A stretch of DNA of 64,000 bases from Heligmosomoides polygyrus polygyrus. Lineage: Eukaryota; Nematoda; Chromadorea; Rhabditida; Heligmosomidae. The stretch covers positions 9,595,298 to 9,659,297 of the forward strand of contig OX377203.1 in the NCBI GenBank assembly GCA_947396885.1, read 5' to 3'. The translations under genes were made by a program, and so were the position numbers. The notes below the pieces were generated by a model. The model had not been told where the DNA came from. It worked only from the letters and a program-made list of their open reading frames with translations, and searched no databases. This document shows positions 1 through 64,000 of the stretch, piece by piece. Each line of letters begins with the position of its first letter. The stretch's first letter is position 1.

Positions 1-1428
1 CCAATGATCGGTTGTATTTGGCCTTCTGTCGCTGAAGAGCAGTCGAATGTGTAAATGTCTCACACCTGCTGTTCGCAAGGCCGAATCTTCTTCTCGTCTA
101 GTGCACCAATGAACCTTTAGACTTCGCTGATTCCTTTTTTTGCAGCCTTTTCAGCGAAACATAACTCAATGTAACAAATCTTCTTTGCGGTTTCATTATC
201 AAAATCGCTCACTTTATCGAGCCTCTCTTCGCCATGCTCCTTTCGAGAGTTCGCATCCGCACGACGTCGTGGCGGTAGATCATCTAGGCATGGCAAATTA
301 TCGTTTATAGATAAAACCGATTCGAAAAATTGAAACAACTTTATTGCGACTTTACGCTGTCAGAACAATTGGCCAAAGATTGCAATGTTGACCCCACATA
401 ACTGCAGCCTCTTCACAGTTATTATTGAAGTATATGAATTTTACTACTAAAGTTACAGGTAGTGTTAGAAGTAGATAGTCCAAGCCATGTAGGAATGCCT
501 CAATTGGTCAGAATTATACCTCGATTATCGAAGCCTTCGTCTTATTTGGATGCTTCTCCCTCAGCTTTCGATAAGCAGCGCTCCACCTCTCTTCCAGTTC
601 TCGCCGAACGACCCGGGGCAGGTATCCCTGAAACGTGCTAGCTACGAAATGATACAATATATCCTAACGATATGATGAGAAGTGTGTGGAAAAACGCAGG
701 TTCGAACGTAGCTCTTAGTTTTTGTTTTACCATAAAACTGCAAAAAAATGAATTTGGTTGAAACCAAGAAGAAAGAGTAGAGGAGCTTAGGTGGACCAGA
801 TGAGCCAAGGTGAAGAAAATTTGGAAGCCAAATTGAATTCCGATTCTACTTGGGAGTAAATGGCTACAGAACATCTTGAATTTCATCCGTTCAGCTGTAA
901 TATATCTGATAATCTGCGGACAGTGCCTCACCCTGTGTGCCGGACGCAGGTGCCGGAAGCGAAACCTCGTCCGTCTGAGTCTGGCCCTCGCGCCTTTCTC
1001 GAATCTGGCCAGGATTTCTTCCCGGCTCCACCTCGTGACGGGATCCGATGCTGGCGCCAGAGAGGACGGCAGCAGTCTTATCGCTGTCCATATCGCCTTG
1101 CTGTAGAGCTGCAATGGAATCAGTAGCCGGTTGGCCTGTCCGAATAGTACACTCAAACGTCAGAGAAAGACTTACTGACGGTGTTGTTACAACGAATTGT
1201 AACATGTTCATCGCACAGTACAGCAGTGCGAACGCGACGGTCAGCCTAAACAAGTGTGTTGCCGTTTTGCATTAAATTGTCTACATGAGGTTTCATGAAT
1301 GAAATGTAAACCATCCACTTTTTGAGTGTTCTCAGGTGAGATGCATTTGAATATATCCGCTTATGGATTTTACCTTCTATTCAAGACGTGGAGGTGAACC
1401 AGTTTATTGCCAAAGAATACGGCTGCAC

Positions 1429-1838
1429 ACTCGACGCTACACTTACAACGATGAAATTTTCACGGACGAGTTGTCCGGGGCGGGTTACAACAACAACAAC
1501 GTGGTGGAACGCCACCGTATCGATTTTTGCTTTCTTTGCCGCGAGAGCGACTCTCGGACAACCTGCGCCGCATACGCCACAGCCTGCATAGCGATGAGGG
1601 GTGTTTCGCAGCGCAAGGCTTGGGGCCCACTGCTTCGGTGGTTGGGTTGAAGCCGCAAATTTTGGTTGGAGTGCTCGTGGCATCCGGGCGGAGCGAGGGT
1701 TGTGGAGTTGTGCTGAAGGGCGAGGCATTCTTCCGCCCTCAGACCGCGCTCCACGATGAGCACCGCACCCCAAGCCCATCGGCCCGCCCCGGACAACTCG
1801 TCCGTGAAAATTTCATCGTTGTAAGTGTAGCGTCGAGT
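1429..1838. mobile_element. Foldback MITE with 56-bp terminal inverted repeats (copy A)
   Basis: Bases 1429-1484 and 1783-1838 are perfect or near-perfect inverted repeats beginning ACTCGACGCTACACTTACAA and ending in a CCGGGGCGGG block. The 298-bp interior has no convincing coding capacity. The element sits in the intron between exons 2466-2839 and 1176-1245. The same element occurs at 33442-33851. No clear target-site duplication was found. The terminal repeats create spurious ORFs on both strands that share a peptide. Confidence 0.9.
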
Positions 1839-4369
1839 CGCACACACTACAGTAGCATACAAAAGGCGGAGCCTTTCCGCCACTATTTGACAGCCGCCGA
1901 AACGGGCTGTCCTGTATGTCGCGCGGGAGAGATGCTGAATCGCTATTCCGACTGATGGTGAAACAGACATTAGACATGCAGAGGAGCGGAGAAGCGGTGA
2001 GAAATAAGCGGACACTAACTTCCAGCTGACAGAAGAGATGATTACAACACATTTTAATTCTAACCAGTTAATGCTATTGTTACAATGCACAAAAAGTGAT
2101 ATCGAGATCACGCATATCTTCCTTGCCCCGGTCTTGCCCGGTGCTCGTGCAGTGGATTCGCGATAGAGGGATCGAAGCTTTATTTAGCGAGGTTGAAAAC
2201 GCTTTTTGCAGCAAAATATGGGGTTTTTAGTCAAATATTAGTTCTAAAATGAGGTGATAGTAATAGGTCAGGAGATGCTACTCCATTAAAACACCAGTGC
2301 AGTACCAACGTAACATCCAGCACAATAAGGTCAAACTCGAGCCCACCTTCAAAAAAGGTTCAAAACCAGGCGCGAACCAAAAATTCCAACTTCGCATTTC
2401 CAGCAAAATGCTGTGACTTTTACTTTTACGCCAAGAATGTAACTGAAAATACAACTGCGACGTACGTATTGGAGACTGGGTCCGTCACCCAGTCGCTGGC
2501 GACAGCGAGAAACTGCCAGTATCCCAGCAGCAGCCATGGTCCCGCCATCGTGAAGTGCAGGTCCCGATGGCACTGCAATGGATGTTCGCTTGTCGCTCTC
2601 CAGTTGAGGCAGGAATCGCAGCTTACCTTTTCGATGGTGTTCCGCACGTCGCCCGGTACTGACCTCGCGAACTCGTCCAGCATCTCCTGGTACTGAGGTA
2701 GGTTCCGCCTGATGTACAGCCCTTTGTACGAATACGACGTGGCAGCTAAAGCTGCCACCGTATTCAACTGTATCAGCGGGAACCACAGATCAGTCGACGT
2801 GAGGGTGAACCTGCCCAGGCACGACCAAGTGCTCGTGACCTGAAAGGGAATCGTATACAGTGTTGTGAAGACATTTTCTTCATTAGAAAATACTTTCAGC
2901 AGATCTCGACGCTCATGTCAAGACGTCGAGAAACATTATCTATCCGAAGGCTTTTGGGGCGCTGAGGTGACTGCTTTTAGGCTAGGTCGCTATTTACCTG
3001 GTCGTACATCGTTCTGAAGACGAACAGAACGACGGCCATCGACGAGAAGACCACGCAGCCCACTTGGAACTATAAGTAAAAACAGGCCGTTGTTGCAAAT
3101 CTCCTTGAAAAATATAAAGGCCTTCGTTTTACCCCGAGCTCAGTCGGCTTCTGAGTGTACCCGGTGATCACGCTCCTCCAGGTGTTAGTTCCCAGAAGTT
3201 TGGTGGCTCGGAAGGCGTTTCGGGCTTCTAGCGCGAAAAGACCGATGCCTGCAAGATCTAAGCTGTGATAGTCTTATTAATGACGCTAATAAAGATATGC
3301 AACTTGAACATTTGACGTCGATTCCTTCATACTGCCCACTAAAGAAGCACTCAAAGTGTGAAAGTACAAATTTTCACTAATACACACAACTTTGGTTTGC
3401 TATAGGAGAATGCGAACACACGGGTCTATTCTGTGTTATCTTGACGTCATTCGCCACTGATCGTCTAAGGCATGCCTGTCTATACATCTGCTGAAGATGC
3501 ATTTTGGCGTAGCCGCTTCTGACAGATCCTAAAAGATTTGAGGGATTGCTTGCAAGCTGCCTTTCATGTTATGAAGTCGCCCTAATAGTCCAATAAAAAT
3601 TCGAATGAAAAAGCAAGAAATTGTGCGATAACGAAGCAGCTGTAAACCTTTTCAAGGAGTCAGTAACCCTTTCTCTTCTTTGGCGTGCTACGGTTCATGG
3701 GACATTTGGCATTCACACCTACTGTAAAAAGGAAGCGACGCTTCTGTTTACGCTAGGTTGGTTAGAGCAGCCCGGCTTGGATGAGATTTCACGACGAGAT
3801 GAGGCAAAAACCAACAAAGTTGAAACTCTTATGACAAAAAATCTGCTCTAGGTGCATAGTCTACTCTGTCCATTCATTAAGAATCATTCGATATGGGCAC
3901 AACAGCCAGCCACTTTACTTCTACCTTAAGCTACCGTAACTACCTAGGGAGGCACCTAACGTACGAATCGGGCACTGTGCAGTGGAAGAAAAGCGCTAGG
4001 CTTAAAGAGATCAAATCGCTATTGTTCTATGCTTGAATTTCACCTTATATATGCTTACATCAGAGACACAGAGATAAGCTACACCTGGGGCTACGAAGTG
4101 TTCTTCAATTGCCCTACACACTCATTCAGGATAATTCAGGATTCAGTTGATTAACATTCGCCATGGAGGCCCTACCCTAGGAAATCCATCAGTCAAAGAA
4201 CAGCCTAACTTCCACTGAAAGTTCTGAAAAGCTCGACGAAAAATTGTAGCTTATAGAAAAGTGTTTGGTAATATTAAGCTGTCGCAAAAATACTCTTTGT
4301 TTCAAGGTATGTATAAGTAAGTAGAGTTTTTCCCTAAATCAATCGTCTCAGGAAAGCCACGCATTTTGT

Positions 4370-5500
4370 TTAGTAGGGTTTTCCTGCGCTTGCAAAAAAC
4401 ATATGTGGAGGTCGCTCCAGTTTTTCTAGCAGATCTTTTCCAGGGCTCCGTAAAATCATGATTGAAGTGACCATCGAGTCATCATGCTCTACGATATTAA
4501 ATTGGGACATTCTACGGCAGAGGTATCTCGTAGCCTTAGCAGCGCGTTTAGACGGACCATCGTTGCGGAAAAACAGTGAGACTCCCATAGAAAAATTCGC
4601 TTCTGGCGATTTTGATCTTAAGAAAAACCGGGTAGCGGGAGCGGGTCGTCGCATGACGATGAAGTTTTTAGCAGAGCCGCCAAAATAAATCCGGTAACGA
4701 ATACACTTATGTTAGCAGAGAACCTTGTGGTACATTATCATAGGTGAGAATCGGCAAGGTCAAGAAGATGTCGAAATGGGTGCCCGATGAGCTGAACGAG
4801 GAGCAGCGCCTGGGGGGTTTCGTCACTTGCTCCAACCTGCTATTTCGCTTTAAAAATGAGCCTTTTGTAAGCCGTGTTCTAACTGTGGATAAAAGACTGT
4901 CCTTTACGATAACAGAAAGCGAGGTTTTGTCTGGGTAAACAAGAATGCTCCTCTAAATTCCCTTCCCAAGCCCGACCTTTACCCTAAGAAAGTTATGCTT
5001 ACTTAGTGGTCAAGGTATAACCAATTACAGGTTTCTGCAGCCTGGTCAGCGGTCGCAGAAGAGTCTTGCTGCTGTGATTTAGATTACAAATGTGTAAGAA
5101 GATGCAAAAATTGTGACCGCAAGCGGTGGATTGAGGATGTCAATCCTGTTTCAGGACAACTCGAGGCCACACACCTCACAAATCGCTCGGCGAAAATTGA
5201 ACCATTTAGGTACCGAAGTTCTCCCTCACCCACCATATTCCCATTCCTTTTTCCCTCTAACCGTCATCTTTTTCAAGCTCTTGATTCTCATTTAACAAAA
5301 CAGTTCACTAATTTGGCCGAATTTGGCCGTTGAATGTGTTCTCCTTGATGTCGTTAATTCCTGTGACCTTTGTTTTAACTGCGGAGGATTGGAATCATTA
5401 CCTTTCCGTTGGCAAAAATTTGTTGATTCTAGTGATCTTTCTAACGATAAGCAAAATTGTGTTTAAGCTGAGTTATAGCAGTTTGAAGATCGTGTAGGTT
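4370..5500 (+). mobile_element. Degenerate mariner transposon (copy A)
   Basis: Plus-strand fragments in order match a mariner transposase. The N-terminal region has the FASGDFDLKKNR segment (compare F-x-SGDFSLEDE). The linker follows at 4744-4938 (KKMSKWVPDELNEEQR, then F-x-NEPFVSR). Next comes the catalytic C-terminal part at 5113-5290 (FQDNSRPHTSQ, then L-x-H-L-G-T-EVLPHPPYS) and a tail near 5395-5466 (PFRWQKFVDSS). The frames are interrupted, so it is a dead copy. It lies inside the intron between exons 5808-6035 and 3486-3528, antisense to the host gene. Terminal repeats were not resolved, so the borders are approximate. Confidence 0.85.
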
Positions 5501-6254
5501 TCGACTATTAATTTTGCAACAGCTTAATATTTTCAGGCATGAGCAGACGATGAAACCTTAGTACAGTGAGATGCAGCAATGATTGGTCATTTTGTTGCAT
5601 TAGTGTAGGGAGTCAAAAAAATATCCAATTTTTGGGATGCTGAATCTAGCGGATAGTATATGATATATCTCCATTAGTAGGTAATATACCTCCAGTTGTG
5701 CTGTTAAGAACCGCTACTATTTCTTGTATTAGACAGCTCAAAATCAATCAATTTCGAGCGAAGTATCGACCTAAACTTCAGCCTACTCCAGGCGGGACGA
5801 GAATTACTCTAACGGACTTTATGAACTTCGCCGTGGTAGTCCACGTTCTTCCCTTGTCAGCTCTACAAACATAGTATAACATACCGCACGACAGGAGCGA
5901 TGTGGTGACGATGAACCAGAATCCGCAGCTGTATGCTCGCAGGCCAAGAAGTGCCGGGTGCCGGAACAGTATGACAGCTAGAGCTGCCGTCGCCAGCACA
6001 CACGAGCGAGCGTTTTGGAAGAACACTTGCGGGTCCTGCAGGTATTGGTGTAGGTTACATGGGGCTTAAAATCGGCTACACTTTGTGTTTCGTAAAGGAT
6101 CCTTGCAAAGCTAAAACCTAATTGACTCTTCCCTTTTCATTCCTTCACAGTTGAAGCTAGTATTTCACTTGTTCCCCCCTACCGTCTTATGATCTACATA
6201 CAGTACCGGACATGTCTTTTGGTCATTGGCCGAAAAAGCCGCGCCGGCCAACAT

Positions 6255-6284
6255 AGGCCGCTTTGGAGCGTTCCAAAGCGGCCT
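6255..6284. other. Perfect hairpin followed by T tract
   Basis: The arms AGGCCGCTTTGGA and TCCAAAGCGGCCT are separated by a 4-base loop and followed by TTTTT. It lies 54 bases to the right of the copy A duplication breakpoint. It resembles a bacterial intrinsic terminator, but the surroundings are nematode repeats, so a foldback remnant is more likely. Confidence 0.6.
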
Positions 6285-6390
6285 TTTTGAATAACTTCTT
6301 TAGAAATCGAGTACTTGCGAAAATAAACATATATTTGAACTCAGCAGCTCAAGCTCTATCTTTTGGTGTATAAATCTCAGTAGAGTTGAG

Positions 6391-6870
6391 CAATGCATAT
6401 AGGCCTGACAGAATCAATCGAATGGGCGCGAAACCTTGTAGAGCGAGCGTTTGGGGAGTTTTATCGGAAATTTCCAGTCGTCCTAATCAGAAATTGCTCT
6501 AAAACTATCCGGCGAGCCTTTGGAGTGCGCCGTGCACAATGCATACAGAATCGGACCTACCAATCGAGTAGGCGCGACAACTTGTAGAGCGAGTGTTTGG
6601 GGAGTTTTATTGGAAAGTTCCAGTCGTCCTAATCAGAAATTGCTCTAAAAGTATCCGGCGAGCCTTTAGAGTGCGCCGTGCACAATGCATACAGAATCGG
6701 ACCTACCAATCGAGTGGGCGCGACAACTTGTAGAGTGAGCGTTTGGGGAGTTTTATCACAAATTTGCAGCCGCCTTACTCAGGAATTGCTCTAAGGCTGT
6801 CCAGCGAGCCTTTAGAGTGCGCCGTGAACAATGCATACGTCATCGAACCTATCAATCGAGTGGGAGCCAC
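6391..6870. repeat. 146-bp tandem repeat, three units plus a partial fourth
   Basis: Units start at CAATGCAT at 6391, 6537, 6683 and 6829, giving an exact period of 146 bp for the first three. Each contains GCTTGTAGAG-like, GTTTGGGGAGTTTTAT and TTGCTCTAA blocks and ends GAGTGCGCCGTG. The fourth unit diverges after about 40 bases. Small ORFs overlapping it are artefacts of the repeat. Confidence 0.9.
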
Positions 6871-6894
6871 CGCTTGCAAATTGCACACGCGGCC

Positions 6895-7215
6895 GTGTTC
6901 GGAGCGCAATAACTCTGTCAGGTCCGAATCGTTTCGGCTGCAACTCGTGGGTCTTGTAGGCAGTGAAACGTTGTAGTAGCAAGCTAACGTAGAACGGTGT
7001 AGCTTATGATTAGGTAAAGTTACGGGGGCGCGAATATGCAGGTTAGCCTTGTGTTACACGATTTTTTCGGAATTCAGACGACCTCTGCAGGAAGACGCGG
7101 AGACCTAACGGCCTACAAACGCCTAGGCGAGCAGTACAATTAATGTACTTTATGATGACTTGCTCAGAACTCCCTAGTTTCCTGAAGTGCCTTAGCCCCA
7201 TCTCCCAATTTAGAG
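6895..7215. repeat. Dispersed repeat, first copy (partner at 7585-7879)
   Basis: The blocks GCGCAATAACTCTGTC, GGCGCGAATATGCAGGT and the later AGACGCGG...CTAACGGCCT recur in the same order from about 7585. The two copies lie about 690 bp apart in direct orientation and are separated by a foldback element. No coding potential was recognised. Confidence 0.7.
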
Positions 7216-7276
7216 TGGCGGAAGATAGCGGTTAGCGTTTCTTTAGTTCTTGCACGCCCAGATTTTAGTTTTCGAC

Positions 7277-7515
7277 ACTTGCAATGGTACTGCTCTGTTC
7301 AGTGTGAAAAGCGCTATCGAATGGTATCAATTTCGGCCGATTTTTGAAACATCGATTTTTCGACAATTTCGCATCGAGGACGAGACCGCTCCAGGCCGTC
7401 GCAGACGGACGATGACGTCATCGAAAACCGATGTTTTCGAAATTGGCCAAGCTTGATACCATTTGATAGAACTTTTCCTGCTGATTTCAACGGTGTTACT
7501 AGCAGTATCGAGAAC
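7277..7515. mobile_element. Foldback MITE-like element
   Basis: CTATCGAATGGTATCAA near 7315 is inverted as TTGATACCATTTGATAG near 7455. Inner arms also pair: GCCGATTTTTGAAACATCG against CGATGTTTTCGAAATTGGC. A GACGATGACGTCATC block lies in the loop. Imperfect pairing continues outward for some 40 bases on each side. The overlapping small ORFs on both strands are products of the palindrome. Confidence 0.7.
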
Positions 7516-7584
7516 TGTGATCTGGGCGAATAAAAGCGCGGAGAACATCGACTCTCGTCTTGCCAAATAGGGCGCAAGGGCGTA

Positions 7585-7879
7585 TTCGGAGCGCAGTAAC
7601 TCTGTCGAGATCCAATCGATCTGGCTGCAACGCGTTGATTTTGTAGCCAGTAAAACGTTCTAATAGCATGCTAAAGAACATCGATATAGCTTGTGAGTGG
7701 ACGAAGTAACAGCGGCGCGAATATGCAGGTGAGGCTTGCGTGACGCATTTTTTCCGATTTCGGTGGACCACTGTGAGAAGACGCGGCGAGCTAACGGCCT
7801 CAAAAAGCGTATGCCAACAGAGCGCTCAAGGTACTTTACGGTGACGGGCTCAGAACTTCTCAGCTGCCTAAACTGCCTT
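7585..7879. repeat. Dispersed repeat, second copy, truncated by the assembly gap
   Basis: This is the partner of 6895-7215, with the same ordered blocks (GAGCGCAGTAACTCTGTC, GGCGCGAATATGCAGGT, then GACGCGG...CTAACGGCCT). Similarity runs into the N-gap, so repeat collapse probably caused the break in assembly. Confidence 0.65.
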
Positions 7880-8079
7880 NNNNNNNNNNNNNNNNNNNNN
7901 NNNNNNNNNNNNNNNNNNNNNNNNNNNNNNNNNNNNNNNNNNNNNNNNNNNNNNNNNNNNNNNNNNNNNNNNNNNNNNNNNNNNNNNNNNNNNNNNNNNN
8001 NNNNNNNNNNNNNNNNNNNNNNNNNNNNNNNNNNNNNNNNNNNNNNNNNNNNNNNNNNNNNNNNNNNNNNNNNNNNNNN
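7880..8079. other. Assembly gap (200 N)
   Basis: There are exactly 200 unknown bases. The protein-like ORFs running through it are meaningless. A run of G follows at about 8165-8175, a typical problem sequence next to a gap. Confidence 1.
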
Positions 8080-8359
8080 AGAAGACTATTCAAGATCGGC
8101 CAGACTAGGTTGTTCCGACTCCACCGACACGACTTCGCTCGAAAAAAAATTTCGCTGAAACTTCGGGGGGGGGGGAGGTTATTTGGGGTGCTGATCACGA
8201 ATCTGACATCCGTTTTTCACGATTCGGTCAGAGACCAGATTATTTTGTATTGATTTGAAATTCTGACTTGCTTTACGTCATGAACAAAACATTTTACCTG
8301 AAACACGTTTCCGTCTTCAAATAGACGTAAATGCAAGTCGCCATAAGCCGTGCGCTCAA

Positions 8360-8760
8360 AAATGTACTAAAAATGAGATTATAGGTCCTCGTCGAAGATA
8401 GATCACAAAATGCAAAAAGCCCGACAGCGGCGGGAACCGAACCAATGAACCCAATCCTTTGGAGCGAGCACTCTACCACTACCCCGCCGCCGCTGCTGCG
8501 GCGATGATAGCCGAGCCACTGATTACCGCGCAATACTGCGCCCAACGCTGATTGAGTGCGCCTAACACATGGAAGACATCGCTGCTTCCGCCGGCCATAA
8601 CTCGCTTAGAAGATCCATTTAGCAGATCTGGTTTACATATCTGTGATCAGCGTCTCGAGCTCTTTCACCTGATATAGGTCTCAATCCGAAGTTCCATGGC
8701 AAGCTGACGGTATTCCCTGGTAAGATAGGGCACCGACCTAGCACTGCAAAGCTTATATTC
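8360..8760 (-). repeat. Dispersed repeat with internal tRNA-like promoter (copy 1)
   Basis: On the minus strand, about 8490 down to 8415 reads like a tRNA: an A-box-like GGGTAGTGGTAGAGTGCTCG and a B-box-like GGTTCGGTTCCCGCC. About 400 bp, including the flanks on both sides, match 60918-61312 in the same orientation; shared blocks include TAGGTCCTC, CAACGCTGATTGA and GAAGTTCCATGG. This is a pol III-type dispersed repeat, not a functional tRNA gene, because the anticodon arm is degenerate. Because homology extends to both sides, the tRNA-like part is internal, not a simple 5' SINE head. Confidence 0.7.
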
Positions 8761-9434
8761 AACAAAGTAATCATAAGGGTGCCAGATTTTGTTGTTCGTT
8801 ATCCGGCCAAAAACCACCGGATAACGAACAACACAACGGATTGGACAAAACCCGCCGGAAACTGGATAACGGATAACGGATAACGGTTAACCTTATCCTT
8901 ATCCCTGATGCCCATGGGCTGCCCCGCTCTGCTGCGGATTGCGCCGAATCGTTTAGCACAGCCCAGAAATCCGCCCGTTTTTGTTCTAGGGTTTTCACCA
9001 ACCTGTCTGAAAATCCAAACCGATTAGCCATTTGATCGGCCTCCTTTGCATACACCCAAGAACAAGCAGGCTTCAATGATACTCCGTGTAGAACATAGGA
9101 TATGTTCCAGAGTTTGTTTATGTCACATGAGTACATTAGTTATTCGCTTGATTACGCTTATGCTATTTATGGCTGCACATCTGAACTTTGCATCAATTCT
9201 TTGTTAGACTGAGCCACGGATAAAGCCGGCATCAGGGTTCAAAATCAGTCACACAAAAAGGAGTTTTACCAGCTAGGCGGCTGTCAAATAATTATTCAAA
9301 AGCACTGCCGTTTCTATATCACAATGCAGTGAAATTTTGAAAGCGCTTAGTCTATTCAGTTTCAGTCTATTCCAAGCGTGATGTGAAGCGCCAATATATT
9401 TGTGAACATCACAGCAGCGAGGCATATTCACCAC
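8761..9434. other. Intergenic region upstream of the double-CAP gene
   Basis: It contains a short GGATAACGG/TTATCC repeat cluster (about 8805-8905) that opens a spurious 121-codon minus ORF. I see no other gene. Any promoter of the double-CAP gene should be here, but I cannot point to a specific element. Confidence 0.5.
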
Positions 9435-12400
9435 ATGTTGACCGGCAGTAGTCACCTTCTAGTCATCATGACTTCGGTAAGGCGTTCGCCACCTCCATTT
9501 TCTCATCTTCATATCTATTATTTCAGCTATCCTCCACTTGTTTACAGTTTGTCTATGGTACGTATACATGGTTCCGGCGAACGTTGGCGACTTTTTATAC
9601 GACCTCGTAACACATAAAAAACAAAACAAAATTTCAGCAGCAGACAAAACGTGCAACCTAACAATTACATCGGAGGCGAATAGATTAAACGCTCTCGGAA
9701 GTCATACTGTGGCTAGAGGTCTTCTTCAATCCGAACAAATATACGACAACGCAGGAGACTCCTACAAAACTGCTGTGAACTTGTACGACTTTGTAAGTTA
9801 TTACTGTGCCATTCTTCGTAATCAATTAGCAGACACCGCCCGTTGTAGAACGACATCATGAGTCACGAGATTTCAGATACGGAGCTATGAATGGGCTTAA
9901 AATTGAAAGGAAAAATGAATTTTTAGTGCAAACTGCAGTAACTGAGAAAATACTAGAGCTCTGACTAAAAGTTTCTTCTGAAAACAGCTTTTGATCCAGA
10001 ACACAAGGACAGCTTATGCGCTTCATTCAGTTCGGAAGTTCAGTGCAGGATTACGTTGCTAAGATCCTCCGAAGGTTTTCGTACTCCGTTTGTCGTCTTC
10101 GAGTCTCGAGTGTGATGCACACAGAAGAATGGTACACATAGCTTTTGGGTTTCTTTATGAGCAGTTCGGTGTTCAGCATTGGAGAAAAATATGCCTTACT
10201 GTTGGTGAGGTATAAAATCCCAATGTTTATTCTGCCATAGAAAATTCCGCTAAAAGACTCTAAGCTCTGGAGAACTGGCTCACCTTTACAGGGCATTTCT
10301 ATTTCTGTCATGCAATGTGACGTCAAATTTCACTTTCTCCGAAGCAGCTGAGGGTCGATCAGTCGCTGCACACTTTCGATCAAACACGCGTTGAATATGC
10401 GTACATTGCTTGTCATAATTCACCTTTGGTTGGAACCGTAATAGTTGTCGTAGGAAAAAACCCCAGCGCAGGGAAAAGGGTACATACATGTCGCGTAAGT
10501 GAGCAGCATTGGTAGGTGGCAGCGCGCCAGCCAATAACAACCTAACAGAGCACAGTCCGAACACATGCCAGCTCATCAGGGTACCGATTGAATACGGTAA
10601 TTAATACTGCGCACCTATGCGACATATACCGGGAAAAGCTGGAGGAAATACCGAAACTAGCAGAAGCATTGGTTTATAGAAAGTGGAGATTTTTTAAGCA
10701 AAGAAAACAATTCTTAATAAGGAATTTTAGAGAAGCGTCCTTAATACCACTCTGTGAAGCAGACCTAATGTTTAACAGATGCGAGGCCGGCCGGCTAGTG
10801 TCGTGAGAAAACAAAAAGTTTAGAATTATCCGATATTGTAAACAGCATAAAAAGTGTTGTACATTTAGGGTGCGGCAGAACTATGCTGTGATGAGGGCAA
10901 ACTGCTACTCTGCAGAAAGTTTTTCGCTAATTTTTAGTGTAAAAATTTTGCGCACTCCTGATAGGTCACTTAACCTTCTAAGCAGTGCGATAAAATACGA
11001 GTGCCATTGCAAGTTTTAGATATATTTCGCGCTAAGCGAAGAGGGAGGAATTGGAACCTGAAAGGAGGTACCAAAACAAAAATTACAAAGTTTGCTCGGT
11101 TCGCTGTGTGCAACTACTTAACAGTGGATTGCCTTCACATACTTCTTTTCTTGATTTTCCACAGATCTACGACTGCGAGTATGAAAGCATTGCTGACGAA
11201 TTTGTACAAGGATGCCAACAGACGCCACCGTCAACACCTCCAGAGGGACACGCCCTTAATTTCAAAGGGTGAGTTAGCATACCGCACGGCTACGTTTACA
11301 ACAAATGCTGATTCAGGTTCCCATACAATGGAGGAGCCACGTATAATCGTCCATCTGAAATTGCGATAGATGAATGGAGAGATCAATCGATGAAAATTAA
11401 AGCAACCAACATGTTTGATGAGAGAATCAGAGAGCTGTCAAACGTAGGTTCTTCTTCCAATGAAGTGGTAGCTATCTAATACAGCTCCTTCTCCGACAGA
11501 TGCTAAACTGGAGGACATTGCGAGTTGGATGTTCAGTGCAAAGTTGCGGTGGTGGTATTATAGCTTCAGTTGCATGTGTTTACGAGAAACCGTGAGTATT
11601 TATCAGAGTCTCTACTAAACGTGGTCGAAAACGTGTCGGACTCAAGCCGCCACATCCAAATTCAAGTATGTTCTCTCGAGCACCAGTTTATCAGCTTAAA
11701 TCAACTTCATCGTTGTACATATTAATGGAGATAACTCGCTTAGGTAGGTGTTTTGGATCCACGAAACGCCAGATTCTAGGCTCGATGAATGTGTGGAGGT
11801 TCCATTACAGGTTCAGAAGGCTAGGCCTTACTTAGAAGTAGTTATTCCTATGCTGTAGAGCATATCGGGCGAGAGGCTCCTCCACTGATGCCTGTCTTGT
11901 GCCAATTCTTCACACTCGTCTCTGGAAATATTTAGTAGCCGAAGATCCTTTTCGATTGTTTGCCTCCATGTGTTTATCGGACGACCACGGGCTCTGCTAC
12001 CACCTTCAAGAATCCACGACATGGCTGCTCAAGAGAATTGATGCTAGGGCATTTGCAACCTGCCCTGCGAGGCGTAGACGTCTTTGCGTCTTTAACCTAG
12101 AGAGACTATTTGATCCGCTCCGGTTTTCGCTGTTGGTCACGCGGTCTATGTATCGTGCTCTTAATATCCGTCGAAGACTTCTATGCTGGAAGGCGTTTAG
12201 CTTCTTGGTGCACTTAACAGACGTCGCCCATGTTTCACTGGGGTAGGCAACAATAGGGACGACAATTGGGTGGTATAGCCGCAGCTTGATACTCAGCGCG
12301 ATGGATGATAAGCTTCAGATTGTTCCAAAACAGTCTTCGCAAATGTTTCTGATGCCACATTCCCATCGCGTGACACGGCACTTTCAAGATATGTGAACTT

Positions 12401-15400
12401 CTGAGTTCCAAGCTGTGATGCCTCGATGTTGATATCTACGTTTATATCAATTTCAAGAGGCAAAGTATCGAGCACCACTTTTCTAGAGGTTGAGGAGACA
12501 CTTAAGGCGCGGCTTTCATTTTAGATGTTCTGCTGACTCTATTAGTGTAAAAGTTCCTCAACGGCGATTATCCGAAGGTCGATTTCTCAACGTCTAGGAC
12601 ACCAAACTTCTCGCAGGACGTGTGACTGCTGCCAAATCCGAGGATGTTTTAAACTGCTGCAACAGATAGGGTTTCCGAATATAAAAAGTAAGAATGCGCT
12701 CTAGCAGCAGCTCATCTACTCTCATGTGGAAGTTCTTCTTTTCAAAGCACTTATGAGGGCCGTAGGTCAACATATATCGCAGCACAATTCTTGCTGTCGT
12801 TGATCTTTTTCTCCTCTCTGTTGAAATTTACGAAGGAATTTATTTTGCAGCATTTACAATCTGAGCATGTGCGTGTCCGAAAGTGTACTACTTGCTCTAA
12901 TTCACCCACCGACTTAGGGAATGACCTCTCAAACTCTGATTTTTTCTAAGAGATGGTTGCACGTGTCTATCCACCTCTCAGCGCTCTGCTTTGTGCTTCT
13001 ATGCCTTCTGTTCTCAATGGAAGAAATTTGTTTGACAAAAAGGATCAAATGTAAAGGAGGGCGTTGCTTAAACCGCTTGGGGATGCGCCACGCATTCTGC
13101 TACTATGAGATGTCGTGGAGCAGATATGAATGCGTCCCTGGCCCAAAAACTGACGTGCTTGTTGTTGTCTGTTTCAATATTTGTTTAAAACCCTGTAATG
13201 TGTATACATTTGAAAGCTTTCCAAGATATTAATGATATAAAATGTTGAAGGCTGACAAGGAAAGGTTCCCAACTCGTGGTGAGCTTTTGCGTGGTATTTT
13301 GCCAGGATGCAGAGCCCTGTGAACGGAGTCCAGTACCGCTGTCAGTTTTTGCTGAACGCTTTTTTAATGACCTGAAAAAGAGGTGTGAAAACGTGTGCGT
13401 GTTGTCAACCCCTAGGACAACCCACGAGGTGTGCGTCAGTGGCGCAGTGTAAGAGTGCCGCTTCATAGAGGTACAGCGGTGGATTTGAGTTCGAGTCCGC
13501 GATTTTTCAACTATGCGCATTGCGCCACCACCATATCATACCATATCCCTTATGATACCGTAAGTAACTAACGTAACTGCATACAAATTCACTTACTTTA
13601 GGGTTGTATATTATCAATCCAGGCCATATCTCTACATAAGTGTACTAAACAGAGTCTTTACCACCTGAGCGTGCAGATGACCGACTACTTTCCACCTTCG
13701 CACTGGATATGATTTCAATGCTAACATAATGAACTTGGCGCAAATGGAGAAGATTGTTCCTCACTGGTTTCTGTAAGACAAACGCCGTGACAAACGCTTG
13801 TGTTACACTTGTTTCATAGTTTAGTCTCATAGCTGTTGACTAAAAAGAAAGAGCAATAGGGCATTTTATTCCCAAAAAAATGGTCTAATTACCCAAGTTT
13901 GAGGTAATACACGCGGTGTACCATGACCCTTAAAAGCTGTACTCGGCTAGCCGTCACTAGACTACTCAATGTAGGCACCCGCAGTTTGGCTTCGGCACAG
14001 TCGATAACCGTTCGCGAGCATTAAACCAGGCCATGGATGAGGAGTTCAAGCGAGACGACAGGGTGTTCTTGGTTGGCGAAGAGGTGGCGCAGTATGACGG
14101 AGCTTACAAGGTGTCAAAGGGACTCTGGAAGAACTCTGGAAGAGACGAACGTGTTATCGATACTCCAATCACGGAAGCCGGTTTCGCAGGTCTTGCCGTC
14201 GGTGCTTCATTTGCTGGACTTCGTCAATTCATGACCTTCAACTTCTCCATGCAGGACATCGACCAAATGACCAATTCCGCAGCCAAAACTTACTACATGT
14301 CAGCTGGTCGCTTCCATTGTGTGGTGCAAACGGCGCCGCAGCTGGAGTTGCAGCCCAACATTCGCAGGATTTCAGTGCGTGGTATGCGCACTGTCCTGGT
14401 CTGAAGGTGATAGCGCCGTACAGTTCCGAAGATGCTAAGGGTCTTCTTAAAGCTGCTATTAGAGACGATAGCCCGGTTGTTTTCCTCGAGAATGAGATTC
14501 TTTATGGCCATGCATTCATCGTCACCGAGGAAATGCAAAAGGAGGACTTCGTTCTGCCCATAGGAAAGTGCAAGATTGAATGACCAGGCGATCATGTCAC
14601 GATTGTTTCGTTCTCGAAGGGTGTTCAGTTGTCTCTCAAGGCCGCTAAGGAACTGGAAGGCGTCGGCGTTTCTGCAGAGGTGATCAATCTCCGCACACTC
14701 CGTCCACTCGATTTCGAAACGATACAAAATTCTGTGATGAAGACGCACCACCTCCTCACCGTTGAGCCGGGCTGGCCGTTTGCTGGAATCGGAGCGGAGA
14801 CTTGTGCGCAAGTGAACGAGTCGGCGGCATGGGATTACCTTGACGCTCCAATTCTACGCGTGACGGGAGTGGATGTCCCGATGCCGCACGCTCATCACCT
14901 TGAAGACGCGTGCCTCCCTGCACCGGCGCACATTGTTGCGACATGCAAGAAGAGTCTCAACATTAAGTGAAACGGGCTGACGACCACCTCGAGTAGATGA
15001 ACCTTCAGATAGACTGATGGTGAGCTTTGTCGATAGTAATAATGTTTGATCTGTTACTTGTGTCTGTTTGTGATGCATCATTGACAGTGTGAATGTAGGT
15101 CTCTGTTTCCTATGCCATTGGCCGCCACTGGAGTACATAGGTTGTTGTTTGTTTTTTCGCCGTAGCTTCGGAAATAGGGATCGTTGTGACTTAAGTTTGT
15201 CGACGACGTAGTGTTTAGAGCAAATATGGTGCAGATACACATCGCTAAAAAACTAGAGGGCGCTAATAGACAGCCTTGGTTTGTTGTAAGCATTGGTGGT
15301 CTTAAATTGACTCCGATGGTCGTATGAAAGCATAATAACAACGAACCAATAAGTGCAAGAATGTTGGCAACTAGCGGACTCGAACTCAAAAGCCTGCCAG

Positions 15401-18400
15401 TGTGCTTCTATGAGACGGCACTCCTAGCGAGTGGGCCACCGAGGCACATCTCGTGTGGTGTCATAGGGGTTGATGAGTGTTGCGCTCACGTTTACACACC
15501 ACTTTTCAGAACTTTAAAAAAGAGCAGCAGAAACTAAGTGTGGTTCTGGATTCCGCTCACACGGCCCTACTTCCTGTCAGAATACCATCGCAAAAGTTTA
15601 CCATGAATTGGGAACCTCTCCTTGTGAGTAGCAAACTACTACGCTATGTTTGAACGAAACTAATAATTTTCGAAACGCTTCAGAAGAACCCGCACTGATG
15701 TGCGTCATTTAGAGCTCTATCGCCTGGAGATCAGATGTACGAAGTTGGTAAACCTTGCTCTGCTGACGAAGAATGCACAGCATACGAGCCAGCAAAATGC
15801 GACGTCGACGGCATGCTATGCCTCTTGGACACCTCTTCAATCAAATCTTCGACTTCAACGTCAACCACTTCAACTACTCTTCTTAACACAACTTTAAGCA
15901 CTAGCAGTCTTGCTACAACAAATGCGAATCCAAATACAGGTACATAATTTCAACTTTAGCAGTTCCCAACATGTATGAAACGGATAAAAGAGGTTGGTAC
16001 TTCTAATAGCGTATATTACGTCGCAACCTCAAGTCAAACGTTGACCGTTTACATCATCTACTACTGAGAATGCAGTAGCGAGTAGGGCGGTCGGTAAGAA
16101 TTTCAAATAATCTTCTTATAATTGGGCTGATATCTGTGTGCTTAAGATAATGGAAATTTCTCAGAACCCAATAAATGGATGGTTCGGGTCTTATAGAACC
16201 GGATAGTGATCCTAAAATGACTCTCTCGAATCCGATGAGGCTCCAATGTTCATGGCCCTGGTAAACGCCAGACAAGCCTCCTGCACGCTAATCTTGCTTG
16301 GAAACGATAAAACGTGGATTTGTTCATCATCAATTCATAGAGTAGGCTAAAAATACATATCAATGCCCTCAACGTTGTATTAGAGCCAGCATCTGCCACA
16401 TCCAGCAAAGCGATTGATGGACTTAGACCTTCATAGTTTATTATTTATTTGAAAGACAAGCGTCAACATATGATATTAAGACATCTCGCCGTCCTTTTTA
16501 TCTTAATGAGTCAACAAATATTGATATTACAATTTGTATTGAAACACAAAACCCTTCAACGATGTAGAGAACGTTGTTTTGCAGGAATAAACCAGATCTG
16601 CCCTAGCAATGGTGATATGAACGATAGAATACGGCAAAAAGCTACTGACATGCATAACTATAGAAGGTTCGTTGCAATAACACTGTATTTTACGTAACAT
16701 AATATTTTTTAATTGTAACTTTGTATCAGTCGGCTTCTTGACGGCTTCGCCGTGGTAATAACTTCTCATCATCAATTGTAGCTGCCACCTATGTAATGGT
16801 TTCCTCAGGAAGAACAGAACATTAACTACGTCGATTGCGTTAAGTTAGAAAAAATGGAAGACATCCACAAAAAATCGATAATATTGATCGACATCGATTG
16901 CCTCCCCTGCTGTGGACGCCTCCCGTCGATGATCATCTAAATGCCCAGGCACGGTTGCCGACGTGTTCTGCACGTCTACGGCTCCCATGCACGGTTGCCG
17001 ACGTGTTCAACAATCGTTTCCAGTGCTCAGTGCCCCTACTCCAGTTGTGACAGACGGACGGACGGACGGACGGACGGACGAACACACACACACACGCTTG
17101 CTCTTTTATATATAGTAGATTTTTAAAAACTGACAGCATGTTATGAAGGTGTAGAGATGCTCTGCAGCTCGATTAATGTTTAGGAGGTGGCTTGTTAGGT
17201 TGTCATTAAATTGTTAAATTTGCACTGTTTGAGATGTACTCGCCTTTCTCTGTTCTTTTGAGAGCTTATGCATTCATAACGAGGATCTCACTAATGATCT
17301 AAAATTAAGGTCACAACTTGCAAAAGGAGACGTTGCGAAGTTCAACGGTAATAAATTGCCTACAGCAGCAAATATGCTTAAGCTGGTAAGAATAGATCAT
17401 TTGCTGCCTTGTTTTTAGCTTGGAAGCAGGGATATGCAGAATTTCCGCACCGTGTTTCGAATTCCGGTTTTCGACAGGTTTTAGTCCTTCCATTCCGTTC
17501 CGTGCTCCGCTCATTTTTGAACCGGAAGACGGAACGGAAATGATGAGTCATCACTCAATGATTGTTTTGCACTGCCTTCGTTCACCTCTTGAACATAAAT
17601 GAAAGGCTGAAGAAAGAGATTTACTTTCGTCGCCTTTTTTTGTGATAGTGTTGCTTTCAAAGTGGTGGTTTACCTGATGTCGAAACGGTGCGGTAACCAA
17701 ATTGGATTGTTTTTTCGTTTCCTGAAACGATGTACTGCCGAGCAGTGGAAGGCCACAAAGGATTCATAAATGTTCGAATCAAGAATCAAATTTCATGTTT
17801 ATCTTTTTCCCTAATAATCTTATGTCTGACCTGGAACACGAATTATAGATCAGAATTCTATAAGCACTCCTACGTTGCTAAAATTGCTTTCCAAAGGGGC
17901 CTTAGATCTATCCTAGTCGTAGGAGGGCATGCGGAGTCTTGCCTCCCGCCCCGTTCTTTGAGTTTGTTCCAGAGCATCAGCTACTGCTGATGCTCTGGAA
18001 AAACTCAAAGCTGCAGAACTGCTGAACTCAACTTAAAGCTGCTGAACTGCTGCGGAGCTTTATCGCGGTCCAACCACTGAGCCGATCGTCGCCGATTATC
18101 CTAGAAGATCCACTCCTCGTCACAGGTTGCCACAGGTCGAGAACTGGATATCTGGATATCCATTTATCTAACTTCTTCGTGTTTCCAATTTTCCGCAAAT
18201 ATTCCCAAGCACTTGAATTGCTTACGCAGAGTTGTTTTGCAAGTTCTCGAACGGTCACACGTGTATTTGCTTCCACCGAGGTCTTCAACTCGTCGTCATC
18301 AATACCAGAGCGAATAGGAAGAAATCATTTTCGGCTCAATTTTGAGAAATTTTGATTTTTTACACTAGTAATGTTGAAAAGTCATCTTGATAATTATATG

Positions 18401-19302
18401 AATCCAAGGATTTTTTACTGGCATATGTTGCTGGAAACAAGTCGCATGCACCCTTCCCCGCTTCTTAAATTCGTTAACAGCAACTTAGTTATTACTACCA
18501 TTATGAGAATGTATTTGTGAAAAACCAAATGAAGTAATGAGTTTTGAGTCAGTTCCGTTTTTCCGATTCGTATTCCGCTTGCCGCTCAATCTTGAGCTCT
18601 TCCGTTCCTTTTCGTGTTTCACTTCTCTCATAGAAAAAAATTCCGCACATCCCTGCTTAGAAGACTTTTAGATAAAAATTGCTTTAGAGGTACGACTGTG
18701 AGCTAGAACGATTGGCAATTGCTCAAGCAAAGTCCTGTTCTGGAAGTCAGTCAGTTCTGAATTCCACATCAACTGTGGAAAACACCTACGTGATTGCTGA
18801 TACCGTTGTTCCATACAGAGTAAACGCAATGGAGGAGGTTTGCTATACAATTTGTTACTATGCCTGAGCTAACGTTTCATGTCTTCATAGGCAATTAAAT
18901 ATTGGTGGAAACAAATACGACTACAACAGCAAAGTATCGGAATGGCTGTCACTTTCAAACAGAACCATGTAAACCAGCCAATTAGGTTCTTTACCATGGT
19001 GAGCACACACTACTTGAAAGATTAGTCTATGACAACCTTAAAAGCACGAACGTTTGAACCTGCAGATGGTTTGGGCTACAACGAGAGAGTTGGGATGTGC
19101 GGTTGCGAGGTGCAGCAGCAACTTCTTTGTGGTCTGCCAGTATCGCCCAGGGTAAAATTTTGAGTAATTAGGGTATTCCGCCTATTGACGATCTACTTTC
19201 AGAGGAAACGTCGTAGATGCATCTGTATACTCCAGAGGGACACCCTGTAGCCAGTGTCCTGCTGGTGCCTACTGTAGCACACCATTATGTGTCCGAACGT
19301 GA
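9435..19302 (+). CDS. Secreted double-CAP-domain protein (SCP/TAPS, ASP-like), 14 exons
   Basis: Exons: 9435-9476, 9527-9557, 9638-9792, 11165-11268, 11317-11443, 11500-11591, 15713-15939, 16585-16666, 16730-16754, 16809-16843, 18690-18837, 18891-18998, 19066-19151, 19203-19302 (TGA at 19300). Every junction is AG/GT and in phase, giving about 453 residues. Residues 1-24 form a signal peptide. CAP domain 1 (about 27-205) shows [16 protein letters not shown] and [15 protein letters not shown] Cys-rich hinge ([14 protein letters not shown]) and a short Ser/Thr linker (about 223-259) follow. CAP domain 2 (about 260-452) shows [29 protein letters not shown] and [10 protein letters not shown]. The usual HFTQ motif is altered in both domains, so the CAP cavity is incomplete. 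The product should be secreted; such proteins are abundant in strongylid secretions, but their biochemical role is unsettled. Exon 10 (16809-16843) is the least certain. The intron between exons 6 and 7 is 4.1 kb and hosts other elements. Confidence 0.9.
9793..11164. other. Intron 3 of the double-CAP gene
   Basis: About 1.37 kb with short ORFs on both strands. None shows splice-consistent continuity or a recognisable domain. No repeat family was identified. Confidence 0.5.
11828..12490 (-). mobile_element. LINE relic: C-terminal end of a reverse transcriptase ORF
   Basis: Read on the minus strand, 12478-12293 gives [15 protein letters not shown], like the conserved F-x-YLGS-x-V-x-x-DG block after the polymerase core. 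12022-11828 gives [18 protein letters not shown] and a following DRHQWRSL, like the RGRP-x-x-TWRRT terminal motif of RTE/CR1-type endonuclease-reverse transcriptases. Stops and frame changes lie between, so the copy is dead. It is antisense within intron 6 of the double-CAP gene. Confidence 0.8.
12500..13429. other. Intronic spacer, no gene seen
   Basis: Part of intron 6 of the double-CAP gene, with a few ORFs of up to 103 codons on both strands. I recognise no domain and no clear repeat. Confidence 0.4.
13430..13510 (+). repeat. tRNA-like (SINE-type) sequence
   Basis: An A-box-like GTGGCGCAGTGTAAGAGTG and a B-box-like GAGTTCGAGTCC are spaced as in a tRNA and followed by TTTTT. The arms do not form a credible functional tRNA, so a tRNA-derived SINE head is the better reading. 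Confidence 0.55.
13923..14970 (+). pseudogene. Processed pseudogene of pyruvate dehydrogenase E1 beta
   Basis: An intronless, nearly full-length copy of the mitochondrial PDH E1 beta subunit, including its targeting peptide (start ATG 13923, [13 protein letters not shown]). Typical E1 beta blocks are present: [57 protein letters not shown], and a C terminus ending at 14970. Three lesions are visible. One base is missing near 14015 in the [12 protein letters not shown] region. A short deletion near 14325 shifts the frame after AGRFHC. A CGA-to-TGA change at 14581-14583 follows KCKIE. Lack of introns plus these breaks fits a dead retrocopy. No poly(A) remnant or target duplication is obvious. 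It lies in sense orientation within intron 6 of the double-CAP gene. Confidence 0.95.
15355..15455 (-). repeat. tRNA-like (SINE-type) sequence
   Basis: On the minus strand an A-box-like CTCGGTGGCCCACTCGCTAG and a B-box GAGTTCGAGTCC are spaced as in a tRNA. Its B-box region is the same as at 13430-13510, but the body differs. It is likely a SINE head and lies in intron 6 of the double-CAP gene. Confidence 0.55.
15940..16584. other. Intron 7 of the double-CAP gene
   Basis: It separates the Ser/Thr linker exon from the first exon of CAP domain 2. I see no gene or named repeat in it. Confidence 0.5.
17051..17095. repeat. Compound simple repeat (GACG)n(CA)n
   Basis: About seven GACG units run directly into a CA run. 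Two near-identical pieces, GCACGGTTGCCGACGTGTTC, lie just upstream (about 16950 and 16990). This tail arrangement looks like the end of a transposable element, in intron 10 of the double-CAP gene. Confidence 0.8.
17960..18006. other. Near-perfect 21-bp-arm hairpin
   Basis: The arm GAGTTTGTTCCAGAGCATC is inverted as GATGCTCTGGAAAAACTC around a loop of about 5 bases. It lies next to the mariner fragment and is probably a remnant of element insertion. Confidence 0.7.
18095..18290 (-). mobile_element. Mariner transposase N-terminal fragment
   Basis: The minus strand reads [20 protein letters not shown], then [19 protein letters not shown]. This matches the second helix-turn-helix and linker of mariner transposases (VRE-x-A-x-x-L-x-VS, then IGK-x-KKLDKWVPHEL). 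Only this piece remains. Confidence 0.8.
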
Positions 19303-20770
19303 TCGATATTTGACAGATATGATAAATACTCTTACGTGCGAATTGGTAGAAATGTAGGACATGGGTAGCAGACTTTCTATAATAAGAAATTTTAGGATTT
19401 CAGAAGGTTCAAGATTCTCATGCTGGTGAAGTTAAGCGGACGCACAACTCTTATGGTAGAGCATGAAGGATAGAGACGGCACCAACCATTCCCTTTACAG
19501 TATGTGCCAAGCAGTCTACTTCTGCCAGATATCAAGGGACACATGCCATTGGCTAACTTACTCGTGGCGATGGAAGGTTAACGGATTAGAGTGAGCATAC
19601 CAAGAGGATGCCACTGCGGTATCCCATAGCGAAGGAATATAAGGGCACTACGAAAAACACTTTGGATGGCGATAAATGATGCTTCGTTTTTGCTGAGTCC
19701 TTGAGGGGAACGTAGGACGCTTAATAGTGCAGAGGTCAAGAGGTTGATGGGAGCCTTCGCACATATTGCTGTGGTGGTGAGCTCGTTGCTCTAAAGCGAA
19801 ATTCACTCTGCCTCGTCCTACGTTTTTGCGCTTTCCGTCTTTTTTCTGTTGTTGTATGTTTTTCTTCGTTTATTCGAGCTTTTTTTCTTGATTACATTTG
19901 AGCGTTCGAATTCCAAAACAAATCCAAAACAAACAAGCTTTGTAAAGGCTATCCGAGATGTGGAATACGAATGCTAGAGGCATTAGCACCTTCAGACTTC
20001 AGAAACACATCATGACTTTAATAAATGATCTTATAATAAAAACGAATAACGATCTTATAATCACAGGACTCGAACCAACACCTTCTGCTTTTCGGGAAGC
20101 GATGCTACGCTTCACACCAGCTGCGCTGTTTGATCCAACGGAATATCCACGATATCTTCCTAGAAAGCACATGCTTATCAGGTCTTTGATCATTTTGATC
20201 GCAACTATACCTTCATCTAACACCATCTATCTTCTATGCCAGCCGCTCTAGGCTCAAGCAACAAGTAAAAAATTGATGAGCGTTTTATTGCAACCTCAAC
20301 GCTGTTCGAAGATTCAGAGTTTTTCGGAAGAACAAATCAAAGGTCACAGAACTCTGGGCAACTAGAGAAGTCCTACAGTTTGGTTAATTTCCTTGCCTGG
20401 GCTGCAAACAAAGGTTCCCCGCGGAGTAATTAGTGTAAAATGTCGAAAACCAACATCCAGAGATGATCTGATTCGCGCAAGAGCTAGAAACCTTTGTTAC
20501 CGTCAAACGCATGTTTAAAACATGTTTTTCAATGCTTCGTTAGAAGCGTTGAGGACTCCAGGAGCGTCAAAAATCGGTTCGGATAGTCTCAAATATAGCT
20601 ATTTCGATTCGATGCCACCGCGCCGAACACCACCTCGTACTATTTGGGTGTCCAACATAGAATGACGTGTACATTGTGGCCTTCTTTTCACAGTTCTCCA
20701 CATTAGTTGTGAGCTCATTTAGATATGTTTTTCGTGGCGTTTCATCTTTCACATTTCCCGTTTTTATTAC
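19303..20770. other. Intergenic region downstream of the double-CAP gene
   Basis: I see no gene. It contains the tRNA-like repeat listed at 20035-20145. No canonical AATAAA lies just after the stop; the nearest candidate is an ATAAAT around 19322. Confidence 0.5.
20035..20145 (-). repeat. tRNA-like (SINE-type) sequence
   Basis: The minus strand shows AGCGCAGCTGGTGTGAAGCG (A-box-like) and TTGGTTCGAGTCCTGTGA (B-box) at tRNA spacing. The arms are degenerate, so it is taken as a SINE head. Confidence 0.55.
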
Positions 20771-20789
20771 GTTATTCCCTCATCGGTTT

Positions 20790-21105
20790 CTAAAATCATA
20801 GCCATCAGACTACAACGGACCGGAGAATGATTGTGCTTTACTACTTCAAATTGAAGAAGTCCGCTGCGGAAGACAATGCGAGTGGTGCTTTCAACGCTTT
20901 TCCGGCGGCGACGAAAGCTTTGAAGACGTAAAATACGGAAGACAGGCGCTGGATAACGACCTTTAACAGGCTGCCGTTGAGGCCGATCCAACAAAATCGA
21001 CACGGGAGCTTGCAGTGGAGTTCGGTTGCTCCAAGACGTCTATCCAGAGGCACTTGCGCGAAATCGAGAAGTCGAACCCCGGCGGCAGATGGCTGTCACT
21101 CCACT
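20790..21105 (+). mobile_element. Mariner transposase N-terminal relic
   Basis: Plus-strand pieces read LYYFKLKKSAAEDNA, then, after a frame change, CEWCFQRFSGGDESFEDVK and STRELAVEFGCSKTSIQRHL. These correspond to the start (F-K-LG-x-x-AAE), the WFQRF-SGDESFEDE block and the second helix-turn-helix of a mariner transposase. An in-frame stop follows NDL. The catalytic half is absent. The family differs from the 4370-5500 mariner. Confidence 0.85.
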
Positions 21106-21949
21106 ACAGGCATGTATAAAATCGGGTTTTAATTGCTTTGTATAAATTTAACCTTTCGGGCTGAAGCGACATTCCGTGTGAGACACCATAATAATTTTTG
21201 CGCGAAAGTGCGCAACAAAAAACACTGCCTCATGCGCTTTCCTTTATTCAAGATCATCCCTGTTTTTGAAAAAAGCCATCAAAACGCACAGTTGCAGAAT
21301 GATGCTTTTGCCGTACAGTCCCAGTGATAACTGCAAGAGTAAGCTTTGTGAAAGGTAGAGCCTTTCGCAGAATTGCGCTGATGTCTGGAAGAGAGCGTTG
21401 AAGGTTGCACGAAGACCGAAATGGTCTAGTGCACAAGTTGTAGAGCAACTAACATCGAGAAAACCGGTAGGATGCTAGAAGTGAATAAAGAGGAACATTG
21501 TCAGGAAAATGCCTTGGTCAATAAGTTGAACACCTACTAGGCATATGATCGATGCGGATGGTTGTGATGGTGGCGTCAACTGTAAGATTTCGTCTTTAGA
21601 AAGGGAGTCGCTGAGAGGAAAGCATAAGAAGTGTACTAGATTTCTGAGAGAAGTTCAGCAATAAACAAATGGAATGAGCGCGGGTCTGTCACAAGCGAAC
21701 TCCGGCCCTTTCTTTCACACTGCGAGCTTTAGATCGAGCAGCCAAGGGACTTACGTCTATAAGTAGTTATAAGATTATATATGACAGCACTTTCATATCC
21801 CGTAGGAGTCTGCTGCATCAGTGGAATACATGTACGGCACTTACGGCATCCCAACGAGGCCACGTGTTGTAGCACGAACGGAGTCGGGGACTTCCCTCCG
21901 AATTGCGTAGAGCAGGAAGACTTCCGGCTGCGTGCGCGAAATCGTTTAT

Positions 21950-22196
21950 GGGTTGTTTATACTTCGCGACAAGAGCGACTCGTCGCCCGTGCAAAACATG
22001 CATATCGATTAAAATCGTAACGTCGAAAAGTGTTCATACCTGAGCGCCGGCGCTGTCGCTCCAGTCGCTCTAGTCGCTCTACTCGTGCTCCAGTCGCTGC
22101 TGCTGCCTGTTCATGCTTTCGTGCGCTGCGCACTCCGCTCACCCTGGTGCTGCGCGCTCGTCGCTCTTGTCGCTGCTGCCGCGAAGTATGAACAGG
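21950..22196. mobile_element. Foldback element with GTCGCT-rich interior
   Basis: ATACTTCGCGACAAGAGCGAC near 21958 is inverted near 22155-22190 (GTCGCTCTTGTCGC, then CGCGAAGTAT). The interior is a run of GTCGCTC/CAGTCGCT words. The Arg-rich minus ORF here is an artefact of this composition. Confidence 0.6.
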
Positions 22197-25100
22197 ACCT
22201 GTAGTGCTTCGTGAAGCTTAGCGCGTCACCGTTTGCCATTTGCGTCGATACCTATGCGCCGCAGGCGTCAGTGTGTCCTTGAAGAGTCGTGGCGAAAGTC
22301 ATGAGGAAGCGTTTTGTGTTTTACTTGCTTTTGCTGCTCCATTAAACAGTCGTGGATCTACTCATATTCATTTCCATTCACTCCTAGGTTTTTCAATTGC
22401 TCCTGAATTCACCTCAAAACCGCTAGAGATGAAAAAGGCTTGGTGGTGTAAGATGCACATAAAAACCTTGCGACATATTCAGGCCTCCGAAAATAAGGTG
22501 AAATAAAGATCCACCTTAATAACCCTGGCTGGCACAGTATGAATAAGGAAACAACAACTGTTTTTTCCGAGGCCAAGAAAAAAGGAAGCGACATTCTCGT
22601 TACCTCAATCACACTAGCTGCTCTATGAGGTGCTAAACGATCAACATCTCGTTGAGAAATCATAATCTGTGTCCATTTTTCAAACTATGCCAGACCATCT
22701 ATAGAGCTTCTGCATCTTTACCTGTAGTGTAATGCAACAAACTGCTATTCGCCATTTTTTAAATTGATCTATAATCAGCCAATGCTAAGAAAAAATGCAT
22801 GGAGAACAAATAAACCTTGTTGATTGAAATAACGACAGAAATCCTCACGTCATTTCAGAATCACATCACCGTCGGAACTATAGCTCATTTTATGAATTAT
22901 AGACCGCTATGTGGTCGCCATAGAAATGCTCCGGGAGATTTCAAATGTCAAGCTGTCGGCGATTTCATGGTGGGAATATAATGGCAACTAATACGTCAAC
23001 ATGATCGAGACGATGTGCTTGAAGGCATTTTATTACCCTACCGTAGCGGTTCCACTAAAATCGCAATAGCATTCATAGCAACGAAAGCTTAGCAACGCGT
23101 TTGCTGAAGAAGCAACGAAAACTACGCAAAAGCACTGTTTGCTTTAATATGCTGTGTGTTCCTTTGAAAAATCATGGAATTTGAAAAAATACGAGAAGTA
23201 CCAATCCAGTATTCCTAAAAAAATCCCTCAGAATCTCGTAAAATCTCAATACATTCGGCAAGTGCAGCAGTAGATGGGACATAATGAGACTGGACTGCTG
23301 TTGAGATTAAACTGCACATTTCCTACAAATAAAATAAGAAGAAAAGAACGAGATTGTTTTGTGGCGACATCAATCTTCACCCATAGTTTATAGTTCCCTG
23401 ATGGGGTGCCTAAATCAAATACCATATTATATTTATTGCATGAAATTTCTTGATAGAGAATACAGAAATATGGAACACTATAAGAATAAAATACAGATTA
23501 GAGCAGAACTGTAGTGCGGACAGGACGGCATAGTCCACTTCAGTGACTAATGCATGTAGTCAGTGTCTCTGAGTAGTACACTTTCCGTCCATCCTTCCAT
23601 TCCCGCCTATGAAGAGCCTCTCATTCAGGAACACGGAGCTGTTTGTTCCACATAAGGATACAACGATCTCTGCAGAAGGAGAAGTTGCTTTTCAGTTTGA
23701 CAGCTGACACCATGACGACGATGCGCCACAAAATCATTCGCATAACGGTGAAAACTCGTTGCTATTTTATTCAGCCTTTCAGGAACTTTGGTGCAAACCT
23801 AAACCGAAGAAAGCTCACCAGGAGTTCTTCGACCTAGTCGCTTTATCAGTAAAAGTTAAAGAGAAATCGCAGAATAGGCATTTGTGGTTAGAAGAGCTTG
23901 ACACGTATAGTACATAGCATAGTACTGCTTGTCGTTCATTGAACTCGGATGATCGTTTTCAGCTGCTTCGTCGGGTATTCATATCCGAATCATCCAATCA
24001 TCAGTGTTCTCAAAAGTTCGTCATCAGAATCATTTGTTTGCACAGGGATCACCTGCTTCTCAGAGATTGAGTTGTGGTCAATTGACTAAAATCTCTCTGG
24101 TTCCCTCTATGCCCATGCAGTTTCGCTGTTCCATTGTGTAGAACGCACCTTGCGTTCAGCGTATCAAAGGATTACAATACAATACGATGAAATTACAACA
24201 TCAGTTTATCATCACGTTTATGACAGAATGGCTGGTTGGCCTGGGCGGGAAATTTTAACCAAGGGCCTGGTACCAGGTGCACGCGGCAGTCAATTCCTCC
24301 TCCGACTGTGCTATACGTGCCACATTTATTTATTTATCGCATTGATTAATTTTATTTTGATGCAGGCGAAGGTGCGCCTCACAAGAAAGGATTGAAAAAA
24401 CTCAGAAACCAAATGCAGTTGAAAAAGTTCTGAAGTATGTTTACGGCAAACGAGTTTTCCAGGTCAATCCTTTTGTTTAGCACCCACATACATACATACA
24501 TACATACATACATACATACATACATACATACATGTAGTATTACGAAACAAGTAAGTGAAAGAACGTGTTTTTAATACGAAACAAATATGCTAGCAGAGAA
24601 AACACGTCATTACAAGAAAAATTAGAAACATTAAATGACGGTAGCAAAACGGAAACTCAGATTTTAAAAGAACAACAGTTGCATATTTGTTGTTTTAGAA
24701 CAAGCTGTTGTGTACTGTGAACAAAAAAAGTGTTGGAGTTTCACTTTTTATACCATTTAGCTCACCTAGTACTCGTACGGGCTGACCTCTAATAACCACC
24801 CAGCCACCATTGCCACAACACTTGCTTCGTTCACGGGATTGTTGACGTAGTTCAAACTCGCGTTGCCTCCCTTCTCGAGCCATGCTGCGACTCATACAAA
24901 TGTGAGAAAAGAAACTGTGGCACAGCTTTCGAGCTTCGGCAAATATTACGCGAAAATGCCTTGCTGTAGGTAAGACCACTTTAACTAGTCGTGGTCGATT
25001 CTGATACCACATGCCCATCCTATCAATTTCGAAGGCCAGCACTCGATGTCAGGTTCAATGGTTCAACACAGTCGATAGGGTGACAATGGAATAGAAATGT

Positions 25101-25379
25101 CAAAAATCAAAATTTCGGTTTTTTCTGCAAAAAGCATTTCGCAACAATCGGATGACTAATTCAAGCTTTTAGCTAAAAGTTTTGCGTCTGTTTTTAACTA
25201 AAAGCTGCGACTAGTTGAAGTATTCGACCACGTTAGTTATGAATACTATTTATTTATGTTGCGCATTGTCATGGCCGATTTGTACCACACCAACCATGAA
25301 TACCGAGTCTCAATTTTTGCACAACTTTGGGTTCCTACACCAATAAATATAAGGTTCAGGTGTAAGATCCTGCCAGTCA
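22197..25379. other. Intergenic region without recognisable genes
   Basis: Short ORFs on both strands show no domain and no splice continuity. A (CATA)n microsatellite lies at 24485-24533. A 115-codon minus ORF at 24695-25042 starts in plausible sequence but I recognise nothing in it. Confidence 0.45.
24485..24533. repeat. (CATA)n microsatellite
   Basis: About twelve uninterrupted CATA units. Confidence 0.98.
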
Positions 25380-25634
25380 ATGAATCTGAAGGGTTTTCCG
25401 ATAATAACCGACTTTGAGGACAACGTCTACGGAGACGAGCGTATCGTTCCTACTTCCCATTACTTCCACCTCGTCACGACTGCCATCGAAAATGGAGAGC
25501 CAGGCGACAGAATATCAGACAAAGATAATGATACCGAATTCATAAGAATTGGGCAAAACTATGATCGAAAGTTATTTCACGCCAAGCGATGTTTGGGAAC
25601 CAGCAAGGAGTTGGTCACATGTGATCCTTTTTGA
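25380..25634 (+). pseudogene. Possible gene fragment resembling nuclease-like/ENPP C-terminal domain
   Basis: An open stretch of 84 codons reads GFPIITDFEDNVYGDERIVP, then TSHYFHLVTTAIENGEPGD. The D-x-x-x-DN-x-YG, then VPTHY-F-x-V-x-T-x-x-ENGE layout recalls the nuclease-like domain at the end of nucleotide pyrophosphatase/phosphodiesterases, from memory of the family only. No neighbouring exon was found and no splice acceptor is convincing. It could be an exon remnant or chance. Confidence 0.25.
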
Positions 25635-25663
25635 ATAAAAATGCAGAAAATTAAGCAAAATTC

Positions 25664-26086
25664 GGATCTATCCTAGTCCGGAGGGCCACATACCTAAAAA
25701 GTAGGTAACAAAATGAACTGAGACTTACCGAGCGGCTCCTAGAAAACGAGTTTAAACCTAAAAGAAACCAAAGACAAACGAACAAACAAAAAATAATTAT
25801 TATTATCATCGCGGTTTACAACCGTCTCGGCGGGAAAAGAGCGACGGAATCAAGCCATGCCGCGTGCTGACCGCCGGCTGACATGTCATAACCAGGATCT
25901 AACATGGTGAGGAGGACACACAACTTTGCCTCCTTACAACCACAACAAATTTAATTTTTTTGTTTTTTTCTTCGTGATTTTACTTGTCTAGGTCCCATGT
26001 GGTTCCGTAGAGGCCGCTCGGTAAGTCTCAAATGGATTTGTTACATAGAACACTTTTTCGGTATGTGGCCCCCCGGACTAGGATAG
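25664..26086. mobile_element. MITE with about 30-bp terminal inverted repeats (GATCTATCCTAGTCCGG)
   Basis: GATCTATCCTAGTCCGGAGG followed by GCCACATACC at the left is inverted at the right (GGTATGTGGC, then CCGGACTAGGATAGATC). A second pair lies inside: GACTTACCGAGCGGC against GCCGCTCGGTAAGTC. There is no coding capacity. A related single end occurs near 17910. Confidence 0.85.
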
Positions 26087-26089
26087 ATC

Positions 26090-27333
26090 TCAAAATTCTA
26101 ATTTAAAATAGTGGAGTTAAGGGCGTGAAACGGCTCAAGGACAATGTCCAAGATGTGTTTAAATTAAATATTTCGAAAAAGTACATATTTTTTCATCATT
26201 GTCGAAAATGGGCGACTCGAATGGTTCTCTCTATCTTAAAAGTGTTCGATCAGCAAAGGTTGTCTTAAAAAGTTATTATAGCCGTTACCATTTGCTGTTA
26301 AAGAAAATGTGTTGGAGATTTCTTATAATAAATCGTCACTATTCAGTATGCATATGCCAATTCTATTTTAGAAAGATAAAGCAGAATACACACATTGGAA
26401 CTGTTTCGACAACAAGTTAGAATATTTTACCCATTTTTTGTTTTTAACTATTAGTTTTAAAGTTTGAAGTCTACTACATGAAAATGCAAACATTTCATAC
26501 CATCGTTTCCCGAATTATCAAAGAATATCCCGACTTTTAGAGAACGATTTCTCTGCTCGGTAAAGTTACGGTTTTTTATGGTTAAGATATATAACGGCAG
26601 TGCAAAAGATATGCTGAGCAGTGCTTCATTTGAAAGAAAATTTGTTTGCAAATTTACGTAGCATAAACGATGCGTATTATCGACAGTATTTTAAAACGAG
26701 CGCACCTAATGTAGTCGCTGTCGTTAGCGTTGTGTCGCCCTATGCTGCCACGCGGGTAAATTCCTGTGAAGTATTTTTGCCAGACAAGACACTTGTATTT
26801 ATATGGTTTATCTTGCATTCGCCGACACTCACAGAAACTGCTCTTGAACGCTCTAGGTTTCTTGCGGTTATTGATGGTGACCTCTTGATAGCTACTGATT
26901 CTTGAAGTCGTAGCCGAATCGGTAGCCGAAGGCTGAAGACTGGAGCCGAAGGCTGAAGAGAGCTGACTGATGCCCCGAGCGTTCCTCCTGCGGTCTTTTA
27001 TACACCGTCTCTTTTAAACGCACTCTCCGGTTAGATCCACCAACGAGATAACTGCCGCAGAGCGTCTACTGCAAAAGCATAAGTGTTAGATCCGCTGACC
27101 AGATAAAGCATGGGAAACTAGTAAAATCCTTCATGACCCTATTGAACTCTTAACTAGCGCAGCTAAACGCCAATTCAAAAGAACCAGACGTTGGAGAAAA
27201 TTAAAACTTGACTGCTTTTTCGGAAACTTTTTATTAACATTACAAGAAAAATTAACAAGAAAACAAAAATGTGTTTTCTTTTAGCATCTGGTAATCTCTT
27301 TCTAGGATTTTGGAAAGCTGAAAATGTTTGTAA
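26090..27333. other. Intergenic region without recognisable genes
   Basis: AT-rich, short ORFs only. A small GCCGAAGGCTGAAGA repeat lies at about 26920-26965. The right end may belong to the Penelope-like element that follows. Confidence 0.4.
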
Positions 27334-27807
27334 CAGAATTCTGGGTTAGAAAACGTGGTTGCGGTCATTGATCTTCCACCTGACAACCTTAAGACCAATC
27401 GACTATATGACCGCATTTGTGGGACCCCCAATTGTGTGGTTTGTCCAGGGGGAAAGGAAGGTGACTGCACCGAATCGGGTGTAGTCTAGCTGATCTCCTG
27501 TCAAGCTTGTGGCGAGGAGTACATGGGCGAAACTGGCCGTCCTCTGCATGTGAGGATAAAGGAGCATCTGGATGGCAAGGAGAAGCTTAGGGCATCCACT
27601 GCCCTAGGCTACCACAGGATCAATTCTCATGGAGGGGAGGATTTTGGAGTTGATGTGAGGATTTTGGGACATGAGATTCAAACGTCGGCGCGCAAAGCCC
27701 TTGAGGCGTTTTGGATCTACTCCAGAGATCCCAAGGTCAACCGGAAGGGGGAATGTATACTGTATATAACGCGCGAACTCAGGCCCTACCTCAGTCTCGC
27801 ATTCTAA
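27334..27807 (+). mobile_element. Penelope-like element C terminus with GIY-YIG endonuclease domain
   Basis: The frame is open from 27334 to the stop at 27805 except for one TAG at 27487-27489. It reads ENVVAVIDLPPDNLK, LYDRICGTPNCVVCPGGKEG, then after the stop CGEEYMGETGRPLHVRIKEH. That is the Cys-rich linker followed by a GIY-YIG-type nuclease (here EYMGET). This arrangement is typical of Penelope-like retroelements. The reverse transcriptase part is missing upstream. A GCCGAAACGTTAGCC motif at about 28155, followed by AATAAA, may mark a 3' end. Confidence 0.85.
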
Positions 27808-27811
27808 CCTG

Positions 27812-27951
27812 GGGCCGGATTCATGAACGTTCCCGGGAACGTTGCCGGCTTCCCTTGGGAACCGACCGAGGCGAGAGAGCGAGGCGGGAGAGAGAGCCGA
27901 GAGATGATATCGCTTATCTCCCGCTACCACCGCTTCATAAATACGGCCTCT
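27812..27951. mobile_element. Small MITE, GGGGCCGGATTCATGAAC family
   Basis: The left end GGGGCCGGATTCATGAACG and right end CGCTTCATAAATACGGCCTC are imperfect inverted repeats. The interior is GC-rich with GAGAGAGCGAGGCGGG. Related ends recur at 39367-39832, 39936-40210 and 48356-48478. Confidence 0.65.
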
Positions 27952-28199
27952 AGGGTAGGTGCTGTCCCGTATCCCTGCTTGCCCTGTGCGGCTTCCTTTG
28001 GTCCTTCAGTGGACTGTGGTGAGGTACGACACTCGGATTCTCTCCTTTCTTCAGGCTTCCAAAAATTTGACATTGAATTTTGTAAGGTTGAAGAGATGTT
28101 TGGTGGGGTAACTCCTAATTGACCTGACCCTTTCAGGCTCTAAAAAAGCCGATCCAGCCGAAACGTTAGCCACCAATAAAGCCGTTTACCCACCTCGTG

Positions 28200-28860
28200 A
28201 AGAGCTCAGCAACTCTACAGACAGAATTCCCTTACTCCAAAAACGAGCGAACAAATCTTAACGTTATTTAATATTTCATTCTTATTTATGAACGCGCATG
28301 CGTGTATATGCAGTAATACAGCTATAACAAGCAGAGCAGTAAATAATCAAGAGCACTTGAATTAAATGAACTAATTGAAAAATGAATGAAGAACACTTGA
28401 AAAGAGCAAACTATTCGAGGCAGACTAAAACAACAGGGAGGAACATGGAGCAGGAATACCAATTATACAAGAAAATTAATATGCAGAATCCTTATCGGAA
28501 AAATGAATGTCCGGAAAACCATTTTTGAAGGCTTTAAGTTGAATAGTCCGCCCTTGGCAGGTGTTAAGCAGAGGAATAACTTTTCCATAGAAGAACCTTG
28601 ACCTAGCACCTGATTTAACAAGGGAACTCTTGATTTTGAGAGGTCCGCTTCGTACGTGAAGGCAAAAATTTAAAGAAGGTGGCGAGTTGATATACGTTTT
28701 TTCCAGTGATAATTTTGAACGCCATTACTGAGTCATCCTTCTCTCTCTCCTGTGTTCTCTAAGCTGAGCAAACCGTGCATTTTGCGCCTAACTAGGCTAC
28801 AAGGTATATAATGGTAGTTATCACCAAAACAGCATGCCACTAATTTTATAGCAAAATTAT
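28200..28860. other. Intergenic spacer, no gene seen
   Basis: AT-rich sequence with no recognisable ORF or repeat. Confidence 0.4.
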
Positions 28861-28864
28861 TTGT

Positions 28865-29010
28865 ACCCCTTTAATGGACCACCTTCCGTGGTCTCCCTTT
28901 ACTGGTCCTTCTTCACTGATCCCCTCTTCACTGGTCCCCTTTACCGTCCCCGCCCCTACCTCGCTGGACCTCCCTTCACTGGGCCCCCATTGTTGCTCCC
29001 CTTTAGCTAT
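28865..29010. repeat. Degenerate CCCTTCACTGGTC minisatellite
   Basis: Words close to CCCTTCACTGGTCC recur about nine times with uneven spacing. Two Pro-rich plus ORFs here are products of the repeat. Confidence 0.7.
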
Positions 29011-29861
29011 TATAACTATTTCGGTTTGGCTACAATATGCGCCTAAAATGTTGAGACATTAACTGCCTAGGGGAAAGGGCATTTAATGACCCAGTTCAGA
29101 AGATATTCACTTTTCGTGGCTCAAAAATTGCCGTATTATCCTCTCAATCCAGTAGTGCTAAATTTTTTAATCACGAAGGAAAACAAAATGTTAGTGCAGT
29201 TGTGCTTGGTACAACATCAGGATGATAAAAAGGTAGCTCACACCATACGGTATTTGGGTTTTTTCTCTATTACACTGGATGACAATCTTTTTGTTCTTCT
29301 TGAAACTATTTTGTTTAAAAAAGCTTTCTGTGGTTTATTCTCTTTGTTGACAACTTCGTTGACGTCCTAGGCAAAAACTTCCTTGAGTTCTCGTGTCAAA
29401 GGAAATGGTAAGGACCAAGAAAGTGTATAAATTGCATTTGATTGATTTAATGTGCGTAGGATGTAGCATCAACACGTCTGCTTCTTGCAAATGTTTATTT
29501 AACAGAATAGCAAAACTATCACTGTTTACAGCAAAAAACGAAAAAATGAGCAAACGTCAAGATAAATGTCCACACCGGAAATTAAGTGGAATTTTTTCAA
29601 AGAAACACCCGTTCAAATAATACACAGCCCTGATTTAGCTAACGAGATTCTGTGGGTCCACTTTGCCGCTGCCAGCACTGCAGTTCACCATGATCGAAGA
29701 GCCAGTAGACGCTCCAAATAGTCTTGGTTTTGGACGGCCATCTCGAAGGTGCTCTCAATCATTTGCTAAAAAGGAGGAAGTCGTTCCTTCGTCATTCCTG
29801 GCAACAACAAAACACCGGCGACTGTTGAAGCCTACCTCGATATATTCTAGGGTTTCTCGGT

Positions 29862-30666
29862 CTAGCTCGTCGTCTCCTTGGGCGAAGTTGTTGGCGGCTC
29901 GATGTTCTCTGGAAGCGTAACATAAGCGATGTCTTTCATTGTTTCCTGTTGGCGCTTTTGCAGTCTTTCGGAAGGAAGCTTTGCCCTTTTTGTGCTGAGA
30001 ACATGCCTTGCAAAACTAGACAAAATTAAGAGGTCTGCGAATGCGATAAGAAAGACAGTTAAAACCAATCTCAATTCGTTGTCTGCTTACCCTCGTTCCA
30101 GGCGGTCTACGTCAACGGCTCGGCTCGTTGAAGGAAGGAGCTGAAAACTTGGTCTCTAAAAGACTATCAAAACCAGCTCTTATAACTAAACTTTCTGAAG
30201 ACATAGTTTTGTCTACAAAAGAAGCGGCTATCAGAAGCTGTCAGGGCGGACACGTTGAATCGAAAAGAGAGCGACACCTCGTCCCTCACGAAAGCCACGG
30301 GAGCCTTCAGAACAGCTTGTTGGTAGGTATTGCCGTAGTCGTCAATGGCTGTTACGATGGCTATCGGAACCGACTGGCTCGGACGGTCCTTCACTTCGAC
30401 CTGAATTTCAAACATATTCCTATTTCGTATGTTTTTAGACTAAAAGTGCTGCTTACTCTGTTCCTTTCAAGCATGGAGCCTCTTATTATCGGTGGCGGTC
30501 CGTTGAAGAGATACAGGCCTTGCACTATCTCGTCACGCTCCCTCATCATGCGCTCGTGCTGAAACAGCTGCTTTAAGACTTCTAGAAATCGTTCTTTTTT
30601 TGCCAGCAGGTTTTGAAGTTGCGTGCCTGAAGATAGGGAACGCTCAACGGCTTCGGCGGCTTGCCA
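29862..30666 (-). CDS. Unrecognised protein, four 3'-terminal exons
   Basis: Four exons join in phase on the minus strand: about 30666-30457, 30400-30203, 30155-30091 and 29994-29862 (TAG at 29862). The first is charged and helical (LLAKKERFLEVLKQLFQHER, then MMRERDEIVQGLYLFNG). The second has a beta-like IAIVTAIDDYGNTYQQ segment. The last is basic, then Thr/Pro-rich. The donor after the second exon (TAT|GTCTTC) is weak, and the 5' exons were not found. It lies 750 bp downstream of the simplest stop of the large gene on the same strand. It may be a separate gene or an alternative 3' end of that gene, although I found no phase-correct join. No family recognised. Confidence 0.45.
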
Positions 30667-31418
30667 TTAAAGCAATGCTCCTAAGTCAAATGTCATGTAA
30701 AATCATATTTCTGATAGACGAGAAGCATATGGTGTAGCGTTCCGAAAAGTTAGGCTGAACAGCATTCGTTATGTTCATCCAGAAACAACGTACTTAAAGA
30801 TGCATTAATCATTGACTTGCTATGCTCTTCTGTCTAATTCAGTTTTTGAACACACTATAGAAGACCCTACAGTGTAGAAGGCCCTACAGTTCCAGAATCA
30901 GAAGAAGAGCTGTGTGGGTCTTTACAAAAAACGTAGAGGTCGTTTGGGAAGAACGGGACCTATGCTAATCGAAGGGGGCATATTCTGTTTTTGCGTCTCC
31001 GTTCCCTACCTTGAGGTCCATCTGTTGTTCTAAAAATGCAACGGCTTTTATTTAAATTTTGTGGATATGGTTATGTGGCATTGAATGTGGACTTAGGCAA
31101 GTGGCATTTTTTTGTTGTCTCTCCCTTTCTTCGACTACAATAGATACGAAAAATCGAATGGGATGGTAATGTAACAGAGGTGCTGCATATAGTCCGTCTT
31201 GTTCATCCACACTACAGAATCAACCCTGCTAATTTCTTCTGTACGTCAAACCACGTCGAGCTTATCAATGCCGTGCAAGGAAGCTTCTTAGGAGTCTACA
31301 GAACAAAAATAGAGTGAACAAAGATGAAAAATTTGTGAGATCCGTTTCGTTCCCACCACAAGAATAAAAATAAAAGAGTAGGTCTTTTCCGGAGCTCCTA
31401 ACAATCCTTTCGAGCACT

Positions 31419-34400
31419 TCACTCAGCTGAAACATAATCAGTACCATTGTATGCCATCTGCAAAACGATATCGTCAACTGCTACCTCCGTTTCAGGCCTT
31501 CGTCTCGGGTCCACATCCGGTTTCGGATCTTTGCAGTAGGCGTACGTACTCCACCTCCGGAACACTTTCCTGAACGCCAGAATAGTCGTGTTATGAAATG
31601 TAGCGAGTGACGTTTGTGGTTATAGCTCTCATCTAACGATGTTTCATGTACCGTTTCTGTCTTTTTTGCGTTATTGTGCTCCTTCTATTTTCTATTTTTC
31701 AAGTACTGCAGACCTCTCGTTAAAAAGGGCGGCTATCCTATGCTTAATCTCAGCTATAATATCAGTATTTCTAGAGATATATGTGTAGCCTTGTAAAACA
31801 TGCGTATGACTCATAGTTGAATCTGGAATCACAGCGTTCAATCAAACTAAAAAGGAAGATATTGAGCTCTTGGGAAGCATTTAAAACAAGTTCACCAGAA
31901 AACTTATGATGGAATGCTTTTCGGTAAGCTATGATCAAATTCTACGAGCTTCTCAATGATTGGGTGTATTTGGCCTTGGGTCGCTAAAAAGCAATTGAAT
32001 GTCTAGCTGTCTCCGACCTGCTGTTTGCAAGGCCGTATTTTCTTCTGGTCTAGTGCACCAATGAACCTTTAGCCTTCGCTGATTTTTTTCGCAGCAACAA
32101 ACTACGAACTCGGTCTTCAAACAAGCTGGACATCATAAGTCATTGCAACGAATCCTCTTTAAGATTTCATTATCAGAACCGCTCACTTTATCGAGCCTCT
32201 CTTCGCCATGTTCCTTTCGAGGGTTCGCATCCGCACGACGTCATGGCGGTAGATCATCTAGGCGTGGCAAATTTTTATGATTATAAATATAACCAATTCA
32301 AAAAATTAGAACAACTCTATTGTGACTTTACACAGTCAGAACAATTCGCTAAAAGATTCCAATGCTGACACCACATAACTGCGGCCTCTTCACAGTTATT
32401 ATTAAAGTATATGAATTTTGCTAAAAAAGTTACAGGTAGTGTTAGAAGTAGATAGTCCAAGCCACGTAGGAATGCTTAACAGGCCACAACTATACCTCGA
32501 TTATAGAAGCCTTCGTCTTATTGGGATGCTTCTCCCTCAGCTTTCGATAAGCATCGCTCCACCTCTCTTCCAGTTCTCGCCGAACGACCCGGGGCAGGTA
32601 TCCCTGAAACGTGCTGTCCCGACTGTGAAATTGCAACGTCATATTTATGTCGCTACGAAATGTTACAATATATCCTAACGATATGATGAGAAGTGTGAGG
32701 AAAAGCGCAGGTTCGCGACGTAGCTCTTAGTTTTTGTTTTACCATCAAATTGCAAGAAAACGAATTTGGTTGAAACCAAGAAAAATAGTAGAGGAGCTTT
32801 GGAGGACCAGATAAGCAAAGGTGAAGAAAATTTTGAAGGCAAATTAAGATCCGCTTCTACTTGGGAGTAAATGGCTACAAAACATCTTAAATTTCATCCG
32901 TTCAGCTATACATCTGATAATCCGCGGACAGTGCCCCACCCTGTGTGCAGGACGCAGGTGCCGGAAGCGAAACCTCGTCCGTCTGAGTCTGGCCCTCGCG
33001 CCTTTCTCGAATCTGGCCAGGATTTCTTCCCGGCTCCACCTCGTGACGGGATCCGATGCTGGCGCCAGAGAGGACGGCAACAGTCTTATCGCTGTCCATA
33101 TCGCCTTGCTGTAGAGCTGCAAAGGAATCAGTAGCCAGTTGGCCTGTCCGAATAGTACGCTCAAACGTCAGAGAAGGACTTACTGACGGTGTTGTTACAA
33201 CGAATTGTAACAAGTTCATCGCACAGTACAGCAGTGCGAACGCGACGGTCAGCCTAAACAAGTGTGTTGCCGTTTTGCATTAAATTGTCTACAAGAGGTT
33301 TCATGAATGATGTATAAACATCCACATCCACTTTTTGAGTGTTCTCAGGTGAGATGCATTTGAATATATCCGCTTATGGATTTTACCTTCTATTCAAGAC
33401 GTGGAGGTGAACCAGTTTATTGCCAAAGAATACGGCTGCACACTCGGCGCTACACTTACAACGATGAAATTTTCACGGACGAGTTGTCCGGGACGGGTTA
33501 CAACAACAACAACGTGGTGGAACGCCACCGTATCGATTTTTGCTTTCTTTGTCGCGAGAGCGATTCTCGGACAACCCGCGCCACATACGCCACAGCCTGC
33601 ATAGCGACGAGGGGTGTTTCGCAGCGCAAGGCTTGAGGCCCACTGCTTCGGTGGTTGGGTTGAAGCCGCAAATTTTGGTTGGGGTGCTCGTGGCATCCGG
33701 GCGGAGCGAAGGTTGTGGAGTTGTGCCGAAGGGCGAGGCATTCTTCCGCCCTCAGACCGCGCTCCACGATGAGCACCGCACCCCAAGCCCATCGGCCCGC
33801 CCCGGAAAACTCGTCCGTGAAAATTTCATCGTTGTAAGTGTAGCGTCGAGTCGCACACACTACAGTAGCATACAAAAGGCGCGGGCCTTTCCGCCACTAT
33901 TTGACAGTGGTCGAAACGGGCTGTTCTGTATGTGGCGCGGGAGAGATGCTGAATCGCTCTCGCGACTGACGGCGAAACAGACATTAGACATGCAGAGGAG
34001 CGGAGAAGCGGTGAGAAATAAGCGGACACTAACTTCCAACTGACAGAAGAGATGATTACAACACATTTTAATTCTAACCAGTTAATGCTATTGTTACCAT
34101 GCACAAAAGACAATATCGAGATTACGCATGCCTTCCGCGCCCCAGTCTTGCCCGGTGCCCGTGCATCGGGTTCGCGATAGAGGGATCGAAGCTTTATTTA
34201 GCGAGGTTGCCAACGCTTTTTGCGACAAAATATGGGGTTTTTAGTCAAATATTGGTACTAAAATAAGGTTATAGTAACAGGTCAGGAGATGCTACTCCAT
34301 TAATCCACCAGCGTAGTACCAACGTAACATCCAGCACAATAAGGTCAAACTCGAGCCCACCTTCAAAACAGGTTCAAAACCAGGCGCAAACCAGAAATTC

Positions 34401-37400
34401 CAACTTCGCATTTCCAGCAAAATGCTGTGACTTTTACGTTTACGCCAAGAATGCAACTGAAAATACAACTGCGACGTACGTATTGGAGACTGGGTCCGTC
34501 ACCCAGTCGCTGGCGACAGCGAGGAACTGCCAGTATCCCAGCAGCAGCCATGATCCCGCCATCGTGAAGTGCAAGTCTCGATGACACTGCAATGGATGTT
34601 CGCTTGTCGCTCTCCAGTTGAGGCAGGAATCGCAGTTTACCTTTTCGATGGTGTTCCTCACGTCACCCGGTACTGACCTCGCGAACTCGTCCAGCATCTC
34701 CTGGTACTGAGGTAGGTTCCGCCTGATGTACAGTCCTCTGTACGAGTACGACGTGGCAGCTAAAGCTGCCACCGTATTCAACTGTATCAGCGGGAACCAC
34801 AGATTTGTTGACGTGACGGTGAACCTGCCCAGGCACGACCAAGTGCTAGTGACCTGAAGGAGAATTCTTTCTAGATCGAAACACACTATCTTCGTTAGAA
34901 TGTGGTTTAAGCAGATCTCGACGCTCATCTCAAACGTTAAAGAACGGTAGCTGAAGGCATTTTGGGAGCAGAAGTGACTGCTTTAACACGCGGTCGCCAT
35001 TTACCTGGTCATACATCGTTCTGAAGACGAACAGAACGACGGCCATCGACGAGAGGACCACGAAGCCCACTTGGAACTGTAAGTAAAAACGGGCCGTTGT
35101 TGCAAATCTCCTTGAAAATATAGTGGCCTTCGTTTTACCCCGAGCTCGGTCGGTTTCTGAGTGTACCCTGTGAGCACGCTCCTCCAGGTGTTCGTTCCCA
35201 GAAGCTCGGTGGCCCGGAAGGCGTTTCGGGCTTCTAGCGCCAAAAGACCGATGCCTGCAAGATTTAAGCTGTGATAGTCTTACTAATGACGCTAATAAAG
35301 ATATGAAACTTGAACATTTGACGATGATTCCTCCATATTGCCCACTAAAGAAGCACTCAACGTGTGAGAGTACTAATTTTCACTAATACACACAACTTTG
35401 ATTTGCTATAGGGTGTATTCTGTGTTATCTTGACGCCATTCGCCACTGCTCGTCTTAGACATGCCTGTCTATACATCTACTGAAGATGCGTTTTGGCGTA
35501 GCCGCTTCTGACAGATCCTAAAAGATTTGAGGGATTGCTTGCAAGCTGCCTTTCATGTTATGAAGTCGCCCAAATAGTCAATTCGAATAAAAAAGCAAGA
35601 AATTGTCGAAGCAGCTATAAACCTTTCAAGGAGTCAGTAACCCTTTCTCTTCTTTGGCGTACTACGGTTCCTGGGATATTTGACATTTACACCTACTGTA
35701 AAAGTGAAGCAACGCTTCTGTTTACGCTAGGTTGGTGAGAGCACGCCCGGCTTGGATGAGATTTCACGAGGAGATGAGGCAAAAATCAACAAGACTGAAA
35801 CTCTTATGACAAAAAAAATCTGCTCTGGGTGCATAGTCCACTCTGTCCATTCATTAAAAATCATTCGATATGGGCACAACAGCCAGCCACTTTACTTCTA
35901 CCTCAAGCTACCGTAACTACACAGGGAGACACCCAACGTACGAACCCGGATTGAGCAGTAGAAGAAAAGCGCTAGGCTTAAAAAGATCCAATCGAATATT
36001 GTTCTGTGCTTAAATTTCACCTCATATATGCTTACTTCAGAGACACAGAGATAAGCTATACCTGGGCTTACGAAGTGTTCTTCAATTGCTCTACACACAC
36101 ATTTAGGATAATTCAGGATTCAGTTGATTAGCGTTCGCCATTGTGTATTGGATGGAGGCCCTTCCCTAGGAAATTCTTCAGTCAAAGACCTAACTTCCAC
36201 TGAAAGTTCTGGAAAGCTCGACGAATTGACATTATAGAGGGATGAGTGTTTAGTAATATTAAGCTGTCGCAAAAATACTCTTTCTTTCAAGGTATGTATA
36301 ACTAAATAGAGTTTTCCCTAGATCAATCGTCTCAGGAAAGCCACGCACTTTGTTTAGTACGGTTTTCGTGCGCTTGCAAAAAAACATATGTGGAGGTTGC
36401 TCCAGTTTTTCTAGCAGATCTTTTCCAGGGCTCCGTAAAATCATGATTGAAGTGACCATCAAGTCATCATGCTCTACGATATTAAATTGGGACATTCTAC
36501 GGCAGAGGCTTCTCGTAGCCTTATCAGCGCTTGTAGACGGACCATCCTTGCGGAAGAACGGTGAGACTCCCATAGAAAAATTCGCTTCTGGCGATTTTGA
36601 TCTTAAGAAAAACCGGGTAGCGGGAGCGGGTCGTCGCATAACGATAAAGTTTTTAGAAGAGCCGCCAAAATAAATCCGGAAACGAATACACGTATGTTAG
36701 CAGAGGACCTTGTCATACATCATCACAGGTGAGAATCGGCAAGGTCAAGAAGATGTCGAAGTGGGTGCCCGATGAGCTGACCGAGGAGCAGCGCCTGGGA
36801 AGTTTCCTCACTTGCTCCAACCTGCTATTTCGCTTTAAAAATGAGCCTTTTGTAAGCCGTATTCTAACTGTAGATAAAAGACTGTCGTTTACGATAACAG
36901 AAAGCGGGGTTTTGTCTGGGTAAACAAGAATGCTCCTCTAAATTTCCTTCCTAAGCCCGACCTTCACCCTAAAAAAGTTATGCTTACTTTGTGGTGAAGG
37001 CGTAACCAATTACAGCTTTTTGCAGCCTGGTCAGCGGTCGCAGAAAAGTCTTAACGCTCTGATTTAGATAAAAGATGTGTTAGAAGATGCAAAAATTGTG
37101 ACCGCAAGCGGTGATAGAGGATGTCAATCCTGTTTCAGGACAACTCGAGGCCACACACCTCACAAATCGCTCGGCGAAAATTGAACCATTTAGGTACCGA
37201 AGTTCTCCCTCCCCCACCATATTCCCCATTCCTTTTTCCCTCTGACCGTCATCTTTTTCGAGCTCTTGATTCTCATTTAACAAAACAGTTCACTAATTTG
37301 GCCGAATTTGGCCGTTGAATGTGTCCTCCTTGATGTCGTTAATTCCTGTGATCTCAATTTTAATTGCAGAAGATTGGAATCATTACCTTTCCGTTGGCAA

Positions 37401-40400
37401 AAAATTGTTGATTCTAGCGATCTTTCTCACGATAAGCACGATTGTGTTTAAGCTGCGATAAAGCAGTTTGAAGAAAGCGGCCACTTTCGTCTATTAATAT
37501 TGCAACAGCTTAATATTCTCAAGCATGAGCAGGACGATGAAACCTTAGTACAGTGAGTTACAGTAATGATTGGTCATTCTGTTTCATTAGTGTATGGAAT
37601 CAAAAAGTGTCCAATTATTTTTGGAATACTGGATCTAGCGGATAGTACATGATATATCTCCATTAGTAGGTAATATACCTCCAGTTGTGTTGTTAAGAAC
37701 AGCTACAATTCTTGTATTAAACAGCTCAAAATCAATCAATTTCGAGCGAAGTGTCGACCTAAACTTCAGCCTACTCCAAGCAAACGAGAATTACTCTAAC
37801 GGACTTTATGAACTTCGCCGTGGTAGTCCACGTTCTCCCCTTGTCAGCTCTACAAACATAGTATAACATACCGCACGACAGGAGCGATGTGGTGACGATG
37901 AACCAGAATCCGCAGCTGTATGCTCGCAGGCCAAGAAGTGCCGGGTGCCGGAACAGTATGACAGCTAGAGCTGCCGTCGCCAGCACACACGAGCGAGCGT
38001 TTTGGAAGAACACTTGCGGGTCCTGCAGGTATTGGTGTAGGTTGCATGGGTTTAGAATTACTTACACTTTGTATTTCGTAAACGACCCTCGCTAAGTTAA
38101 AACTTAATTGACTCTTCCCTTTCATTCCTTCACAGTTGAAGCTAGTATTACACTTGTTCCCCTTACCGTCTTATGATCTACATACTCACATTATACTGAG
38201 CCTAGAGAAATCTCTAAATTGCAGTGACCTGATCCAACTACTGATGCTTATGGTTATTTCCTCCAATGACGAGCTTGAGTAGAATTGTATAAGCTTACTT
38301 CCTCCAATGATAATACTTAGCAAATTGTAGAAGCTGGTCTAATATTTTGTATTTCATCATGCAGTTTAAAGTAGTTGTGTCACCTATTATATAGGCCACT
38401 TCGTAGTCTAGGTCTGGGTTGCCGGCTCCACATCAAATCTAACCAAAACGTTCACCTAAAAAACATCTGCTTTTAGCCCCCTTCTGCCTCGTTTTAAGTT
38501 TCGGAAACAAACTGAACATTTTCCAAAGTAAACTTATCGTATTCCAGAATAAACTAAAAAGCCTAGAGTTTAGAAAAAAATGTAATACCACTTCATTCAA
38601 AACTTTTTAGTTTATCTGTTCCAAAAAGCAAACACCCAGTTCGAAAGTTTATAAAAGTTTATTTTTCAGGAAAGAATAATGGTTGAAAGCTCATGCCTAA
38701 AGTAATGCTTAAGGTACAGAAAGGCTGAATTTGTTCAGTGTTGAAAAGTAGATTGTGCCGAGCACCCGTGGTATTCACGTCAGAGGAGACTGAAAGCCAA
38801 CACTTTTCTTTTTAAAATTGAAAAATTCTAAGAAATTTCCAGCAGAGTTTCCTTGATAAGCGAGCCAAATGCAAAAAATTCAAAGAAAGTCAAACTAAAT
38901 TTCTCTAAGCTTCACATAAACAGGAGGTTGATTTAACCTTCTCGAAGAGTCTTTCATTTAGGCTGAAGACGATCTTTCTAATCTTCCTATTTCGAAGAGG
39001 TTCAGCTTGATTTTTAAAGTCTTCATAGAAAAGAGTTCAATTTGGTTGGAAAAGCGTAACATTTCACTAAAAATTAAAGTTTAATGGCAGAACACTTCAC
39101 TGAGATTGGGATCTGCACATATTCATTCTGCTTCAAACACAAAAACAAATCCAGAATGTGAGTAATTTTACTGTGCACCGAAACTGCTAAACGAACCAGC
39201 GGTCTTCAAATTTTAAATAAAAATTGTACAAACGTTTATAGAGAACATTATTCGAATCTAGAAGCAATAGGTTATCAGATCGGTAGTGGTGCGTATAAAA
39301 TAAAGCGCAGTCACACCGCAGGTGTTCCTTTTCATACTGGAATATAGACTACTTATGTTTTCTTCTGGGGCCAGATTCTTGAACGACTTACCGGCCTGTA
39401 GTTGTAAAATCTACCTTCACTCCCTCTTACCCGTGGTCCATGAACGCGCGACGGGGAAAATCAGCAGCATGTAAATGTCAAGTTAAATGCTACCTCGCTA
39501 GCGCGTTCAGGGCCCGGATTCAAACGAACACGCCAGAGGTAAATCCTACCCTGTTTTTCTTCGACGGCCTATTACCCGCCACTTTCTGGGAACTTACCTC
39601 TGTTTCATGACAGCCAAGGCAAGGGTCTTGCTCCGCTGCCAGGGAAGATTTGCATTGGGTCAGAAATTAGCAGAAGAGCTAAACCCTTGCATGGAAGTAA
39701 ATGTTCCCCGACGTGCTGACGAGGTAGCACATCGACACTCACTTCAAGTTTCCCCGCCGCGCGTTAATGAGTCTGGAGGTGGGTGTTAATCCTGCACTAA
39801 CCCGCAGGTTAGTCATTCATGAATCCGGCCCCTGGTTTTCCCCGCCGCGCGTTTTCGAATCGAACATAAATGGGGAGTGGCGGTAGGTTTTGCACTTAAC
39901 TGCCTGTAAGTCGTTCATGAAGGGGTAAATGTTCTGGTCAGATTCATGAACCGGCACAGTAACGTTCCTGCCGAAGCAAGAGTTTTGCTCTCCCGCTAAT
40001 TTCTGACCCAGCTCAACGACTCTGGCCCGTTGCCAACTCACCAGCCAAATCATTGCTCGAAAGGACGCCTAGAAGGGTCAGAAATTAGCAGGAGAGCAAA
40101 ACCTTTGCTTATGCGGTTATGAATCAGAAACAGAAGTAAGTTCGCACTAAGTTGTCGTCGAGGTAAATCGGGGTAGGATTTACCGCCGGCTGCCTTCACG
40201 AATCCGGACCTGATCTCACAGCATAGCTGCAAATCGTGTGTTAAGTGCTACCTGTCCTTTCAGTGTCTCGTCCTTGAGGAGGATGTGGGCAACGATCAAC
40301 GCCATTTCCGTGAGGAACAGTGCCGCCGCGCTCAGAGTTGGAGCAGAGACGAACGAGCTCTGCAACCAAACGCGTACATTAGGGGGGTGCTGTGGAAAAG

Positions 40401-43400
40401 TGCAGTGAACAACCTGAACCAACTTTCGTGTCGGAGTAGAAGGCCAGTTCCGATTTGTTAACCGTGCAACGGGCTCCTGCGAACTCTTCGTCGCACACAC
40501 AGACCGCCTGGAATTTATAACAGCAATGATAAAAGCCAGAGCCGTTTCGTTTGGTTCTAAGAAGATTTTTGAGCGTTTTCTTTATTCCAAATGTCAATGT
40601 TTGGAAAAGAACGCCTTTGCCCACTTTCTGCAGGTATGCCCTTTACGACCAATCTTTAGGCAGAGACGGTGATATTGTCGTGTCGAGCCCAGCACAGATT
40701 GACTAACGAAACGTCGGCAGATCTTACCACAGTTTTATCTTACCATTTTCACCCGAAACACCGTGATGAAGATGTGTTTGGCTATTATACGCATATACTG
40801 CTATACTGGTGCTATACTTGGTTAGAACTTCGTAGTGATAACGACCACCTCCCTAGCGCTACTGATAGTCGTTACCGCGAGCCGGATTCATCAACGCAAG
40901 TGTCGGTAAGTCGTTTCCAGAAATTAACCTAACCGGCCTCATACCAGACGCTCATAGGCACTTGCGCCTCACAAAGTTCGTGGAGAACGATGCCGCGCCG
41001 TAAGTGGAGGGCTGTTGTGCAATGGCCGCCATACTCGCAAAAGCAATATTCCACCGCATAGTGCAATATTTCAAAATTTTGTTTTGGTTTTTCGAGAACT
41101 TTTGACGCCGCGATGTTTTGATGTGAGGTGCTAATTTGAAATTTTCGTCATCTAGAAAGCAAACTGAGCAATACAAAATTGCTCACATTCCACTCTGACC
41201 CAAAGCTATGGTTCATAGTAGACTTAGGATTAGAATGCTGTCTATTGCAATCTTGAAATTTGTTTTTGGCGGAATTCCAGAGCCCAGAGATTGCCTTATC
41301 GACACCGACAGCAGCAGCCCCTTGCGGGGTGAATCAGCTAATGGCGGGTAGTGGGCAGGTACTTCATTAGGGAAGCGTCACTTTTCCTCTTTTCGGTCCC
41401 TCAGCGAGGGAGTGTTGTGCATTAGTATTGCGTTAACTTAGCATCCATCACCTTGCCCTCACCTTGACTGTCATGTTTACCGTTTCACGCAGCGCTCCTG
41501 TAATCCTAGAACTATGCAGGGATCAGCACTAGCTCTTTATAAGGACTTCTCAATGACGGCAGGAACAGTAGGCCAAACCCAAAACTTTGACCAAATATGC
41601 ATTCTGGTGTTTGTAGTAGAACTAATGTATCATGTAATAAGGGCCAAAAAGTTGCTTATATAACTGTCATAAACGTTTTTCTTATAAAATTTTCTTATAT
41701 AACATATTAGAAAAAAATCGCTCTATTCACATATAAAGGTCGCTAACAAATGGAACTGATACAAGATGAAAAGAGAACAAAATCTCGAAAACGCCCATGT
41801 GTATGCGTCAGTCAATGATCTTCACCGCAAATCTACCACGACGCGCGTTGATGAAACGATGAAGGTGGCGGTTTTGCGATGAGTTTCATCGTTACAGGGC
41901 GGTAAATCATCTAAGAATCCGGGTCCATAAATTTCTGCTAAATGTCGGCACAGCTACTAAGATAATTTTTGCAACTTCTACCGTTGTTGCCCGCTAAGTC
42001 AGAGATGAATCTAGACCGTGGAAGGCAAACACGGTCAGAGCGGCCGAATGGGATTTCTATCGCCGCTAGACCTCATTCTGCAGCACTGAGGAAAAGACAC
42101 AATGGAACGGCTCACTTTGTTTAAACTGCACAAACATACTACTCTTTTGTTACTGCTGCAATGGAGAAAGAACTTCGTCCAACTGTGTGGCTCTGCATAC
42201 TAAGCGTCACGATCAGAAGCAGTGGACGCACATGAGCTCAAACCCAACTTACATTGCTCGTTTACTTGTGTCATTCTCAAGATCATCGGTTTAACTTCAC
42301 AAAATTCTAAGCTGTCAAGGACACCTTTTAGCTAAACTTAGCCGTTTCCAAATCGATCATCTGGTACTTAGGCTGGTTTCCTGTTGTTTTGCCAGAAAAG
42401 GTATCTGCCTCTTAGCCGTGTACTGAATTCTATTTAGTACATAAAATACTTAAAATATTTTACTTAATGAAGCAAAGAAAAGGAAAGCACAGTTGTGTCC
42501 CGCCGCTCTATCCTAGGCCGATTTATTCCTCGACCTCACAGACAATCGAGGTTTGGATCGTCCATGGGTGGTTCGTCCGCTCTTCCTGGAGCTCTATCGA
42601 AATGCCGCTACCCACAGGTGAGAGAGAGTACTAATAAAACAATAGCTACTCAGCACGTGCCTTTTATGGATATCAGATCATAGTAGGGTGCGAAATTCAT
42701 ACTACGTGAGAGAAAGGCGATCTATGTGGAATCCACACATAAGAGCTTAGGAAGCGAAAGAATTCAAAAAGATAAGCGAACGATGCGAAACATGTATCCG
42801 TCACAAGCGCCTGTTTTCTTGCTCTTCAATAAATGTGTTAAACCGTTCAGAGAACTGTTAAAACTCACTCGATCCACCTGCGATTGGCATCTCCCGTGCT
42901 CGCACGTGAGCCCGGTTAGTGCACACATGTTGGGCGACCTCCAGCATGTGAACCCCTAAAGGAAATTGTCAGGGAAAGCAATACTACTACCACAATGATC
43001 ATTACGGCTCCGTAGACAGCGCGAAGTCTGACTCGCTGCGCCGACGATGTTTGACTAGTAGTCTCTTTTACAAAAAGCAGTGCAATACGTGGCGAAAATT
43101 TAACCTTCGACTATTTGTTGAGTCTCTCGTCTTTTTCGGATGCAATACCTATTGCAGGTCACTCGCTAAAAAATTCGCTTCAAAAGAGTTTTTCCTCAAA
43201 TGGTGAAAGCCTCACTTTATGTCTCACTACATCCGGACGAGTTTCAAATCTCTTCGTTCGTATTTTCTTTGGTGAATTGCCACTATACTGTACTGTTGTA
43301 TAAAATATTGTTCCATTCCTGGACTGATATATGCGAGTCAATTAGAAAAAGACGTATGTTCTGTCTCGACATCAAATTTACAGTGGGATTCTCACTTTAC

Positions 43401-46400
43401 TCTTTCTCAAAGCAAATTGAAATAGTAAGAACAAAAGTTTTATGATAATGATCGAACAGTGACATCCTTTTGGAATGACGTGAATTGGTGTGCTGGTTTT
43501 ACAGAGATACAGAGCTTGACCTTGAACGGAAGCTTTTCTTTGATGTTCAACATTGCTGCTCACATTGGAGATTCAACAAAAGCAAACTATAAAAGATGAT
43601 GAAACTGCGAGTGAGGAACTGTAGGTGAGCACCACCAAAGTCAATCAAGCGAAACGCGACACACTCGATGAAATGCATGGCAGAAGCTTTAAACGAACGC
43701 ACCCAAACAAATCGACATCTTTGAATTAGGATGACACCATTGACATATATTCTGCTTCACAGGCCGCGGTTTTACGTTTGAATTCCTGTAGGTTTACATG
43801 AACAGCGAAATTTTAAAAAACGTAATTTTTGTTGTGTAATTTTTACTATTATCTCAACAACAACAAAAGCAAGCTAAAAAAGTGTCCGAAATAATCAAAA
43901 AATAAAAAATAAAACAGAAATTTTTGTTCATCAGTACTTAGCACTCAGCGTGACTGCGGAGTAGAGAAAACTCATACACAAATCTAGCGTGTTCACTATA
44001 GTCTCTCCCCTCTTGATGGCTACGGTGGGCTCTTGAGGAATAGGCAATAAGCAAGTGGAAATTCGGAATTGAACAAAAGTTTGAAACATAATTGGATAAA
44101 AAGAACAGGAAAACCTTATGAGGTGTCACGATCTCGATGAACCGCGATGTATCTCCGCCTACATGCCAACGCCTTCGTTACGGCTTAGGCGATAATATAT
44201 ATGGTACCGTGATGGCAGGCAGAGTGGTAGCGCCATAGCGTAAGACCACCGTAGTGTTGACCGCTGTCACAGCATGTGACGTCCCTGCGGAACCAGCTTG
44301 AGAGCTCACGTAAAATGGAAGAGGTAAAGTAAGGAAATAGGAGAGAACCAGTTCAGGAAATTTATATGCAATTGTAGTCTCATAAAGTGGCTTTGTCTAA
44401 TTAGTTGTTATACTTATACAAGAATATATAAATAATTCAAAGTCATCTGTAGAACCACCAAAATCAAATGGAATCTTGATGAAATTCCAAAAAGAGGATT
44501 CTCGTCGACATCCAGCTAATAGCCCGATAGAAAATCAGATTAGCCGAAGCTCCTTAATAATAGAATAGTAGGAGCCAGGAACAAGGAGCTTTTTCAACAA
44601 CGTTGAAGCCAAAAGAAGAAAACTTGAGAGTTTGAAAAATGATAGAACAATAAATAAATAAATAAAGTAGGTAAACACATACGGTCCAGTGTTCGCGACA
44701 TTTGCAAAGGACGCCGCCCTCCACACGCACACACTTTTCCGTTCCCAATCTCCAGCATTCCGTGCATGAGCTGCGAATCTTCCTATTCCAAGCGGTCTCT
44801 TTTTCACCATCTAGAAGCACTTAGTGTCAAAACGTTCGTTAGGCTGAGGTATCAACTGCTCGTTTGTCTGCTGCAGAAAAAATGGAGGATTGTTTAAACC
44901 ATTTGTAGCAAATTTTCTAAATACAAAGGGTTGCTTGGATTTGATCAAACTACTAGCTTTTTTCCTGACTTTCGCTATTTTAACTTATATGTCAATATGC
45001 AGAATTTGATAAATGGCTAAAACTAGCAAGAAAAAATAAGACAAACTCACCGTCAGTCTCACACTCAATCGTTGTAGGATGGGGTGTTAATCTGCCGTAG
45101 TTGTCGCAGGTGACTTGAACCGTGGATTTTGTGCCGGTGCATGAAATGCTATAAAAGGGGTTTAATAACTAAAACTTAAAAAGCAACACCAATTCCTGAT
45201 TTTAGTGCTGTTCTCTTGAAGTTTCCTTTTCGCTTTTTTCTGTGTGATGCGAAATCATTAAACAGACCCTAGCATTTCATTACTCCACATTGTTGGTATC
45301 TATTCCTTAGAGCATTTAGCAATATGAAGCCACTATTGCTAGCCTAGAATTGCCTGCTCTTTGTCAGACGAAGGCTCGCTTAGCTTACAGCATGTGAATA
45401 ACTGCTTTCTAACCTATTCGAATACAACGTATTGCTTCAGGGTCTAAACATTCGGCTAACCACGTGCTTCTGACAAGCTGCTGATATAGCCGCTTGTCTT
45501 CCAGGAAGTTTCATTCTGCATCGCAGTGCACGAAAATTTGGATCGCCATCAGCCGCTACACGAGTCGGCTAGGAGGCGAGCGACCGCCTTCATGTAAGCA
45601 GCTTTCAGTAGGTGAAGCATTCTTAGCACACTGGACAGATGAGAAGATCACTTTCAAGTGTAATGTCCAACTAGGAATCGAGAATAAACCTGAGGCGACA
45701 AATTTATTATATCTACATGGAGGAATATACAGTATCTTTCCAAACACAGCAAGTGTCATGACCGTTTACGATCTTTGCTGTTCCACGAACCAGTGGATCG
45801 CTCTCTGAGTAGAAATGCTTGTTTGTTTTTTTTTGACTATGTACCGCAGGATACTTAAAAATCGTGACGTTTTCAAAGTGTCGTAAATCACCGATGTTCA
45901 ATTTGCTTCGTCTAATAAATCTGCTGCTGTACTGAGCTTTCCGAACACTGAACAGTGCTGTTGCATCCTTTAAGCAAGTTCGGTAAGCACAAAAAAGCTG
46001 GTCCGTTGCCCTGTGAACTAGAACGTCTTTTGATCTGAAGTGGTCCGCACAGGTCCACATCTCACAGACAGTGCTGTAGTAAATAATTTATGGTAAAGCT
46101 ATACCTCTCATCGTCATCACGTGCAAAGTGCTCATTGCGAATTTCAAAGTACGCGCGAACAAACAAGTGTTCTTTGGCGAACCACAACTTCAATATGAAG
46201 GGCGTCTCAAAGCCGTCAATCCCAAAAAGGGAGTATCGACCAAATCAGTACTGCGGTGGCGAAATTTGCAGGTCTCATAGACAAGATGAATCATGATAGT
46301 ACCAAAAACAAAGACGACAAAAAAGCACTCTCACCGAAATGAAAGCTCTCGAGAAGGAAACGAACTTCACTAGAGTTATGAGCAAGGCAACAGATCTAGT

Positions 46401-49400
46401 TATAGCCTTCAGCAATTATGGATCACATCCAGTTTAATCCTCACACAGAGGAAATGAAGTTTTCAAAAAGCAAGGCATGGCGAAGCACTGAAAACTCACT
46501 TCGCAACCTCTCCAATCTGCAGAGTATGGTTGGCAGGCAGCGCGAAATCGTCTCCAGGTCGGTAAAAGCTTATTGTTTCCAGGTCACAAGACAGTTGGCC
46601 GCCGAACTCTAAATTCCTCTCGGCTTTTCATGAATTTACATTTTTGGTCATACACAATAACTTGTCATTTGTTACAAGGAAACATTCTGAACAATCCTGA
46701 GCTGCTACTGCGCGCAACGGCAAAAACTTCTTTAAGAAACACCGCAGACAGAAAGAACAAAAGGGGTTAGTACGCTATTGCCTTCTACCACCTTAGACTA
46801 ATCACATGTAATGACAAAGAAAAAGGGATTAAAGTGATAAAACAATAGCCAAGAAAGTTAATTAGTTCGCGAAAGTAGTCACTAACACAAGGTGTGACTC
46901 ACTTTAAAAATGAAATATAGAGAGTGATGAGCTACAAGCTGAGTATATTAAGGACAGCGGCACGCTTTTCTATTTGCCAGCAAAAAGGAACTCAACGTCT
47001 GGCAGTGCTGTGATTCAGTAACTGTTAGGACTACAGTTGAAGCGAGCTGCCTCTGTGAGGATCTTGAGTTCAGACTAGAAAACTTACTCCCTTGCAAAAC
47101 TCGGTGTTCCCGAAAAATTAAAGCTTATAGAAGATATGTCAATGTTATATCAGTATGGATTGAGCAATGTAACAGTGTACTATAAACTTGAGAAGGAAAA
47201 AAGGAAAAGGCAGATGTTGAAGAATGAGAGCTACAAGAAAAAATTAAATAAATCAAATCTGTGTAATTAAACCAATTAATTAGTAAAAAATATAAAGCAG
47301 AAAAAATAAGCACAAATGGAATGGTGCACGTGGTAGTATGCCTTATGAAAAGTCGGTAGAAAACGAATGAACCATGGTGCTAGGTATGCAGCAGGTAAGC
47401 GCCGAACTGTGAGGCAGCAAAACGACAAAGTCGGGCAACATATTAACATTATAGGGCGATGGAGAAGTAGCAGAGGCTACGAGACATTTCTTTGTTTTTT
47501 ACCACCGCAATCTTACTGGGCCAACTTGCTATCTTTATTTTTTCAATTTTTAACAATTTTTTTCAATACACGCCATAAACCTTAAATGATACAATGACAT
47601 GCGTACTTTTTGCCAAAAAAATAGTGAAACTCACTTGGGCAACGACAGATTCCAACCGTGTTCGGAGAAGCGGTATCGATGCCAGCAGTTGTGTTCACTT
47701 TCAGGAGAGCTATGTTGCTTCTTAGAAGAGAAACAATTCGAACAGAGTGCGTCTTCTTCAGAAATTTGGAGCCATTTTCGTTTATAAACAGAAGGTCGAT
47801 TTGAGGAGACTGCGTTTCGCTGAAAATCACAGCACTGCATTGTTGTCTTTTCGAAGTATTCCGTAGTCATAAATTGTAAGTATTATATTTGTATAATATT
47901 GAACGATAAATAATACATTGCTAAAGAACAACAATTATTGTTGCTGAAGGGTAATTGAGTTGAATCAACAACGATTTACGAAAATGGTGCGGCATTCAAA
48001 AAGAAGACATTTAATAAAACTTTGCAAAGAGCTAAGGTGTTATTCGGGTATTAAATCTTTATGCTGAACAATTCCTCATTCTTCATTCTAAAAAAATCAT
48101 TGTGTTTTGTTTAAATAGAACAAGTACAATTATTGATTTTTAGCGATAAATAAATTATTTTTCTGCTTCCTTTTTTTCTAGTAAACAAGCCATACCTGAG
48201 ATTCTTCATGAAGGGAAGCACTTCGTTGTTGCGCAAGTCGGCCTCGTCGATCAGATCGGAGTTCTTGTCCAGCGTGCAGAATTTGGCAGCCTTAAAAAGG
48301 AGCGATACTACTAATCTTGTCCGTACATCATGCATATCATGCGTGTCTTACTGAAGCTGGATTCATCAACAATTAAATCGGTAGTTATGTGAGGTACAAG
48401 AAGTAGAGATAAGATACAGATATGAAGGCTTCACCATGGGCACCTCCACTGTTTATAGTAGTTGATGAATTCGGCCCCTGAACGAACAATCTACAAATCT
48501 TTCCTAATTGATTTTCCATGGACACTTACATGATTTTTTTTTTGTATCATAGTAGTGTGACACCAAATTAGCTTTTTAGGAGTAATTAAATCAATTTCTA
48601 AAACAGATAGAAGCAATCCTTATTTTCTAGTGTTCATGTACAAGACATGCTCCTGCTACATTACAAGACCACTGCTCACTCAGGTCAACTCCAAACCTGC
48701 AAAGAAGAAATCTTATTTATTTATTTATTTATTTAAAGACAAGACGGGTTAATTAATTTCGTCTCAACTCGTCCCGACAGAGACCTAAAAAAGAAATTAT
48801 TTAAAGAGGAAGCTAGAAGGGCGAAGAAGTTTTTCGCAAAACTAATAGAGAAGAACGCAAACCCGCAGTCAACCGATCATAAAAAAGAATTGACCATCCA
48901 TACAATGCTTCCTTTAACAAGAGTCTTTCTAACTCTAATTAGATAACCAACATTTAAAGTGGGAAGGAAACAACTCAATATGAAAGAACAGCAGCAGAGT
49001 TTTATGTCATGCCGCCGTGCCGGAAATAACCACCAGCAGGATGCCCTAGGCGGATCACGTTACGAACTACTGTGTTACATAGACCAGTTCGCAATTTTGA
49101 CGTTGCTGACTTTGTCGATAAGGTTATAGAAGTTGGTACAATACAACAAAAGGAGCTACAATACAACAGAAAAGATTTCTAACTAGGGTGAGAAATAGTG
49201 GCAAACTACATAGTTATACTTGAATTCTTTGAGGATGTCTGAATAAAAGAAGACACTGATATGAGACACAAAAAATTCGACCCAAAAATAAACAAAATTT
49301 AAATCCAAGAAAAAAGGGAAAAAATTTAGAACAGTATAACATATGTTGCCTGTATTCTAACCTTCAAAAATATAAATATGTATAGCAGTGTTTTGCTTTG

Positions 49401-52400
49401 GCCAAGATTGTTGAACACTACAGCTTGCTGCATGCGGAGCGAAATGGATGCAATTGCCGGATAAATGAATCGATAGCTGGCAGGAAGGTTGAGGACGAAC
49501 GATCAAAAGAAGTATTTACGTACATTCATTTCTGAGCATGTAACGGCAATTAGAACAGCTGACCTTCAGGACAATGTAAGGGTTGTAGAAATTTCCCCTG
49601 CCAACCTGAAAGACCATTGAGAACGAAATCGCATGTGCGGTAGTATACGCAATACAACCTTGCGTCATCTCGCCGTTTGGGAACGAAGGAGACTGTACAT
49701 CGGGGTATAACGTACCTTTAAACATGCCCTGACTTAGTAGTATGTTGTGGAGACTGAAAGGCTATTGTGACTGCGCGTAAATACGAAAAACTACGTAAAT
49801 CTCGAATGCCCGCTTTTTTAGGCGATCACAGCGTTAATTATCATAGAAATAGGTGTTTTGAAGTCGCGGTGAGATCCAGCAGTGAGCCTTATATCTCAGC
49901 GCGACTCATTCTCGAAACCCTATATATTGCTGCCAGGACATCTAGACTTGATAGATTGAACGGGAGCGCTGCAGTGGGAGTTAGGCGTTCTTCTCCTCCT
50001 CCATGCCCTGCGTACTTGGACGAGTCTGGATTGCTAGGGTCTGGCTAACATTTTGGCATCAAGACAGGACGTTCTGCCGAGTTAGCGAGAAGTGGAGTCG
50101 AGCCCCTCCCTAGCGCCCAGCGGACCGGGAAGGTTTCATAAGGCAGACATTAGACTCACGGTGAAGCCGACGGGGTCGGGGGTGGCCGAGCCACGTGGAT
50201 GAAAGGAAGATCGCACGCTCCGGAAGAGGGGCGTGGCCTTTGATCTTATGTCCTGACCGTCCCTCGAACATTTTGCTCGTTCAACGGGACGAGAAAGACT
50301 GAAATACCAAGGAGGTGAGAATGAACAAGTCCCAAGCGAGAGCCTAGTGCAGTAGTGGGGGCACGTTCTTGCAGCTGCTAAATGTTAACACGTTCACGAC
50401 CAGAGCGTTTTCGCGCCCAGTGCGCGCCCAGGCCCGCGGCTTTTTTGGCGCGTGCGTGTGTACACTCATTTGCGTGGACAGGCGTTGAAAAAAGACAGAG
50501 TCTTAGAAAACAAAACTGTAGACTCAAAAAAAGTCCAGAAAAACTGCACAGCTTGCTATAAAAAACTGAGTAGCAGCCTGGGAAGAGATATTGCCAAGAA
50601 GAAAGGATAGTCCATACGCGCTGCACCAGTTCCGAAAAATGTGTTTGTTTGAGATACTCCAACGATAAGAAGTGTTCTTGTTAAAAGTTTGTGCAATGTC
50701 ATAATCATTCAGGGCCTAGGTTGTTTTATTTAAGAGTTCAATTCATATTTCATCAGTAGCTTGTGCATTAGTTCTGGTCTAGAAGTATGTGCGCTTATTG
50801 TGTTTCAGTAATGGAAAAAGTTCTTGTCTTGTTAATTACGATAAAGCCAATCATTTTTCTGTCTACGCAAACCCAACATTTTTTGTTATTATAATTTACG
50901 AAATTGAAGAGAAAATCGAACAAAAACATCAATAGACAAAGTTCTTATCAAAACTCCCCCGTCCACTCAAATGAGTGGACACCGTCCGCCGCGTCCTCTC
51001 CGCTGTCCACTCATATGAGTGGACATGGTCGCGAATGTGTTAAAGAGAACCTTCATTTTATTTACATAGCATTAGATTAACAGTTTAAATTCAATTTCAC
51101 TATCAAGGCCATTGTTTGGGAACGATCTGGGATAGATGTAGTTCAGTTCGAGCTTTCCCCCTAGACGAAGAGAATTATTTTGACGAATTCATCGGAACCC
51201 ATTCATGTTCTTCACAGTTCCCACAAGAAGCTCATTTGACCCTAAAAACAGCCCGAAAACCACTTCTCATCCCAGTCCCTGTTTGAAGGACTGGTGGCTG
51301 CCTATGGTATTCGCCCACACTTCTTCGCCGGCAGTTTTCCGAGAAAACGGCTCGCATCGAGCATTTCGTCCTCAGCGGGCGTCCTATCTCGTACTGCAAA
51401 GCGACAACGCTGAAACGTAAGCTGGAAAAAAGATGCTCAGCTTGGCAAAAAGCAGACACTGCCATACATCTTTAAAAGCACTATGCAAGATTTACTAATA
51501 GACGCACTTAGAGTATCTTCCTTTATACATATGTAGATAGATAGCGGAAAAGCAGTCGACCAAGGAACCTTGTAGATTACCCGCAAATTTTAATCGGTTT
51601 GGGAATCAGCTGTACACTGTGCTTCACACCGAAGGTATAGATTCGCTAAGGGATTTAGAAAATTATTCTAATACTACAGAAGGAACGGAGAGTTGATCCT
51701 CGATATTTGCGAAATGCTTCAAACTGAAGTACTATTGTTCGAGTAGTACAGAAAAGGGACCGGTAGTGAGGGCTCGAAAACTGCCGTATTAAGACGAGGA
51801 ACAAATAGACACCGAAAATAATGTTACGCGGAATCAAGAAGCTCGCTTATGTCAGATGACGAAAATAGAAGTAGAAGGTTTCAGACAACATCAAAATCGA
51901 AAAAGTTGATCTAGCAGAATGGAGCTCCCTTGAGCAACGCTGGAAGTTGCCTTTAGAAGAATGGGAAGACCACCCCAGAAGATCAAGACCACGATTTGCG
52001 ACATTTTATGGAGTGTATGCAAGCGATTGCGTGTGTGAATCCCAAGGTATTCAAAGGTAGCAAGGCAATAACTTTGAGTTCTTTCAAAGGTTTAATAGGA
52101 AGTATCGGAATCAGATACTTGATGAGGAGATCCTGCTGGAAATTCTATTTAGTAGATGATCATCTTGAAGTTAGGGCCAAGAGTGTCTTCTTATCACTGG
52201 AAAAAATCAAGGTTTTGATCTTGCTTTGAAAGAAATCGAGCTGTTTACGGGCACTGACTGAGCTAAGGACCCTGAAACGAAGGTTGGGGTAGACCGCATA
52301 GGACTTTTGCGTAGTGATGGAGACATTTGGAAGGTAGGTTAACCCATCCTGCAGCATCAGTGACGGATCTCTGGAATACGGTCAAATTCTCCTCGGTAAC

Positions 52401-55400
52401 CTAACAGTTTAGCCAGAGGACGTACATTTACTTACTACGCTGCATAGTGTTGATTCAATAGATGCTCACGATTCGGCAAAACAATTAGCGTTGACCATTG
52501 AGCAATCCAAGTCAATGTAGTGAAATCAGAGTAGGACGAGGCCAAGGAATCAAGATAATTGGATCAGAAGGTCAATTGCATATAGTAAAGGAAAACGTTA
52601 CAAATAAAGTGATAGAAGGGAGACATTGCGTGAGGAAGATTGCGAGAGAGCGCCTGTGCCTTTATATATAATTGGCGTTAGGCGTAACATTACAAGCAAG
52701 ACAGTGGTGCTAAATCAGGGGAGTCTGAGGGCTGGTAAGAGTAGCGATACAAGAGTTAACATGAAAAAGTCTAGAAGTCCTAGTGGTCTAACCTTGGATA
52801 ACTGAAGGTGTTATAATTGCCATAGATGTGGGCACATAGGACGAGGCTTTCAAAATAAGAAAACCCAGGAAAACGAAGTCCTAAGAAGGGGTTAGAGCAC
52901 GAAATAAGTGATGAGGCAAGATTGGTATCGGATATTGTTAGAAAAGCTCGTAACTTAGGTATAACGAGTTGACAAGAAGGAGAGGAAGTGACCCCTCTAA
53001 TTGGTAGTACGATATCAGCTTGGGCTACTACACTGTATAGACGAGTCCCAGCAATTTCGGTCACAGAATCGATTATCAGTATTGTGCCTGTGAGTTTACT
53101 ACCACTGGCTCAGAAATCAGGTTTCGATGTGGATAAGTTGAGAATGTGCCAAAAGAATTACTCCACACGGTAAAGCTTGATTACGGTGCAATGCAAAGGT
53201 GGCAATGATAGGGAGGAAGGTGTGTTGTGGCTAAATAAGAAAGGATAGCAGAGGGAGTCTTCAAGGGTAGGAATACTAGAATGGAAGAAATGACGAATGA
53301 CGTTGAGGAACCGATGATATTAAGAGGCGGAGAAGAAGTTGGCAAATAGGGAACGGAAAAATGGAGAAAAAAGATTGGAGGTCCTGTACCCGTTGATGAC
53401 GGTTAGCACAGTACTAGGGATGAGTGCGGATGAAAGAAGAAAGTTGCTGCATGAGCAACAACAGAGAGTACTAATGTAGAAGCGTTGAACGAAGATGTAG
53501 GCAGTGTTTTGGATGAATTTCCCGATGCATTTGCAGTATGCGATAGGGAACTGACGGGAACTAATTAAGTGAAAATGAACATCATTACTGGTGACAGGAA
53601 ACCGATCAAAATGAAGACTATACCTGTTTCACTGGGAATCCTGAAAAAGTTGCAAGAATTGCTATCTGATCTAGAAAATAAAAAAGTCATAGAAAAAAGG
53701 CTCTTAGAAATGGGCCTGCCCAATCGTACCGGTGGAAGAGAAAGGAGGCAGCATCCGATTCTGTGTGGACATAGAGAGCTATATAAAGAGGTTAAACTAG
53801 GCTCACCACTGCGTCCTGTCGACGCAGTTCTCAAGAGATTATCAGGGAACTCCTGATTCTCTACGCTCGATCTCTGCAGCGGCGATTGGCAATTTACGCT
53901 TACAAGGAGGAAAGCCAGAGAAAAGTCCTCTTCACGACAACAGAGGCCTTTTCAGTTCAGGGTGACGCCGTTCGGCTTGCGTACTAGCCCAGAGGCCTTT
54001 CAGAGGTAAACGGCCTCGGATTTTACACTACGGGTTAGGGGCAGAAGTTTTCTGCTACACTGATGACATCATAATCTGTACTGATAAACGGAAAGGCATA
54101 TTAACAATTTACAGAAAGTGTATGCATTACTGCTGAAGCAGGTTTACGCCTGAAAGCTCACAAGTGCGCGCGTCTGCAGAGGAGGGTGAGCTTTCTCGGT
54201 CACGTTGTGAACGGCGGGGGTACACACATGTATCCCAAAAAGGTGGAGGCATTTTCCAATTATGCGCCGCTGAGGAACGTAATAGAACTAAGGAATTTTC
54301 TTGGGATAACACCATTCTACTGGAAGTTGTGCTTAGGTTTCTCGAAAGTGAGAGGCTGTTTGTTTTCGATGACGTCCCGAAAAACAGCTTGGAAATGAAC
54401 AGCAGAGCATCAAGCAGCGCTTAAGCGGTCAAATAAATAATTTCTTGTCCTCAAAAAAAGCAACAAAAAAACAAATGTTAACAGTTAACACAGTTGGTTA
54501 AAACAACCCAATATAAAAAAGACATAAAACGGTTTGAGACCACTTGCGATTTGCACAGATGCATTGACATTTGGATAAGTGCAGTTCTTTCTCAGGAAGG
54601 AGATGTGAAGAATATCCATCTTTCTACTTTTCTTCGAAAGGTCTCAGCAGAGCAAAACGATGGCACAATGTTACCGTGAGGCGTTTCACATGTTTATTTA
54701 TGGCCTCCCGAGTGTAGCTTTGACAGACATTAAGCCATTAACGGCTCTGTTCGGAATAACGTGTCGACTAGGGTACTGAGATGGTCGATGGAATTGCAGC
54801 GCTATAAGTTGGAGATAAAATATGTTGAGGGAAAAACCAGCGAAGTAACGGATGCTCTCAGTAGAGGTACGGCATTACGGCATGAATGGTTACACAAAAA
54901 TTGCAGGTGTCAACAAAACAATTGTCAATGCAATACAAACCCAAAACGGCGGATGATAGAGCTTGAAAAGGATGAGGACACTGCCAAAATTTTGATCACT
55001 TTGAGCAGAGGAGACACAAGAGGTAGAATTGGCTGAATAGGAGCAGCAAAATCGGCGCGGAAAGTAGATTTCGCAGTAGAAGAAGGCGAGTTTGAAATGT
55101 TGCAGTTCGATGGAAAGCTACTCCAAAAAGTACACGACATGAGGTCCTCTACGAGGCATGACACTCTTTTAGACCATTTAGTGCGCACAAGCTGCTGAAC
55201 AAGCTTAGGAAGGAGGTTGTTGGCTCATCATGGTGCAGGATATTAGAAACTGAGACTTGAGAGTGTCAGCGGTGCTTAGTGAACAACCAGAGAGCTTCAT
55301 TAGTGCTATCGTTAAAACCTATAGTCCTGGCAAGACCGCATGAGATAGTAGGAGTGGCCATACTGGAATTGGGTCCTAGTTCTAGTGGACATCGATGGGC

Positions 55401-58400
55401 CGTCACCGTAATAGAGGTTTGCCGCTGCGTATAGGGTTCCAGACAAGATAGCGGGAACAGACGCAAGAACTCCGTTTAGCCGCTGGGTAGCGGAAGGTGT
55501 CACTGACCCAAAGCTATATTATCCGACAGGGGCGGTGAATTCAAAAACAAAGTGATGGAAAAGCTCACTAAAATTACAAGGATAGAACATGTTATGACAA
55601 AAGGGTATAATGCCAGGGACGTTCCCTTCAGCCTTTCCGTTCAGCCATAACGGCATAAGGTGCCAATGGAGTGGGATAGCGGACGGCCGCTTTGCATGTT
55701 TGCTAACAATACTACCCTAACCATTCGACAGGAGAGAATCTCACTTCATATTGCGCGGCATCGACCCTAAGGTGCCGTCGTTCTTAACTCTAAATGGAGG
55801 TGTATCATGGTACGCTATGGATAACAATAAGGAAGATTATAAAGTTCAGTTGCCACAATTCGTGGCCGACGCGAACAATCGAGTAAGAGAGTACAATAAG
55901 CGTATGCAAGAGAGAATGAAGAGAGTATGATGAGAGAAAAAAGGTGTTGACAAATGTAGGTTAACAAAGACAGGAGATTTGGTATAATCAACTAGGGAAA
56001 AGCTATGTGTATGCATCCCAAGCTTACCTGTTAATTTGCAGGCCCACTCTGAGCTTAGAACGAGTGAAAACTCGGCAGTAATAACAAGCATCGGAGAGGA
56101 CAGGGACCCAGTGAGAGCGAAGTTTGACTTGCTAGAGTAGTCTCACCTTATATGTCAGACGAGCAAGTAGATACTGTCACCGGTAGAGGAAAGAGAGGGA
56201 GGAAGCCTCGGATTTGAGTTAGTAAAGTTACATATCTTGTTTTAGTGTCGCTGTGCTGAAATCGACGAGCGAAAAGTGACACTTGAACTACGAGCGCAAT
56301 GACGGCTGCATCAATACTACGACGTTAGAAGAACTCGTGGGCATCCAGTCCCCAGGAGCTCTAACGAAAAAAACGAATTCTGGCAAGAATGCGCCGTATG
56401 TCTAGATGTGGAGGCATTGGTACCCGTGCTGCGATTAGCCTACGACAAGTGTTCGATTGTACCGAATTTGTTAATGTAACCGATGGAGTTAAAATGAGCA
56501 CGAAAGGGTAGACGAATATTTGTTCGAGACTGCGTATGATTCCGCTCTAAAGAAGTTGAAAATATCGCTAGAGGAAGAGGAGAAAGCCAAGAGGCCTGCA
56601 GAGACTGCCGAATGGCTTTGCGGCTCCAGCATGCGCTTCGTTACTGGAGAAGGATGGCGTGAAACAAGGAATTGCCACACGAGTAGCGAGCACATTCAGG
56701 CAGCTCAGTGAAGTTCTTAATGAATGGAGGATGAATAAAATATGGGTCGGTTGGTTGATGTGGCCACTAGATAAAACGTTCAAGGATGACGAAATCGTCG
56801 AGATTATCAAAGCGTGCGACCGACACTTTGAAGACGGAGGAAGATTCGTTGCTGTGTGGGCGCCAGTGCATGAGCGAAATCTGGATGATGTTGGAGCAGG
56901 CGATTAGAAACCACACCAGAGCGGGACAGTTTTTAAGGCATCGGATACAAAATTGAAAAATGGACGTGTAATTTGTGAGGCTAATTCGCCAAAAGTCGCG
57001 ATCTCACTTTATGGTAATGGCAGTACTGTATCGTGCGCAAAGGTGTCGTATGAGACCATAAGAAAAAAGATGATTGTTCGGCAAGTACCTGCCCTCGGGC
57101 TCAGCTGCTTACTTGATTGCTTAAAAAGGGCGCTACCCGGCACAGTATAGTCTTCGTAGATTTCCATAGCAAAACGTAACCAGTTCAGGCCCATTCTCAC
57201 CTTGCGGTAGGAGTTCGCGCTCGGTGGTGTGAAGCGATAGCAATAGGTTGGACCTTCGAAGTATTCCGGAGGACATGGCGATGGATCAGTTGATGGCGCT
57301 AAACAGGCAGAGCACTAGATGCGTTGGCAGTTCAAAAACCAAATCAAGAACACTAGACGTTCCAACTTACATGGAGTTGGCGTCTCTGAGTTAGTACTGC
57401 TGTCGGAGGGGCTCGTTCCTTGGTCGACAAATGCGCTGGTTCTTGTGTCTGCTGGTTGCTTTGTACCATCTGTTGCTTGCTCTGCTTCCACTGACGCTGG
57501 CACCATATCACGAACGCCGTCAGTTGTTTCGCTCCTTACGTCTGGCTGAGTCGTTTCAGTGTTCAATCCTTTTGTGGTCCATGGCATAGACGAAGAAGCC
57601 GATTTCAGAGTGCTCTTCTCCGTTGGAATTTTCGAGTAGTCGCCTGTCGTGGAGGTTGAAGTGTAGTGGTCAGAACCGCTGAGGTGATCCACGTTTAGGG
57701 GATGGCTTGACGTTGGTGGCCTGGATGTCACCAGTGGGGAAGGCTTTGCTGTCGACGTTGCTGGGATTTCCTTGCTTTCAGGGCTCGATTGGAGGGAAAA
57801 TGGAGTGAAGGGAGCGCGCTTGAGTTCCGCTGTTGTCATCGTTCCACGAGAAGAGGCTTCCGTAGTATCCAGGGTTGTGAAGCCCTTGTGGAATACCAGC
57901 GTTCCTAACCCCTCTGTGGATGCTTCTTCGGTGGTGCCAGCCTGAATTGCCGACGTGGAATCGTACTTCTCACTTACAGCTGTGTCTGATGAAGACGAGT
58001 CAACGAATTCAGTCTTGGCAGCGGACGTCGGGGTTTGTTCAGATGTCAAGGTTGTTGTCTCTAGATCTTCAGAAGTTGTCGCAGTAGGTTCCTTATGAAT
58101 AGGCGATGTTGCAGATGAGGTTAATTCATAATGGTTTCCAGTAGGAGAGGAGATTTCTTCCGGTACCGTATTTGACGTCGTCGAAGTCAAACTCTCCGAC
58201 GATGTTGTCTCAATTTCTGCAGGGAGTGTTTCAGAAGAACTCATCGTGGAAGAAAGAGGCTCAGAATCACCGGCTGCAAAAGAATGAGACACCTCACTGG
58301 TTTGGGAATCGAGAGATGGTGCTTCCGATAAAACCGACGAACTAGAGGATCTGATATGGCTAGTTTGATGATAGACAGAAGTCGGAGACGTGGCGGTAGC

Positions 58401-59348
58401 AGACCTTATTTTTGAGGTTAGAGAAGCACCTGTAACAGGAGAAGCAGAGCTCGTGACGTGCACAGACGATTCAGCAGTGGAATGTTCGCTAGGTAGTGAG
58501 CCAGATTCCAGAGAGGGAGTTGTTTGGTGTGCCAGTTCTGCTACCGTTGTATCAGTATAATGAGTTGACTTGCTACCGGTGGGCCACTCCGCAGATGAAA
58601 GCGATACCTGATCGCTGTAGCCGTGAGAAGTGGAGAAAGTTGTGAGAACCACGCTTTCCTGTTCCAATGATGATCTTGTGCTGTCGCCTAGTGGAAAGTT
58701 CTGAGTTGATAGAGAGTCGCTAGATTTGGGTCCTTCAGTTGTGCCAGAAGAAGAACTTTCTGAAGTCGTAGGTCCGTTGTAGTAGAAAGATATCGGCTCC
58801 TCTGTCGTGGTGGTCATCATGTTAGTACTAAGCGTGGAAGCAATTGCTTTGGTAGTACGAGCCGCCACGTTAATGTTTTGGTTCGTGCAATACCACAAAG
58901 CTTCCGCTTTTATTTCTTGAGGGCAATCCTGTTTTTTGAACAATCCCATATCATCGCAATAGCTTGGTTCGAGGCAGGGGCACCTCACATAACATTTCTG
59001 ACCTTGAAAACTGATGAAGTTTTCATTCACAAATTGTGTGATGTCTTTCAAGATGCAGCCATCTTTGCAGTTCTCCATCGCATTTGTCTCGTCATAATTG
59101 AAGTCTCCAAGCCATTTCTTTGTTGGTTTGTAGCAGCTTGAGATCCACTTTTCCATGTCCATTGAGCATTCGTCACTTTTGTTGAACACTGAAGAAAAGT
59201 TTCCTAAACTTTGTTCATGCCTGCTTTCAAACACAACTTGTCTAATATAATGAACTAAAAACTAACCAGTCGCATTCCCTTGTGCGAAAACAGAAGGGCA
59301 AGTGAGGAAGCGCAAGAAAGTTACCGCTGCAAGGATAACTCGTAGCAT
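31419..59348 (-). CDS. Large mucin/lectin-like/sushi/EGF protein with seven predicted membrane spans, 24 exons
   Basis: Exons (high-low): 59348-59267, 59188-57371, 57298-57201, 48290-48196, 47819-47635, 46516-46500, 46250-46105, 46073-45845, 45630-45560, 45148-45051, 44810-44683, 42955-42869, 40507-40424, 40359-40252, 38022-37795, 35517-35475, 35254-35139, 35076-35005, 34853-34480, 33253-33184, 33143-32940, 32603-32496, 32257-32187, 31569-31419. All have AG/GT borders and join in phase, about 1560 residues. Order: signal peptide; ten-Cys domain; Ser/Thr stalk to about 633; lectin-like start (CPPEYFEGPTYCY); unrecognised segments; sushi-like 890-946; two six-Cys EGF domains about 955-1035 (KCREHWT/GFTC, VCVCDEEFAGARC); seven hydrophobic spans about 1050-1380; basic tail. 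No GPS/GAIN or PLAT motif was seen, so it is neither a clear adhesion GPCR nor polycystin. One in-frame TGA sits at 46245. Least certain are the 17-bp exon (46500-46516), the 47819 acceptor (alternative 47834) and the 3' end. Confidence 0.75.
33442..33851. mobile_element. Foldback MITE with 56-bp terminal inverted repeats (copy B)
   Basis: Same 410-bp element as at 1429-1838, with one extra mismatch in the left repeat (CTCGGCGC for CTCGACGC). It lies in the intron between exons 34480-34853 and 33184-33253. Confidence 0.9.
36355..37490 (+). mobile_element. Degenerate mariner transposon (copy B)
   Basis: Same relic as 4370-5500. Plus-strand pieces include KKMSKWVPDELTEEQRLG at about 36750, FQDNSRPHTSQ, EVLPPPPYSPF and FRALDSHLTKQFTNL (37121-37318). 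The C-terminal part is slightly better preserved than in copy A, but frameshifts remain. Antisense in the intron between exons 37795-38022 and 35475-35517. Confidence 0.85.
38186..39366. other. Unique part of a large-gene intron
   Basis: Between the duplication edge and the first MITE. AT-rich, with no coding signal or clear repeat. Confidence 0.5.
39367..39832. mobile_element. MITE, GGGGCCGGATTCATGAAC family
   Basis: The left end GGGGCCAGATTCTTGAACG and right end TTCATGAATCCGGCCCC form terminal inverted repeats. Additional family ends (GGGCCCGGATTCAAACG near 39510) indicate nested copies. Intronic to the large gene. Confidence 0.75.
39936..40210. mobile_element. Foldback MITE related to the GGGGCCGGATTCATGAAC family
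   Basis: The ends TCAGATTCATGAACC and TTCACGAATCCGGACCTGA are inverted. Long internal arms, GCAAGAGTTTTGCTCTCC plus GCTAATTTCTGACCC, recur inverted at about 40075-40120. A related GGGTCAGAAATTAGCAG block is also in the neighbouring element (about 39658). Confidence 0.7.
40508..42868. other. Large-gene intron between the two EGF-coding exons 42869-42955 and 40424-40507
   Basis: Contains GCCGGATTCATCAACGC at 40880 and GAATCCGGGTCC at about 41920, possible ends of a roughly 1-kb member of the same MITE family. A short GC-rich palindrome (CCCCTTGCGGGG) lies near 41320. No gene was recognised; short ORFs here have no continuity. Confidence 0.45.
42956..44682. other. Large-gene intron, no other feature recognised
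   Basis: AT-rich, with ORFs of up to 81 codons and no recognised domain. No splice-phase-compatible exon was needed or found here. Confidence 0.45.
46245..46247 (-). other. In-frame TGA codon in exon 7 of the large gene
   Basis: The exon 46250-46105 starts TAC TGA and then stays open for 46 codons (FGRYSLFGIDGFETPF onward) to a phase-correct donor. No AG lies between the TGA and the coherent frame, so no alternative canonical acceptor avoids it. It may be a TGG-to-TGA mutation, an assembly error, or a non-canonical exon start. Confidence 0.6.
48356..48478. mobile_element. Short MITE, GGATTCATCAAC ends
   Basis: GCTGGATTCATCAACAATT and TAGTTGATGAATTCGGCCCC form terminal inverted repeats around a 90-bp interior. 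It is a short member of the GGGGCCGGATTCATGAAC family, intronic to the large gene. Confidence 0.7.
48479..49529. other. Large-gene intron segment, no gene seen
   Basis: AT-rich with a short (TTTA)n run at about 48712-48735. Confidence 0.45.
49530..49960 (+). mobile_element. Penelope-like element relic
   Basis: Frame-broken plus-strand pieces read VRVVEISPANLKDH, QPCVISPFGNEGDCTSG (the Cys-x2-Cys-type linker before the endonuclease), and ISARLILETLYIAARTSRL (end of the GIY-YIG region). Order and content match the copy at 27334-27807. Heavily decayed, antisense within intron 3 of the large gene. Confidence 0.7.
49961..50384. other. GC-rich segment, possibly the 3' part of the Penelope-like relic
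   Basis: Contains GACGGGGTCGGGGGTGGCCG and a CGTGGCC block, with no coding signal. Its composition differs sharply from the neighbouring AT-rich intron. Confidence 0.35.
50385..51043. mobile_element. TTAA-flanked, piggyBac-type non-autonomous element
   Basis: The left end TTAACACGTTCACGACCA and right end TGGTCGCGAATGTGTTAA are terminal inverted repeats with TTAA at both extremities, the hallmark target of piggyBac elements. Near the right end are two palindromes, GTCCACTCAAATGAGTGGAC and GTCCACTCATATGAGTGGAC. No transposase is present; the 94-codon minus ORF is not recognisable. Confidence 0.8.
51044..51839. other. Large-gene intron segment, no gene seen
   Basis: Between the TTAA element and the gypsy relic. 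Short ORFs on both strands only; a 5' LTR could lie here, but I could not pair it with a 3' LTR. Confidence 0.4.
51840..57150 (+). mobile_element. Ty3/gypsy-type LTR retrotransposon relic
   Basis: Plus-strand pieces occur in pol order. A gag-like zinc knuckle CYNCHRCGHIG lies near 52810, its last Cys replaced by Phe. The start of reverse transcriptase (GDRKPIKMKTIPVSLGI) follows near 53590. After that come TPFGL near 53970, DDIIICTD-like near 54065 and FLGHVVNGGGTHMYPKKVEA near 54190. An RNase H end follows (LQRYKLEIKYVEGKTSEV, 54790), then integrase (CQRCLV, 55270; VAILELGPSSSG, 55360; LSDRGGEFKNKVMEKL, 55520) and a downstream ORF (VGWLMWPLDKTF, 56745). Many stops and frameshifts make it inactive. 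LTRs were not identified, so the borders are approximate. It is antisense within the 9-kb intron 3 of the large gene. Confidence 0.85.
57371..59188 (-). CDS. Exon 2 of the large gene: ten-Cys domain and mucin stalk
   Basis: This 1818-bp exon is the largest open frame of the window. It starts after CTTTTCTTCAG and ends at CCAT|GTAAGT. The first 100 or so residues contain ten cysteines (from DECSMDMEKW to EALWYC) and no named domain. The remaining about 500 are mostly Ser, Thr, Pro and Glu (for example TTTTEEP, SSSSGTTEGP, SSETLPAEIETTSSE), a stalk expected to be heavily O-glycosylated. Reading through the donor adds a short spurious tail. Confidence 0.85.
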
Positions 59349-60041
59349 TCCTTCAAGGTTAGGCGTCACTGTTAGGCTTGATTGATTTCTGAAATTGTTA
59401 TGAATGGTAGTAAGAAACTTGAAAGAAGTGATACTCAGAATGTATATTTAAAAGTTGAAGTTATCGTTCTACGCTCGATAAAATGAACGTATTCGCGAAC
59501 ATAAGCACATAGCAAATTTACTAGTGCAGAATCCAGTATTGAGACTATGAGCATAATAATGCAGAAGTCAGTTAGTATGTTGTTGACAGTGAAAATGTTA
59601 CAGTCAAACACAAATCTTGCAAACAAATTAGAATGAAATACCACAACCTGCGGTATGGGGATGGACGGGCAAGCCTATCTATATAATTATTACATAAAAT
59701 AAAAATAAAATTTTCATAAGACAAAAATATATAAAATGGCACAAAGTGTTTGACTCATACGGATTACACATTATGACCCACGCGGATAAGTTATAATATG
59801 TTATACCGATTACACTGAAGCATTTGACTCAATCCTGTATATCTTCTGTGCCAAAAAAAAAACGTACGAAACACATGTCTGCCTTCTAAGTTTTTTTGCA
59901 ACCTTTTTGTACAATTCAAAGGGTCATGAGTAGTGATGCTTTTTCGGAGCTACGAAACGTTTCAAGAGGAAACTGCCTTAGTTTATTAATGTTACTGATA
60001 TATTTCTTAAGTCTTGTTTCCCTGAGCTTTCTTCCTTTTCA
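59349..60041. other. Upstream region of the large gene
   Basis: AT-rich sequence to the right of the start codon at 59348-59346. The promoter must be near here, but no specific element is evident. No other gene was seen. Confidence 0.45.
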
Positions 60042-60190
60042 AAGTAGTGAAGCTCGATGTAGTTGAATATTTATTCACGACGTTTCGGGCCTTAAGTCCT
60101 TCTTCATGCCTAAACAACATGGCTCTGCAGACAGAATGGCCCGAAACGTCAAAAAATATTCGAGAACATCGAGCTTCACTACTATGAGAA
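60042..60190. repeat. Imperfect inverted repeat with GACGTTTCGGGCC arms
   Basis: AGTAGTGAAGCTCGATG ... GACGTTTCGGGCC is inverted as GGCCCGAAACGTC ... CATCGAGCTTCACTACT about 90 bases away. The GAAACGT core is common at the ends of Penelope-like elements, so this may be a remnant of such an end. Confidence 0.7.
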
Positions 60191-60204
60191 CGAAGTTTCT
60201 CAAA

Positions 60205-60850
60205 TATTGGACGTAGCAATTGGACTGTGATACCGCCTTTGACGTCATTTATGTGGATTTGCAAAAGCTATCGACCGAGCCAATCATAGCAAGCTAATCA
60301 CTAAACTGAAGTCCACTTTAGAATTGTTAAATTGATTAAAGCATTTCTTCAGCATCAAAGCTTTTGCGTCAGGTAGGGATTACCATTTTCATCCCTAAGA
60401 TCAGCTCCCAGTGGAGTGACACAAAGAGGGATGCAATCACCGGTGATTTTCAATAAACACTCATTCGAAATCTCCTCTGCAATCTTTTCTCCGGGATCTA
60501 AATGTTGCGCCTTTGCAGATAACCTGAAAATGTATTGGCCCATCGTCTCCCGGATGGATGACGCTATTCTTCAATGTAACTTAGTGGCAATAGTTGACTC
60601 TGGTCTAGTGAGTGGGAATTGTCCTATCAAAGGGAGAAAACAGAGTTGTTGCACCCTGGGTCAAACAATAGGCATTATGAGTATGACATACACAGCATGT
60701 CGTTGAAGAGCGTAAATCACATCAGGGATTTAGGTTTTACCGTTGATGAAACCCTTAGCTTTGACAGTCACAGTCAACAGGATGCAGCCGTGGTGACTGG
60801 ATTTGCACATTATATATTTAGGGCATTCTGTACGCGCAACAAGTTATAAA
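60205..60850 (+). mobile_element. CR1/jockey-type LINE reverse transcriptase relic
   Basis: Plus-strand pieces read DVIYVDLQKLSTEP (compare YVDF-x-KAFDTV), then ITKLKS. Later come CAFADNLKMYWPIVSRMDD (the FADD-LK-Y block with Asp-to-Asn) and NHIRDLGFTVDETLSFDSH (the VRDLGF-x-x-D block). Frameshifts separate them. Confidence 0.8.
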
Positions 60851-60917
60851 TAAATATAATTAATTACTTATAAACATAAATAATTTAGGTTTTACCGCAA
60901 AAAGCAAAAAGCAAAAA

Positions 60918-61312
60918 TAAGCTAAAAGTGAGATGATAGGTCCTCATCGAAGATGGATTGCAAAATCCAGAAACGCCATCATCGACGGGAACCGAACCTA
61001 TGACCACTATCCTGTAAAGCGAGTACTCTACCACTGCTCCGCCACTGCAGCTGTTATCGTTGCCAACGGCACCTCTGATTGCGTAACACCGCGCACAACG
61101 CTGATTGAACCGCCTAACAGGCAGCAGACAACGCGGCTTTCGCCGGCTGGAACTCGCTTGGAATACCCACGTACCAAATTTGGTCTACATATCTGTGATT
61201 AGCCTTTCGAGCTCCTTCACGTGATATAGATCCCTTCCCGAAGTTCCATGGGCAGCTGAAGGCATTACCTGGTCAGAAGAACAGTACTGTGCTGCACACT
61301 TGGATGATTGTG
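60918..61312 (-). repeat. Dispersed repeat with internal tRNA-like promoter (copy 2)
   Basis: Same family and orientation as 8360-8760. The minus strand from about 61040 to 60975 carries the A-box-like AGTGGTAGAGTACTCG and B-box-like GGTTCGGTTCCCGTC. Conserved blocks continue to GAAGTTCCATGGGCAGCTGA. Confidence 0.7.
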
Positions 61313-62385
61313 TTTGGAAACGAGTTGTAGGTGGATCCAGAAGAATTTGGGATTTTTTAATGACAAGGTGACGTTACAGCGAAAGGTTGATGACTTACCA
61401 AGCAGGTACCGAGACAGACAACCAAAGCGACAACCACCTCTTATCATTGTGACCAGGACGGTACTGCTGGCGGCAAAGTGACTCCAAAAAACAGGGTTAC
61501 AGTGGTGCAGACGTTTCTGTTTTCGAAAACGTTCACTCTGTTCTAGAAATGGGTCCTAGTCCTTCGTCATCCAAGCCAATATCAGCGACAGTTTCGTGAA
61601 AAACTACTGAAAATCTTCAGCACTTGCAAGACCAGCTTAGGCATCGGGCCATGCTAGATAGCGAGGTGAATTTCTTAGGAACACCATAACGCCCGCAGCT
61701 GGACCTTCTCTCTTGTACACACAAGACGTTCTTACTAGGGTACCACGTTTTTAAATCGTTACCGTAACAAAAATCGTTGCGGAACCACCAGCTCTTCGGA
61801 TCAGTGCTGGCACCACGCCAACTGAGCGCTAATCAATAATAGAGCTGCGAAACTACAGAAAGGAAAGGTCTCGTACTGTTTGAGGCGATTCTGGATGGAA
61901 CATTTTGGGAGGAGATGCTGGTTTACATTCTACAGAGCTAACCTCTAAGAGTGCTCAGTAGCATCAACTAAGAACAATCGAATAGGTCAAAGAACCTATT
62001 TTTACCTATAACAAACCTATAGTTATCTCAGCATACATTAAAATAATCAAAGGAACAGCTTATTTTCCTATGTTTAAACTGCTGAGCATATTTTTTTCTA
62101 CTGAAAACAAATGTGTTGTTCTACTTCTGGAAAGTTTCAGTGATGGAAATGCGCTTGCGTTGCATTGCTGCTATCATCCATACCTTTGAGAACATAGCAA
62201 ATACGTTCTAACCTTTATGAATGTAAAACGAGGTCTAACTACACATGTGTAGTAAATATGTTGCTTGAACATCTTAGGCCTATAATACTCAACGAACTAG
62301 TAGACATTCGAGGTGATTATTACTAGTAATAGTCTTCGAAGGCCGATGAACAAGAACAAGCATGCCTGAAGAGGATGAGACCTAT

Positions 62386-62444
<59 letters not shown>

Positions 62445-63510
62445 TATTCACCAGTTCGAGGCAGATCTATCCCTAGCTGGCCGCTTAAGCATATTGTTTC
62501 GTCTCTGTGGGTCAAAGAATTCGGACACATTCTGGCGGCTGTGTTATGACGATCTGTTTAACCTAACGTGCCATCGAACATATCACAGTGGGTTTTGGTG
62601 ACACCGCGTGAGGACTCTATCGGCCAGAAATAAAGGGCTGCGGGACATTATGTACGAATGGTCGCCGCGGACGCGGCGGATAGCGCGGCGAGCGCGGCAG
62701 AAGACGTCGCAATTGGGTGACTTCAGCAGCCAGTGACGTCTAGACCTGCCTCAAAACTTGCACATCAAGTGTTAGAAATTGTATACAAAGTCAGCTTCAC
62801 TGTGATAGTGTGTCATATTTTCAGCTTTTCCTGAAGAGGCATTGTATAAAATTGAGTCTTAGACCATTGTTTAGTTTTATAACTCGAACTCAATTTCTGA
62901 ACCAGAGCATGTTTTCCCCAGCTCCTGCAACAGCAGAAGGGGATATCAACAACTCAAACCTAGCGTCTGCAGCAGGTCATGAGGCACAGCTCACACGACC
63001 GCAGCAGAGCCCATCGCGCACGCGGCAGTCGCCGTCGCGGGCGCGGTGACCATTCGTACATAAAGACCGCCCCTCGAAATAAGGACCCGTCGACTAGCAA
63101 TTCTTCCCAAAATTCTCTATCCACAACTTTGTCGAACAGTATAAAACATTCTCATCTCGTCGTTCCGCAGCTCCATTACTGATTAGCGCTTAGTTAGCGT
63201 GGTGACGGCACTGGTCAGTAGAGGTGATGGTCCCGCAACAATTGTTTTTACTAAAACGACTTGAAAACGTGGTACCCTTGTAGGAACGTCTTGTCTTGCA
63301 CACCGCCTACAGGAAACAAGGAAACTGGAACCAAATAGCTGCGTGGTGTTAAGTTCCGACTATCCTCAATGTGGATATTTAACATCCTTAGACATCAGGA
63401 TAAAACCAGATCAGGTCTTTGTTCAACCGCACTCCCGCCCAAAACCATAAGACGTGCACGACATCGGCAGCGATAGCCCGATCTGCCTGCTGTCCATAGT
63501 CTACAACTGT
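61313..63510. other. Intergenic region with a TTTA microsatellite
   Basis: No gene was recognised. Holds the (TTTA)n run at 62382-62445 and a GC-rich GCGGCGAGCGCGGC patch near 62670 that has a partial partner at about 63000-63050. The last part may be the 5' portion of the LINE at the right edge. Confidence 0.45.
62382..62445. repeat. (TTTA)n microsatellite
   Basis: About sixteen units; it encodes the artefactual LFIYLFIY run in one plus ORF. Confidence 0.98.
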
Positions 63511-64000
63511 TCACTCGAGTCAACCTAAACAGGATTAGCAGAAAGCTGGACGAAGGACAGCCATGCGAGCAAGCAGGATTTCGGAGAGGATTCAGCACGA
63601 TCGACCACATACACACCATTACGAAGTTCATCGAAGTGTCGCGAGAGTACAAGCTGCCGCTGTGCCTTACGTTCATCGACCTGAAGAAGGCATTCGACTC
63701 TGTCGAAACTGAAGCGGTCATCGAAGCCCTGCTCACTCAGGGCGTTCCTACTCAGTACATCAGAGTCCTTCGAGAGCTGTACAGTGGATTCACGACCAAG
63801 ATCTCACCATTCTACAACGACGTCGTCGTCGACGTGAAGAGAGGGGTTCGGCAAGGGGATACCATATCCCCGAAGCTCTTCAGCGCCACTCTCGAAAACG
63901 TCATGCGCGAACTAGGATGGGAAGACATGGGAGTGAAGGTCGACGGCCGGCAGCTGCATCATCTTCGCTTCGCTGACGACATCGTGCTCATAACACCGAG
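63511..64000 (+). mobile_element. LINE reverse transcriptase, open to the window edge (RTE/BovB-like)
   Basis: The plus frame is uninterrupted from about 63511 to 64000: NRISRKLDEGQPCEQAGFRR, CLTFIDLKKAFDSVE, VRQGDTISPKLFSA, HHLRFADDIVLITP. These are reverse transcriptase motifs in order (F-x-D-x-x-KAFD, RQGD-x-x-SP, FADD). Upstream, similarity to the YRPI-x-LLS block near 63470-63510 is in another frame, so one frameshift lies there. This is the best-preserved mobile-element coding region in the window, cut by its right edge. Confidence 0.9.

What the first reader, a model, noticed from the sequence alone, without database searches (positions are those of the whole stretch)
31419..59348. A single 28-kb gene encodes a mucin/lectin-like/sushi/EGF protein with seven predicted membrane spans
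Twenty-four minus-strand exons, most too short to show as ORFs, connect with correct reading phase at every junction and total a multiple of three. The predicted protein has a signal peptide, a ten-Cys domain, about 500 residues of Ser/Thr stalk, a lectin-like start, a sushi-like and two EGF domains. These are followed by seven hydrophobic spans with basic cytosolic loops (consistent with positive-inside) and a 175-residue basic tail. I recognise no family for the membrane part and see no GPS, GAIN or PLAT signature. This could be an undescribed nematode surface receptor class.
Basis: partly seen in the sequence, partly recalled or inferred. Interest (0 to 1): 0.85.

Follow-up and report, generated by a model that had tools for sequence, protein, structure and literature searches.

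The report
Mucin-lectin-EGF GPCR of strongylid worms
One large gene of a parasitic gut roundworm appears to encode a long surface protein ending in what looks like a G-protein-coupled receptor, of a family that the sequence profiles tried here do not recognise and that resembles adhesion GPCRs but lacks their self-cutting GAIN domain.

The parts
59267..59348 (-). exon 1: start codon and signal peptide
   Evidence: model; hydrophobic peak residues 4-22
57371..59188 (-). exon 2: ten-Cys domain and Ser/Thr-rich mucin-like stalk
   Evidence: ten-Cys domain 33% identical to N. brasiliensis P0003, 8 cysteines shared; part of the stalk matches P0001
57201..57298 (-). exon 3: start of degenerate C-type lectin-like domain
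   Evidence: Pfam UL45 C-type lectin-like E 4.3e-4, below its cut-off
48196..48290 (-). exon 4: lectin-like domain, middle
   Evidence: P0001 90% identity; P0003 and P0005 run on without a break
47635..47819 (-). exon 5: lectin-like domain, end
   Evidence: P0001, P0002, P0003, P0004 matches
46500..46608 (-). exon 6: sushi-like region, first part (weak acceptor)
45051..45148 (-). exon 7: sushi-like region, second part
44683..44810 (-). exon 8: EGF domain 1
   Evidence: P0002, P0003, P0004; family profile matches a Notch EGF pair, E 1.1e-6
42869..42955 (-). exon 9: EGF domain 2, first part
   Evidence: P0002 86% identity
40424..40507 (-). exon 10: EGF domain 2, second part, and juxtamembrane segment
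40252..40359 (-). exon 11: TM1
37872..38022 (-). exon 12: TM2, first extracellular loop, TM3 with invariant Cys
35167..35254 (-). exon 13: end of TM3 with invariant Glu, second intracellular loop
35005..35110 (-). exon 14: TM4
   Evidence: the Gly-Arg at the junction is shared with P0002, P0003, P0004, P0005, P0007
34641..34853 (-). exon 15: ECL2 with invariant WxC, TM5, third intracellular loop
34480..34586 (-). exon 16: TM6
   Evidence: the 54 bases 34640-34587 are taken as an intron because P0001, P0002, P0004 lack them
33184..33253 (-). exon 17: TM7
32940..33116 (-). exon 18: helix 8 and basic proximal tail
   Evidence: P0002; P0006, P0008; second copy
32496..32603 (-). exon 19: tail
   Evidence: P0002, second copy
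32187..32257 (-). exon 20: tail (very weak acceptor)
   Evidence: phase and resemblance to P0002; second copy has it at 95.8% identity with AG and GT
31485..31569 (-). exon 21: tail
   Evidence: P0001 100% identity
30457..30558 (-). exon 22: tail, beyond the reported gene end
   Evidence: P0001 94% identity, P0002
30278..30400 (-). exon 23: tail, beyond the reported gene end
   Evidence: P0001, P0002
29836..29994 (-). exon 24: tail; 5' boundary least certain
   Evidence: phase and the LDxETL stretch shared with P0002
29685..29765 (-). exon 25: conserved C-terminus FxMAVQNxDYLxR and stop
   Evidence: P0002; P0005, P0008 C-termini
2..6201 (-). second, truncated copy of the gene (exons 12-20), 90.6% identical to 31954-38185

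Best explanation
The gene encodes a 1510-residue cell-surface receptor: a signal peptide, a ten-Cys domain, a Ser/Thr-rich stalk, a degenerate lectin-like domain, a sushi-like region and two EGF domains outside the cell, joined by a short linker to a seven-helix domain with the fold of a GPCR, closest to adhesion (class B2) GPCRs, and a long basic conserved cytosolic tail. It lacks GAIN/GPS and so cannot self-cleave like ordinary adhesion GPCRs. Most likely it works as a contact, glycan or protein sensor: the ectodomain binds a ligand or matrix, and the 7TM domain and tail pass the signal to G proteins or tail-binding partners. Shown by computation: gene structure, domain order, family, fold match of predicted models. 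Inferred: surface location, ligand binding, signalling.
Against: Models are moderately confident (mean pLDDT 55.4 and 57.5, pTM 0.46 and 0.50; TM blocks mostly 59-90) and use the same 8 sequences, so they are not independent. No Foldseek match of the P0002 model has E below 1e-3; Foldseek rmsd is mostly 6-10 A. The VIA lead rests on two inactive-state entries; other adhesion entries score 15.6-18.2, tied with class A, B1 and F entries. UniRef names P0007 after the class A profile and P0010 after DUF4149. The P0001 gene model differs at several junctions and has extra residues inside the lectin-like domain. No expression or functional data.
Confidence: 0.75

Rival explanations
1. The membrane part is a GPCR-fold domain of another class (class A-like or nematode chemoreceptor-like) that acquired the ectodomain, not an adhesion-type receptor.
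Confidence: 0.22
2. It is an adhesion and anchoring protein: the 7TM domain is only a membrane anchor, and the mucin/lectin/EGF ectodomain is the working part.
For: Large modular ectodomain; short linker without GAIN; no class A activation motifs.
Against: The TM core, third loop and proximal tail are conserved between paralogues, and dN/dS is 0.19 over TM and tail exons 12-20 of the second copy, more than a mere anchor would need.
Confidence: 0.2
3. Two neighbouring genes were joined: a secreted mucin/lectin gene and a sushi-EGF-7TM gene.
For: The 8.9-kb intron 3 (57200-48291) and no RNA in hand for the stalk-to-lectin junction; P0002 starts only within the lectin-like domain and may be 5' incomplete.
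Against: The lectin-like domain itself is split by that intron and reads on without a gap in P0003 and P0005; four gene models in three genera hold stalk and membrane parts (P0001, P0003, P0004, P0005), though all are automatic predictions.
Confidence: 0.07

Closest known systems
Adhesion GPCRs (class B2), e.g. latrophilins ADGRL2/ADGRL3 and CD97/ADGRE5
   Same: Best fold matches of the predicted 7TM domain; long modular ectodomain; conserved TM3 and ECL2 cysteines.
   Different: No room for GAIN/GPS, no TxFxxLM tethered agonist, no Pfam 7tm_2 match, lectin-like plus sushi-like plus ten-Cys modules, 300-residue basic tail. C. elegans has LAT-1, LAT-2 and FMI-1 only (PMC13197933, passage seen).
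EGF-TM7 receptors (ADGRE family; architecture recalled)
   Same: EGF domains, Ser/Thr-rich stretch and 7TM in one protein.
   Different: Here the mucin-like stretch is N-terminal to the EGFs, there is no GAIN, and lectin-like and sushi-like modules are added; likely convergent.
ADGRA1 and Methuselah-type receptors (GAIN-less class B-like receptors; recalled)
   Same: Class B-like 7TM without GAIN.
   Different: Different ectodomains; no link was tested here.

Membership tests
GPCR superfamily (fold) | Seven-helix bundle with GPCR fold | tested here: met
GPCR superfamily (fold) | Cysteine pair TM3 start and ECL2 | tested here: met
   Cys invariant in 6 of 6 rows covering TM3 start and 8 of 8 covering ECL2; the bond itself not tested
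GPCR superfamily (fold) | Coupling to G protein or arrestin | not testable with these tools
   needs cell assays
Adhesion GPCR | GAIN domain with GPS before TM1 | tested here: not met
   22 residues between last EGF Cys (914) and TM1 (937); no GPS or GAIN hit in Pfam for the window pieces or 7 homologues
Adhesion GPCR | Tethered agonist TxFxxLM | tested here: not met
   T.F..L[MI] absent from 8 of 8 rows (two rows lack the linker); consensus as in PMC13197933 (passage)
Adhesion GPCR | Sequence match to class B 7TM model (PF00002) | tested here: not met
   0 of 8 members; recalled-consensus hhalign no better than shuffles
Adhesion GPCR | Toggle Trp W6.53 in TM6 | tested here: inconclusive
   Two Trp columns in TM6 are invariant in 7 of 7 rows covering them, but register with W6.53 was not superposed
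Adhesion GPCR | 7TM fold closest to adhesion receptors | tested here: met
   ADGRL3 and CD97 lead by 3.6-4 Z, LPHN2 and CD97 lead Foldseek; other adhesion entries tie with other classes
Adhesion GPCR | Adhesion-type N-terminal modules seen in a known member | tested here: inconclusive
   Weak, below cut-off hit to GPR128_N (PF22257) over the EGF part: E 0.04 in the window piece, 0.087 in P0001
Rhodopsin-like (class A) GPCR | DRY and NPxxY motifs, PF00001 match | tested here: not met
   Motifs absent from 8 of 8 rows (two rows end before TM7); no PF00001 hit; one UniRef name points to class A
C-type lectin domain | Profile match | tested here: inconclusive
   UL45 C-type-lectin-like hit, E 4.3e-4, below cut-off; 4 of 9 PDB hits are C-type lectin or snake-venom lectin-like entries, best E 0.18
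Polycystin / PLAT-type receptor | PLAT, GPS and polycystin TM domain | tested here: inconclusive
   No Pfam hit; not among the fold matches shown, which does not exclude it

The most novel reading that the evidence does not exclude
Strongylid parasites carry their own multi-copy family of signalling receptors: GAIN-free adhesion-type GPCRs, missed by sequence profiles, with a mucin-lectin-sushi-EGF head built like vertebrate EGF-TM7 receptors by convergence, that sense contact or glycans at the worm's cell surfaces and signal through G proteins and a conserved C-terminal FxMAVQNxDYLxR motif.
Probability: 0.4. Interest if true: 0.78.

Novelty: new variant of a known kind. Interest (0 to 1): 0.64.

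Why it matters
GPCRs are prime drug targets, and the model nematode C. elegans is said to have only three adhesion GPCRs (PMC13197933, passage). A family that profile searches miss but fold comparison finds, present in three strongylid genera and multi-copy in Heligmosomoides, would add a receptor class to parasites of people and livestock and offer a natural test of how an adhesion-type 7TM domain works without GAIN self-cleavage and a tethered agonist.

Tried and rejected
TMEM8/PGAP6-like or meckelin-like membrane domain (my first ideas): neither family is among the Pfam hits. Single ORFs scanned alone gave nothing useful. DUF6720 (E 0.043, 0.29; 1 of 8 members, 0.045) and DUF6176 in the tail (E 0.0087, below cut-off) judged chance. 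Exon search without homologues gave spurious exons and a wrong-frame tail. PDB sequence searches of the membrane part gave only chance hits. P0001 junctions that disagree with the other relatives were not followed: extra residues in the lectin-like domain (part of them match window 52369-52286 at 75%), missing EGF1 and half of EGF2, another TM4 junction, another tail frame. Other automatic models are incomplete too: P0003 has TM1-5 only, P0004 and P0005 lack parts of the EGFs, P0004 ends after TM6. The third protein search found only Heligmosomoides, Nippostrongylus and unnamed proteins; no C. elegans or other clade was seen, but each search scored only about 8000 candidates sharing most words, so absence elsewhere is not shown. 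Polycystins were not among the fold matches shown. Papers: PMC10682056 and PMC13197933 seen as passages only; others as search listings (one search found none; one search listed 10 of 20).

Full report
What was checked. The finding claims a 24-exon minus-strand gene from 59348 to 31419. I rebuilt it by a splice-site and coding-score search, by reading frames, and then with homologues. The final model has 25 exons, 59348 to 29685, 1510 residues, one stop at the end and fitting phase at 24 junctions; phase and open frame were used to choose exons, so they are not independent proof. Weak spots: acceptors of exon 6 (score 1.5) and exon 20 (0.2), donor of exon 13 (2.0), and the 5' end of exon 24.

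Corrections. The exon that the finding takes as last (31569-31419) ends at 31485 and splices to 30558. Exons 22-25 carry the rest of the tail; 22 and 23 match P0001 and P0002, and the last exon matches P0002 and the C-termini of P0005 and P0008. In my own first model exon 18 was in another frame; P0002, P0006 and P0008 show that it starts at 33116 and reads LYSKAIW... The tail after TM7 is about 300 residues.

Homologues. Two profile searches added P0005 and P0010 (N. brasiliensis), P0006 and P0007 (H. polygyrus) and P0008, P0009, P0011 (unnamed source; P0009 at E 9e-4). P0001, P0006 and P0007 lie on contigs of different length, so the family is multi-copy in H. polygyrus (inference). The window is thus from Heligmosomoides or a very close relative (inference; clean exon matches to P0001 mostly 80-100% identical). 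P0003 carries signal peptide, ten-Cys domain, stalk, lectin-like, sushi-like, EGF, EGF and TM1-5; its end is a different reading. P0001, P0004 and P0005 hold stalk, lectin-like, sushi-like and membrane parts but lack parts of the EGFs. P0002, 785 residues, lies on contigs of at most 2738 bases, too short for a gene with these introns, so it is most likely a spliced transcript (inference).

Second copy. Window 2-6201 is a direct repeat of 31954-38185 at 90.6% identity. It holds exons 12-20; 9 of 9 keep AG and GT, with 22 synonymous and 13 nonsynonymous differences (dS 0.086, dN 0.016, ratio 0.19; one codon, a stop in the exon-14 equivalent, left out of the count). No lectin, sushi, EGF or TM1 exon of it appears, so the copy is truncated and probably not functional. 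It supports the exon boundaries, also of the weak exon 20.

Ectodomain. Residues 35-128 hold ten cysteines; residues 141-632 are 47% Ser/Thr/Pro. The ten-Cys domain is 33% identical to that of P0003 with eight cysteines shared. The lectin-like domain (exons 3-5) gives a UL45 C-type-lectin-like hit of E 4.3e-4, below the cut-off; 4 of 9 PDB hits of its profile are lectin or lectin-like entries, none significant (best E 0.18). The two EGF domains have six cysteines each; single-sequence Pfam EGF hits stay below cut-off (E 0.0038), the family profile matches Notch EGF pairs (E 1.1e-6). A weak hit to the N-terminal domain of GPR128, an adhesion receptor, is below cut-off (E 0.04 and 0.087). The sushi-like region rests on cysteine pattern only; Pfam gave no sushi hit.

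Anatomy that agrees. The Cys at the start of TM3 (6 of 6 rows covering it) and in ECL2 (8 of 8) and a Glu in TM3 (8 of 8) are invariant; Cys and Glu lie 21 residues apart in 6 of 6, the class B spacing by recalled numbering. Two Trp columns in TM6 are invariant in 7 of 7 rows. No [DE]R[YF], NPxxY or T.F..L[MI] occurs in the 8 rows (two lack the linker and TM1-2, two end before TM7).

Against. The two models share one set of sequences. One relative is named after a class A profile. Membership in the adhesion class is therefore not claimed: GAIN, tethered agonist and 7tm_2 match fail. What holds is that it looks, and probably works, like a GAIN-less adhesion-type GPCR.

Known background. The 2026 adhesion GPCR review says that C. 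elegans has three, LAT-1, LAT-2 and FMI-1, and that GAIN is present in most (PMC13197933, passages). The H. bakeri genome paper reports a chemosensory term linked to GPCRs enriched in hyper-divergent haplotypes (PMC10682056, passages). The papers listed by searches for nematode seven-transmembrane lectin/mucin/EGF/sushi proteins, EGF-TM7 in nematodes, GAIN in parasitic nematodes and helminth GPCR families include none on this family; that covers only the held open library and the rows listed.

Mechanism. Most likely a surface receptor whose stalked ectodomain binds a ligand or matrix and whose 7TM domain and basic tail signal inside. Everything after the predicted fold is inference.

Noticed in passing
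window 2-6201: Second, truncated copy of exons 12-20, 90.6% identical to 31954-38185, with an in-frame stop in the exon-14 equivalent. Could be a partial tandem duplication or a joined divergent haplotype; a 200-base N gap lies at 7880-8079.
   Followed up: partly
window 13961-14970, + strand: Open frames that read like pyruvate dehydrogenase E1 beta (recognised from recall, not searched).
   Followed up: no
window 53500-57000, + strand: Broken frames that look like a Ty3/gypsy-type retroelement (by recall) inside intron 3. Pfam gave no hit above cut-off, only a weak GBBH-like_N (E 0.0069). May explain the 8.9-kb intron.
   Followed up: partly
window 6415-6864: Tandem repeat, period 146, 3.1 copies, next to the truncated copy.
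   Followed up: no
P0006 and P0007 (H. polygyrus): Two further paralogues of the receptor; the C-terminus FxMAVQNxDYLxR, shared by the window gene, P0002, P0005 and P0008, may be a partner-binding motif.
   Followed up: partly
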